Below are positions 1 through 64,000 of a DNA stretch of 64,000 bases, in pieces. Numbering within the stretch: the stretch's first letter is position 1; each line of letters begins with the position of its first letter. The position numbers and the translations under genes are program-made. The notes under the pieces were generated by a model, which did no database searches, had not been told where the DNA came from, and worked only from the letters and a program-made list of their open reading frames with translations. This DNA is from Strobilurus pachycystidiatus. Lineage: Eukaryota > Basidiomycota > Agaricomycetes > Agaricales > Physalacriaceae. The stretch covers positions 930,001 to 994,000 of the forward strand of contig JAHLMK010000012.1 of the NCBI GenBank assembly GCA_019915135.1, written 5' to 3'.

Positions 1-1175
1 GTTTCCCTCGTCCTGGTCGGACGAAGGGGCTGGTGCCGGCTTCCCGGGCTTGGGCTTGGGCGGGATCAAACCTGTGCAAAGAGAAAGGCATCAGCGACTG
101 TTCGCAAAACACCAAACCCCCCCCCCCCCCAGGGGAGACCCCACTCCTCTGAGTGGGGACGCCCAAAAACGCTCCCCCTCCCCTACGGGAGGGTCCTACC
201 CCCGCCGCGAAGGCAAGAGAGAGAGGAAAGCGTCCCCTCAGCGGGGTCTGCTGAACCGGAAAGTACCTCCCCCTCCCGGGAAGGACACTCCCCCCCCCCC
301 CCTACGGGGAGACTGGCGACTGCAGGCAACGACGTCCCCCCTTCCTGCGAAGGGAGCCGCCCACCCTACCGGTGAACGGACTGGAACACCCCCTCTCCTG
401 GCGAGAGGGAAGCCCGAAAAAAGGCGGGGGGGAGCACCCCAGGCGGCACTGCGCCGCCCCGACCCCTACGGGCCCCCCCCTTCTGGAGAGAAGAAATACA
501 CTCACCCTGCACTGCAGCTGACTGTCGCCGCGTCTTGATCGCCGCTAGGTCTAACCTGCGGGCGGGGGTGAACTTCCCCGACGCGGCGCTTTCCCCCGCA
601 GGGACCCCCCCAGTTCGCCCCGAGTGGTCCGCGGACCCCCGAAGAGTTCTGGTGAAATCGCTGATGGGCTGGGCGCGCGTGCCAGGCGAGAAGACTGGTG
701 GCGGAAGCAAGGCGGCTCCCGGACCGGTGCCGAAACAAACCTTCGCCTTGACAGGTTCGCCGGGCTGTCCGGACGCTTCTGAACCCTGCGGAATGGGCGA
801 CTCCTGATTGGCTCCTCGGCGAGCGTTGGACTGGAGGGCGCCCGGGCTGAACTGCTCGATGTCGTCCCGCGGCTCGTCCGCAAACTGCTCGACTGGTGAC
901 GATGACCTTGCGTCGTCCTCCTCGGCCGCCTGGACCATGTCGGCCACGGAGTACGCCTCGTCGCCGCTGTCGCTCGCTGCCCCGTCCGCGCTGTCCACGG
1001 CGGGCACGTCCTTGCGCTTCGTCTTCCTCTTGTCGAGGGTCCTGCTGACCGCCTGGTACCTATCGTCGTCCAGGCTCGTCAGCGGGGCCGTCCTCGCCGT
1101 CCTCGCCCTCGTCGCGCGAGCAGGCGGCTGATAGTCGTCGTCGTCACCCAAAACGGGCTTGATCCTAGGAGGCAT
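1..1175 (-). CDS. Hypothetical acidic/basic low-complexity protein, 3' part outside the window
   Basis: Product not recognised. Seen: a first exon from 1175 to 506 starting MPPRIKPVLGDDDDY, then an intron (donor GTGAGT at 505, acceptor TTTGCACAG ending at 72) and a second exon running off the window edge. The join is in frame and continues into a Pro/Lys-rich stretch (PPKPKPGKPAPAP). The protein is rich in Arg, Ser, Asp and Ala, with a KRKTKRKD-like basic patch near residue 60 and no domain I can name, so it looks largely disordered. In-frame codons also extend upstream of the chosen ATG (WLEQQDRLKRLGL) without another ATG, so an earlier exon with its acceptor near 1240 is possible. The function is unknown. 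Confidence 0.5.
72..505 (-). other. Long GC-rich intron packed with short hairpins
   Basis: This 434 bp intron is about eight times the usual length in this window. It is built of runs of C interrupted by short C-rich/G-rich stem-loops of the form CCCC(T)NNN(G)GGG, for example around 142-160, 171-192, 237-247, 291-311 and 466-476. The motif CCCTACGGG recurs three times. Such GC-cluster hairpins are known from fungal mitochondrial genomes; whether these have that origin is inference. Confidence 0.5.
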
Positions 1176-1550
1176 CCCTCGTAAGCCGAGTCGTTTGAGG
1201 CGGTCTTGCTGCTCCAACCACGGTTGGATTTCCAGTCGCTCTAAGCAATTGAACCACGGTCAAATCGAACGTCGCCTGGGTATCCAAGGGTCCAAAGAAG
1301 TAGAACCCAGACTGGCAATGCTTGCGTTCGCAGTCGCTGGGTACCCGAAAACTGAGATGATGACCGTGAGCGAGAAAGAAGCGCGTTCTCGATCACGTGA
1401 GACGTTCTCTGATCTTGCACAAAACAGCGCCTCGATTCCTCCTTCCCGCGCCAGCTCCCTCAAGGCTTCCATGACCCTACAGCCTTGTTTCAGGCGGCGA
1501 GTTTATCTTGACATGTCGCACAATTCTCATTGACGCTTTCCTTTACAGGA

Positions 1551-1883
1551 TTCATCTCTATCGGATGAAGTTCATTCGGAGAAAGTACGTCCGCCCGTCA
1601 TTGTCTCATATTGGCACTGAAACAGGACACTACTGAGAGCGGAGCAGACGATAGTGTCCTAGACATCTTACCTGGGCGTCGCATGGATCTCGGAAAGCAC
1701 TCTGTTCTGCGAGTTCTGGCTCCGGTATACGCCAAATTTGAGAAAGTCGAGCTTGAGACATTCGAAAGTGAAGAGGCTTTTGCGCTGCTCAATATAAAGA
1801 GCATAGATTTGGGCATTGTCACATCAGATGGTCTTCGCGAGGATCTTGCTGCGGACCTTACGGGAGTGTCAGTCAACACGTAG
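1551..1883 (+). pseudogene. Orphan C-terminal exon of the NTPase-REase family
   Basis: An open frame ending at a TAG at 1881-1883 encodes the family's last-exon module: LPGRRMDLGKHSVLRVLAPV, then an acidic stretch and a LREDLAADLTG-like end. It matches the final exon of copy B (14523-14891) almost residue for residue over the LPGRR...LRV block. A splice-acceptor-like TTTCCTTTACAG ends at 1550. No P-loop, REase-like domain or other family exon lies upstream on this strand, where 1218-1550 shows nothing recognisable. I read this as the 3' remnant of a lost family member, not a functional gene. Confidence 0.6.
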
Positions 1884-2192
1884 TTGACTTTTACTGTCAG
1901 CCGTATGCCATGGTGGAAAGTTTTCTCGGCAGCCAATGATATCTGAATTCTATATCAGCTTTGTCCGTAAGTCCTTACACGGGGGCATTGGTCACACTGT
2001 CTGCGAATTTTGGTGAAAAGTGTCAGCTTTGATGGAGTCTGCCGTTGGCAGACTAAAAACATGGGCAATGTGCTCGCTATCATGTCATGTATCATACATT
2101 GCAACTAAATAATATGTATCTCAATCCTTTCTACAGCTACATTATGTCTGCGTACTTCGACAATTCTATGGACTACAAGAATGTGTCAATGA

Positions 2193-5100
2193 CTAAACGT
2201 CCGTCATTTCTACGTCGGTGTCTTCCGATTCCACTGTCGTCGACTCCGATTCCGAGTCTCCATCCCAAATTGACCTCTGTACCCGCCTTCCCCTCTGTGT
2301 TACCCCTTTCTTTTTATTCGGCTGCTTATTGGCTTCATCGCCCGCCTTCCTCTTTCTCTTTGCCCTTTGACCAGCATTGTAGTTGTCCACCCTGCGACGA
2401 GCCTTCTCTGCGTAGGCTTTCCGATAGTCTGCTAGAGCATTATTTGAATGCTCCTTAGCAGTAAGGGATTTGAATTTATCGTGTCTCAAGGTGGCCAAAG
2501 GGTGCTTGTCTAAATCCTTGGGTACGAGCTCTCGTCGTAATGTCGTAGCGAATGAACCGTCAGCATTCCTGTCAAAGGGCACCGATGGCCACGCACACAA
2601 GACCCGTAGCAGGTGGCACTTCCCGGTTCCTGGGGTCGGCGCTCCCAGCAGTCCATTCTCTAGTAATGCGCATGTCTGTTCAGGAAGGTCCGAAGACCAT
2701 ACAGGAGGGTGGTCCTGTGTAAGGTGAGGACAACATACAAATAGGATAAAATGTCGAATGCTCGCTCACCTTCACATTCCTGAAACGGAAGAAATTGCTC
2801 GGCGTGACGGATTTGATAGCGTTGGTGATTTTTTCAGAATTCATGCGTTGCCGCATGTGGCGATCAAACTTTGCTTGCACGGCGACCCACATGTAAGACA
2901 CATCAGTACTGTTGAACTTCTGCAGCTTCAACTGGAACAACAGATCGGGTCCCATGTAAATTCCTGGGAAGAGCATCGCCGCAGGCGTCTTCAGAGAATG
3001 CTGGATGAAGTCGTGCGTTCCAAGTGGTTCTGGAACGTAGACGCCACCCTCCAATCTGAAGTGCGCATTGCCGCCATTGTTGGCATTGTATCCCAGAGGG
3101 CCCGAAAATCCAGGACGCCAACCACTCGCGACGTGTGGGTCAGAAGTATAAGCTAAGCGAGAAAAATGATATTTTCCCAGCAATTTGCCTTGCGAATTAG
3201 GAAGGTGGTGCGTGGTGACGAGGGAGGCGTAGTATGAGCCCAAGTCTCGAAGTTCGTCGCTGTCCTCGTCTTCAGGGATGATTGGGATGACGGGCTTCAC
3301 TTTCCCCTTCCTGTCAACTTTGGGCAACTTCGCCTTACGAGGTTTTTCAGGCGACACTGGCACCTCAGGCTTGGGTTTAGGAGCGGGAGGAATGTAGATT
3401 TCGAAGACATCGGAAAGAGGTCGAGGCTTCTCAAAGGCAGAGGCAAAGTAGAAGGCAAGCAGATTCTCGAACATGTTGTTGTCATCTATGTGCATGGAGA
3501 TGTTTGATTGGATATGTTCGAAAAGCGAAGAATAGAAGTGCTCCTGAGGCTGCCGGCGCTGCCAGGTCTGAGCCCGAGGGGCAGACGGGTGGTGATTCAG
3601 TGAGCTAAGTATGGCAAACATCACCAAGGGCTCGCTGATTCGCAACTCATGGTGCGGGGAGCCATTTATAAGGAGACCAATCCCGAGACGAAGAAACTTC
3701 TGAGTTGCCTGAGTAAGCGATTCTGGAGCAATGCCTCGGATGAACCATTTGGTGATGTCACCGACGAGAGAATTCATGTCGGAGGGATCTACATGTTTGT
3801 CAAGCGCCAGCCGTTTGCGAAAGGAAAGCAGCTCACCAAGTGCCTGAACCGGTATACATTCGATGAGTGGCGGGTGAACGTCTTTAACGCTCATCGAGAA
3901 CTCGTCATGATGACTGTCATGACAGTCTTGAGGCTCGAACCCACCAGCTTTGATGACGAACATGTTCAAGAGGCTATTCGGGTCCTGGAAGCGATTCTGA
4001 AGTAAATATTGAATGAACGCAGCTGTCCATCAATGCCTATAGTATTCTCAGTTTTGGGCCGATTATAGCTAGCGCAAAACTCACCGTCCTCGTAGCCATA
4101 AGAACATTCTTTTGAGTAATATCTCCGTTTGCTTCGGAAGACCGTACGTGAGGGAAGGGGGAAGAAATTGGTGAACGTATTGCTGCTGTGATCCTCTCTC
4201 TTCGAAGGTTCCCGTGGCAACGAGTTCTTCAAATTGTCCATATTTCGCCATGAACGAACGAAGATTCGACTGAATATGGAGTTTCGAAAGACCAGATCCT
4301 GATATGATAAGATGGCCCTTTGCGAAGTCATTGTCGAACGCGAAGTGGGTAGCAATCCTTTTCAGTAATGGTCTCGTCCAGCGCTGTGGTGTAGTATCAT
4401 CCACACTGGAATCGAGAGTTTCGTCCGACGTATCCACGTTCATGACATCGTCCTCAACCTCGGAGTCGGACACCTGGCCATCGTCAGAGTATTGAGACTC
4501 TTCATCTGTGGGCGTAAATTTGTGCACATTGTGAGCTGCCCGCTTCGCAACGTCCGCAGACACGGACATCTGTTCATGGTGGGAATCAACAGCTGTCCAC
4601 ACAAACGACGATTCAGGCTCCAAAGGCTGAGGGGCAGAGATGTCGGGAGGAACGCTGTCCTCTGGATCGGCAAGGAAGGCGTCCGGCAGATAATTAGCTG
4701 CCTCTTGGGCTTCGTCGATGACAATCGGAAGGCCGACGTGGCAACCTTGCGGTTTGCCCAACAGCTTGGCAATGTGTCGGGAGACTTTATCGATGGAGAA
4801 ATTGAGAGGCTCGGGATTTCCGAAATTCTCGGGAAGGTATAGTTGCGATAGAGTCGCAAAAACGTCGGAAATCCCTGGCAGCTCCAGAAGATCTGGCTGT
4901 ATTTGGAGGAGCAGCCACCTCCTCCTGGCTTCGGGAAGGTGACGTTCTTCCACGGTGGAAAGAGCTCTCAAATAACAAGCAAACAGCTCGAGTCTCGCCC
5001 GAAGGACACAGAGCAACATGATTTCTGCAATCTTGCTGTTCATCACCTCCTGCTCTCTATCCCACTGGTTGAGATTCTTGACAACGAGGTGGCTCTTGAG

Positions 5101-5890
5101 CAGATACTGATAGCAGTCATAGATATCCCGAGAACCGATTTGTGGTGTCAGACTGTTTGTTGCAGAATCGGGTTTTCTGCACGTGAAGTATAGCCCGTAT
5201 TCAAGGCAGAGTGCTTCTAGGCATATTCTGGTCTTTCCCGACCCAGAAGCGTTGATGAAATGGCTGAGTAATGTCAGCTGGAAGAAGTTGATAGAGAGGC
5301 GCATACGTACCAGTGTCGCATACTAAGGTTAGGCAGTAATTTCTGTGCTAGTTCCGACAGCTCCTGGTTTCCAGATGCGCCCAGACGATGCAGAAGGAGA
5401 CTGGGAGATTCGTCGTTCTTCAGTCTGGGCAGTCCGAGGTGACGAAAGTGTTCAGAGTCACGAGGCTCTATACCTTTCCAATCTTCGTAGCCAGTCCATA
5501 GAGGAAGTTCAAGCGTGTTGAACTTCGCCTTCAACGTCTGGTGGAAGAGGTCCAAGAAATCTCTGGCAGCGTCTTGCGTTGGCACTCGATCCAACGGTCC
5601 TGATCCAATCTGAGTAGTAGTGTATATCCCCTGTCCAAATAGGAGACCGTCAACTACGTTTGAGTCAGTATGGCTGCGCATGAGAGCTGTTATAGCGGAC
5701 GCTTACCGAAATCTTGGGTCCATGTATTCTGATCCTTTTGGACTTTCCTGGTGAGGATTTGGACACTCTCAGGAGGAAGAGCTCTCGCGATGGCAAGGCG
5801 CTTGGCCGATGTGTCAAATCTGGGATCCAGTGGGTAGTACTCGACTAATTTACGAGCGAAGGTGTGAAAGACATGCTCAAAGTCCGACAT
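2193..5890 (-). CDS. Copy A: P-loop NTPase with intact-looking REase domain (Crinkler/RHS-like)
   Basis: About 1,150 residues in five exons. Exon 1 starts at 5890 (MSDFEHVFHTFARKLVEYY). The third exon opens just before the Walker A motif (FINASGSGKTR, near residue 185); Walker B is IVIDEAQ, followed by a roughly 100-residue acidic Ser/Asp insertion. The NTPase ends at WLRGR, where an intron falls. The C-terminal domain has SEPLVMFA, then FENLLAFYF, GPDLLF and MWVAVQAKF, which fit the E, D and QxK positions of a PD-(D/E)xK nuclease. The next intron is GTGAGC to ACACAG (about 2772-2715). The last exon carries GKCHLLRVLCAW and a Lys/Arg-rich, NLS-like tail (AKRKRKAG, NKKKG) before an acidic end. 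Crinkler/RHS proteins with this NTPase-nuclease order are described as nuclear effectors or transposon-derived proteins; the role here is unknown. Copy C is the closest relative. Confidence 0.75.
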
Positions 5891-6389
5891 TGTGATAAGG
5901 GCGATGAGAGATGGAAGTGTGAAGGATGTGGGACATACGCTGTAGCATTCTCAAGCTTTATACAAGTTGATTGTGGCGACTTTCTCCCTTACGACATCCT
6001 TGAACAATAACAATCCCCGATTCGTCTGAAAGCCTCAGCGCCGGGGTTAGGAGTCAAATGAAGAACAAAAGCTATACTCACGATGTACGTAGCCTTATAG
6101 ATCCGTCGATGTTAGCTGTGTTGCCAGGGTACTCAATGTCATAACTACGTTCTATCAGTGGGAACCCCGGCCTGATCAGTGCAATTGGCTGGACTTGGAA
6201 GTCGCTGTCAGACCTTGTCTACGCGTGGCCAGGCCAAGCCTTCAAGGAGAAGCTTAGCGAGTAATCTCGTCGGCAAGCCTGTAGTCAGCGTGTGGGCCAA
6301 CCTTCACGCGTCACGTCGGACACATCATTCTTCGACTGGCTGCCGGCACTGGGCAGCGCTCGCTCAATGTGATATGCGCCATACGATTA

Positions 6390-6989
6390 GGGTTGGCGGG
6401 ATGGTCGAGGTTGATTTTCGCATTTTACCAATATCGTGCCCATTAATCGAGGCAGTCACCCGTTCAAATACCATATGTATCACTTCATTTAAGCAAGTTC
6501 CTGGTTTATAGAGAGTCCGGAGAGCATCAAACATGCATTAGACCAGGCTAAATCAAGGGTAAACTACGTCTATGGAGCAGAGGAGCCATGTGGATTGAGG
6601 GAGGTATCTTGGTGATCTGCTCCAGCCATTTCAGAAGACTAGGAGTGGTCTTGTATACTTCATTGGGAGGTGAATATGATATCCACAGAGTATCTGTGAG
6701 TATTGTGCCAAGAAAGAGACAAGTGGCGTAGGATTTAAAAGAGTCACGTGATGAGATCACTTCACGCCACATGCTGAATTCACTGGAACCCGATCTCGTA
6801 GCTCTCCCAGAAGTTGTGTGGCTACTCATACTGCGTATTTATGAGGGACTTGATTTCCCTGAAGGCAATGAAAGAGAAAAAACCCAATTCAATACCTGCC
6901 TTTTGCCGGAATTGAACTGAGGATGTGCCGATTGGGACAGCAAAATTGGTGTAAAAATCCAAATTCAACCTCGACCATCCCGCTTACGC
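6390..6989. mobile_element. 600 bp MITE-like element with TA target duplication
   Basis: The two ends are inverted repeats of about 45 bp. The left end begins GGGTTGGCGGGATGGTCGAG and the right end, read on the other strand, begins GCGTAAGCGGGATGGTCGAG. The similarity continues through a GTTGA(A/T)TTT block to an ATTTT...ACCAAT block with small gaps. TA dinucleotides flank the element at 6388-6389 and 6990-6991, the signature of Tc1/mariner-type integration. The interior has no transposase; a 93-codon minus-strand ORF (6548-6829) has no recognisable motif. It sits in the 1.6 kb between divergent copies A and B. Confidence 0.7.
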
Positions 6990-8863
6990 TACATACGATG
7001 CGCGGTCGGTGGCTGTCTTATCTTCGGGGGAAGGGTCACGCGGTGGGTAGCTTGAAAGTGTACATGGCTCACAGCAGTCTCACAGCTCTCGTTCAATACT
7101 AGCGTTTGATGTGATGCATTGACGCTTCTGGAAGGGCCAGTGGGTTGTGGGAAGTCGTGAAGACTTCTCGTTTGCGCGGAAATGTGAGACGAGTTGTCTC
7201 AAAACAATTGGAACTGCGTGGCTGCGTGGGAGATAACACAAACCGTACGGCGTACGCGTCCGTCCTGCGTCCGTCAGTGCGTCACCCGCCCTGGTGGTAC
7301 TTAAGTATTTGCCAAATTTAAATTAGCGCAAGACCCGGGGGCCGGCAGGGCGGCAGCCGGCTGGGCAAGGCTGCACGTGCACGTGGGAGGGCAGCAGACT
7401 GCAGACGTCCCATTGTCCAACACTGACACCAACAGTGACTGCGAAAGTGGTTGCCTATCTATGTATTCAGAGCTCTACAAACGCTTCTCTTCTGTCGAAA
7501 ACATCGCTTCTGCCTCTCGGCTTCTCTCTACGCTGCGGTCGCTCTCAAGCGATGACATAGCATTCACCAACGAGGACACTTGTCTCCAGTTTTTACGAAA
7601 TCACCCGTTATCGCATGAGATCCTTCGAGACGCTTTCAGTGACCAGTCCCTGGCATGCCTGGAAAGAACTTGTCAGTAAAAATCAGCTTCAATCATGAAT
7701 ACTAATCAGATCCCAACATATCAGCTTTACTGTCCGCTGATCCTGTTCATGAACACTGGTCAGACCGACCACAGCTTGCAGCGACTCGGGATCGATTACA
7801 GGAAATCAAGGCTTGTTTCGCGGAATCCAGATTTCCTCTCACTGTCTGGCCGGGCGTAACAGAGTCGTCTACTTCGGAAGCGCCGAACCCCTCCTGTCAA
7901 CAAACAGACACTGATCTCATAGCCCACGTTCGCAATTTGGGCATCCCTGTGCTTTCTGGCTTGCCCCTACTTCTCCTTCTTGATCTCGGCGGCTTTTCGC
8001 GCGACAAGGTACTCTCGAAACGAGTGCAGGGTTTGTTCGATGGTAGAAATAAGTAAGCATCATTCGCCTAATCGTATTGTGCTACTTGACAACAGGCTGC
8101 AGATTTCTCGTCAATGTATCGGGAGCTGGAAAGACGCGGCTTCTATACGAAGGTCTCTGCTTGAACTTGGGGATAATATTACCTGCCTTTTTGGACTACA
8201 CCGATCTCGGGGGCCCGCAACTCCAATTAATGGTAAAGAAATATCACAGGGACAATGGTTGGCCTCGCTATTGGGTTCTGGCGTATATTCGCCACCAGAG
8301 GCAGAATATATTCACTCGCGGGCCCATCGTTCGGCCAGCGAGATTCTCCTGATGCGCCTGTTGGTTCTAGAGGCATTCTTGGAGAGTGGTGCACCTGAAG
8401 ATGATGATAGAGAAAGGTTTTGGTTGTGCTATCAGTTGAACGAGGCTCTTGTGCACCCCCGATACAACAATTCCATGGGCGACCTGATGAGTAAAATCAG
8501 ACATTGGTACGCCGAAAACTGGTTCCTCGACGACGCAATTCACCACACGCTGGAAAACATCTTTGCGTTATGGCCGCCATCGTCTTCGAAGCCTCTATAC
8601 ATCGTTGTCGATGAAGCCAACGCGGTCGGGCGTCCTCTCCCATATCTTCGTGGTGCCGTGGGTGAAGAGTCGGGACATCCACTCTTGAAGGAAATTCTAC
8701 GCGTATGGCAGGGCCACACCAGAGACTTTGACGTTGCCTTTATTGTCGCCGGGACCGAGATCGACGAGAAGTTCTTTCCGCCAGACGATCCCGAGTGGAA
8801 TACATATTCCTGGACGTCAGACACTGGCAGTTTCGTCGAGTGCCCGTCTCTCCACAGAGCCTA

Positions 8864-9746
8864 TGTTACGACCTGATCCCGCCGTGACAAGGACTCGCTC
8901 ACGATGGCGCGCCTCTACGCTCCAACCGTGGCTTTCCTGCGGGCACAACACGCATATCTCCGGGACGCTTCCGTCCAGTCGCTTGGGAGGGATCGCGGAG
9001 GACCTCGACGGATGCTCCTCCGTATCGCCCAGAGAGTGAACACCCAGGAGACCCCGTCTCCTGGTGTCGCGCGCTTCATCGGACCCGATCCGAGATGTGG
9101 CGCATTGAGATCCTTCGTTCGAGGAGTGGGGGGCGATACCGGAGTCACCGAGGGAGGGCATGGGGGGAGCCCTTGCTCAGAGGGAGTCAGAGTATCCGGC
9201 AAGAGAATGCGGAAGGAAACTTGATAAGGACGAAGTCTGACTATCTACTACAAAGAGCGTCTGTATTTATACGTCGACCTCTTGATGAATAACTCCTCTT
9301 CTCGAAGGTTCCGTCGGGAGCGCTCCCGACGCGTCGGGAGCGATGTGCTGCGGTAGCGCATGGTACCTTTGATCGAGCAAGGAAGGCGCGCTAGATCGAG
9401 CACCGCTGATTGGACGATGGGCGGGATAAGGCGGGATGAAGCGGGATAGGGCGGGCCGCCGCCCATGCCATGCGGGACTGATCAGAAGATAGCGATCATT
9501 GAGTCATTCCTCGACCCAATGGGGCGTCGCTCGTACGGAGTGGCGGGAATCGAGGGAGGCGGCCGACGGATGTGACGTTGGTCCGGCTAGCGAGGCGCGG
9601 CGAGGCGCGTAGGGATCTGATCGCGTTCCATCGGCAACTCCCGTGATGGCGCGACCTGTTCTTCGGGATAAGTTCTCTCCTGTGTGGCGCACCCAATCTA
9701 TAGTTCGTGCGCGATCTCGTGACAGGTCCACGACCGAGTCATGACA
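8864..9746 (-). repeat. LTR (3' LTR in element orientation)
   Basis: This is an 883 bp copy of the repeat at 12494-13376, offset by 3,630 bp. It contains a perfect 18-bp palindrome (9313-9330, GTCGGGAGCGCTCCCGAC) followed by a second GTCGGGAGCG, and a short GGCGGGAT(A/G)A tandem array at about 9418-9456. Both lie in the U3 part. Confidence 0.85.
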
Positions 9747-9759
9747 ATATCCCCTCTTT
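9747..9759 (-). other. Polypurine tract
   Basis: On the minus strand the 13 bases before the 3' LTR are AAAGAGGGGATAT. They are purine-rich and abut the LTR, as expected for the plus-strand primer. This supports minus-strand orientation of the element. Confidence 0.65.
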
Positions 9760-10534
9760 AAGTTTCTCGTCCCGAGAAACGTAAGAGGAGCTTCCGTGGG
9801 CAGCGCCTTTTCGATTTTGGGAAAGGACCAAGTCCGAGTCGGACATTCAGTCGAGTCATCCCCAACGTGACGGGCGTCATACTCCTGGGGATTCTCTGGG
9901 GAATCCCCCGTCCAGTGCTGATTTTGGTGGAGACCGAAAGTTTAATGGACAAGGGCCCGCACGTTCGTTGGTTTCTTGATACGAGCCCAAGGCTGTGCGC
10001 TTCTTTTAGCTGTGACTTCTTTCGGGTACAATGCGGGTCCCTGGATTTGAGTGGGTTACAGGCGCGTTCGTCACATGGCCGTGCACGCCTCTTCACGCCG
10101 GGAGGCCTCTCCGCTTGGTATAGGACAGTCCGAATAGAGTGGTGGCGTAGGCATCCCGTCGTACTCCAGCGATTTCCCGACGCCTGATTTCGTCAAGGCG
10201 CCTTATCAATGATCGCCGTTCCCTAGAGATCTGTTTGGAACGCCGCGCGCTCAGACCCCGATGTCGTTAACTTCTGCCGATGGCATTTTCTCATACTGGA
10301 TCGTCCTTTTCGAGGACGGTAATTTCCTAATCCAGCGGAAGTTCTTAGCGCGCCTCCGTCGAATATATGTCGAGAATCCGGTTCGTCCCAACTGTCCAAA
10401 GCTTAAAGTTTTCTGATTCGGGAATCGTCCTGATTCTGGGGGATGGGAAGGTAATTCCCGGCAGGGCCTCCAGGAAGGGATTGGAGTACAAAAACTCTTT
10501 CTGCGTCCAATTCCTTCCTCATTCCTTTCCTGCC

Positions 10535-11472
10535 ATGTCGTCCGTGTCTTCGTTGTTGCGCTCGCCCACTCGCTCGCCCGCTCCTCCGCGGGTGTCTACC
10601 CCTCGTCGTTTGAGCACTCTCTTCGTGTCGGCCCCGCTGGTGGTCAACGGAATTCGTTTGCTGTCCCGGGACGGTTTCCTGGTTTGGGTACGAGGTGATA
10701 TTGCTCGCCCTTCACCCGCGATCGTGGAGGCCTGGTCGCGCTGCGTCGGTTGCATAACCGAGGCCCTCCGAATGGCCTCGACATCGTCGAAAGAGATTAC
10801 TGATCCCTTGGTATGGGCTTCACTAGTAAGCCTCTTTTCCTTTTGGCCCCGAGGTTGGTTTTAACGGAGTCGTTTTCCTAGTTCGTCCTGTTTCGCTCAT
10901 CGATCGCACATTTGGGGAAGGTGTTCTTTCGTCCGCCCTTGTCGTGGTGGGCTTTGACGCGCCCGTCTCCTTCGGCTACCCTGCGGGCGTTCTCGACCTG
11001 TGCTTGGCTCCTGTTCGCCCCTCACGGTGTGGTTTTCGTCTATCGCCTCGCGATACTTTACTAACCGGGATGTTTTCCTTGGACTTTTTTTTTTTTAGTC
11101 AATGCCTTTCCTGGGTCGGCGCCGGACACGACGATGTACTGTGTCGACGCCTTCGACCTCATCCTTCGCTATCTTTGGGATCACCTCTCCATCCGTCGCC
11201 TCATCGCCATCCTTTGGGCGTCGGAGCGGGATCCGGCCATTGCCGCCTGTTTTCATGAGTTCATGACTGCGGAGGAGACCCCAGGATCGGCGACCCGTTG
11301 GAACATGACTTTTGAGGAGTGGTCCCGGTCGATGGACTCGGCGCAGGGTTGGTGAGGGATGTGGTCGCTTCGAGGGGATGTCGTGGGGATTTTTTGAATG
11401 CATAGGTACGGGCATGGACCCAATACGTCTTCGATAGTAGTTCTCGATCCGCGCCTCTTGTACTTTTTATAA
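10535..11472 (+). CDS. Putative intron-containing gene on the strand opposite to the retrotransposon
   Basis: From an ATG at 10535 after a pyrimidine-rich leader, an open frame (MSSVSSLLRSPTRSPAPPRV) can be joined through three introns: 10826-10881 (GTAAGC/CTAG), 11027-11098 (GTGTGG/TTTAG, with a perfect TACTAAC branch point) and 11352-11405 (GTGAGG/ATAG). It ends at 11470-11472, about 250 residues in all. The third exon has a plausible globular stretch (MYCVDAFDLILRYLWDH, then WNMTFEEWS). No family recognised. The strand is opposite to element transcription, so its introns would survive retrotransposition. The second donor is weak and the model is tentative. Confidence 0.35.
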
Positions 11473-11834
11473 ATCTATGCACCTGTCTTGATGTCGTCGG
11501 GTGTTGGTCGAGCGAGGAGACAATTCTCCTAGTTCGAGGACCTTTGGTGAGGCGTCGGAACTTGTCGCGTTCGCGCGTCGCGATCGACTGATTGCAACGC
11601 GGTTCGTGGGATCGGGCCCTCGGCCCTGATCGCCGAGTGGTTGGGTTACCGCTTCCGCTGGGTGGGAGCCCTCTATTTCTCTTCGCGTTTTCCAGTTCGA
11701 CCTCCCCGAGGTTCTGAGGACCGTCTTTCGTTACGCGGGGCCCTGTCGAATTGCCTAATTATCTGAGTCCTGGGTTGTCCGTGCCGAATAAATGTTGTTT
11801 CCGAAAATGGGGGGGGCGCGTTGCGCGAAACCCA

Positions 11835-12791
11835 TCAGTCCTCTTTTTCGTCGAGGAAGAATACAACGTCGTCGACGTAGTGAATTTCGCGCCAGACGCT
11901 GTTGGAAGGGTTTCGAGCATTGCGTCTTTGTAAACGGGAACGACGTTGGAGTTCCTTTGAGAGAGGATTATAACGAACCACTCCATTACTAGTCAATGGT
12001 GATTCGATTGAGTATATCGGTTCGATGTGAAGTTCTCTGATGAACCCAGGGGACCGTATTCGTCGAAGGGGTTTCTCCAGGTAGCACTGGGAGAAATGGT
12101 GCAGGTGTCGTCGGGTTCGTCGTTGCGAGGCGGGGAGGTGTCCCCCGGATATCTGTGAGAATGTTGCCAGGGCAAGTGTATACCCTTTTACAAAGGAACG
12201 GAGGAGGGGCCAGTCCTCTACTGTTCGAGATATTTGGTGGACCACGTCCATTATCCGTAGTACCCTTCGTGCTACTTCTAGGTGGGGTGGTGTCCCCTCC
12301 TCTTCGTCGCGTAAGATCGTCACCTGAGAGGAGACATATCGGAGTTGGGAGAATAACCGGATGTCGGTTTGGTCGAGTGGATCGAGGGAGGGAGCTTCGT
12401 GCGAGGTGGTGCTGAGTACCAGAGTAGTTGTTGTGAACGGGCCTTGAGTTATTGATATGGTGTTGTACGGGCAGTAGGGAGACTTCGTCCTATTGTTACG
12501 ACCTGATCCCGCCGTGACAAGGACTCGCTCACGATGGCGCGCCTCTACGCTCCAACCGTGGCTTTCCTGCGGGCACAACACGCATATCTCCGGGACGCTT
12601 CCGTCCAGTCGCTTGGGAGGGATCGCGGAGGACCTCGACGGATGCTCCTCCGTATCGCCCAGAGAGTGAACACCCAGGAGACCCCGTCTCCTGGTGTCGC
12701 GCGCTTCATCGGACCCGATCCGAGATGTGGCGCATTGAGATCCTTCGTTCGAGGAGTGGGGGGCGATACCGGAGTCACCGAGGGAGGGCAT
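11835..12791 (-). CDS. LTR-initiated ORF of the retrotransposon, function unknown
   Basis: A 318-codon ORF starts at the first ATG of the predicted transcript, 77 nt after the presumed start site. It runs through U5, across the primer-binding site and on to a stop at 11835. The first 99 or so residues are LTR-encoded. The remainder is Arg/His/Leu-rich with no CCHC zinc knuckle, protease or polymerase motif. A gag-like role is possible by position (yeast Ty1 gag also starts inside its LTR) but not shown. The closing HYVDDVVFF resembles an RT active-site box only by chance, as no surrounding RT motifs exist. Confidence 0.4.
   Translation of the reverse strand: MPSLGDSGIAPHSSNEGSQCATSRIGSDEARDTRRRGLLGVHSLGDTEEHPSRSSAIPPKRLDGSVPEICVLCPQESHGWSVEARHRERVLVTAGSGRNNRTKSPYCPYNTISITQGPFTTTTLVLSTTSHEAPSLDPLDQTDIRLFSQLRYVSSQVTILRDEEEGTPPHLEVARRVLRIMDVVHQISRTVEDWPLLRSFVKGYTLALATFSQISGGHLPASQRRTRRHLHHFSQCYLEKPLRRIRSPGFIRELHIEPIYSIESPLTSNGVVRYNPLSKELQRRSRLQRRNARNPSNSVWREIHYVDDVVFFLDEKED
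12480..12491 (-). other. Primer-binding site complementary to the element's own RNA 5' end
   Basis: Read on the minus strand this is AGGACGAAGTCT, starting 2 nt after the LTR end. It is exactly complementary to AGACTTCGTCCT at 12868-12857 within the LTR, which the TATA box places at the RNA 5' end. No tRNA-like TGG start is present. The arrangement is the self-priming one known for Tf1/sushi-type Ty3/gypsy elements. Confidence 0.65.
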
Positions 12792-13376
12792 GGGGGGAGC
12801 CCTTGCTCAGAGGGAGTCAGAGTATCCGGCAAGAGAATGCGGAAGGAAACTTGATAAGGACGAAGTCTGACTATCTACTACAAAGAGCGTCTGTATTTAT
12901 ACGTCGACCTCTTGATGAATAACTCCTCTTCTCGAAGGTTCCGTCGGGAGCGCTCCCGACGCGTCGGGAGCGATGTGCTGCGGTAGCGCATGGTACCTTT
13001 GATCGAGCAAGGAAGGCGCGCTAGATCGAGCACCGCTGATTGGACGATGGGCGGGATAAGGCGGGATGAAGCGGGATAGGGCGGGCCGCCGCCCATGCCA
13101 TGCGGGACTGATCAGAAGATAGCGATCATTGAGTCATTCCTCGACCCAATGGGGCGTCGCTCGTACGGAGTGGCGGGAATCGAGGGAGGCGGCCGACGGA
13201 TGTGACGTTGGTCCGGCTAGCGAGGCGCGGCGAGGCGCGTAGGGATCTGATCGCGTTCCATCGGCAACTCCCGTGATGGCGCGACCTGTTCTTCGGGATA
13301 AGTTCTCTCCTGTGTGGCGCACCCAATCTATAGTTCGTGCGCGATCTCGTGACAGGTCCACGACCGAGTCATGACA
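12494..13376 (-). repeat. LTR (5' LTR in element orientation)
   Basis: This repeat drives transcription toward lower coordinates. The U3 part is about 13376-12869, with a TATA box at 12901-12894. R/U5 runs from about 12868 to 12494 and contains the first ATG of the transcript, at 12791. Confidence 0.85.
12894..12901 (-). promoter_or_regulatory. TATA box of the retrotransposon
   Basis: TATAAATA on the minus strand, with its first base 33 nt upstream of 12868. That base opens the segment complementary to the primer-binding site, which fixes the likely transcription start at or near 12868. Confidence 0.6.
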
Positions 13377-15094
13377 GCCTACATCGAACGACTACTCTCT
13401 CCTGCCTTATTAAATGATGATTATTGGGGGAATTTTGTCAATCGGGTGACCGTTTGGCTGCGAGGACGGTGAGATTCGTGTTTCCTGGGGTCGACCTATG
13501 CCATAACTCTTCCCAGACACCGATGGACCGCTGCCCTCATGATGGAATTGCTGCTGCACCGATTCCAAGCGCCTCATCGCCTCCTTGATACATTGCTACA
13601 CCGTTTTTCTAATTATACCCCTCATGATCAAGCTTACATCTTGGAAGAAAAGGACGTACGCGTAGAACTGGGGCCCTTCGAGCCTCTGGGATTTGACCTT
13701 GAGCTCAACAGGAGTAAGCGCAGCGATGTTCGTATGCTTGGAATGTGTTACTCATTGCTTGAAAGATAAAGTCTCATTCGCCACCGTCAGCGACAGCCTC
13801 ATAAACACTTTGGTCTGTCCAAAAATACCGCTGGTCTTTGGTCGTGATAGAATACGTGTAGTCAACGTCGGTCTCGGTCGCTTCAGTGACGGTGCTCTGG
13901 AGTGCGTCGTTGTCGACGAGGTAATTCCTTTGCTTGCTGCAGCGTCGTGGTTTGTGAAGCTGCGACGCTTGTTCTGCGATCCAGAGGTGTACCTCTTCGG
14001 AAATTATCGACCCTACAGGAATGCACTGGGCGTCGCGAAATTCGTCGCCCTTCGTCTGTTGCATGCCTTCAGCGATGATCAGGCACTTGCGGACATCTTG
14101 TCATTTCCCCGTGGCGCACCTTCTTGGGCTGAACAGCTCTCATGGCTGGTGCGTTTGGAGAAAGACTTCAAAGGCGACATTCTTGCCAAGCGATATCGCT
14201 ACGCGCCTGGCACATACGCGGAGCATCTTACAGTTTCGACGGATAACAAGACCACCGAAGCTTGGATTCGAGACGGCAGCACGGTATTCTGTTTGCACAG
14301 TGACATCTCCTCGCCAACGTCGCCGACGCTGCTTTTTGCTGTGCAGATGGCGGATGGGTCCACATGCTGGATTGCGCTACAGGTCCTGTTGGTTGACTCT
14401 GACCTTGTGTTGTCAGAGCTTTCGACGCTGCTGAAAGACTGGGATCCCACCTTGATGTTCAAGGATGTTAGTAGGCCCTTCCCATCTTTTGGATTCTGCA
14501 TCCACGAGTGACTATGCTCTAGACGACGTCTGCCACATCGGAGAAAGAGGCATCGGAGAAAGATGCATCGGAAAAAGATACATCGGAGGAGGTCGCTGTA
14601 GAGGTGGCGTACTTCATGCTTCCGTCACGAGCAACTCTAACCAGAAGTCAGGGCGACGAGGATAATTGCGCATACGACGTGCTACCAGGGCGTCGTAAGG
14701 ACCTCGGAAAACACTCTGTCCTACGAGTCGTAGCCCCAGTCTACGCCGAAGTGGGGATGCTTGAGATTGACGCGGTGGAGGAACCGAACTTCGCCCTTCT
14801 TGAGGTGCGATGGCTCAGTTCGGCACGCGTTTCACCGGAAAGCCTTCGTCAAGATGTTGCTGTCAATTTCACAGGAATACCGGCAGCATAATAGACTGCC
14901 CGATTTCCTATAATTCACAATGTAAGTCCTTTCAGTATACAGGCTCGTCATTACCCTCTTCGTTTGTAACAATAACATCGCTTTATCAACCAAAATGTGC
15001 CGTTCTGAGACACCAACCCAAAAGCTGCGATCCGGTCATTAAATGTATGAGGACTCGTATTCAGTCCTTTCATCCAGAAAGAGATGTACAATTG

Positions 15095-16759
15095 TTAAGA
15101 CATGTCGACATCCTGATCGCCATCTTCTCTCGGAGCACCTCTGACAACCGAGTTGATCAACTCTCTTCGAATCTCGGGACCAATCTGGGCATGCGGTGTC
15201 GCGCGTACGACATCCAACAGCGCGTCCTTCTGGTCTGGAGTGAGATCAGAAGCGTACCTATCAGAAGGTTAAGAAATGCACTGGAACACAGGAAAAGATT
15301 CACTGACCGCTGGGCGAAGACGAGAAGGCTTTGGTGCCACAGCACCGGAAGCCGGTCAGCGTCGCCACGTTTACTCGCCTTGTATGTGTTCGACAGGCGG
15401 ATGAAGTGGAAGACGAGCGCATCGACCACTTTGTAGGGTAGTTCGAACTTCTTGTCGATGAGGACACGGATGAAGAGAGAGTTGGGGCCGGTGTAGTCCA
15501 TCTCTGCTATCCGCAGAAGGGCCGCCGATGCATGGAGGACAGGTATCTTTGTTCGTGCGAGGATGGAAGCGATGATGGCTGCCTCTTTTAGGGTACATCC
15601 ATCCTATTCGACGTTAGAGAACGGCTTTACGATAACAACACAAGCACTTACGTCTAGCATGGGAAATATGATTCCTTTGAAGAACGCGCCAGGTTTGTAC
15701 AAGGCTCGCTTCAGCGCAGCATAGTAGTGTACACTCAACTTCTTGTTCTCCTGTATGTCGGTGCGAATGGCGTCTAGAACCACTTTGCTCAGGAAGAGCT
15801 GCGCCTGGTCGGGCTTCATGTTTGAGATGAATATCTTCGTCGCGGCACGGCAGGCATGTGGGGACCACTCTTCCGGTGCAGTAAGAGCAAGCATGCGCGC
15901 CCATGCAGGTAAAGACGGAATAACTTTGAAGATTTTTGGGAGGGGTCCGGACTTGTATTTGTGGAGAAAAAGACCGAGTCTGAGTGCACCGTTTAGGCGG
16001 TAGATGATAGACGAGTGGTGAGATCATACTTGGTATACGCCTCTACCACCCTAGGATCCAACCCAAGAGCTGGGTCCATATTTGACGGATCTATAGGCGG
16101 TTAGCATGCATCGGTGGCAGAACATTCCAGCATACCTTGCTTCATTTTTTGTATGACCGCTGCATTTTGTGAATCAGACTCGGCACTGTTCAATTTGGCA
16201 AAAATCATGTCCGCTAGGGTTTGTCGCTGGCCTGAGTTTGCGGGAAGGAGGGAGTCGAGGGCTTCCATGTCGCCTTCGTCAATTTCCTAGTGTCCCATGT
16301 CAGTAGAATACTGATTGCCGCGTAGCAGTTTGACGCACAAATATCTCCTCAACTTCTTCGTCAACATCTTCCATGTCATCTTCGTCACTTTCTGCGTCGT
16401 CGTCGTCGTGTAATCTGTTCATCCGAGGCCGTTGAAAAGCAGTGGGTGCATCGACCGGGTCGTCTTCATCGTCATCATCTAATCCCAGTTCTTCCCTCTG
16501 ATCCCGTGCGAGCTCGAAGATACGCTTCGAAGTTTTGGGATCCAGAATGACCTGGAAAAAATAAGCTATACGATGCACCTCATGTTAAGAAGAGGATACC
16601 CACTTCATCATCCTCATTGTCGGCGTTTTTCATACTCGATTTGCGCCTCTTTCCTGCCTTGGAAATGCGTCCATACTTTGCCTCTGCCTCGTCCCCTTCG
16701 AGCTCGACATGGAGGGGGTCGTGGCGTGACTTTCCTGTAGCTTTTGGTGCGCGGCCCAT
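15095..16759 (-). CDS. ENP1: Bystin (small-subunit ribosome biogenesis factor)
   Basis: Bystin/Enp1 is a nucleolar factor needed for 40S subunit maturation and pre-rRNA processing. The start ATG at 16759 gives [20 protein letters not shown], the typical N-terminus. An acidic stretch ([24 protein letters not shown]) follows, as usual. The conserved C-terminal helical domain includes [20 protein letters not shown], the [21 protein letters not shown] block and [16 protein letters not shown]. It ends DQDVDMS at 15095. At least six short introns were seen, e.g. after NEDDE and after EEIF. It lies between copies B and C, convergent with B. This is a conserved single-copy-type gene inside the island. 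Confidence 0.93.
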
Positions 16760-17755
16760 GATAGTGATCGTCAAAAATTTTGATCGACTCTTTGCCGGCC
16801 AAACGCCGGACCGATCCGCCGACCTTTCCACTCAAATTGAACGCTCATGGTACGCCACAGTCGACCAAGAGCTGCTCGGTTCTACCCGGCTTCTATCTTA
16901 CAGGACTCTGACAAACGTCCCGAAAACTTCAATCAAAGCATGAGCCGACAGAGCTATTCATGCAGGACTACCCCATCTTGCACAACAATACCCTACCATA
17001 CCGAGCTATCGTCCTTGAAACGCGTCGTATGGCCGGCCTGTGTGAGCAACCAGAGAAAATGATGCCATAAGCTATCTCCGCTGATATCGCTACAGTGAGA
17101 ACAACACTTGTGCTCTCAATTCGGAAATGTGGCGTTCAATCGTTCGAATCAGGTTCTCTTTGTCTTCGCGCGCCGAGGTAACTGTCAGTTTCCTTGACAT
17201 TGCTTCTTCTGACGTTTTATTGAATAGATTATCAGCTAGCGTCCTGACGACCCCATCAGGAGAAAGTCCTTTGTGGGGCACGATGTACACGCAGGCCAAC
17301 GTGACAGAAAACCGTCCTCGGACAAGCGCACTAGTGAATCTGCTATCTGCTACGGATATAACCGCCTTCTTGCTTTGACGCCGCTGCGAAAGACTGGGTA
17401 TCGTTCTTTTTCATTCCAGAGCTGCGAAGGCGAGGCAGCGCCGTAGGGGCTCCCCTCCTGTCTATTGTCCCCAAGACGGGACAATGTCCCGGAAATGAAT
17501 GTTGTTGCCATCATATCCCACTCCGTGTCGAATCTCTACAATTGGGTGTGAATGTATTGGACTCACACTGGACTCACAGCTGTTGTTTTTCGCTGATGGG
17601 TTGATACAGACCTGTCGAATCAAACGGTTCGTTGCTCCATTTGATCGCTCTTTTGTTGCACGTCGCCGTCCTAGTTTGAGCGTTCCAGTGCTATTGTACT
17701 GGTTATGGCTCGATGCATTCGCCTGGGATGTTTCACGTTCGATTAGGTTCGTGAG
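16760..17755. other. Intergenic region between bystin and copy C
   Basis: About 1 kb without a confident gene. A minus-strand open frame ending at 17090 (containing SVTLACVYIVPHKGLSPDGV and a possible coiled coil) has no clear in-frame start or upstream exon. It could be a small gene or a remnant. The right end holds the copy C promoter. Confidence 0.4.
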
Positions 17756-17763
17756 TATAAAAG
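17756..17763 (+). promoter_or_regulatory. TATA box upstream of copy C
   Basis: TATAAAAG lies 59 nt before the ATG at 17822, followed by a pyrimidine-rich leader (TTTATCATCTCTCGTTTTCT). The spacing is suitable for a short 5' UTR and suggests a regulated TATA-type promoter. Confidence 0.5.
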
Positions 17764-17821
17764 CCTCCTCAAGATCCCTTGTTCGGTATCCCTTACTTTA
17801 TCATCTCTCGTTTTCTCCTAG

Positions 17822-20800
17822 ATGGCGACACATACCAGCGCGACTCCTACGTCCAACGGCGCGGCAGATCACATTACTTACATGAACATCGACGATTCTG
17901 GTGGTCAGGACGTTGTAATGGACGATGTGCATAACGGACCCACCGTCAACGGGAATCCCAATGCTAGTGACATCCTTGGGTGGATCAACCTCCTTTGTGA
18001 ACACTTAGGCCCGCAATATGAACCTTCGACTTGCGCGGCTCTCATTGACGCCGTTTACACAAAGAAAGGCATGAGCCTACCCGCGTTACTTCAGGACGTG
18101 CCAATCACTAGAAACTCGAGTAAGTCAATTCTTCCGCGTTTTTTTTTCCTGTTCTGACTGCCCGATAGTTCTGCATATGCTCAAAACCATCTCATTTGAT
18201 TTGACGAAGGACCTTGAATCTGCCGCCGATAGCAAGGTTACGGATTCTAGGAGCGTCAATGAGCGACTCAAAGACTACTTGAATTTGAACTCCATACCGT
18301 CAGCTTTGCGCAAATTGGCCAGTGGGGAAATCGGTTTGACCCACTGGCCATCAATTCCAAAGCCGACGCAAGTCTATCAGGACTCATCGATTTCCAGGAC
18401 GGAGAATGACCAGGATGCGTCAGCTTCGACGGTGCTGGTGGATGGCGAGGATATATCGCCTCCACGTCCGAAGTCGTCACCGTGTGCAGACCATCTTCGG
18501 AGCTTAGGATTGTTCCAGATCGGCGATTCGGGGTTGCCCAGTCTCCTGCTCCATAAGTTGGGTGAGGAGTTCCTGGATTCCGAGACGAAGAGACGAGCCA
18601 AGAACTTGTTCAAGTTCGAGTCTGGAACAAAACATCGGTTCGTGACTGATGTTGCTTCCTCGTCTCGACGGCTTATGTGTTGAGTATAGATACTTCATCA
18701 ACGCCTCGGGGTCTGGCAAAACCAGACTATGTCTTGAGGCCTTGTGTACTCGATATGGGATGTACTTCACCTGTGCCAACCCGCGCGGACTGACGTCGCT
18801 GGCGGTTATGCCTTCTGTGTGCCTAGCTGCGGATATTGGTTCCTCCGACATCTCAGCAGTCCACTTGACTTTGAGAGATTCAACGCCCGGGTTTGCTCAG
18901 GACTTGAAGTCGGTCACGAATACGGCTCTACGTTCTCAACTCTACAGTCAAAATCGGGACATCGCTCATGAACACCTGTTAAGGGTTATAGTAGCCCGGG
19001 TGTTTATCTTCTCCGCTTTCCTGGAAGCTGCATCGTCGATCGCGTCTGCCACTGGGAAGAAAATTAATAACCCAACCTTTTGCAGAGCTTGGATGTATCT
19101 TCAGGTCCAGCCTCATATTCTTCTCGAGGATTCCTCCCGAGATGTTTTCCAGGAGATTATTGCAGAGTTACAATCGGCGGACAAGGTGCAGTTGAAAAGG
19201 CTATATCACAGTAACTGTGGAAACATTTTCAGCAAACTTGGTGCCTCTGATTCTTGCTTGCCAACCGTCATCGACGAGGCACAGGAGAGTTTGCACCAAC
19301 TCGAAAATTCATTCCTATCTGGGGTAAACCCCGATGACACCCGTCCTTTGCTTCGGGAACTGCTGGCGGTTTGGATGTCATTGACCTCGAAGACTGTGCA
19401 GCTCAATCTTGTGGTGACTGGCACCGGTCTTTCCTTGGAGGAGGTCGCATCCAAGACGGGCTCTACGATGGCCAAGGGTGAAGCGACTCACACAGGCTGG
19501 GGTAAGCGAATAGAGACTGGCTCATTCGATGACAAGGAACGACAACAAAAATATGCCGCGCAATATCTCCCCAAAAGCATGCTCAATTCCGAGCATGGTA
19601 AAATTTTACTTCTCCGAATGTGGCGCTGGTTACGTGGCAGGTATGGATTTGATGGTTTGTGTCATAGTTTGTGTTGATCTGAGCCTTTAGACATCGGTTC
19701 ACGGCCAGTTTTATTCAATTCCTGCTTGCCCACTCTGCAGTGGATGATGGTTACACTGCAAATGTGATGCTCAACAAATTCATATATGGAATGGGCGGTT
19801 TCCATCCGACTGATCATTCAGTGTATCCCTCCTGTGAGAAGGGTGACAGCGCAATTTTGTCACTGCGAAGAATTGACTTCTCCAGAGTGCGTGAGTACGT
19901 CTCCTCTAAAATGTGTACTTTTCCTGAAGGGCCCGTCAACAGGTAACACCAACCTAACCCTACTCCGCCAGGCAGCCTACAAGTACTTCACACGTGGTTC
20001 GGTACTTGATCCTTTTGATATGGAGTCTGGTTTACTCCTGGAGATCGGTCTGGGTCGACTCGTAGAGGCGTCTGGGAAGAAGATCAAGATATATGAGCCG
20101 TTCATACTCATGGCAGCTTTCACCTGGCTCAACTCATCCGCCCACCAACGCATTAATCACTCAGATCTCGAGAGTCCTTTTGCTCACCCTCTCTTCTGGC
20201 AACTTGCATCCGAAATTAGAGTCGAGACACCGCATGACAACAAGTTCGAAAATCTGATGGCCTACTACTTCACTCAGGTTTTTTCTCCCTCATCGCGCGC
20301 CCTCCTCTCAGAAGTTTTCAACCTTGGCTCACACACACACCTGGGCAAATTTCGCGGTCTACTTGTGTCTCGGTGTCTGCCCGCGGAGGTTGATGGAGAA
20401 CTCGAAGGAACATTCGACTTCCCTCCTTCACCGTCGAATGACCCCTCTTATGCCGGTCCACTTGGGTCTAACCTTGTCACGGAAATGGATGATTTTGTGC
20501 GCCATGGTTCAATGGATGCTGCCCCCATTGCCTTTCCGGCCAAGACGATGGGCCCCGATCTCATGTTCCTACTCAAACTGGAGCACTCTGATCTTGACTC
20601 TGATCATGAGGAGTGCTCGTCCTCCGATGCATCTGATGGTTCTGAGCCATCTGATGATTCTGCGCCATCATTCAGTTACTTGTGGGTGGCCGTTCAAGCG
20701 AAACTGCGCACAACGGCGTCTGTGAGTGGACAGGCCCTCGTGCATGCTCTTGGCACCGCAACGCCGAAGTTCTTTTGGCTTCGCAAACCGGGAAAGGTCG

Positions 20801-21414
20801 AGGTGAGTTGTACTACCTTCTGTATGCATTGTCACGTGGCTCATGTCGAGCAACAGACTGAGAAAGCGGCAGCGACGGATGATAAAACGAAGATAGTGAA
20901 TACGGACAGTGGTCACAGCAAGAACGAAGCCATATTGAAATCTTTGGAGAAGACCCGATCGATTAATGGACCAGCATGCGGGAAATATGGTGTTCTGCGC
21001 GTGGTGGCGAACTTTCCGACGACCGTTCAGATCGAAAAACTCAAAGCGGCTGACCGTGAAGGAAACCTTCCCGTTGCAGCTGCAGGACCTCCAATGAACT
21101 CTTCAGTCGGCGCTGGGTCCACTGAAGTTGACGATCCTCCGACTTCCGGTACTTCGGTAGAAACGTTGACAGTCGACGCCCCCAGCGGCACTTCCAATCA
21201 TGCTCCAGTCAACGCTTCACTCGAGGTTTCGGATGACACTCACCCATTGGCTACTATCAACATCGAATTCATGGAGGGATTCACATTCGAAACGGTCCCG
21301 CGTGGGGCGTTCGATATGATCCGGAGATTCCACCTCGAGCATAACAAGCGCGAGGCTTCTCTTGATTTCGATCTAGACGTCACGAAGCCACCGTCGAAGA
21401 GAACAAAGAATTAA
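17822..21414 (+). CDS. Copy C: P-loop NTPase with intact-looking REase domain (Crinkler/RHS-like)
   Basis: Exons: 17822-18119, 18169-18637, 18690-19640, 19691-19890 and 19943-21414. A further stop-free 54-nt GT-AG segment (20803-20856) matches an intron in copy A, so it is probably spliced. The product is about 1,100 residues. Walker A is FINASGSGKTR (near residue 262), Walker B TVIDEAQ, a strand end VVTGTGLS, and the NTPase closes at WRWLRGRHRFTASF. The C-terminal domain has KIYEPFILMAAF, FENLMAYYF, GPDLMFLL and LWVAVQAKL, the E...D...QxK pattern of PD-(D/E)xK nucleases. It then has GKYGVLRVVANF, a Ser/Thr/Pro-rich stretch, and a basic end (KPPSKRTKN) that looks like a nuclear localisation signal. 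All joins are in frame and no disabling change was seen, so this is the best candidate for an active member. Confidence 0.8.
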
Positions 21415-21484
21415 CGACTTCACCGTACAGATTGATTGCTAGACGAATTTTACACGTACGCAGAGCTGTGATTTGGAAATGATA

Positions 21485-24347
21485 CTATGTTACATTGACA
21501 ACTTGAACAACATCTCCGAGGACTTTGACCGGCGTCATGTGGGTAACAAGTCTATCCAGCTTAGACATGCTTAGCATTGCGCAGGGGGTTTGCTTGGTAG
21601 TGGGGACGGGACAGGTAGATCGCGGTTCTTCATATAAGGGGGCCAAAACTCGCAGGAACGAAAATTCACCAACGTCAGACCTTCGACTTGGAAGGAGAGT
21701 AAAAAGCTCGATTGCCTGAAATGTCTCAGATCACGAGTAGAGGAATAGAAAGACCTCGTACATTACGAGTGGAAGATCGATTCGCACTTCTTAGGTGAGA
21801 AACAGGGGCAGACTGACCGCAATTAGTAACAACCTCGAGAAACTTGATCATGCATAAACTACGCACGGGATTGGGGGACAGCAGACGGGAGGGATGCACG
21901 TCACCGAAGGCTGTGTCCAGGTCACTGGGAATACGACTGAGCAGAATCTTCAGCCCAATCCATAACGTGGTATTGTCCTCTAGGATAACTGCGAAGATTG
22001 CAGTCGGCGATGCCGATCCAGCGTGGTGCAGGCAGATGGGGGCAAGTCCGTCAGGATGCTTGAACCACGCGCTCAATCTTTCGACGTTATTAGAGGGATG
22101 GAACAGAGCCATCGAAGTGCCCGGCTTGTGAGGGAAAGACGACCACTTGAATGTGCCGTTCCTTAGGCGGTGACGCTGTATGAGTTCCATCTTTTGATTG
22201 GCCCACTTAGGGGTCTTGGAAAATTGAAAGATGTCGGAAAGTTTCCGGGATACGGAAAGCGCAGAGAAGAGCGCGTATAGGGCAAATGAAGTCGCTGAAG
22301 TCGGGGTACGAAATGCACGAAATTCTGACTGTGTGTAAAAGGATGGCACCAGAATGGAAAGCGCCTTATTCTGGAACCATTGCGCAGCAGCAATGAGAAC
22401 TGCAGGCTCGTCGACGACAATTTGTTGCATCCTGAGGTCAAGAAAGCGTCCCAGGCCCACATTTACGACTTGGATCCTGTCAGGACCAAATACGAGACTC
22501 CTGGTGTCGTTGACGAGACAATGAATAAGGGCGTCATGTAAGGTCGCAATCAACAAAGGCCCTGTTACTTTTCAGTGACCTGTGACTGGCCGTGGTAGGG
22601 AGGATTGCATACCGGCATTAGCAGGCACCCTTACCGGATGGAATGGCTCAAGCTCGACTTTACCAGCTTCATAATACCGTGCCTCGTCTTGCGGCATGTA
22701 GCCTGTGAGGCGTTCGACATACTGATTTAAGACCCTATGAGGCATACGAAATCCTTGGCGTAGAAGGTGGGAGACAAAGGAGGCCGTGAATCGATGACTG
22801 CGGATGATGGTTAATCAGATCCAGTTGCAAGCGCGAGAAGGGTGAAGTACCGTCCTCTCAAGTACTTCCAAGCACGTTTCATCAGGACGCGTCCAGATGT
22901 GCTTCTGCTGAGGGTAGGAGGAAGAAAGGCTCGAAGATACGACTCTTGCTGACGTGGGTCGTCGAATTCACCTGTGTTCGAACTCCAGCGAAACGAGTTC
23001 CATTCATCGCCCAAGAAATATTCGCTTTTCACGTCTACCCCAGCAACAACGAATGTGACGTTGAAATCCTTCGTGTGATTGCGCCATATACGTAGAAGTT
23101 CCTTCAGGAGAGGGAAACCTTTGTCATCAGCTTCAGATACTTGTAGCAACAGGCATGGGTCGGTAGAGACGTTTGCCTCGTCGATCACAATAAAGAGCGA
23201 CTCGTTGCTCTCCGGAGACCAGATCTGGAAGATTTTCACAAGGGTATCGTGGATGGCATCGTCGAGCATCCAGTTCTCTGCATGAGCCATTACGATCCTT
23301 GACTGTAGAGAAGACAGCATATCCTCGGGGATCTCGCTGACGAGTGATCCCTGGAGCTGTGAGCGAAGCCAAAGTCGCCGATGAGTTGAATCGGAGCCTT
23401 TCTCGAAGGAAGTCTCGAGAAACGCTTTCAAGAGGACCAGGCGGGCGAGTAAGACACCGCTGGCTTGGTGGTGTGCTCTTTCATGGATATACTGGACCTG
23501 CGAAGGAGGTGGAAGACGTGGATCTGACGTCAAGACAAAGTCGTCATCGAACCGGTAGGGAATCGCAGGAAATTGTTGAGCCAGCCGACCGAGATCATCT
23601 GCGCCCAAATTTGTGTCATCCACGTCGAAAGTGAAATACAACCCCCATTGAGTACAGAGGCCTTCGTAGAGTAGTTTGGTCTTTCCGGCTGCAGAAGCAT
23701 TGACAAGAAATCTGTAACGAAGATGATGAGTGAGCATATATGATAGCAAGTAGTCGACCAAACGTGTTTGCGTTCGCGCTGAAAAGATCATGCACTCTTT
23801 CGCGCAAAATGGGATCTTCGTCGAAGCCGCCTAGATTGTGGAGGAGCAGAATCGGGATCTCGACATCTGAGCGCGGAATTCCTAGTCCTTTGATGTGGGT
23901 AGCGGTCCTCGGAGGGACGGGTAATACTGGCTCCCAGGTTAGAGCCGGAGGGCATCTGTCCTCGACAATGGCATTGGTTAGAAAGGGCTTGATAGTCTCA
24001 ACATACTCCAGAAATTCCTTGAACAACGGATTGGCGGTCCAGACTAACTTAGGCGGATTATCTAAAATTAAAGCTAGAGATACCAGTGAGTTCCTGGATT
24101 TGTCTCTCAGTGATCACTTACAAGATCCACCGACTCTCTCCAAAAGACCGTAAATCTGCCAATTATCGAAACACCAATAGAGCATAGGGTTGTTGTGTAA
24201 AAGACGGTAACAGGTGTCATACTCGGCGCCAGACGTGTCTGGTTCGACCTGCTGGCGTAGCATTGCAACAAGGCGAGCGGCCCTTTCTAGGTCTGTGGCG
24301 GCACGAATTTTGTCGTACGCATCGCGGTCAACTATGAGGGTGGCCAT
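21485..24347 (-). CDS. Copy D: P-loop NTPase with REase-like domain lacking catalytic residues
   Basis: Exon 1 (24347-24122) encodes the short N-terminal domain (MATLIVDRDAYDKIRAATDL). Exon 2 is 24073-23764 and exon 3 begins at 23711 with FLVNASAAGKTKLLYEG (Walker A), then FIVIDEAN (Walker B) and VVAGVD, ending KYLRGR at 22851. Exon 4 starts at 22797 (HRFTASFVSHLLRQGFRMPH). The next exon carries VFGPDRIQVVNVGLGRFLD, VVDEPAVLIAAAQWF, IFAVILEDNTTLWIGLKILL. Here L and K take the places of the QxK box, and no GPD is present. Two further small introns lead to the last exon, with EFSFLRVLAPLYEEPRS, stopping at 21485. It is convergent with copy C, 70 bp apart, and closest to copy G. The exact acceptor choices near 21720-21840 are tentative. 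Confidence 0.7.
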
Positions 24348-25313
24348 CCGTCACAGTGCGTCGATGAAGGGAGGAATGCCCGACGGTGGAGGGCGCATGC
24401 CACAGCAAGATAGACCGTACGCGGCTCGACGCGGACAACCCGCAGACGTGAACGGAGGCGTGTGGTAAGTTGTCAAGGCGCAAAGCCCCGGTATGTAATT
24501 GTTCACCCTACGTCTCGTAAGCATGATCCCCATCAATTGCGAGATCAGAATTCGGTTACTAATTATCTGACAATGAATCTTTCTTTCTCCTTCTTGGGCT
24601 GAATTAGCTTCTTTTTACGCCTTAGGGAACTATGCCTGCATGCAATCTGAACAACTCCCGCAAATGCAATTACGAGGAGCAGTCTTGAAGAGTGACTTTG
24701 GTCAGACTGACGGACAGGCTGATGGCAGTGACAGGCGTATGTTCGTCCTTGGCTGATGGCTTGATTAATTGCGAAGGCTTGCATGTGCAGGGCGGCTCTC
24801 GAGGTCCTCCTCGGAACCCCCCCCCCCCCGCTCCCCCCTGACTTTGGGGGCGGAAGTAACCTGAAAGTCACTTTCTAAATACTTAGAACACTAAAATCTC
24901 TGCCGCACGCGCTCGGGGTCTCCAATCAATTATCAGCCACCCTTTCTGCCACTTTGAGTCCGGAAGCGATGTTCGGGGCACTGCGCTATGCGTCGTCGGC
25001 GTCAGAGTCACAAAGGCGAACAAGTGCTAGTGCTAAGTGCGTGCGGCATAGGGAATAGGCGAGCACGTGGACTTGCTTTACGAGTGCAGCGACAGGGAAG
25101 GAGGGGGACGCGATTAACTTCGTTGCGTACCAGAGTTTACTGCGAAGAATGATCACAATTTCTAGGGGCTGAGCGCTGAGCGCTGAGCAGTGAGCAGTGC
25201 TAAGTAGTGAGCGCGTGACATGTCAGAAGTCGCTAGTCAGATTTTCAGACATACTGTACTTCAAGGTACAGTAAGTACTATTTATTGGAGTATCTGTAAG
25301 CTAATAACATCGT
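24348..25313. other. Intergenic region with C-tract and minisatellite
   Basis: No gene was seen between copies D and E. The stretch includes a C-homopolymer (about 24819-24831) and a short tandem array (see the separate entry). It also has a small inverted repeat, TACTGTACTTCAAGGTACAGTA, near 25253. The left side probably holds the copy D promoter. Confidence 0.5.
25167..25213. repeat. Short GCTGAGC/AGTGAGC minisatellite
   Basis: Six or so degenerate units of 7 bp (GAGCGCT, GAGCGCT, GAGCAGT, GAGCAGT and diverged units) occur in tandem within the D-E intergenic region. No coding role was seen. Confidence 0.5.
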
Positions 25314-28300
25314 TCATTCTCGTCGACTGACTATTTTGGACCTCTTTGGAGAAGGACCTTCCAAGCTGTCACTGTCAATAGGCCGACGGTCTCGTGCACC
25401 TAACTTCAATGATTTTTCTACAGGTTTCGCTATGGCCGTAATCTTCGCTACAAGATCCTTCATGATGTCCTCCGAGGATATGTCCTGTGTGGTGGCATTC
25501 AGGCCCTCCAAGTCGAGGAGCGCCCAAGAGCCGTCCATCTCGGGCGGCGTGTTATAATCGTGTCGCATTGTGGCAGAGACTGATGCAAGCACCCGAAGTA
25601 TCGGCCACTCTCCCAAACCGTCCCGACACCCAGGAAGCCCAGACAAATCACCAGGTGTTATGCATGGCTCGCTCTGTCAAGCAAGATCAGTGATTGAGAG
25701 AAGGTAGATTGGTCTGATCATACATGTTTGCGAGAGCGTATTGAAGACAGGCCGGCTTGCTCACTACTCGGTTCAGACTGAAATGTGTCGTTGTACTGAG
25801 TATCCTTAGCAAGAGAGAATCGAGACAAAGAACCAGTCAACAAACCTGTGGCCGGAACAAAGCTGACGGGCTCATGTCTTGCAACGCTTCAAGTTGACTT
25901 AGTTCATTGTCACTAAGGGCAGCGTCTGCAGGCCCTAGTAGCACCCGAAGTGCAACCCAGACACTTGTGTTGTCGTGCAACTCGACGGCGAAGAGAAGTG
26001 TAGGGTGCTGCGATGGCGGGGAATGGATACAGAACACGGCCTTTTTCTCGCCCTTGATCCATGATAGCGTATCCGTCAGATTCGTCGAGATGAAAGATAA
26101 AGGTTGTCGGGACTCTCCCAGGACATAATCCAAGTACAGCGGCTCGCCATCGGCCTCAACTTCGTCCAATCGCTGGGGAAACAGAAGTTTGACGGGGTGT
26201 TCAGCCCAAGGAGGAGGACGATCCTTGAACAGGAAGAAGTACGAGAAAAAGAGGGGGGAAGATAACGCTTGCGTCAGGCAAAGACCAATGAAGATAGTAC
26301 TGGGCAGCGTTTCCTTGAACTCTCTGAAGGCTGCTGAGAAGTAGTAGGTGGTGTCCAATATGGGCAACTTTTTGGTCATGAAGCGGTTGACGACAATGAC
26401 TAGTATCAGAGGCTCGTCAATAGCTATTCTTTGCATGTCGTCATCCACGAATCGGCCTATGCCTTTGCTAACCAGGGGGATCTTTTCGGGCCCAAAGAGA
26501 AGAGGTGTATCACAGCCCAGTAGAGTGTGGACAAGAGCGTCGTGACAGGCAGAGATGGCCATAGGCACTAACGAAAACGTTATCATGAATTGGAGCTTGA
26601 AACCAAAAGACAGGACTGACGATGTTCGGGAAGTTTGAGGGCGTCAAGCTGAGGTGCATACGCAGTCTCACGGTCGAAGTGCTCAAACTTCGGTTCATAT
26701 TGCTCGCAGTGGTCATCGGGGTGATATTGAGTGAACGCCTTGATGTAAGCATTGAGGACATAGTTGGGTGCCTTGTATTTGAATCCGAGGATTCGTGCCA
26801 TCAAGGCAGCCGTGAAACGATGCCTTACATGTTTGGCGTCAGATCGCAGTGTTGCTCGAGTTGGTGTGCTCACCGGCCATGCAACCATCTCGTCGCTCGT
26901 TGGACGAAGAGTTCTCCCCAGGGCTCCTGAACGAAACTTGGAGGAAGGAATTGTTCGATATATGCCTTGTGTCTAGTCGCTTCCACGAACCCTCCCGTGT
27001 CGGAGCACCAGCGGTAGGTAGACCAGTCTGCATCATCACAAGGAAAGCAGCTGCGGTCCACCTCCGTTCCGGCTACGACAAAGGTCACATTGAAGCTTTT
27101 CGTATGCGAGTGCCAGACACGCAAGATCTCTGTGAGAAGGGGACGGCCTCGGTCATCCTCACCAGGATCATAGAACACGGCGGGTAGAGGAGTCCTCGTA
27201 GCGACATTAGCCTCGTCAAGAGTGATAAATAGTGATTCAGAGGCTAGAACAGGCGCAAGTGCGAAGATCTCCTCGAGTGTTTGCCGAATCGCATCATCGA
27301 GGAACCAGTTATCGACGCGCCAATCGTCGATGAGTGTTTCGAGATTCTGCAACGTCGACCCAAGATCCTCTCGTAAGAGTGTCGCCTTAAGTTGGAAACA
27401 GAGCCAAAGGCGCTTATGGTCTTCACAATGACCCAACGACTGCGAGGTTTTCAGGAAGAGTTTCAAGAGTAGTAGGCGGGCCAACAAGAGTTGACTGGCG
27501 CTACGTCGAGCCAATACGTGGCTGTACTCTCGCCGCACTTGAGGCGTGTACGCGTGACCTGTGGGAAGAGAGGGCGCCCACATGTTGAATTTTGGCACGA
27601 AGGATTGGTTGAATCCGGAGTGTCCCAGCCCCGTTGTATCTTTGTGACACGTGAAATACAGCCCCCAGTTTCGACAAAGCCCTTCAAAAAGCAGTCTCGT
27701 TTTTCCAGAGGCAGAGACGTTCACTAAGAATCTGAGAAGAAGTGAGGCACAAAGACAGATGGAATGAACATCGACGTACGTATGTTTGCGGGGTACAAAG
27801 ATGGAATCCACACGTTCGCGAAGAGCAGCGTCCCTGCCGAATCCACCCAAGTCATGTAGCAGCAGTTTGGGCGCAAACTCTCTGCCATCATAAGTGTTCG
27901 GTATGTTCAGATCATGGACGTGTGCCAACGCGTCTGCGTCAAGAGCATCTTTGTCGCGTGGTAGCCAATGGTGTGGTGGGAAAGGCACAGAAGACAGAAC
28001 ATTCTTTACGAGCTCTTCAGTATCCTCAATGAACTTAACAGTGCTCGAGAGATGAGTTCGATTCTGCCATCGCTCTTTTGGAGGGTCATCGGAAAGAAGG
28101 GCTGTACAAGGCATGATTGAGTTGAGATCACGTAGAATTGAGAATGCGCACAAGTTCCTTCCAAGTGATCCAGTTGTCTTTCTATCAGCGTATCGAGAAG
28201 AAGACGGTGTAGAAGCGGCTGCTCTGCGAGCAGTTTAGTGGCGTTCTCGAGGGACAGATGTGAGCCAGAGATACTACGAAGCGTAACCAGCAGCGCCGCT

Positions 28301-28359
28301 GCATCCGACACGACACGTATATCGCAATGCTTATCGTATATCCACGACTCGATGATCAT
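25314..28359 (-). CDS. Copy E: P-loop NTPase with REase-like domain lacking catalytic residues
   Basis: The start at 28359 gives MIIESWIYDKHCDIRVV. The N-terminal exon ends LEGT at a phase-1 intron, as in B, D, F and G. Exon 2 contains HDLGGFGRDAALRERV. The P-loop exon opens FLVNVSASGKTRLLFEG, with Walker B FITLDEAN, VVAGTEVD and the NTPase end RWLHGR (His where siblings have Arg). Later exons carry HRFTAALMARILGF, LFGPEKIPLVSKGIGRFVDD, AIDEPLILVIVV, LLFAVELHDN and VWVALRVLL (no QxK). The last exon has LGEWPILRVLASV and an NLS-like end (GPSPKRSKIVSRRE). No frame break was noticed. Copy F is the closest relative and is divergently transcribed from the next gene start, 158 bp away. Confidence 0.75.
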
Positions 28360-28517
28360 GGTCTGGTTGACGTGCGAGGTAGTAGTATATTACAGCCAAG
28401 GCACCGGAATACATCGGACCAGGGTTTTGTTGTTGTGTACAGTGTACGGAAAGGGACCACCATATCTCCGTTTGAACCCTTTTCCGCGCCACCGCCTCAA
28501 AAGTCCACTCACTCCTT
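28360..28517. promoter_or_regulatory. Shared divergent promoter region of copies E and F
   Basis: Only 158 bp separate the start codons of two oppositely oriented family members, so both must be driven from this segment or from overlapping upstream sequence. No perfect TATA box was seen. The segment contains AAGGGACCACCATA and a GTTGTTGTGTACAGTGTACG stretch with a small palindrome (TGTACAGTGTACG). Confidence 0.5.
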
Positions 28518-31500
28518 ATGTACGTTCATGATTCGTTCTACGAACAGACCCTCCACCACTACGACGTCGATAGTGCTGCGGAGATATTGACTGCTCTTCG
28601 CCGTTTAGTCGGTGACCCTGTTGCGTTCCTTGACGTGGAGAGGTGCTCGAGGTTTCTGCTCGATAACCCAGTGTCGCATTTGCTCCTCAAAAACGCGTGG
28701 AACGCTAAATCTCTACACCTACTTGAAGGGACTTGTGCGTCTATCCTTGTGCTCTGCCATTCCCCAGAACCAAATGTTTCTCTAGCTCTACTATGCGATC
28801 ATCCCACGAAGCAGCATTGGAGAGACAGAACCCAGTCATCCGCTACCATCGCGTACCTTGGTGAGATGGCAGACAAAGTAGTGGCCTGTCTTTCTTGCAC
28901 TTTCCCCCCCGGTGGGATATGGACGCCCTCGGGCGAACAAATCGAGACGGATATATTGGACCACATCCGAGGATTGGCCATTCCGCAGGTTTTCGCTCGC
29001 CCAGACCCCGATCCAATCATGCAGCTCCATGATCTTGGTAGCTTTAGTCAGGATCCGGTCCTACGTCGTCGACTGGAGGATATCTTTCAGCCGAAGCATC
29101 ACACGTTTGTGAATCTTCGCCATATATCTGACTTGCTTGACTCTATTTCAATGCAGATTTCTCGTAAACGTATCTGCTTCAGGGAAAACCCGGCTTTTGT
29201 ACGAAGGGCTCTGTGGTCATTGGGGCCTTCACTTCACGTTCGCCGTCGACGACACCATGATAGGTCAATGGGACCTACCAACCTTTCTCAAGCATTTCAC
29301 CGAGATAGACTTCATACGTGGTTTACCCTCCAAGAAACGACAACCACCCTTTGTTTCGCCGTCATACAGTCGTCTTCTCGCCCATCGTGGAGCCAGTGAG
29401 CTACTCCTAGCTCGACTTCTTATCTTCAAGCTTTTCCTGGAAACGTCGATAGCTACTGGGGAAAGCAATGATCACAAGCGGCTCTGGTTGTGCTTTCAGC
29501 TGGAAGATCAGTTCTTTGGCCCAGAACTCTCTGATGCCATTTTGAAAATGAGGAAACTCATCGAACGGTGGTACGCTGACAACTGGTTCCTCGACGACGC
29601 TATACATCAGACATTGGAAGAAATATTCACTTTACGCAGCTCGCTTTCCACTGACTCTCTTTTCATCGCCATCGACGAGGCAAACTGCGGGATGACATAT
29701 CCGTCTCCCGTCATGTTCAGAGACTCTGATTCTGACGTCCGCGGATTACCTGTGCTCAAAGAGCTGCTTCGCATCTGGCATTCCCATACCAGAGCCTTTC
29801 AAGTCACCTTCATAGTAGCGGGCACGAGAATCGATAGAGACTGTTTCTCCTCAGACGATCCGGATTGGGGTTCTTACCGGTGGTGCTCCAATACGGGCGA
29901 CTTCATGCAAGATGAAGCGAGACACAGGGCTTATGTCGAACGCTTTTTCCCGCCTCGTATATTACGGGAACCATGGGGTGCCCTTTGTGTGCGAAGGATG
30001 CTGAGATGGCTTCGGGGGAGGTACGAATTCTATCTCCATGTCTGCGTCACCCATCTAACAATCTTCTCAGATATCGTTTTACGGCAGCTTTCATCGGACA
30101 GCTGTTGGCTGGTGGCTTTAAATCGCCCAACTTCTCGTTGAACCATTACATCCATCAGATGGCCACTTATAAACCTACGGATCACCGATCCGACTACGAG
30201 CCAAAGACGATTTTTGAAACCCCCCAGTTTAGAACCGCTAGCCTATCAGTGGAGGAATGTATGTCCTGCTCTGTTTTGTTTCACACTTTGAAGCCTTATC
30301 GTTTGACCTTAATAGGGCCTGTGACATTCTCTGCCTGTTACGACGCTCTTCTCTATGCTCTTATAGATTGCGATCGACCCCTCATCTTTACTGGAGCTGA
30401 CAAAATCGAGGTTGTCAGCCGAGGATTGGGACGGTTCGTCGATGATGGCATGCAACAGATTGTCATCAATGAGCCGCTGATGCTTGTCCTCATTTGCCAG
30501 TGGTTTGTCAACAACAGCAAACCCATCCTAGATGCTACCATGTACAACTCCCCTCTATACCGCAAGTTTCGAGTCCGTCTATCATCGCCGGCCTTCCTCG
30601 TTCTGGCCATCGCACGGTCGTTCCGGGATCAAACCAGCCTTTCCAGTTTCTTGCGTTTCCACCCTTGTATTCCCGGATGGGCTCTATCTACCTCGCGCTT
30701 GTTCTCGCCGTCTCTTGAATGCAAGGATGATGAAGAGCGTCCGTTCTTTGCCTACATTCCGGGAGAGCACCCTCGGAAACTCGCGTATCTCTCCGACAGC
30801 ATAGAAGACACCTTGACCTGGATGAAAGGAGATAATCCGTCGCTCTTTTGTATCCATGCTCCGCCAGCCGAGAAACCTATTGTGCTGTGTGCCGTTGTGC
30901 TATATGATAAAAACGCCATCTGGATTGCACTACAGGACCCGTCTGACGCGAAGGGGTCAATGTCCGACGCCGTACTCAAGGGAGCTTTTGATGCGCTGAC
31001 CCCTGCAAGCATATTCACTGGCAACGCTGAGGTGTGATCGGTTCACTTTGTATGAGTATGGGATCCCTCTGATGTTCTTTTTTAGACTGCAGACACCTCT
31101 GAAGCTGCATCGCCAAGCGAAGTGCGGTCCTTATTGCCGAGTCAAATCCGATTCTTACTGTTCTCGCAGGCTTCGTCGTCACAATGTTATATGTCTGCGT
31201 TCCAACGCCTGCCACAGCGGAGCACCGGCATCGGGGAATGCTCACTTCTGCGGGTTGTCGCTCCACTGTGCACCGAGCTTGAACTCGAGACATTCGTCTT
31301 TTCTGATGATGACTCTCTTGTCGCTACCCTCAATGTCTCTAAACTCGATGCCCTCAACAGCAAGGTCTCTTCTGCCAATCTGTTCGATGACCTCCTTGTC
31401 AGAATCACAGGTGTCCCGAAGCGCGCAAAGCGGAGACGACGACATGCCATGGCGGGAGCAAAGCCAAGTAAGAGTTCACGAAAGAGACCGTCACCCGACG

Positions 31501-31544
31501 TTGCTGGTGGATCGACAGCCAAGAAGTCGAGGTCCGACGTCTGA
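28518..31544 (+). CDS. Copy F: P-loop NTPase with REase-like domain lacking catalytic residues
   Basis: The start at 28518 gives MYVHDSFYEQTLHHYDVDSA. The N-terminal exon ends LEGT at GTGCGT. Exon 2 ends HHT before a GTTTGT donor. The P-loop exon opens FLVNVSASGKTRLLYEG near 29156 and contains FIAIDEAN (Walker B) and IVAGTRID, ending WLRGR about 30020. Then come YRFTAAFIGQLLAGGF, FTGADKIEVVSRGLGRFVDD, VINEPLMLVLIC, LCAVVLYDKN and IWIALQDPSD (aspartate where the active-type lysine would be). The last exon, after an intron from 31033, has IGECSLLRVVAPL and a strongly basic tail (KRAKRRRRHA, SSRKRPS, KKSRSDV). No disabling change was seen. It is convergent with copy G. Confidence 0.75.
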
Positions 31545-31971
31545 ACGGCTGTGGTTGAGATGCTGCGATCGGTTTGTATGAACACATTGACATACTGTTT
31601 TTTTCCTCTCTCATAGCTTTCGCTCAATTCTTGCTGCTTCTCCTTCGGATGCTTTTACTTGCACTTACAGTTTTGCATCTGCGGTCGCATAACTTCGCGT
31701 ATTCACAACACAGTACGATAGATCTTGTTCTAACAATAGATCTCGTTCTATTCTCAACAGTATTCTGTTTGCGCATCTGAGAAGCGACAGCAGCAATAGC
31801 GAACAGTCTGTCGTACATCAAGAGTCAAGCAGAGACCTACCTATATATCTGGTCAGCCGTGGGAAGCAGGAGGAATGAAGAGAGGCAAAGGATGTAGGGA
31901 CGAGGCGGACGAAGAAAACGAGGCCAAGAGTCAGTAAGGTTCATGGTCAGAAGGTCGAGACGACGTTGCTC

Positions 31972-34768
31972 TCAAGCATTGGCTGCAATGTCCTGCAGGA
32001 TGTCATCTGGAGAAACTTTCGATGACAACTCCTCGAGTTTCTTCATGTTGAGAACCGCGCATGGCGAGTCGTCATACAATGAGCCAACTGTAGATGTTGA
32101 CCCATCAAACATTGGTACCAGAACCCGAACAAATGAGAACTCTCCGACGTCTTCTCGGCGATTTGGAAGGTTCTCAAAGGACGTCGAGATGGGATTCACT
32201 CGAGAGGAGCTGTGTCTCGTCCTCCTAGAAGACGAGGGAACCTTTCAATCGACATAAGTTTGGACCAAGATAGAAAGACTGCCTTGACGCACGTTCATGA
32301 TGCACTGTGGATGCATATCTTCGAAAACCTTGTCCGTATTGCAGGCAGCTAAGTCGTGAAGAATCTTCATGGCGATCCAGAGAGTAGTGTTATCCGCTAA
32401 CTGAACCGGAAAAATGACGAGTGGAGATGCCGATGCAGCGTTGTGTTTACAGAAAGGCGCCAACTCGTTCGGCTCCTTGAGCCAGTGCGAAGTGTATCGA
32501 GTGCTCTGCGACGAATAAAGAAGGTCCATCGGTGTTCCTGGAGTGTAGGAAATGAAAGAGCACTTCAGTTTGTCGTTTCGAAGACGATGGCGTCGTACAA
32601 GGCGTGCGTCCTGATGAGCCCAGTCTGGGACTCTCGAGAACGTGAGAAGATTGGATGACCTGCAAGGTCTAGACAGAGCGTGGAAAAGGGAAAGGACGAC
32701 GGCTGAGACGGAACCCGCCACAGTCCGAAAAGGTCGAAATTCCGGGCGCCTATAGTACGACAAGGCCGAGATAGGAACGCGCCGCTTTTTGAACCACTCA
32801 GCGGCTGCCAAGAGTACAAGCGGTTCATCGATTGTGAGTTCCTGCATTCCTGAGTCTACGAAGCGGCCAAGACCCTTGTTGACAATGCGGACTCTGCCGG
32901 GACCGAAGACAAGATCATGGTGAGGATATACAAGATGATGAATGAGGCAGTCATGTATGGTGGCAAGTGTCATTGCGTCTGCGAGCGAGATAAGTGACTA
33001 TCACCGACAACAAAAGAATCGCTTTCGCACCGAGGCGTTCCGGAATGTCAAACGAGTGGTAGAAATTCAAGGTCGGTTTGTCTTCCTCGAGAAACCTCTT
33101 CTCATCCGTGGGGACGAAGTTCGTGAAATTCTGTATGTACAGATTGAGAAGTTGATGAGGAGCACGAAAGCCTTGTCTCAGCAATTCTGAAAGGAACGCA
33201 GCAGTGAAACGATGACTGTTTGGGGTAACGATGAGACTTATGAAGTGGCCATCTGCCAAAACTTACCGGCCTCTGAGCCATCTGCACATGCGCTTCGTGA
33301 GTACTTGTCCAGACCTGCTTCTGCTTAACGCGGGAGGCAGGAAACAACGTATATACTCCTCTTGTTGACTTCGATCCTGGTAGAAGTCGCCAATATTAGA
33401 GCTCCAACGGAAAGACTCCCATTCATCGTCCGAGAAGTATTCTCGTGTTATCTCGGTCCCTGCAACGATGTAGGTGACATCAAAGTCTTTGGTGTGACGA
33501 CGCCATATTCGCAGAAGCTCCTCCAGAATGGGCATTCCCTCCTCATCATCTACAGACACCTTTAAATTCGCACTGCGCCGCGTAAAAACATTGGCTTCGT
33601 CAATGACGATGAAGAGAGATTCCCGCGAAGCTGGTCTCCGTATCTGAAAAATTGCTTCGAGCACTTCGTGGATGGCTTGATCCAAGACCTTGTTCTCGAG
33701 GTATGCAGATGCGATATGGCGTGAAATATCCGAAAGGATCTCATCGGAATCGACATCTAGAATCTTTTCTTTCAGCTGCAAGCAAAGCCAGAGTCGCCTG
33801 TGGGCGTGAGAGTTACCACTCGCCATCGAGATTTCTATAAATTTCCAGAAGAGGACAAGGCGGGCAAACAATATTTGGCTAGCCTCCATGTGAGCCCTGT
33901 CGCGGACATATCGAATTCGAGATGAAGGAGGTATAGACGGATTCGTCATGATACCATACGAGTCAGGATGTTGACCTGGCGGGAAAAGCCGCGGAAAAAC
34001 ATCCAGGTCGTCGGTTCCTAGGCTTGTGGAATCCATCTTGCAGGTCAAATAAAAACCCCATTGTTGACAAAGGCCTTCGTACAGTAATTTCGTTTTTCCA
34101 GTCGCGGATGCATTGACCAGAAATCTGAACTGATTGTAAGCCAGCGGTAGCGCAGGAACGAGTACAACATACGTGTCAACGTGCGCCGTGAACAGATCGA
34201 TGACCTTTTCATTTAGAGTAGGATTGAAGGCAAAACCACCAAGGTTATGCAAGAGCATGACCGGCATAACAACGTCCACTCGAGGAATCTGCAGGCTTCG
34301 CACATGAGCGGCTGTTCGAGCACCGACGCTGACCGACGGTTCCCAAACTGGCCCAGGAGGATATCGTTTGTGCTGGAGAGCGGTTTGGATGAACCTCTCC
34401 GCCGTCGGGAGGAATTCTACGAGTGAAGAGAGTAAAGGGTTGACAGTCCAGTGTCTCTTCGGTGGATTGTCGCTGACGAGAGCTGGGGAGCGCAGGGAGC
34501 GTAGTCAGCAGGGCAAAATTGCGAGTAGATTCCTGCACGTACAAGTCTCAGCCACCTTGTGCAGTACTTTGCGGAGGCGCCATCCTCGTAGACACCAACA
34601 CAGCATAGGATTGTTATACAAAAGCTGGTAGCAAAAATCGGGTTCGGTGCATGGCTTGTCATGTATAATCTGCTCGCGAAGCATGACAGCTAAACGAGAA
34701 GCATCTCGGATATCGGAGGTGAAAGAAAATTCCTCGTATATCTCAGGGCCAACTTTGAGGATAGTCAT
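31972..34768 (-). CDS. Copy G: P-loop NTPase with REase-like domain lacking catalytic residues
   Basis: The start at 34768 gives MTILKVGPEIYEEFSF. Exon 2 holds HVRSLQIPRVDVVMP and HNLGGFAFNPTLNEKV. The P-loop exon opens FLVNASATGKTKLLYEG, has FIVIDEAN (Walker B) and IVAGTEIT, and ends WLRGR at about 33263. Later exons: HRFTAAFLSELLRQGFRAPH, LVFGPGRVRIVNKGLGRFVD, TIDEPLVLLAAAEWF, IFPVQLADNTTLWIAMKIL (no QxK). The final intron is best read as GTGCGT to GATTGAAAG, which keeps frame into a Ser/Arg stretch and VGEFSFVRVLVPM, ending ILQDIAANA at 31972. There is no basic tail after that module. Closest to copy D. It diverges from the MYND gene with 171 bp between starts. Confidence 0.72.
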
Positions 34769-34939
34769 AGAGGGAAGCGGAGGGCGCGTGTGTAAGTAGC
34801 GAAGGGCTCCGATGAACGTACGGTATCAAAGTTGAATTGAAGCCTGCGATGTCAACACGCGTCTCGTGAACAGGGTCGTCCGCGAGCAGAGTCATTTGAA
34901 TTACATACTATTACCAGTTACATCCTTGCCATCATCATC

Positions 34940-36537
34940 ATGCAAGCTGTACTCACATTCGAACTCCCAAAGACCCATCATGCTCTCCCTACGGCTGAAA
35001 AATGGGATAATGACTGGGAGACTCTTATCCGAAAGAATCTGATGACCCCAGTAGTATGCCTCAACGATCTCACAAACGGCTGGCGTCTGGGGATCGACGA
35101 TATGTACAATTCCTACACTCAGTTGCTCAGGTCTACATGCGAAATTCAATGGCGCGTTGGGATTCGGGCCTTGCACTACTTTCAGGAGCTGGAGCCCGCG
35201 TGGAAGGCTTCGACAAGGGAGGAACGGCGCAAACATGTCTTGATTGGCATGTCAACGGTTTGCTCGAAAGCGCGCAATCTGAACGATGCCCGCGGGTATT
35301 GTGGTGATGTTGTCAGGCTGGACAAGCTGACTCGCGAGCCCGCGACCTTCCTGGACATGCTGCGTTCCCTCATACTTGATGACTTATCACAGACGCCTAC
35401 CACTCCTCGATACATACCTAACGAGGACTGGGATAGCTATTCGCAAAAGATTGACCGAACTGGCACAGACGTGGAGAAGATCTGTATGCGCTATCTCGTT
35501 ATCTTGCGGACGAAACTCATCTGTATGTATGTCTTTTCTTTTCTGGCCAGACTCCGCTTAGCGATACCGCTGTCCCTCTTGCATTTCAGAAGAAGATACG
35601 CGAGTTGCAATTTGGAAAAGAGGTAGCCAAACAGGTCAACAAGGACGATAAAGTCGCACAGAAAGACCGGGCGAGTAAACGCGGCGTTATCTGCACGGGA
35701 TGTTCGAAGACGCAGGGAGCTGGAGAGTCCTTTCAGCAATGCCAGCGATGCAAACAGAAGATGAACCGAGATATACCCTACTGTTCCAGGTATTGACCTT
35801 CCAATTCGATGTTTCCCGTTTCTCATAACTCTTTCGAGGCAATGCCAGGTTGATCAGTGGAAACACCACAAGGTGGTTTGCGGCAAGTCGCTTGACCTCG
35901 AGGCTTCCATCGCCGCCGCCGTGCCCAAGGGCTCTGCCAAGGCGAATGGTACTGTCAGTACGGGCCCCTTGAATGTTGGACCACCCGTGAACGGCTTCAA
36001 ACGGAGCTTTGCTTTGATGAAGCACATCCATTACTTGAACTCTAACCCGACAGTGGATCTCCTTCTGCGTACGGCTCCTGGTCCGGTTACGGATGACCGG
36101 AATACGACACGTACAGACATCCCCTACCCTCCTGTCCAGATCATTGCGCGGCGTGTTCGCGATGCTGCTATGAGGACGGGTGACAAGAATGCCGCTGCGA
36201 TGATGTGCCACTTCTCCATCTGGTTCTTCGTGGCGAAGGATATGGAGGATCAATACGATATCGACTGTATAGCGGAACAGGTAGCGACGGAGCTTGAGAT
36301 GTCGTCGTCAGAGCTGAAGAAGAAGATCTTGGATCTTCATGAGCAATACCTGGCTGATCCATACAAGCGACCGTGAGTCTTCATTTTACGATTTTCGTTG
36401 GAGCAGTTGGCTCATAGACTGCTAGACCCGCGATGGCGGCTTGGCAGTTGCATCCCACACTCTGGGAGAACTTTGTGAACGCTAGTCCGCTTGACATGGA
36501 GAAGAAGATAGTGTTCAAGAACATGGGCGACCTTTGA
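34940..36537 (+). CDS. MYND-type zinc finger protein
   Basis: The start at 34940 gives MQAVLTFELPKTHHALPTAE. The N-terminal ~195 residues look helical with no named domain. After an intron around 35525-35590, whose exact ends are uncertain, comes a MYND finger with the expected ligands: CTGCSK, a QCQRCKQK pair, YCSRQCQ and WKHHKVVC. A phase-2 intron falls inside YCSR/QCQ. The C-terminal half includes PYPPVQIIARRVRDAAMR and FVAKDMEDQYD, and ends FKNMGDL. MYND domains bind proline-rich peptides in partner proteins; the specific role is not apparent. A decayed copy of its third quarter lies at 42794-42955. Confidence 0.8.
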
Positions 36538-36963
36538 ACGTATCTCGATTATTGTATACCCTTTACTCTTGAGATCTTGAAGAGTCTGTCCGCATGTGTA
36601 ATTGATTGATCGCGCCTGTACTAAACGGAGGTCAGCCGAAAACACGTCTTGTTTCCGACCACAACAACAAAAAGAACAAGCCAACGTCCTACCCAGTCGA
36701 AAAGATGCATACACTCTCGGGTGCTACGGCTTGAAAATCAGTGCAGACGTCGCGGAGCAGCAGAATCTCCTTGACAAAACCTGGGCCAGCGGAAGAACTT
36801 CCGAAGAAGCGTCGCCAGCAATACCTTCGGAGTAGTGGCCTCAAGTAGATGATAATCATCTACGTTTCGATGGCAGGAAGAACTTCAGAGTCAGATGGAC
36901 GGAACCGGTTGAGCCGAGGCAGCCTCTCATTCCTCTCGACCTTCCCCCTTCCTCATTTCAGTC
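36538..36963. other. Intergenic region with a small palindrome
   Basis: This 426 bp stretch shows no supported gene. A 19-nt near-perfect palindrome, GTAGATGATAATCATCTAC, lies at about 36845-36863, roughly 100 bp before the next start codon; its function is unknown. Confidence 0.4.
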
Positions 36964-39900
36964 ATGTCGTCGCAATCATGCTGGGGCCTCTGCTACTATC
37001 ATCCTATCAGCCACCACCTCTTCCCTCTCCCATTGAATAGGGTTCGGGCCGTAGCGACGATAAAGGAGCTGACCGCCCAAGTCAAGCTCGCCCAGACATT
37101 CGAAAACGATACACCCAGTCCAGTCGATGCCGTCTATTCCTTCCCGGTCCCCGCTCGCGCGTCGGTGTGCGGATTCCAGTTGATCAGGCAGAATGGTACT
37201 TGGGTGAAGGGGATAGTTGAAGAGAGAGTGGAGGCTCAGAAGACCTATGACGGGGCCGTCTCTCAAGGCAAAACAGCGTCCTTGATGACCCAGCAGACGC
37301 CCGATGGTGCGCTTCTTTACACGTCAAGAGTTTCGCGCTGACCATGATTCAGTATTTCAGGTCTCCGTCGGGAATATCTACGTCGAGGAGCAGGTCCAGA
37401 TCGAGATTATCTATGCGACAGAGCTCACTGAAGATGAGGAGGCCGACTCCATCCGTTTCCACCTTCCTATGCACATTGGGTGTCGTTATGGATCAGCTCC
37501 CACAGCTCTGACCGGCCCCCCAATTTTCGGTCGTTCCTCTACCTTCATGACGATCAATGTCGCTGTCGAGACCATGACTCCAATCAAGAAGGTAGCATGT
37601 CCATCTCACGCCATTGCTACCGAGCTTGGACCAGACCCTGATCTCCCCAACGCCAATGGCCTCCCGTTCGCCAACTACGCGCGCGTCTCTCTATCATCCG
37701 ATTCCCCACTCGACAAAGATTTCGTCCTCTCCGTCAAATCCGCGGGCCTTGATAGTCCGCGCTGCGTTGCAGAGCTTCATCCCGTCCATAACACTGTTGC
37801 CGTTGCCCTGACCCTCGTCCCGCGCTTCAGTCTTCCAGACCGCCACAATCAAGAGTTCATCTTCTTGGTCGACCGCAGCGGGTCCATGATGGGCCGTCGC
37901 ATCGAGGCAGCTCGCAAGGCCCTTGTTGTCATGCTTCGATCTCTCCCGCACAAGAATACTGTTTTCCAAATCGCATCATTTGGCTCCTCCGCAAGTCTCC
38001 TATGGGAGAACGGTAGTCGGCCATACAACCAAGAGACGCTGGATGAGGCTACTCGGCATGTGGACTCTATGTTGGCCAACTATGGTGGAACAGAAATCCG
38101 CCAAGCTCTAGGACTGTGCTTCCAGCACCGAAGTAGGGACAGGCCGACGAATGTCTTCCTTCTGACTGACGGAGCCGCGTGGGACCTGAAAGGCGTCTCT
38201 GCCGTAGTCACCAATGCTGTTCATGAAGCGCCCGCCGAGTGTCCACTTCGTGTGTTCTGTCTTGGCATCGGTGATGCAGCCTCGACTGCGATGTGCGAAG
38301 GCGTTGCACGAGTGGGGAATGGTGCATGTATGATGGTCGGGGAGAAGGAGCACGCTATGACTGGGAAGATTGCCCGTTTAGTGAAGGCGGCGAAAAGCCC
38401 GGTGATCAAGGATATTCGGGTGGATTGGGGCGAGAACACCAAGGATGATGAAGACTTTGAGCTGGTAGACTTGCCGAGTCCTGAACAGCCGAAGCCAAAG
38501 CGAACTCTCAACATCTTCGATGAGAGTGTTGACCATATAGCTGTGGACCCCACTCCAGCTCCCCTTCCTACTGCTCTCACGTTACCTCCGCCCCCAGAAG
38601 TGCAGCACAGTCCCTTCATAGTGAGAACACTACTCCCAAGTGTTAGATTCTACGCGTACGCGATTCTGCAAGGTATGTCCTCAAAATTACATTCTCAATC
38701 CGTTGTTCATCGCCATCCACTGGCATACTAGGTAAAGATAAGGTCCCCGAGACCGTCGTCATTCGAGCAAAGACAGAGGACGACGCAGACATTGAGCTGC
38801 GTATCCCCGTCGTGCTCAGCCATCTACCGAATGACGGGACGGACGCACCCCCTGCCATTCATGCCCTCGCTGCGCGTAAGATCGTTCAAGACTACGAGGA
38901 TGGGCAATACGATCGGACGCTCAAGAAAGACTCTTTCGCCGATATACGCCCTCTAGTCATAGCCCACGTTGTTCGCCTTGGAAAAACCTACGCTATCTCA
39001 TCCACTCATACATCCTTTGTTGCCGTCGACGAGTCCTCTCCTCTCCAGCCTCGTCGCCGAATAGGGACTAGACAGCTAGCACCTGCGGCGGCTACTTCAT
39101 CGGCCCCGATCTTTGGTATTCCTTCATTCCCCTCTAACCTTTCACAGACAATGCCAAGCGCACTGGCCTCTTCAGCCCAACGAAGCACTCCAGCAGGTTT
39201 CCTGGGTCACAGCACCAACGCTCTGCCGGCGCAGAGCATTGGCTCATCCGTATCTGGTGCAGCACCACCGTCGTTTTCCTTTGGTCGTAGCAACGTTCCT
39301 CAGGAGGCACCGACCCCTCCATCGTTGTCTGGTGGCTTTGGGGCATCGCCCTCACCGTCTCCGTTTGGTAGAAATTTCCACTCTCAGAGCTCAGCACCCA
39401 GCTCTGGCGGATCATTCTTTGCCTTCGGTGCAGCGCCGTCGTCGACTTCGTTCGGCAGTGGAATTCAATTCCAACAACAGAGTGCGACGTCAGGTGCTTT
39501 CAGCACGTCGCAACCCTCGTCTTCATCTGGTAACAACAATGGTGGCTTTAGTTTTGGTACTGTTTCGTCGTCTGGGCCATCACTCGACAGCTTCACCACT
39601 TCGACTCAGAGTGCTGCATCAACGTCAAACTTGTTTGGTCAGACGCTCTCTAGACAACCATCCGCTCCTTCCGATCCACTTGAAGCGCTTGCTCGCCTCC
39701 AAGCTTTCGATGGTAGCTTCACCCTCGCCGTCTTAGGTGTCGTCAATCCGGCCCTTACAGAGGGGGACGCGAGGGCGGCATTCCATCACGGCCTGGATGA
39801 CCGAATTATCGCGACAATCTTGGCTATGGCTTTCATTACAGGGAAGCTAGGCAACAAAAACTCCGAAGACAAGGTTGCGTGGGAAGGAATATACGAAAAG

Positions 39901-39984
39901 GCTGAAGCGTATCTTGAGGACGCACTGAACGGATCCCAATCTGTTGACGAGCTCTTCATCAAGGTCGTAGATCTTGTAGCGTGA
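36964..39984 (+). CDS. VIT and von Willebrand factor A domain protein with FG-rich linker
   Basis: The start at 36964 gives MSSQSCWGLCYYHP, leading straight into a VIT domain (VRAVATIKELTAQVKLAQTF, YSFPVPARASVCGF, EERVEAQKTYDGAV). An intron at GTGCGC/ATTCAG (about 37307-37353) restores frame into VFQVSVGN. The VWA domain has the MIDAS motif DRSGSMMG, the conserved threonine region (GGTEIRQAL) and FLLTDGAAWD. A second intron follows ILQ near 38673. The C-terminal third is a Ser/Pro/Gln-rich linker with repeated FG dipeptides (SFSFG, FAFGAAP, GFSFGTV, NLFGQ) and closes with a helical domain (SFTLAVLGVVNPALTEG to FIKVVDLVA). VIT-VWA proteins (ITIH, VWA5A, PARP4 families) act in protein-protein interaction; the fungal ones are poorly characterised. 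Confidence 0.85.
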
Positions 39985-40062
39985 GTGTTTATGATATACA
40001 AACCCAAATGTATTTCTGCAATAGTGTACAAGCAATCAATCCATATTTTTGTATCAAGGATT

Positions 40063-40705
40063 TCACAACTCGTCGTGCGTTGTCTTTCCCACTCCTACTA
40101 ATACGACGTCAAATATAAGCGCCGAGTCGGGAGGAATCAAGGATCCAAATCCACGTGAACCTTAGTACAATCAGTAATGTAGCGTATGGATCTGAGGAGA
40201 AAATAGAATGTACCGTATGCCAGCTCGGGAGGAATGGTCAGCGTGCGTTTCTCTTCGAAGCACATTCCCTGGAGACCTTGATCCCAGCCCTGTATAACCT
40301 GGCCAGCCCCAACTGAAGATGATAGGCAGTAAGTTTCGTCGCTAAAGGGAATTGGAATCATGACCTACGAGTGAGAGGGAATGGTTTGCCGCGGTCAAAG
40401 CTGCAAGAAGGTGAGAAACATCATGAACGTGTCCAAATATCTTACTGACCTGGAGTCGAATTTCTTTCCAGTAGAGAAGAGCTTCCCAGTCTAAAATACA
40501 AAGACATTGAATCAACGAAGTCCCAAGCTACGGGCAGACAGACAGAAATGCGTACATAGTGAACGAAGATCTCGTCGCCAGGCGCAGCTTTGAGTGAGCA
40601 TTCCTCAGGCATGAAGGTAGTCTCGATGACGAGTTCTGTCGGGGCCTCAGCTGCCAAAGCAGCAGCACAGACAAGGAGTGCAGAGATCCATCCAAGAAGC
40701 TGCAT
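40063..40705 (-). CDS. ER-luminal FKBP-type peptidyl-prolyl isomerase
   Basis: This enzyme would catalyse proline isomerisation on proteins folding in the ER. A signal peptide is clear ([20 protein letters not shown]). The mature part has the FKBP landmarks [57 protein letters not shown] and [11 protein letters not shown]. It ends KTTHDEL directly before the stop, an HDEL retention signal. Five exons; for example the intron after IFVHY starts GTACGC. A TTG three codons upstream was rejected in favour of the ATG at 40705. It corresponds to the FKBP2/Fpr2 group; I give no symbol because fungi often have several. Confidence 0.9.
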
Positions 40706-42790
40706 CGTCAATGTATTCCTGCTACTTAGATAGTAGGTCTGATGGAAGAAAGATTCAGGGAAAACGGCCTAATCGGGAACATCACGTGTTTCCAAAGTCT
40801 AGGGGTGGAATGGGTGCAAGTTTTTTTCTCACGGACAGTTCTGTTTGGTTCGAACAAACAAGAATTGGCGCAAAATACGAGTGGCTGTGCTCGGATTCGG
40901 GTAAGTAGCATCCTCGTGACTGACCACGCACGGACAGCACCGTGCACGAAAATCACCCGGCTTGCTCGCTGTACTGTTACTATAATTATCAGACAGAGGT
41001 GATTTACAAGTTTCAGGTTTATATACAACACGGGAGCTCGAGAGCACCAGTCGAAGACGGGTGCGGCAGAGCGAACTTATAGTATGTAGCTGTATGCTGT
41101 ATGGTCTTGACTTTTGAGCAACGTGTCTTGTAGCCACACCTATGACCATAGTATAGTCCAACACAATGGATTCCAATTTTACATGACAGAGCTTCAGTGG
41201 GCTTGAAGCTTGAAGTCAAGCACAGAAAGCAAGAGACCCTGTTCGCCATCAGTGACCATCAGTGGCCATCAGTAGCTTGATCGACCTTTTGATTGACCTT
41301 GTCCTTTCACCACCACGTACCCAACAATGACCTATCCTTTCCTCTCACACGTCTCAATGGAGCACTCGGAAAATCTGCGCCCACGCTAATGGCAACAGCG
41401 ACAACAATGGAACGGCAGCAGCGCGGAGAAGATCAACGGCACGGACGGTTTGGCGGTAGCGCAAATGGAACCGACTTGATTGCAAGACAGAGGCGTTGAA
41501 GCAGCTACTAGATTTACGCAGAGGGTGCTTGGCCTGCAGAGAAATAGGCATATCAGCGCAAGGGCCCAGACAAGGTGCGTCCTTCATTTTCTTTCCTGAG
41601 CACCCGTCGACCAAGCTGGCGCTTAGATTGCGAACCTTCACGTTCTGTATGACCAACAGCGACGAAGCTCCCCCTTGAGATCGCTCTGCTCTTCTCTGGA
41701 GAGGGTGACGACGAGACGATATAGCCTTGCAATACCCGCAGCCCAATCCACGATCCTGCACGTCGTCTCGCCAATGTACGACTCCCCATGAACGATGCTC
41801 GGGAAGTCAAACACCGGTCCCGATTGAATCCCGCCCTCGTCCGGCACCCACGTCAAATCGACGCCCGTCTTGTCCACTCATTTCATCCGTCACCTATGAT
41901 CCCCCCTCCCCTTCCTCAGCGGCCCACAGTTTGTATGACCTACTATCTGCCAGGCGTCGTAAACCCCATACTAGTAGGTACGACTGGACGCGTTAGCTGC
42001 TAGCAGGTCGTACCTGGACGTGTCTGATTGTACGCGTAATTTGAAAGTCTCAAGGCATTATTGAGGTTTGGCTTCCGTTGTACATTTCCCGCCGTCGTTT
42101 GCTAATCCGTGAACCCAGATCTGGTCGCTTCTGAAACTCATCTTATTGTTCTCGACGGAAGGATTGGCATCCCTACAAGCTGTAGTTACGGACTCGCATT
42201 GGACCTGAGAGTCAGGATCGCGAATTGACCTTTATAGTGCAACAGAGTAGCGGATTATGCGGCTGGTGGAACATCCTCCACGCCAGCTCAAAGCCGTCGC
42301 ACTGTTGCTCTCGCCTTCGCCGTTGTACTCGTCCTCGCCGCCGTACCCGTCCTGAATCCGTCATCCTCGCCGTTGCCGTAGTTTGAGTGGTCGTCCAATG
42401 ATCCCAAGACTGGCTTGGGTTATGGAAGGCCCACATATCCAGTGTTATCGTTAACGCAGCATCCGGGCGTTGTTGTCAACGCAGCGTTCGGAGGCGGAGG
42501 CAACATAATGTACTAAATCAGTCTGCTAATCCTGGAATATTATCTTGCGAGCGAGAATAATATCAATCCTAAGTAGCAGGCCCTGCCGGTCCCGGCCCTA
42601 CGCCCTTTATGTCGTCGAAGGTTGTCGTCGCGGTGAACCACCGTGGCAAGATCCCTGACTTCCCCTGACGTCATGCACGTGCTGTAACCCCGTACGTAAG
42701 TACACTTCAAGCATTTGAAATTGAAGTTCCCGAGGCTCGAGTCTCGACAGCGAGCACTTGGAGTAATGACAGTATTACAGTGTACACATA
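40706..42790. other. Gene-poor region
   Basis: About 2.1 kb between the FKBP gene and the MYND relic. A minus-strand open frame at 41638-41870 reads like a protein fragment (ETTCRIVDWAAGIARLYRLV) but has no start codon, no splice partners and no family I recognise. Short repeats occur, such as the thrice-repeated (A/G)CCATCAGT near 41250-41274. I support no gene here. Confidence 0.4.
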
Positions 42791-42793
42791 CAG

Positions 42794-42955
42794 AGCTGCC
42801 CAGATACCCTCCCATCCAGATCATTTCGCGGTGTCTCGTGGTTGTGTGACAAGAGACCCCTGTGATGGTGTGCCACTTCTTCATCTTGTTTTTCGTGGCA
42901 AGACTTCGACCGTGGCGGAACAAACGACTTTCGCAAATTGTATGTCGAAGTGGTG
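42794..42955 (+). pseudogene. Decayed fragment of the MYND-finger gene
   Basis: Nucleotide blocks match the MYND gene's exon at about 36120-36300 in order and orientation: TACCCTCCCATCCAGATCAT, GATGGTGTGCCACTTCTTCA, TTTTTCGTGGCAAG and GCGGAACAAACGAC. Deletions of roughly 15-25 bp separate the blocks. Frame is lost and the zinc-finger part is absent, so this is a relic of a duplication. Confidence 0.65.
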
Positions 42956-43371
42956 CCGCTTAACCTGATACATGTACGTCCAACAATACCGATTCAGTTC
43001 TTCTCACCGTGCCCAGAATAACCTGACGATACTTGGCCGCCACCACACTGAAGCGCGTACATCGCGTCAGTTCTTTTACAGCAGACTTTGTATATGACCA
43101 TCACCAATAGGTACTAACCTCGATAGCCGCTCAAACACAACTAAGTCATTTCGCGCTTCTTTCCGCAGGCATCCATCGAGCGCTGCTCCATTGCAGGTCT
43201 CGCCTCACACACTGATGTGTCTTCAGAATTGTTGAAGACGGCAACATTGCTCTCTTCTTTCGATGGCCGCCCAGGAGAGAGCGTCACATTTGGTCGAGAA
43301 GCATAGCTGGCGTCCAGGATGAACGTGTCCAGAGTCTTCAAAACGGACTTACGTCCCAAGCCGCTCTATAT

Positions 43372-45025
43372 ATGCAAGCGTACCTAGACCTTGGGCTTGA
43401 TTCCTTGTTGCGATACTTTATAGAGGACCCCGTGGCTCACTTTAATTCACAGCTTGCACCCAACCCTCATATGGATCCAAGCGAATCTCTTGCTGTGCTG
43501 CAATATGGTGCTCGGTTGCGCCTGGTTCCCAAGTGGAGTGTGGCAGGCACGTATGAGGTGCGGAAATGTCACATTATCCATATCAGTGCATTCTGAGATC
43601 TGAAGGAAGGACCCAGGCTGCTGTGGCGCTGGCCAAGTCTCAGTTTCCCGATTTGCGCAACAAGAATGTCTACTTTCAGACGACTGACCTTGCCATATGC
43701 CGAGGACAAGCAGTGGAAATCTCGCCGGCTGTGTGGCGAAGCGTTCTTCAATTCGCAGCCAGGTTGATCGTAGTCGCCGAGACTTTGATGGCTGGCAAAA
43801 ATCGTAAGCGCTCGATGTTTCCCATTGGTGAACCATCCGACTGACAACTACTGCTGGCACTGGGAGATGTCCTTCCAAGCTCTTCCAAGTGCTCCCACCG
43901 TGACGTTGTGCTTTCCAAAGAGCGAACAATTTCGCATCCGTGTTGCGACCATGACGGGGAGGATCATAGACATACCGGTCATGCGCGAAGACACCGTGGC
44001 ACGTCTGAAAACCAAAATATATCAAGAGGAGGGTATTCCGTCTTGCGAACAGCGCCTCGTATTCTCGGGGATGGTCCTCGAGTGGGATCACTACACATTG
44101 GGCAACTATCTCATCGAGAGTGGCTCTCAAATAGATTTTATAGAGGAGTGGGGAGGTGATACGCCGGTGCTGGGTGGCGGTGGGAGGCCGACGCTAGTCG
44201 CGAAGCCGGTCATATATCTCTTCCCCCCGACCGAAATCGACGTACAAACGAGATTATCCCTCATCCCAGCATGGTCTTTTTCTACAATCTACCCCGTCAG
44301 GTCTCCCCGACCCTCCCTCGACGAATCTTTTGGCGAAGAGATCACTTGGAATGTCCGTACGCATACAGACGGTTCACTGACGGAGAGCGCCACTGGATTG
44401 GAGGTCAGCTATCTATACTGGGAGGCTGTGTAGGTCGACGGATTACCTTTCGACGCTTCTCCTAGACTCATCAACCATCCAATAGACCCATTGTTTACGA
44501 CGAACCAGCCTCGCTTGTGCTTGGCGAGTTAGTACCATTTCACCCTACGGCGTGCAGGTTCAGCAACAGTGACTCGGTCCTACTTGCTATCCCCAACATG
44601 ACGCCCTATCTCGACTCGGCTCTGAAGGCGCTTGGCCTCCACACAGAAGCGCGCACTTCCTTCATCACGTTAGTAGAGCTTCCTTGACTCTTTGCAGACC
44701 CATTCTTAAAGATGACACTATCAGGTACTGGCTTCCATCGTTCCTCAAGCACGACTTCGTCGTTATGCGCTTTCTGCCGCAGGCGTCCTATGAACGCGCT
44801 GCCACACTGAAAGTTTCGCCTCGCCCAGACGTGGTGACTCGCGTCTTCATGGTCTTTAGAGGTATCAAGAATGATGACGTTGGTCTCTGGACGGCCGCAC
44901 AAGAGAGAGCTTCAGAACCGGTCGATATCTGGAGAGCTATCGTCGGTGTCGAAGAGCAAGCCAAGCAAGACGATACCAGCCTGTTCAGAGTACTGGAATG
45001 GGGCGGTATGGAGGTCATTGATTGA
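43372..45025 (+). CDS. Ubiquitin-like-domain protein with KPVIYLxP-type C-terminal domain
   Basis: Exons: 43372-43550, 43598-43803, 43880 to about 44430, then two more ending at 45025; all joins keep frame. The N-terminal 130 residues are unrecognised. A ubiquitin-like fold follows: FRIRVATMTGRIIDIPV, VARLKTKIYQEEGIPSCEQR, LVFSGMVLEWDHYTLGNYLI. The rest is a domain beginning KPVIYLFPPTEIDVQTRLSL and containing ITWNVRTHTDGSL, YWLPSFLKHDFVVMRFLPQ and VVTRVFMVFRGI. The combination seems common in agaricomycete proteomes from memory, but its function is not established. No di-glycine end follows the ubiquitin-like part, so it is an internal domain rather than a conjugated modifier. Confidence 0.75.
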
Positions 45026-45159
45026 CGTCGAGTGCGCCAGGAATATGCAGGACAACGAGATGATGGACAATTGGTGATGGTACAACTTGTGTACACTGTA
45101 CAGTGATAGGAACATGTATGTCAAAGCGTCTATAAGTTAAATAAATGAGTAGGCCATCG

Positions 45160-46374
45160 TTATTCGAGTGCAAACCCTCCAAAATCCAGAAATGCCTCCT
45201 CAATGGACATCTTTCGCACCACGAGCGCCTCTACAATGAGCCGCGGCTCCTGGCCATCGCCATTTCCTGGAACCTGGACTCTTTTTGTGAAAGAGTCGGA
45301 GAGCGGTGCTGGGGTGGCGAACACATCGTCCTCTCCATCGACATCGTTTAGGCTGAAGGAAGGAATTGCGTCGTCGACAATGATAGTAGCAGTGTCAGAT
45401 GTCTCGAGCGGCTGTGGCTCGACGGAGACATGGAGCTCCTCCAGACCAGACACCAACTCATCCGCGGCAGCAGCGTGCACCTCTAGTGCCTTGCGCCGTT
45501 CCTCCCTCCGCCTGTCCCTCGCCTGACGCCTCTTCTGGCCCTTGGTAACGACATCGCCCTCTGATGTCTCGCGCGGCAGCTGCTTGAACTTCTTCTTGTT
45601 TTTCTTGTTATCAGAAGGAGCAGGAAGGGTGTTCAGCGCGGACTGCCGCCTACGCATAGGGCGGGGCTTGAAGACCGACGAAATCTCGAGGTCGATGGAA
45701 AACTTTTGGGCAGGCTCGGCTTCGGACGCTTCAGACTCGAGGTCCATGGAGAATATGGAGAGCGAGGAGGAAGAGGCCTCGCGCAGCGGCTGGACACCTT
45801 CGGAGTCGTTTCCTGTGTCTTCGTTGTCGTTGTCAAAATCTGTCTCCGTCTCCGTCCCGGTTGTCTGAGCCTCCGAAGAGTCCTCCGAGCCCACCCTGAA
45901 AGCCTCACGTCGGCGATGGGTGCCATTGTGGTCTTCGAGGATAGCTAGAGTGGTGAGGGCTGCAGGAACCTCGATCTCTTTGACCACTATGACGCTGGCC
46001 CCGATTTCCCCTGCCATCATCTCCAGCGTCTCCAGTGTCTGCTCGAGCTCGGAACGTGGCAAGCCCACTAATGCACCGGAGTCCGCTACGCCGAGCTCGT
46101 AGTATGCCTGGCCGCCGCCCTCAAGAAGGCGCCATTTGAGCTGGGTAACGAGGCGCGCAAAACGAGTAGCTGAGGGTGAAAGAAGTTGCAGCTTGTACTC
46201 GACATTGCCGTCGTCGGCCTCTGGAACAAGTTTAGGGATGGTGGTGAGACTGGCGGGTGGCGACGAGCTCAGCGAGCGGGATAGCGGTGACGGCGAAGAT
46301 GAGGCTGGGGTGGAGATGAGAGAATCCCAAGGGCTGGGAACGCGGGGGCTCTCCGATTCGGATTCACCAAACAT
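45160..46374 (-). CDS. Protein resembling the GTPBP1 N-terminal domain, without a GTPase
   Basis: A single exon of 404 codons starting MFGESESESPRVPSPWDSLI. Residues about 56-140 resemble the N-terminal region of GTPBP1/2 translational GTPases: VEYKLQLLSPSATRFARLVT, QLKWRLLEGGGQAYYELGVA, DSGALVGL, then GASVIVVKEIEV. The similarity resumes at the very end (IVEALVVRKMSIEEAFLDFG), where GTPBP1 has its EVLVRK...FLDLRVAV segment just before the G domain. Between these lie some 180 low-complexity acidic and Lys/Arg-rich residues. No P-loop or other G motif is present. A regulatory or mRNA-decay-related partner role is inference only. Confidence 0.7.
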   Translation of the reverse strand: MFGESESESPRVPSPWDSLISTPASSSPSPLSRSLSSSPPASLTTIPKLVPEADDGNVEYKLQLLSPSATRFARLVTQLKWRLLEGGGQAYYELGVADSGALVGLPRSELEQTLETLEMMAGEIGASVIVVKEIEVPAALTTLAILEDHNGTHRRREAFRVGSEDSSEAQTTGTETETDFDNDNEDTGNDSEGVQPLREASSSSLSIFSMDLESEASEAEPAQKFSIDLEISSVFKPRPMRRRQSALNTLPAPSDNKKNKKKFKQLPRETSEGDVVTKGQKRRQARDRRREERRKALEVHAAAADELVSGLEELHVSVEPQPLETSDTATIIVDDAIPSFSLNDVDGEDDVFATPAPLSDSFTKRVQVPGNGDGQEPRLIVEALVVRKMSIEEAFLDFGGFALE

Positions 46375-46579
46375 GATGCTTGTCGACTTTATATGCGATT
46401 ATTGACGTATATATGGCGGTATATTCGGGGGATCATCGTTGGTGTTGGGCGTGTGGTGTAGATGGCGGGCGAACTGAGTAATTCAGAGCGAGATGGACAT
46501 GGTTATAAGGAGAGTGACACGTTTGATGACTCCCTTTGACTTGGCCGCCTAACGCCGAAATAATTTCCCCTTTCGTCAA

Positions 46580-48181
46580 ATGCCGCCTTCCCTTTCGCCA
46601 TCACTGTCCGCCTTGCAGGTCCCCTCAGATTTTTCGCGCTATGAGCACGTCACCGAGCCCGAGATCATCGCGAATCTGGAACTATGGAAATCGAACGCGT
46701 CCCAGGTGCTTTCAGAGCTGAAATATCTCATCAACAAGCAAGGAGCGCTGTCGACAGCTGAACAAGCAGATGTCATATCGGCTGTGGCGCCATTAATCGA
46801 TGATAAAGATGACTGGACGTCGACGGAAACAAAGAGACTATCAGAGGGTCCGTTCACCGTCACCTGTAATCTTCTGTCATCATTCTAGTTGTCCTCAGGT
46901 ATCCTTCACGATTTACCTGAACCGAATGTCGATCTACTCAGGCAGATCCTGACACATAACGTTAAACCTCTGTTCGTTTCAACACCTCATCCGCATCTAA
47001 ATCTATCTACTGGTCGAAAATTGGCCCGTCCTGCTGGAGGACCAATGGCTTCCCAAGATTTCTTCGAAGGCCAGACCTGGAAAGAACATCCAGGTTCTGC
47101 ACACCTTGTATCTTTCGTGGTGGAAAACATCAGGGTATTCCTATTGACGCGTTGTTCTTTAAAGTCCCGTTGATTATTCGACAGAGCGACGACTACGAAG
47201 GACTATGGCACCTCATCGTTCCGCCAGTCATGACTCTTCTGGATGACTACCAAGCGCAATACAAACTTCAGGGCGTCAAGATAGTCCTTGAAATGCTCAA
47301 GACCGCTCCGTCTCGTATCCTCAAACGTACAGGCCTCGACGCCCTCCTCGTTCAGGTACCATTCTACCATCGCTATCCAAACCAGTTCCCCATAAAACAC
47401 TCTCACCCAGTCTTTGAAAACCTGCCTCGGTCTCGTCCGCAACCCCGAATCCCCGGACCTCCTACGCGACTCCATCGCTGCCTGGCTATCCCTCACGACG
47501 AAAACGACCGAACCGGGATCCTCAGAGCACTTTGACCGCCTATGCGACTTGGTGGGCGAGCACATCATCGGGTCCGTGTGGTTCTACGGCGCGAGCAACG
47601 CGGAAGTCATTCTCGCCACTACTAAGGCGCTCCGGCCCGTCCTCCGGGAGCTGGACATTGGGTGCGCACGGTTTCTCAAGGTGGGTCGGTTTGAGTGTTG
47701 GTGATGTGTTTAATTAATTTCTCCTGCAGGGATTGATGTATCAACTACTGCACCCTCTACAACCCACACCCGGTGTACCTGCTAATGATACGATGCAGCT
47801 CGCCTCGATAGACACACTGCTCGTTCTTATGGATGTGTGTGCCATCAGAATGAGTTTTTGGAAGGGCGCAATCCTGGATGCTGTCGCACGATGTTTCGTT
47901 ACGATGAAAGATAATGATGGTTCGTCTCACCGCCTCTCTCAGATTCGTAGGCTCACCTCAAGAAGACATGAATGCCCAGCTCGTCGAATCTCTACGTATG
48001 GTCTGTCAAAAACTGGCAGAAGTATGTCCTTCGGTTGTTGAGGTGCGTCATGAGCCTAAGTGACTTTTCAAAGTCTGACAGAAAATAGGACGAGTTTGTG
48101 CGACTGCTGTACTTGAATCATGGCCTGTTCACCGATCTTCTTGGACATTTGAAGCCGGATCCACAGATACAGACTGCATGA
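46580..48181 (+). CDS. TTI2: TTI2-like subunit of the TTT (Tel2-Tti1-Tti2) complex
   Basis: The TTT co-chaperone complex stabilises PI3K-like kinases (TOR, ATM/Tel1, ATR) with Hsp90. The start at 46580 gives MPPSLSPSLSALQVPSDFSR. Recognisable blocks: DLPEPNVDLLRQILTHNVKP, LWHLIVPPVMTLLDDY, YKLQGVKIVLEMLKTAPSRI and LKRTGLDALL, in the family order. It ends LLYLNHGLFTDLLGHLKPDP...QTA at 48181. Introns include one from the GTATTC after ENIR to TTCGACAG, and several toward the 3' end whose limits I did not fix. The helical-repeat character fits. It is convergent with MSS1, 68 bp apart. Confidence 0.8.
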
Positions 48182-48249
48182 AAGTCAAGGCAGAAATTCC
48201 AATTTTATTGAAGTTTCAGGGATGGGATTATCTATAATGTCCTGGGCGT

Positions 48250-49943
48250 TCACTTTCCAATACAGAAGTCATTGAATATCGAGTCCAATAGCTCCTCGAC
48301 GTCAATAACGCCTGACACCTTACCAATTGCCTGCGCCGCGTACCTCAGCTCCTCCGCCCCAACCACCACGTCATTCGTACCCAGAAACGCCTCCAGAAAC
48401 GCCAATGCATCTTCCAGATGCGTCCGATGTCGAGCATGAGTGATTAACGGTGCATGCACGTCGTTGAGATCGTACTTGTCCTGCAATACCGCGGAGAAAG
48501 CGTCCAGGAATTCGGACGTCCCGCGGCCGTCATTGAGACTTATCACCCAAGCTCTGCCTTTGAGATCAGGGGGCAGGGAGAAGGAAGGACTTAAGTCGAG
48601 CTTGTTCAGAAGAAAGAAGGTGGATGGCGTGATTAACTCTTGTAATGACTCGGGGATAGAGAACCCAGAGCCCATTTCAGACAGGGAGAGTACGCATAGC
48701 GAGACGTCTGAGTTTTGCACGCTGGAAAGAGATGCTTGAGAAGGTTGTATGAAGAGAGAAGGTAATGGCGTACGCGTTCTTTGCTCGTTCGATTCCTATG
48801 CTTTCAACAAGGTCTTCCGTGGAGCGTAATCCTGCCGTGTCGGATATGACCACGGGGAGACCACCGATGTCGAGCGAGAGTTCGAGGATATCGCGCGTTG
48901 TGCCGGGAACAGGCGTGACGATCGCGGCTTCCCTTTGTGCGAGGAAGTTAAGCAGACTACTTTTGCCCGCGTTTGGAGGCCCGAAGATGGCAAGGCGGAT
49001 ACCTGAGCGCATTATCTCACCCCGTCTGTTATCCGACAGGTGCTCTTTGATGGTGTCCCGAAGGTTTTCGACGCGAGTTCTGGCTGGAACGTTTCAGTCA
49101 TGAAGCCATACGTTGTACTGGACATACATTGCTCGTAGATCCCATCCTCGATGTCGTCGCCTTCACCGAAGTCTATGATAGCCTCGACGTTGGCTAGGCA
49201 TTTTATGATTTCGTGTCGAAGGTGTTCATACCGGGATTTCATAGAACCCTGATGAGAGAATGAGTTGGGTGACGAAAAGGCGCCTATGATGCATACCTCA
49301 GCAGCATTGAGAGCGACTTTACGTTGAGACTCGGTGTCCGCGTTGATGAGGTCTTTCAGCCCTTCTACCTGAGTCAAGTCCAGACGGCCGCCCAGGAAAG
49401 CCCGTCTGGTGAACTCTCCTGGCTCCGCGGGGCGGCAGAGATCGAGAGACGATAGTGCACCGAGTACGGATGAGATAATGGCGCGTCCAGAATGTACGTG
49501 CAGTTCTAACACGTCCTCGGTCGTGAACGAGCGTGGACCTGTAGGTAAACCTGTGTAAGCCCCAGTTGATGTGGTGGATGAGACCACGAGAAACCTTGGA
49601 AGAACACAGCCAATCCGCTATCCAGCGTCAATTGACGTTTAGCTGGGTGTACGATATCGCAGCGGTGCATCTTCCACGGCTCCGGGGTAGCTATCGCCTT
49701 TGGTGTCATGACCATAGTGCGCCAGACATGGAGCGCGTCGGGGCCTGAGATCCGTATGACGCCGACGCCGGCTTTGCCGTGCGGCGTCGAGAGCGCGTAT
49801 ATCGTCTTTTTCTGCGCGTCGGAGCGCACGACGGCGGAGTAGCGTCTTATTGGCCAAGCATGCCGAGTGGACGTACTGGCAAGGCGGTGCAGATCAAGCC
49901 TGCAGCGCAAGGTTCCTGATGGAAAACCAGGCAAGGCAGGCAT
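48250..49943 (-). CDS. MSS1: Mitochondrial tRNA modification GTPase (MnmE/MSS1)
   Basis: Together with MTO1/GidA it installs the 5-carboxymethylaminomethyl-type modification on wobble uridine of mitochondrial tRNAs. The start at 49943 is followed by an Arg-rich mitochondrial presequence ([20 protein letters not shown]). The N-terminal folate-binding domain has [37 protein letters not shown] and [14 protein letters not shown]. The G domain has [12 protein letters not shown] (G1), TPVPGTTRD (G2), DTAGLR (G3) and LLNKLD (G4). The catalytic C-terminus is intact, FCIGK then stop. Several short introns are present. It is divergent from CNB1 with 252 bp between starts. Confidence 0.92.
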
Positions 49944-50195
49944 ACGCTCTTACCTTCTGCTTCTATGGCCGTGTGTCGCTGTCGCTGTGCGCCCAGCTGT
50001 GCAGCGCCGTCCTCGCTGCAGTGAGGGTGATGGTACGGGGCAGAGGCACGTGCCATCATTTGCCTGTTGAGCTGAGCGCTATCCGTTCTTGCCTTTTACT
50101 TCTCAACTCGCTGCTGTCCACCGTCTCGCTTCCTTGTCAACTCTATCAAGACCTTCCGCGGAAATACTGAGGACCTCCTCGTCGTCGTCGCTACC

Positions 50196-51105
50196 ATGGG
50201 TCAATCACGTTCGTATGCCCTCCACAGCCATATTGCTCAGCCGTTCATGACCGCCTTTCGCCATGGATAGCGTCTCAGTTTATGGAGGACATGCAACGGC
50301 GGTCCAACTGTGCGTATTCTTCTCAATATGCGCCCATTGATATACTTAAACAAGCCCAGTCACCCAGCCGGAACTCGAGCGCCTGAAGAAGCGCTTCATG
50401 AAGCTAGACAGGTCCGTCGCTCCTTCCCGCCCAGCGCCCGCCACGCCCTAAACCCCGCCCAGCGATGGCTCTGGATCGATAGATCGCGACGAATTCCTGC
50501 AGATACCCCAGATTGCATCCAACCCACTCGCCTCGCGCATGATTGCCATCTTTGACGAAGAGTGCGGATCCTGTATCTGATTGCCAGCGCCCAAACATCT
50601 AATTCCAGTCCTTTAGTGGTGGAGGGACCGTCGACTTTCAGGAATTCGTGGGCGGGCTGAGCGCATTCAGCAGTCGGGGCGGGCGGGATGAGAAACTAAA
50701 GTGCAAGTGTCCCCTCACCCGTGCCCCATCTCGATCGCTCACCAGATCGGAACAGTTGCATTCAAGGTGTATGACATGGACCGAGACGGCTATATCTCGA
50801 ACGGAGAGCTATTCCTCGTGTTAAAGATGATGGTCGGGAACAACTTGAAGGTTTTCCTATCTCGATTTCGCCGGCGCTTATCTGGTTGACATGGCGGTTT
50901 CGCTAGGATCAACAATTACAACAAATCGTCGACAAGACAATAATGGAAGCTGACCGGGATGGAGATGGTAAACTGGACTTTGAGGAGTTCGCGTTGATGG
51001 TGTCTAACACGGTATGTGTTTCTATGCTACTGTTAGCGGTATATGTCTGATATATTATCCCCACAGGACATTGTAAAGCAGATGACACTGGAGGATCTCT
51101 TCTAA
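50196..51105 (+). CDS. CNB1: Calcineurin regulatory subunit B
   Basis: This is the Ca2+-binding regulatory subunit of the phosphatase calcineurin. Exon 1 is only 50196-50208; the join to 50271 gives [13 protein letters not shown], which keeps Gly2 for N-myristoylation. EF-hands: [36 protein letters not shown] and [24 protein letters not shown] and [18 protein letters not shown] are family signatures. It ends KQMTLEDLF at 51105. About eight exons. The intron after EKLK begins GCAAGT and ends GGAACAG, a GC-AG intron required to give FAFKVYDMD. Length, about 175 residues, is normal. Confidence 0.93.
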
Positions 51106-52004
51106 TGGTAGTACTTTGTTCTGTCTGATTGTCGCCACGCTCACCAATTACTGTGTAAAGTATTGACGACCTTTTCCCACATTTATCTTACCTGTATTGC
51201 ATGATGGATTGTACTCAAGGGAACACGGAAGATTTAGCCATCACGTCGCAGACTGTTCGTACCGAGATGAACAATTTGGCCACACTCACAGTCTGATGCT
51301 GGTAATGCACCCGTGGCACTATGTTGTTCGGTGAACCGGAGCGATTGGCATTGCTTGTCAGATAGGATGTTCGCGGAAATGCTGCCAGTGTCAGAGAAAC
51401 GTTCGTCGAAACGCGATAATCATAGGAGGCAGACTTGGCGGAGTATCTTGCCACCGCTGTTCCGTGCGTCGGCGACATGGGGGGCGTGCTACCAGTCGAA
51501 ATTGGCGCTGTCGCGTTCACCTGACGTCCCATTCAACCGCTCAGAACGCTAGAAACGCTTGGCGAACTAAGAAAGAAGACAACTGAATGCAGCCTTCAAT
51601 CATACGCCACAGCTCTTCGCGACTGCACAAGGTGTTCGGGGTCCGGAGTATAATTAACCTGCTGTCGCAGCGTGCTACGTTTCCGAATGAAAAAGAGACG
51701 AGGGGGCTGATTATTATTGCCAGCTATACATATGGATAAATTCAGTAACTAGTCGCGAAGGTTGCTCTACGTGGGTGGGTGGGAATGGAGAGTCCGAGAT
51801 GCAATCGTACAGTGTGATAAAGTACAGTGTTTAAATCTAGAAGATTAAGGTTGATGCTACAGTTGGTGTGGAGAGGAGACGAGAATTCCGGATATTGGTC
51901 GGGCCGGTGAACGCCTCTCGATCATGATTGAGCTCGAGGGCGTCGGAGAGAAGAGGAAGAAAGCGATGGGGAGGGAGAGTGGAAGCTTATGCTGCGCGAG
52001 GAAG
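51106..52004. other. Intergenic region downstream of CNB1
   Basis: No supported gene. A 105-codon ATG-started minus-strand ORF (51215-51532, MGRQVNATAPISTG) has no recognisable motif and no introns. It is probably spurious but not excluded. Confidence 0.4.
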
Positions 52005-52631
52005 TCACCGCTCGAACGCATAGTACGAGTGTGTGTCTATAGAGATGGGCTGGGAAGGAAAGCTGTCGCGCGACTGCTGTTGCAGACAGGAGAAGCCCTG
52101 CTGCTGCTGAACGTTTTGGAAGGGGGAATGCGCGGATGGGCGGCCGAACTGGGTGAAGACGGATTGGGGTGGCGAATTGTGCTGCATGGACTGGAGCTGG
52201 GCGATGTAGAAGGGATCGGTTGCGGTGAACAGCGATTGCTCGGCTGCGCTGATACGGGGTTTGGAGCTCCCGGAGGAAGGGGAAGGAACGAGCAGGTCTT
52301 CGACCATGCGCTCGTCCTCGAGTTCGTCAGAGTCGCGCATGAAATCGTCCGCGGACTGTCTGCGGTGGGCGTCCATTGCCTGTCCCCAGCTGAAGCTGGC
52401 GGACGGCGTGCGCGACGTGGGTGTGTTGCATCGGTGGCGCGAGGATGATTCCCGAGGAACATTCTGCGTGAACAGTGTCTGGGAGAGTTGGGCCTGGGCA
52501 TTGTTAGCGCCATCCAAGCTTTCAGCGGTTGACAATGTCGGGCTCACCTGAAGTGCGGCCAAGTCCATGGCCTCCTGTCCTATGGAGCTGGAGGAGAACG
52601 AGGAGACGAGGTCGTCAACGGAGAGACTCAT
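52005..52631 (-). CDS. Hypothetical Ser/Gln-rich protein
   Basis: Product not recognised. The ATG at 52631 gives MSLSVDDLVSSFSSSSIGQE; the frame stays open further upstream, but this ATG starts the conserved-looking part. A 54-nt stop-free segment with GTGAGC/CCCAG ends (52551-52498) is probably an intron. The remainder is Ser, Gln, Pro and Phe rich: DELEDERMVEDLLVP, FTQFGRPSAHSPFQNVQQQQ and SYYAFER at the end. About 190-207 residues, largely disordered. It may be a regulatory protein; nothing more can be said from sequence. Confidence 0.5.
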   Translation of the reverse strand: MSLSVDDLVSSFSSSSIGQEAMDLAALQVSPTLSTAESLDGANNAQAQLSQTLFTQNVPRESSSRHRCNTPTSRTPSASFSWGQAMDAHRRQSADDFMRDSDELEDERMVEDLLVPSPSSGSSKPRISAAEQSLFTATDPFYIAQLQSMQHNSPPQSVFTQFGRPSAHSPFQNVQQQQGFSCLQQQSRDSFPSQPISIDTHSYYAFER

Positions 52632-54497
52632 TGTGGCGCAGATTGTTGGTGGGTGGGCAATCAAGACGTGCGGACAGGCATTATGATTGGAGTTGTGCAG
52701 ATGAAAAGGAAATGATAGCAGGCACGTGAGCTCCGCCAGCAACAATACAGTACCGGCCCGGCCAAATCGCATGTCCTTCTTGGAGTTCTTCCGTCCCCCT
52801 CCGAGGCTGCTTCCCCTTCCGTCCTTCGTGCCTCAGCCTGGTCTAGAGCACTCTCGGACCGCTAACATTGATAGCCTGGCTTCGTCGAGAAACCTTCACG
52901 GAGTTGCTGCTTTTTCCAGCCTGTGCTACTTTGGTCCAGTTCGGCGAGGACCCAATTCGCGTTGATGACGGCCTTCCGGGTAACGCCAGCGATGCAATCA
53001 CTTCTCGAGATCGTTGGCAGATCTGTGTATCGTCCACTGTCACCCCCGGACGACAAGTTCGCTCATGTGATACCTTACCCCGCAGTGGAACCGCAATCTT
53101 CTCCAACTCAACACACCTTGCCTGCCTATTCTAGACTCTCTTTGTACTCTGGGGAGGCTCGCGTTTCGACAGGAGTACACTCAGAATTCACCCCACACTG
53201 CTCGTGAGGCTCCTGGTCCCAATGGACTCCGTGGATTTTGCCCATTTCCCACAACCGTTGGCTTTCGGCTACATGCGTCAAAGACGTGGTGGCCGACGTG
53301 CATATCGGGCGACGAAGACGGCGAAGCGTGTCGAAGGCATGTTCTGATATATGGCTAGACCATTCATTCGCCCATCATTGACGCTTTCCTTTGTCAAACT
53401 TGACTAGTGACTGGCTGTGAATGCCATCTTTTGCCTCACTCTTGCCTTATCCAGTATGATGCCTTCTATCATACTTCCACCGCTGTGAGCACTGAACAGC
53501 AACGCCTTTTTCCGAGATGATGGTCAAGGGGCACGACATAGATGCAGTCAGGTGTCGCAACCAACACAAAGGTCGCTGTCCCCAACCAAGGAGTACACAT
53601 GATGGAAACACAGGCCCGTCCGTGAATTGCTCCGCGTTTTATCATCCAAGGGGATAGATAAATGCACGCATGTTACGGTTACGAGGACACCACCTCTCAT
53701 CCAGAGTCATCCTGCATCTCTCAGCTCGCCGATCAGATCCAGCCATCCAGGCCTGCCTGGCGACAGCTACATTTCAATGGGCACCCTTACTGTATAATAA
53801 TACCAGTAGTGCCTGCACCGGGTTCGATGTCAAATCTACTGGTCGGTCGGTGTATATGTGCACCTCGTCATTCACCGGTAATCAGTGACACCGCGCATCC
53901 GAGGCATTGGCAGCTGGGGTTGGCGGACGATTTTATACACAAAGAGACTATATTCAGGACAGCTAGCCTTCATCAGAAGACCCATATCCCGGTCTGGATG
54001 TCTTCCCCTTTGAAGATCACAGACACAAGAGAAGCAGAATCGTATGATTTGATAGTTGACGTGTATAGTCTTTGCCATCTAAAGAACGCGGACCGAACAT
54101 TACGGACTCGAGAGATTTCCAGCCTCGATTCCAGACACGAGTTCCCCAAATCTCTACCCTCTTCGATGCAAGTTACAACGTGAAATGTGTCTGGGCTGTG
54201 GGTTGCATATATTTCGCCAAGGAGATGCAATATGTGGCGCACCGCACGGCCCGGCTGACCCGCTCCGTGGACGGAACTGGACGAGTGCTGCATGACGTTG
54301 GCCTTGAACGTTTGACAATGAACGGTGCATTCCGGCAGTCCGCTGGTCGGCCCAGAATACACGACACCAGTAATCGGAGCATAGATACCAATACAGGCTC
54401 ACGCTCACACTAGTCGAAATATGGAAGGCTTTCATAGTGGTTGTACAAGATAGTGGATATACAAGGTGCAATTTCATCTCTTCTCGACCGTATGTCT
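52632..54497. other. Gene-poor region, 1.9 kb
   Basis: No supported gene on either strand. The longest open frame (53662-54183, +) has no domain, splice logic or codon character of a gene. The segment separates the tail-to-head pair formed by the AAA+ ATPase and the Ser/Gln-rich gene, both on the minus strand. Confidence 0.45.
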
Positions 54498-57062
54498 TCA
54501 GTCGCTATTGGCAGCGACTCTGACCTGGCTAAACGCATAAGTAAAGTCATCCATCGCGTCCAGGGTGCTCAGGAAATGCTGATAAGAGAGCGTCTCCCCA
54601 CGACCGATCGCGAGAGATTGCGCCGTCCTGGCAGCATTCTTGATCTGCCGTCCATTAATATTCCTCTGCGCCAGCTCCTCCATCTGCTGCGCAGATACCG
54701 CGTCCGTCGCCCCAACCTTGGCAACAAATGCGGCCCAGACCTGGCGACGCGACTCCACGGGGAGTTCTCGGAAGTGCAGCGCAACGTGGATACGCGACAA
54801 GAACGCCTCGTCGAATGCTTTGACGCGATTGGTGGTGAGGAACAAGATCCCGCGATAATACTCGACGTGACGGAGGCTGATTGTAATATTAGAAAGATCA
54901 GGTGGAGGGGTCTCAAGATACTCACAATACCGCGACCATCGCGTTCCGGACAAGATCGTGGAGGGAACGTTGCTCAAGGAAAACATCCGCCTCGTCAATC
55001 AAGACGATGGCCTTCCAGGTGGTCGCAACTTCGAAGACGCGCTCCAGAGCCATGTCCAAACTGCTGGCATCGGTTCCGAGATCACCGGCACCAACGAGGT
55101 ACAAAGGTCGCTTGACATGCTCACTCGTCGCCTCAGCCGAAAAGGTCTTGCCTGTAGATTGCCCTCGGAATCAGTAACAAGATTGCAAAAAGGACGGAAG
55201 ACAAAGAAGCGTACCAACTCCGGGTGGACCAAAGAGGTTGATAACCAGTCCGTGCCCCTTGCCTTTGATGAAATCATCGAAGCCGAGTTCACGATGATGG
55301 GCCTCGACGAGGGACTGGAGAAGATCCTTGCGGTCCGACGGTAAGACCAAGTTGGCAAATGCGTCTTCGTTCCACTCGACATCAGAGATCTTTTCGACAT
55401 CAAACTCCACTGCGGGTGATTATCAGCATCTCCCGAATTTTGCTATAGGAATGGGGTGGGCACTACGTACACCACAACTTGTCCGAAAGACTGAAACCGT
55501 GCACAACGGTGGGTGTGATGAGCAGCTCTTCATCTGACAGCTCGACGTCCCCGGCTGCGTCGCTGTCCGTAGCATGAGATTGGACCACAACGCCTATTGA
55601 GAAATACACTTGAGTAACTTCCTCCATAGAGCAGCAGAACGGGGCGCTGACCATTGGCGTAGCCATCTCCTCCCGGAGGCGGAGGCAAGACCGGATCCAC
55701 ATTGGGGAAATCATCGTCTTGATTGGCAGTGTTGGCCTCCGAAGGACCCACTGCTAGTGGATACTTGTAGTTGGGATTGAATCGGCGGAAAGAAGCCCGG
55801 TCAACCATTATCCTGCTATTGACCTGATCACGTTCTCTCAAAAGTGAGCTCCAGAACAAAACAGCGGAGGACTTACGTTGTGGCGCAGGAGGCGATTATG
55901 TTGAGGGCCGTATTTGAGAGCACCGATGCCGTTGAACTGTTTGTGGTGTACTCCGTTGAGACTGATCCACTTCTTTCCGCGCTCCCTGACCATGTCGCAC
56001 AACTTAGGCGCGTCACGGTGGAAGCGGATAGGATACGCGTCGAGCGACTCGATCTTGACTGTGCCTCTGAAGCGCTTGAGCAGTATTTGAGTGGTAACCT
56101 TGGATACGCCAACACTTTGGGTGACGGGGCGGTCGACGAGGTCCATGCTGATACAGTTGAGCTGGTAGCATGACTTTCCATCGACGGTAGTGGAGACCGC
56201 CGATTCGAGCTTGAAGAGGCGCGGAGCGCCGGTTACGGCACAGCTAGTGACGATGATTGATCGAGGGACAAGGATAGCGTAGAGGAAGTCCCAAGTGATC
56301 TCGGAGTGAGACTTGAGACGATTGATGGCGCGGATGGTGTTGGCGTAGTCCGAAGTCAGAGTGTTGAGGAGGAGGTTGACGGAGGCAAGGACATAGCCAT
56401 CGACAGAGGCCTGAGCAGGCTTCTTGGCAGCCAATGCATCACGATACTCAGTGAACTCGTCCAGGAAAGTGATGAAGAGCTCAGGATCGAGCTAAGAAGA
56501 CTTTAGACAAGTGAATTTCCGGACACAGCAGGATGTTTACCTCGAGCGGGTCAGAGTTCCAGGAGATCCCCGGCCACGACTGAATGACGTCCTTGCACGC
56601 CTTGAGAATGTACTCGCTCTTGATAACTATCCTGAAAGTAGGCTCTTGGCTCAAGGCCTCGATGCGCGCAAGCCTGCGGACAATTCTGTAAAGGCATGAA
56701 AGAATGAGACAGTGTTATCAAGCGCCGGAAGGAAGTAACGTACACAAAGCTGTAGTCCTTCCACGGATCGTTATCACCCGACTTGAGGAGTGGCACGGAC
56801 TCGACGGTCACTTTCGCGCTCGTGTTCTGGAGTACATATGTTGAGCGCTTATTCGTGTAAAGTGAGAGTATGAGCATACACGATACCTCCATCCTTTGTA
56901 CCAACGGCTGTAGTAGTTATCGACACGTTTGACTTTGAGAGAAGGTGGCGTCAAGGTCTCTTCCTTCACGATAGTCGAAACCTTCGACTCGGTGTCGAAG
57001 TCAACCTGGCTGGCAGACCCCTCACCGGAGGACTTCATAATCGAGGAGAAGCGACGATGCAT
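54498..57062 (-). CDS. AAA+ ATPase with N-terminal DUF7025-like domain
   Basis: The start at 57062 gives MHRRFSSIMKSSGEGSASQV. The N-terminal half has RVDNYYSRWYKGWRYR, FLDEFTEYRDAL, SHSEITWDFLYAILVPRSII and TSCAVTGAPRLF, the pattern of the DUF7025 domain found beside AAA modules in fungi. The linker is acidic/proline-rich (FPNVDPVLPPPPGGDG). The AAA module: FDVEKISDVEWNEDAFANLV, Walker A GPPGVGKT (split by an intron after GPPGVG), Walker B AIVLIDEADVFLEQR, a sensor-1 region FLTTNRVKAFDEAFLSRIH and a sensor-2 region NGRQIKNAARTA. It ends VRVAANSD. Many short introns. Substrate unknown; AAA proteins of this class are typically unfoldases or chaperones. Confidence 0.85.
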
Positions 57063-57967
57063 GTTGGAAAGAGAGGTCGATGTCTGAATATCAGCTTGTG
57101 ATGATGCCTTTATAGGACGTGTCGAGAGGCTGTGAGTCAGGCATATCTATATGGATGCCGCCGTGACTCTTCTTCTATCAATGCTGTGTGTTCCGCGTAG
57201 AATTATGAGGGATTAATGCCCCAAATGTCCTTCTCGTGATCAAAAAAGTACAGCGCTATACGGTCTTTTCATTGATACATGCTGCTAAGCGAGACAGGGA
57301 ATGTCACGTACTTGTCTAACGGTACCGGTGCACAGGATAAGAAGCGCAAGATTGACACGCCCACTTGCCCGGGAGCTCCAATGTATACCGGGAGTAACGA
57401 AATCCTGAGGCGCTGTACGCCAAATACGCGCCTGGACTATCAATGTTGTACGATATCACTTGCAACCATACATCTGCCCGGTTATGCTTCCTGATGAATT
57501 GATCTCTGTCATGGATGCTAGTATGGAGGGTCGTCAGATGAATTAAGAGTCTTGACATAAAGCGATGAATATACCTGAGTTGCAGCAGGCTGTACGCGCT
57601 CACCCTATACTTACGAGTGTTCATTCAAGGCTGTTGACCAGATTCTAGGTCTTGAGAATGTCAATGGACCAAGACACGTAGTAATGGCGGTGCACAAGAT
57701 AGTAGCACAAAGTCCGCCGAGTTGTATGGCGCGCATTTCGTGTCTTTTGTGAGTGAGCAACGCGTAGTAGTGCTAGACATCGACTTTAGAACGCCTCAAG
57801 GATGAAAAAGAGGAAGAAGCACAAAAGCCGGGCGTTATTTGCGCTTGTTACACACGCGCGTTGTTCGTTCTACTTCGCTCTCCGACCTCCAAGTCCTCCT
57901 CTTCTGCGAATTGGAGACACCACATCCACCGGCAGCGCCTGTAGGACCCGTGTTTTGAGCAGCAGCG
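57063..57967. other. Intergenic region between the AAA+ ATPase and MBP1 genes
   Basis: About 0.9 kb between divergent starts. No gene was seen; this stretch presumably holds both promoters. A plus-strand open frame from 57802 overlaps the MBP1 start in another frame and is a shadow. Confidence 0.5.
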
Positions 57968-60409
57968 ATGCCGGAAACGCAGATCTTCAAAGTGAGCATT
58001 TCGTGGCATTTTCTCGCCATATTCTCATCGTGTTTCCCGTCTGGCAGGCCACGTACAGTGGCATTCCCGTGTACGAGATGTATGTCGCTCATTTACACGA
58101 TTTAACGCGGATTCTTTGGCCTGATACACGTCCAGGATGTGCAAGAGCGTTGCCGTCATGAGGAGGCGGTCCGATTCGTGGTTGAATGCGACGCAAATCC
58201 TCAAGGTCGCTGGATTTGACAAGCCACAGCGGACTCGTGTCTTGGAGCGTGAAGTGCAGAAGGGAGAGCACGAAAAAGTTCAAGGGGGGTACGGCAAGTA
58301 CCAAGGCAAGCTATCTGTCCGCCTCCCATCGCCGCCGCTGACAACGGCGGCTGTACAGGCACCTGGATCCCTTTGGAACGCGGCCTCGCGCTCGCCAAGC
58401 AGTACAACTGCGAGCATCTCCTGAGGCCCATCATCGAGTTCCAGCCGTCCACCAAGAGCCCCCCATTAGCTCCGAAGCATCTCATCAGCACCAACGCCGG
58501 CTCTCGTGCATCGCGCCGCGGTGGCGCGCCGGACTCGTCCTCTGCCGTCAATACGCGGTCATCCCGCCGCCAGGTCCCTGAGGCGGTCGAGGAATCTGAC
58601 CGCGAAACGCTTTCTGTGCGTGGCTCGGAAGATGGCTCCATGACCCCGTCTCCCTCCGAGGCTTCATCCAGCTCCCGCACCCCTTCGCCGATTGGCAGCC
58701 CAGAACCTGTGTATGGACGTAATGGTACTGCCGCCAAGCGTACTACTAACAAGAAGAGCAACAGGTATCATGCCGCCGACGACCGCCAGTATGATGACAT
58801 GTCAGACATAGATGTCAATGGCAAGACGGATGCGCGCGCCTATGGCGACCAGATTCTCGAATACTTCATCTCGGACACGAATCAGGTGCCACAGGTCCTT
58901 ATTAGCCCTCCTCCCGACTTTGACCCCAACATGGGCATTGATGACGACGGGCACACCGCTCTCCACTGGGCCTGCGCCATGGGGCGCATTCGTATCGTCA
59001 AGTTGCTTCTCTCGGCCGGTGCGGATATTTTCAAGGTCAACAAATCGGGCCAGACCGCGCTCATGAGGAGTGTCATGTTCGCCAACAACTACGACGTCCG
59101 CAAATTCCCGGAGCTATACGAACTCTTACATCGGTCCACGCTCAACATCGACAACTACAACCGTACGGTTTTCCATCATGTGGTCGACGTCGCGATGTCT
59201 AAAGGCAAAACTCACGCGGCGCGATACTACATGGAGATCATCCTGACGCGTCTCGCGGATTATCCAAAGGAACTGGCTGACGTTATCAACTTCCAGGACG
59301 AAGACGGGGAGACAGCCCTCACAATGGCCGCTCGCTGTAGGAGCAAGCGTCTTGTCAAGATACTCATCGACCACGGTGCGGATCCCAAGATTGTTAACCA
59401 CGACGGCAAGAGCACCGAGGATTATATCCTGGAAGACGAACGGTTTAGGTCATCACCTGGCCCACCATCACGCGCCGCCTCCATGTCTTTCAGAAACACA
59501 CAAGCCGCCTACCCTCCCCTACACGCTCAGCCGGATTACTCTTTTGGCCCTTCGCACGGTGATCGCCCTCCTCTGCATCATTCTGCGGCCGCACAACGCG
59601 CCAGCACGCGTTGTGTCAACGACATGACCAGTATGCTGGACAGTCTTGCTGCCTCCTTCGACCAGGAGCTCCGAGACAAGGAACGCGACACTGTACAAGC
59701 GCATGCTCTTCTTGGCAACATTCAGTCTGAAATTCTGGAGAGTCAACGATCGGTGTCACATCTCAAGCACCAGGCAGAAGGACTCTCGCATACTCCTGGC
59801 GTGCTGAAAACAAAGGAAGAAGACTTGAGTGTGAAAATGGGGCGGCGGTACAGGCTAGGGTGGGAGAAATGGGTGAAGGACGAGGAGGCGCGTGAGAAGG
59901 CCATCAGGGATGCTGCTGATAATAAACTGGAGCTGACTGCCGACACTGCTGCTTCGTTGGCGAGCATAGGGATGGATGGCGAGTCGGCGGCTGAGGCCAA
60001 AGGGAAGCGCAAGGCCTCTTCTCACCCTGAGGACATATCGGATCTCAAGGAGTTGTACGCCGACATACCCGCTGACGATGAAGGGATCCGACAAGCGTGC
60101 GAGTCATACAAGGCGCAGATTGCAGAGTCTCGAAAGCGGAGAAAGGTGTTGTTTGATGAGCTGGTGACGTTCCAGGCGGAGACCGGCACCAGCGGACGGA
60201 TGACAGACTATAGACGGTTAATTGGGGCTGGATGTGGAGGTATACCCCCTTCCGAGGTGGACAGTGTTCTTGGCATGCTTCTCGAGGTGGGTTCCACTTG
60301 TTAGCTTCGTCCACTGTCCACTAACTCACTCGTTACGCAGACGTTGGAGTCGGAGGAACCGAGCTCCTCGTCAGTAGGTTGGACCAGCTCGACCGTTAGA
60401 TCGACTTGA
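57968..60409 (+). CDS. MBP1: APSES-type transcription factor, MBP1-like subunit of MBF
   Basis: Binds cell-cycle box (MCB-like) elements and drives G1/S transcription with a Swi6-like partner. Exon 1 gives MPETQIFK; after introns comes the KilA-N/APSES domain: [71 protein letters not shown]. The join GKYQ-GTW uses a donor GCAAGC, a GC-AG intron. Ankyrin repeats follow ([51 protein letters not shown]). A C-terminal coiled-coil-like region contains [12 protein letters not shown] and [17 protein letters not shown] last short exon after a GTGGGT intron ends at 60409. Domain order and length (about 720 residues) fit the family. Confidence 0.92.
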
Positions 60410-60774
60410 TCCATGCCACAATAATGCTACTGGATTTGATGACTTCGTTCTCGATGTTGTTTTACTTACTACCTCTGTATTAGCAACGTATTTAAATGTG
60501 TCGGCTTTCTGTTTATTCCTGTAACTATGTTTCGCGTCATACTATTCCTCCCAGTGGACAAGATAGAAATACTGAGTTGGTGAAATGTTGAACATCATGA
60601 AGCTGCACAGTAGTCGTCAATCAAAGAAGTTCTCACGACCGTCTGTCTTTGCGAAACGACCACCATCAAAACGTTGAACACGTCCTGAACGTTGAACGCC
60701 TCCGCCGTAAGCTACACACGTGTCGTTCATGGTTAGTCCCAGGTTTCTGTCGTCAAAGAATAAGATCATTGACC

Positions 60775-62502
60775 ATGGACCCTCAGAATTCGAGGCCACA
60801 GACGCGTTCTCAGACGCGTTTCATGACCGTGCGCGCCAATGATGATAACACCATTGAGGCAACGCGGGCCCTCGACGTAGCAGCCATCTTGTACACCAAT
60901 CATGTTACCTCTTCGCATGAGCGGCCCGTCATAAAGGCGTCCAGGAAAAGACATCAGGCAAAGATTGAGGACCTGGACCAAAAGATCGCGAAACACTATG
61001 CCGCCATCGAACGTTTGGAGGAAAAACGAGACGAACAAGCATTCATCGTTGAACATCATTCCAAGCTCCTTCGACGCAGTCCTGCGCGGAACTTGCCAAC
61101 GGAGATCCTTGCCGAAATATTCCATGTGTATTGTGGAATGTATGGCATGCCAGTGCTCATGGACCACTACAAACATGCCAGTGGGACCAAACTTTTTTTC
61201 CACGCACGCATGCTGGTCCTCCAGATATGCCGTCGATGGCGAGCTGTTGCTTTAGCAGATACCTGCCTTTGGAGGACCTTCTTCATTTTGGGTTCGCGCA
61301 TGACCAGCGACACAGACTTATGCCGGAGATGGCTCGACGGTGCCGCCTCAGCTCCGCTGGACCTATCCTATGCAGCGGACGACAACAGGGATTGCTTACA
61401 GCTTCTAATTGACCATATTCCTCGGTGTAGCGATCTTCAATTGCTATTCCAGATGCCGCAACTTGGGGCTGTGGATTTCGAGTTACTGAAGCAGCTATCG
61501 TGTGCCCCCATGCTCACCACGTTGGTTTTTTTCTCGGATCGGTGGGATTGCACACTCATGCGAGAATGGACGACGATATTCCTCCGAAATGCACCCCAGC
61601 TCACGTCAGTCACCACCGACATGCCGGTTGAATTTCTGGCACCTCTATCCCGACAACTCCATCATCTCTCCTTACCCCGTACGGTCACCTCGTTCAGAGT
61701 TCTCTCATATATCGGCTCACTGGAGGTCTTGAAATCTATTCGCATAGAATCTCTGAGGGAAGCGGGCTCACGCGATGCACCGCCACCGCACATCGTTCAC
61801 AAACATCTTCGATCCATATATTGTCGACGTAGTGGCAATTATTTGGATAGGTTTAAGGACCGTTTTAGCCGTCCAGCATACGGCCTCCTCGATGGGCTTA
61901 CCCTTCCCAACCTCAACGGCCTTGACATCAATCCATGTCCATTGCTCCTTGCGTCTCTCAAGGGCCTATTTGAACGGTCATCTTGCCGCATAACGTCTTT
62001 GTCCCTCCACCTCGAGGACACCGGTTGTGGGTCCATAACTTATGGTGCCGAATCTGACCTGGAAGAGCAAGTAGCTCTGGTCAAAGACCTTGCGGCCTTG
62101 ATAAAGCTCGACCAGGTCAATCAGTATCTCGTCCAGTTTACCCTCCACATAGAAGATGACCATGGGTCTTTGGAAACTGTACCAGGCTACATACTCGGCA
62201 TGTTACGTGGGCAATTCGGGGAATTTCCCAACCTCACGCACCTGCGCTTCGCAGTTCTTTCCCTTCAAAAATCCTTGGTGGTGCAGGTGCTGGAGAATCG
62301 AGCTCTGAACTTTGACTCGTGCTGTCTTGCGAAGCTGCAATCACTCACCATTGTTTGGGAAGCGAAATGGCGGGGGCGTGAAAGATTTAGAAGGGAAGTG
62401 TCTTTTCTGGACACGTTTAGAAACCATGGGACAGTAATTGAGGTAGTTCCTCATAAGCGCGACGCCGATAAATATTGGACTACGGATTCAGATTCCTCCT
62501 AG
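60775..62502 (+). CDS. F-box-like / leucine-rich-repeat-like protein
   Basis: A single exon of about 575 codons; the ATG at 60775 sits in a good context (GACCATGGAC). Residues about 60-100 form a coiled coil (KIEDLDQKIAKHYAAIERLE), followed by an F-box-like segment (LPTEILAEIFHVYC and VLQICRRWRAVALADTCLWR). This layout is typical of the large agaricomycete F-box-like families. The remainder has leucine-rich, loosely repeated segments (LTTLVFFSDRW, RQLHHLSLPRTVTSF, LNGLDINPCPLLLA, FPNLTHLRFAVLSL). F-box proteins usually recruit substrates to SCF ubiquitin ligases; the substrate is unknown. No introns are needed. Confidence 0.75.
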   Translation: MDPQNSRPQTRSQTRFMTVRANDDNTIEATRALDVAAILYTNHVTSSHERPVIKASRKRHQAKIEDLDQKIAKHYAAIERLEEKRDEQAFIVEHHSKLLRRSPARNLPTEILAEIFHVYCGMYGMPVLMDHYKHASGTKLFFHARMLVLQICRRWRAVALADTCLWRTFFILGSRMTSDTDLCRRWLDGAASAPLDLSYAADDNRDCLQLLIDHIPRCSDLQLLFQMPQLGAVDFELLKQLSCAPMLTTLVFFSDRWDCTLMREWTTIFLRNAPQLTSVTTDMPVEFLAPLSRQLHHLSLPRTVTSFRVLSYIGSLEVLKSIRIESLREAGSRDAPPPHIVHKHLRSIYCRRSGNYLDRFKDRFSRPAYGLLDGLTLPNLNGLDINPCPLLLASLKGLFERSSCRITSLSLHLEDTGCGSITYGAESDLEEQVALVKDLAALIKLDQVNQYLVQFTLHIEDDHGSLETVPGYILGMLRGQFGEFPNLTHLRFAVLSLQKSLVVQVLENRALNFDSCCLAKLQSLTIVWEAKWRGRERFRREVSFLDTFRNHGTVIEVVPHKRDADKYWTTDSDSS

Positions 62503-62956
62503 ATTATCGTAACTAGAGTATGTCTATCAATACATATAACAGTAAACGTCTCTGTCAGGTCTTTGTCAAGTCTTAGTTCGTATGATGTATCGCAATACAG
62601 CGACCTACTAGAGCCGGGATTCCAGGCTAGTATCGCGATAATTTTTTGACGCGTACGTGACATTCCACGTGAGCCACTCTTCGTAACTCAGTTTGAAGTA
62701 ACGTAAAAGTTGTTCCTTACTGTACCTTTCTACATACGTTCAACTTCAAGTTAGGGAGCACAAGTATCAGACCATAGGCCATACATAGCTGTCTGCTTCT
62801 CGCTACATGAAGTCAGGCGCTCTGACATCTCTCGTACGAGGATTTCCTCCTGACTTGCGGCCTGGGTCCAATGGGACAAGCTTTCATGTGCGTTATCATG
62901 CTCTTCGCGACTAGCAGACGACGCCGATTCACAAATCTCGTCAGAATGGGCCCCAG

Positions 62957-63475
62957 AAGGCAGCTGCAGAAGTGGCGCGCTTAGGAACCCTTCCTCGCGG
63001 CCTCAAGGTCCAGTGCGGTGTCCACTACACACCTCCGAAACTCAACTTTGGATGGGCCATGAGGGAGGAAGAGCTCACTGCTTTCCTCGAGTCGCAGCAA
63101 CCCGAATTGCTTGCCCTCTGCTCGCCTTATGACTTTGTGAGACAATGCTACCACGCGCCGAGTATCGACATCCGCGCTACCATGAAGCTCATCCACAAGC
63201 ACTTTGTCGAAGTGCTTGACATCAACCCCCTCTGGAAACCGCGCATGGAACTTAAAATTGAGATGGGCTGCCATCAACTCGACTGCTTGTCTATCACAAA
63301 TACATATGTGAACGGAAATGGCCTGCCGCCTCTGGAGGTCATCGATTTGATCAAGAATTTCTTCCAATTCAGCGAAGGTCCCCGCTGGTTCTTGGATTAT
63401 CTGCATGGGTCCTGGAGGACACGATGTATCTCAAGAACGAAGGCAGGGGAACTCTGTATCACTAACAAGTTTTGA
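62957..63475 (+). CDS. Hypothetical protein, 5' exon(s) uncertain
   Basis: Product not recognised. The frame is open from a plausible acceptor (GGGCCCCAG ending at 62956) through AAEVARLGTLPRGLKVQCGV, HYTPPKLNFGWAMREEEL, MKLIHKHFVEVLDINPLWKP and FFQFSEGPRWFLDYLHGSWR to a TGA at 63473-63475. There is no in-frame ATG at the 5' end before internal methionines, so a first exon probably lies in 62503-62940; I could not place it. About 170 residues are visible, with no membrane segment or motif. Confidence 0.5.
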   Translation, partial: KAAAEVARLGTLPRGLKVQCGVHYTPPKLNFGWAMREEELTAFLESQQPELLALCSPYDFVRQCYHAPSIDIRATMKLIHKHFVEVLDINPLWKPRMELKIEMGCHQLDCLSITNTYVNGNGLPPLEVIDLIKNFFQFSEGPRWFLDYLHGSWRTRCISRTKAGELCITNKF

Positions 63476-64000
63476 GGTGTCAAGGAAACGTATCAGTCTC
63501 CAAAGTCTTTCACTGACGACATCGATGCAGTAGTCCAAATAACCGCCTCCATGGACGCACACTCAGGTTCTTGCTATCCCACCTTGGTCCGTCCTCCCAT
63601 GAGATCCTGTGTTTACAGCACTGATAATATTTGCAGCTATCCCTGTATCACTATCTTTCTCGTGTCAACGGTCGCATACACATTTGTATCATATGTACAA
63701 CTTGAACCTCGGCTTATACTACGCCTATCGAACAATTGTCTCTTTACAACTTGTCTGAGTCGGCGCCGCTATTTCAGTACGACTGCTCCGCATATCTTTG
63801 GCTATCAAGTACATTCATCTTCATCTACAAATTCTCATTCATTGTCATGAATGAATGATTCCTACCGAATTCATCCATATGCGTGTTCAAAATGCTCACT
63901 TCCAAGGCCTTTCTCACGGTTTTGGCTTCAGTCTGTACACTGATCATCACGTCTAATTGAACCCGTCTTTCCCTTACTCTCATCATGGTTCGCCCTCATC
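63476..64000. other. Right-edge region
   Basis: No supported gene. An ATG at 63985 (ATGGTTCGCCCTCATC) after a pyrimidine-rich leader could open a gene that continues beyond the window, but only 16 bases are visible. Confidence 0.3.

Follow-up and report, generated by a model that had tools for sequence, protein, structure and literature searches.

What does a dense cluster of putative NTPase-nuclease genes do in a mushroom? The question is raised by a stretch of 64 000 nucleotides from Strobilurus pachycystidiatus (positions 930001-994000 of contig C12, hereafter the window) in a genome of 51.8 Mb and 61 contigs. Large related genes at its positions 1551-34768 had been assigned to a Crinkler/RHS-type family and regarded as an arms-race or transposon-linked system. 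Gene models, domain composition, relatives and genomic neighbours of these genes were analysed, and the proposed roles were weighed against the results.

The family island in the window

Exon models were built by hand, using GT-AG introns of 46-68 nt and the family alignment. The island spans positions 1626-34768 and contains, at the places originally predicted, seven family genes together with an orphan last exon (Table 1). All seven large genes do belong to the family, but open spliced models were obtained for only five of them (G4-G8). G1 carries an in-frame TGA at 4030-4032, between the NTPase and REase exons. G2 is broken: besides the inserted element, its frame is lost upstream of the insert, through a frameshift or an unrecognised intron, and its pieces were handled separately and not joined. 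The orphan exon G3, whose start was placed at an AG recognised by eye, corresponds to the stretch forming the last strand of the nuclease domain; around it (flank L033, window 1-1551), NTPase and REase profiles gave no match at E 1e-3. The orientation of the genes is mixed and not strictly alternating. In profile searches the main exons were matched at E 1e-34 or better, with profiles that include G4-G8 themselves, and the single queries G8 and G4 reached other copies with E down to 1e-89 and 1e-48. Judged by these scores, the likeness within the island is not due to chance.

Table 1. Family members and inserted element, in positions of the window (A-type, nuclease site complete; B-type, nuclease site lost).
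Feature	Position	Strand	Description
G3	1626..1883	+	Orphan last exon of a B-type gene; 49% identity over 73 aa with the last exon of G2, E 2e-20
G1	2193..5890	-	A-type, five exons; E, D, Q and K all present; DEAQ
G2	7461..14891	+	B-type, nuclease-dead; interrupted by LTR element
LTR retroelement in G2	8864..13376		LTRs at 8864-9746 and 12494-13376, 883 bp, 0 differences
G4	17822..21414	+	A-type, six exons; open, 1113 aa
G5	21485..24347	-	B-type, nuclease-dead; open, 852 aa
G6	25314..28359	-	B-type, nuclease-dead; open, 908 aa
G7	28518..31544	+	B-type, nuclease-dead; open, 920 aa; basic tail
G8	31972..34768	-	B-type, nuclease-dead; open, 844 aa

Clustering and mobile element are thus both real. 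The element in G2 is flanked by a 5-bp target-site duplication (GCCTA, at 8859-8863 and 13377-13381), and near-full-length matches to its LTR, of 93-100% identity, number at least 40 genome-wide, both LTRs of G2 included (a lower bound, as 40 of 218 candidates were scored). From the identical LTRs, the target duplication and the many genomic matches, the insertion is judged to be young and the element to be repeated and apparently unrelated to the family. Nothing observed ties this LTR family to the spread of the NTPase-nuclease family, and no transposase family was found in the window ORFs scanned (sets of 10, 5 and 10). An Rfam scan of the window was uninformative for the family. A Bystin gene (15157-16023, minus strand; PF05291, E 1e-39 over 15157-15603) lies within the island, flanked by G2 and G4. 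The downstream neighbours look ordinary: a VWA-domain gene (37289-38731, +), an MnmE/TrmE GTPase (49012-49617, -), a DUF7025 gene (55838-56491, -) and an ankyrin-repeat gene (58253-60304, +).

Domain architecture and comparison with known families

In the family proteins a helical N-terminus is followed by an NTPase of the ORC/Cdc6-STAND type and then, probably, by a winged helix; the C-terminal domain is of PD-(D/E)XK type. The predicted P-loop (NxS/AxxGKT) and Walker B motif (DEAN or DEAQ) were found in all seven window genes. The smaller blocks, compared by eye, hold for most members: (W/Y)LRGR in six of seven (WLHGR in G6), the EP of EPxxLxxA in six of seven (DEVIPLLAA in G2) and LRV in seven of eight, the orphan exon being counted (FVRVLV in G8). 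LRV had been taken for a final module. It sits on the last long beta strand of the nuclease domain in the predicted model of Coprinopsis protein P0022 (786-794), a position that rules out a separate module.

Structure comparison, proposed at the outset as a check, placed the NTPase in the ORC/Cdc6-STAND-TnsC class, with Walker A and B present. Zhang et al. 2016 are said to have assigned the NTPase of CR proteins to the CDC6/ORC1-STAND class. ORC subunits were the top VIA-align rows; CED-4, plant NLRs and Avs3/Avs4 were also among the structural rows. With the whole model as query, the Foldseek rows also included mitoribosomal small-subunit proteins, RdrA and p97. In the G4 domain model (mbb5c8ad0f2dd), residues 1-93 aligned with winged-helix regulators, all weakly, and residues 81-372 with nuclease rows, again weakly and together with the non-nuclease rows 8a4c and 8igg. 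By its motif and these weak fold matches the C-terminus is PD-(D/E)XK-like. A Foldseek run on the nuclease domain by itself and a PDB sequence search with the family gave nothing useful. Scans with Pfam, NCBIfam and PADLOC returned matches only below threshold or at chance level; hmmscan of the five open models (E up to 5) matched AAA_22 alone, in one model. Neither sensor repeats (TPR, LRR, ankyrin) nor, in the Pfam scan, any kinase family was matched in these five models.

The order of NTPase and REase-type domain agrees, as expected, with that of CR proteins. In a review that covers the work of Zhang et al. 2016, these are described as multi-copy proteins with NTPase, HTH and REase, an order common to CR C-termini, and an ancestry linked to transposons is proposed for them (PMC5289972). 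This shared order is what speaks for secreted or translocated effectors of Crinkler type. Against it, the Ubl/Crinkler header (PF20147) was matched in none of the five open models; the whole-genome search for this header carries no weight, its controls being silent too. In a crude hydropathy test the N-terminal hydrophobic stretch was below the cut-off in 33 of 34 rows of the C-type (the conserved branch found in most Agaricales seen) and in four of five window models, G6 being just over it (1.87). The basic tail that had been predicted throughout was found in G1 (KRKRK-type), G4, G6 and G7 and is absent from G5 and G8; C-terminal basic motifs were also found in 34 of 34 C-type rows. With no signal peptide clearly seen in this crude test and often basic C-terminal tails, a secreted effector is unlikely, and a nuclear location of the family proteins may be inferred from the sequences. 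The family also occurs in many mushrooms that are not known as pathogens. An effector role is therefore regarded as very improbable. Unlike CR proteins, moreover, most copies of the island family are nuclease-dead and belong to one old clade, and a slow branch is present about once per species. "Crinkler-like architecture" is a fair description; "Crinkler effector" is not.

The RHS part of the assignment fared similarly. The RHS proteins of trypanosomatids form multi-copy clusters with a P-loop NTPase, and retroelements are inserted in members. The island resembles them in its clustered P-loop NTPase copies and in the retroelement inside one member. It differs in that the RHSP model (PF07999) matched none of the five open models and nothing else in the island; of the original assignment, the reading of the architecture is right. 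Two sub-threshold RHSP matches lie outside the island (L034, C23:514605; L035, C5:675870) and perhaps represent another NTPase family of the source genome.

Among the structural neighbours, the Avs proteins 8dgc and 8dgf likewise combine a STAND-type NTPase and a PD-(D/E)XK nuclease in one chain. They are bacterial antiphage proteins, unlike the mushroom family, and differ from it in domain order and sensor repeats. In Tn7-type transposons, TnsC (AAA+) and the nuclease TnsA are separate proteins, unlike the single chain found here. In a literature search that reached few of the subscription papers, no description of the family in basidiomycetes was found.

An old division into live and nuclease-dead copies

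Copies were searched in the genome with three protein queries (G8, G4 and P0022), and profiles were run on the fetched loci. Eighteen NTPase-bearing copies were found: 13 lie on C12 at 816-965 kb, so that the cluster reaches past the window, while C8 and C1 carry two each and C5 a single one. A fragment on C5 (1497 kb), a remnant on C8 (783 kb) and the orphan exon come in addition. The full E..D..QxK site is present in 4/4 A-type copies (G1, G4, C12 868 kb and C1 3587 kb), all with DEAQ as Walker B; by motif, G4 would be nuclease-competent. E, D and K are missing from 14/14 B-type copies (G2, G5-G8 and nine elsewhere; at 921 kb the K column is a gap), all with DEAN. Walker A and B are kept in every B-type copy, Walker A being GKS in one. 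Five of the seven window genes therefore have no nuclease active site, a point missed in the original prediction. Among the database proteins scored, 42 of 65 have a complete EDQK set; P0008 (two fused copies) and P0065 (REase hit absent) were omitted from this count. Within the source genome the Walker B type tracks the nuclease state, but this does not extend to the Mycena-type dead rows. Five of these (P0032, P0040, P0043, P0046 and P0049) keep the active-site D and DEAQ and have lost E and K, as if the active site had decayed stepwise ahead of the Walker B change.

A tree was computed from the NTPase domain only (83 rows), with 12 of the 14 B-type copies; the broken G2 and 921-kb copies were omitted. 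All 12 group, with a support of 99/97, into a single dead clade of 31 rows, together with rows from Hymenopellis, Armillaria, Moniliophthora, Marasmius, Lentinula, Termitomyces, Mycena and Roridomyces, and EDQK is complete in 0/17 of the outside rows scored. As the clade spans so many genera, the loss of the nuclease site is old. The A-type clade (five rows, including Hymenopellis P0001; support 100/99) is live. The C-type clade of Agaricales (38 rows, 99/98) has EDQK in 35 of 37 rows scored, the other two being gapped at D. The Mycena-type rows, separated from the B-type in a quick tree, were joined to it in the careful tree. The closest relatives found were Hymenopellis radicata proteins. 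The placement of ten long branches (P0002-P0005, P0058, P0061, P0064, P0066, P0067 and G1) is itself unsure.

With seven rows left unlabelled, live and dead states required one change over 76 labelled rows, P0008 being labelled dead from the motif search alone. When P0061 (Pluteus), P0064 (Schizophyllum) and P0067 were counted as dead, four changes over 81 rows were required, and six when the gapped C-type rows P0052 and P0062 were also counted as dead. Counted in this way, the tree does not show a single loss for the entire family. The B-type copies share one loss, and some further losses took place in other parts of the tree. P0064 (Schizophyllum commune) and P0067 lie beyond the dead clade, yet E, D, Q and K are not all present in them; separate losses are possible there. 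P0008 (Moniliophthora roreri, 1380 aa) joins two family copies head to tail, with two DEAN motifs, and may be an annotation merge.

The local expansion had been read as a sign of an arms race or of a link to transposons. B-type copies share a mean pairwise identity of only 44% in the NTPase exon (12 copies) and 34% in the nuclease exon (14 copies), of the 19 pairs listed, 18 had a dS that was saturated or exceeded 1, and two genes of Hymenopellis are nested among the B-type copies of the source genome. A recent transposon-driven burst was rejected on these grounds: the B-type copies are mostly old. One young pair was found (G2 and the 918-kb copy; 89% identity, dS 0.17).

Are the dead copies relics? 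A drifting array of genes that once came from transposons or encoded nucleases, in which the B-type no longer has a function, would account for the stop in G1, the insertion and lost frame of G2, the orphan exon, the 1497-kb fragment on C5 and the in-frame stop of the 921-kb copy. The main exons are nevertheless open in 12 of 14 B-type copies, and the dead clade is common to several Agaricales families. dN/dS was measurable in two close pairs only, most others being saturated: the C8 pair gave 0.18 for its NTPase exon and 0.25 for its dead nuclease exon, and G2 with the 918-kb copy gave 0.30 for the dead exon. With values of 0.25-0.30 in these two pairs, the dead domain seems to be retained for a purpose other than cutting, and selection still seems to preserve the nuclease-dead branch. 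Drifting relics are accordingly disfavoured and held improbable. Separate decay in each B-type copy was ruled out by the one shared clade together with dN/dS.

The C-type bears on another possibility, that of a specialised housekeeping ATPase: an ORC-like DNA-binding protein acting in replication or repair in Agaricales, with the B-type as non-catalytic subunits. The high rank of ORC subunits in the structure comparison would fit, as would the slow evolution of the C-type, present about once per species in its 38 rows (two species have two rows each; per-species copy numbers are lower bounds, as the protein searches were word-limited, with 7994-7998 candidates scored). Such a conserved branch leaves room for a housekeeping origin, which the original prediction had set aside. 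The A- and B-type, on the other hand, diverge fast, cluster and include pseudogenes, and no C-type locus distinct from the A/B loci was found in the genome, all 47 P0022 matches falling in those loci. Mean tree paths were 0.79 (34 C-type rows), 1.78 (12 own B-type copies) and 2.56 (five A-type rows), with 1.73 between G4 and Hymenopellis P0001 and 0.89 between G5 and P0007; the A-type thus looks fastest-evolving, in row sets that are unlike in make-up and undated. A housekeeping function is considered quite unlikely.

Adjacent live and dead copies and their proposed function

No A-type copy is more than 350 bp away from a B-type copy or remnant. G4 and G5 face each other tail-to-tail, their stop codons being 70 bp apart, and the same arrangement was found on C12 for the 864-kb B-type and 868-kb A-type copies (46 bp) and for the orphan exon G3 and G1 (309 bp). 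The A/B pair on C1 is head-to-tail, with at most 194 bp between the genes. When four A labels were placed on 20 units, 80 of 4845 arrangements were as good (p 0.017, in a post hoc test); with a limit of 500 bp p rose to 0.07, and with one of 1100 bp to 0.12, two gaps being estimated there. The live P0001 and dead P0007 of Hymenopellis are listed on contigs of equal size.

The reading preferred here, with a probability of roughly 0.4, is that the family comprises nuclear NTP-gated nucleases with nuclease-dead regulatory partners and that the cluster reflects intragenomic or internuclear conflict. On NTP binding, the NTPase would probably assemble into oligomers. The A-type, and the conserved C-type, would be NTP-gated DNA endonucleases. 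The B-type is an old lineage in which the active site was lost and the NTPase and nuclease-derived domain were retained. Most likely it would act as regulatory partner of the live A-type, in mixed NTPase oligomers or by competition for DNA or target, and would thereby hold the nuclease back or direct it. In its expansion and fast evolution the cluster would reflect the conflict. Sequence and computation show the architecture, the division into live and dead copies, the old loss common to the B-type copies in the tree, the constraint on their dead domain and the close A/B neighbourhood; that DNA is the substrate, that the proteins are nuclear and form oligomers, that the B-type inhibits and that the role lies in conflict is inferred.

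A tentative competitor, somewhat unlikely, is a sensor-executor defence, in which diverse B-type proteins would sense intruding DNA or proteins (from transposons, viruses or foreign nuclei) and activate the A-type via an NTP switch. Sensor NLRs signal on to helper NLRs in a comparable way. The B-type is indeed numerous and diverse (14 copies, against four of the A-type), the NTPase resembles STAND signalling ATPases (the CED-4, plant NLR and Avs3/Avs4 rows), and the young insertion in G2 indicates that elements are active here. The sensor repeats searched for in the five open models were, however, unmatched, and the A-type, which as executor should be the conserved branch, is the one that looks fastest-evolving by the undated paths of unlike sets given above.

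The pairs could also form a nuclease-antidote system, in which the live A-type would harm nuclei or spores without the haplotype and the dead B-type, often tail-to-tail with it, would be the antidote; this reading, drawn by analogy, is unlikely. The model is Spok of Podospora. Its PD-(D/E)XK nuclease is required for killing, which goes along with DNA damage, nuclease-dead Spok3 loses killing and keeps resistance, and Spok proteins are nuclear and encoded in large blocks whose position differs between strains (PMC6660238, PMC9972908). Spok is a separate family: it has a kinase-like resistance domain, and no NTPase is named in the passages cited.

Nuclease-fused STAND-type NTPases are already known in conflict systems. 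In the expanded family described here a live branch stands against an old, selected nuclease-dead branch, and this old division is the finding worth following. Since each live copy of the source genome adjoins a dead copy or remnant, regulatory control within a pair, as in the preferred reading, can be put as a testable question: is the live member governed by its dead paralogue? The C-type gene of Coprinopsis cinerea (CC1G_02623), a laboratory mushroom, offers an entry point for genetics. Through most of their life, mushrooms have cells with two nuclei. If the dead copies do control the live ones, this would be relevant to the way in which mushrooms keep nuclei, spores or mobile DNA in check.
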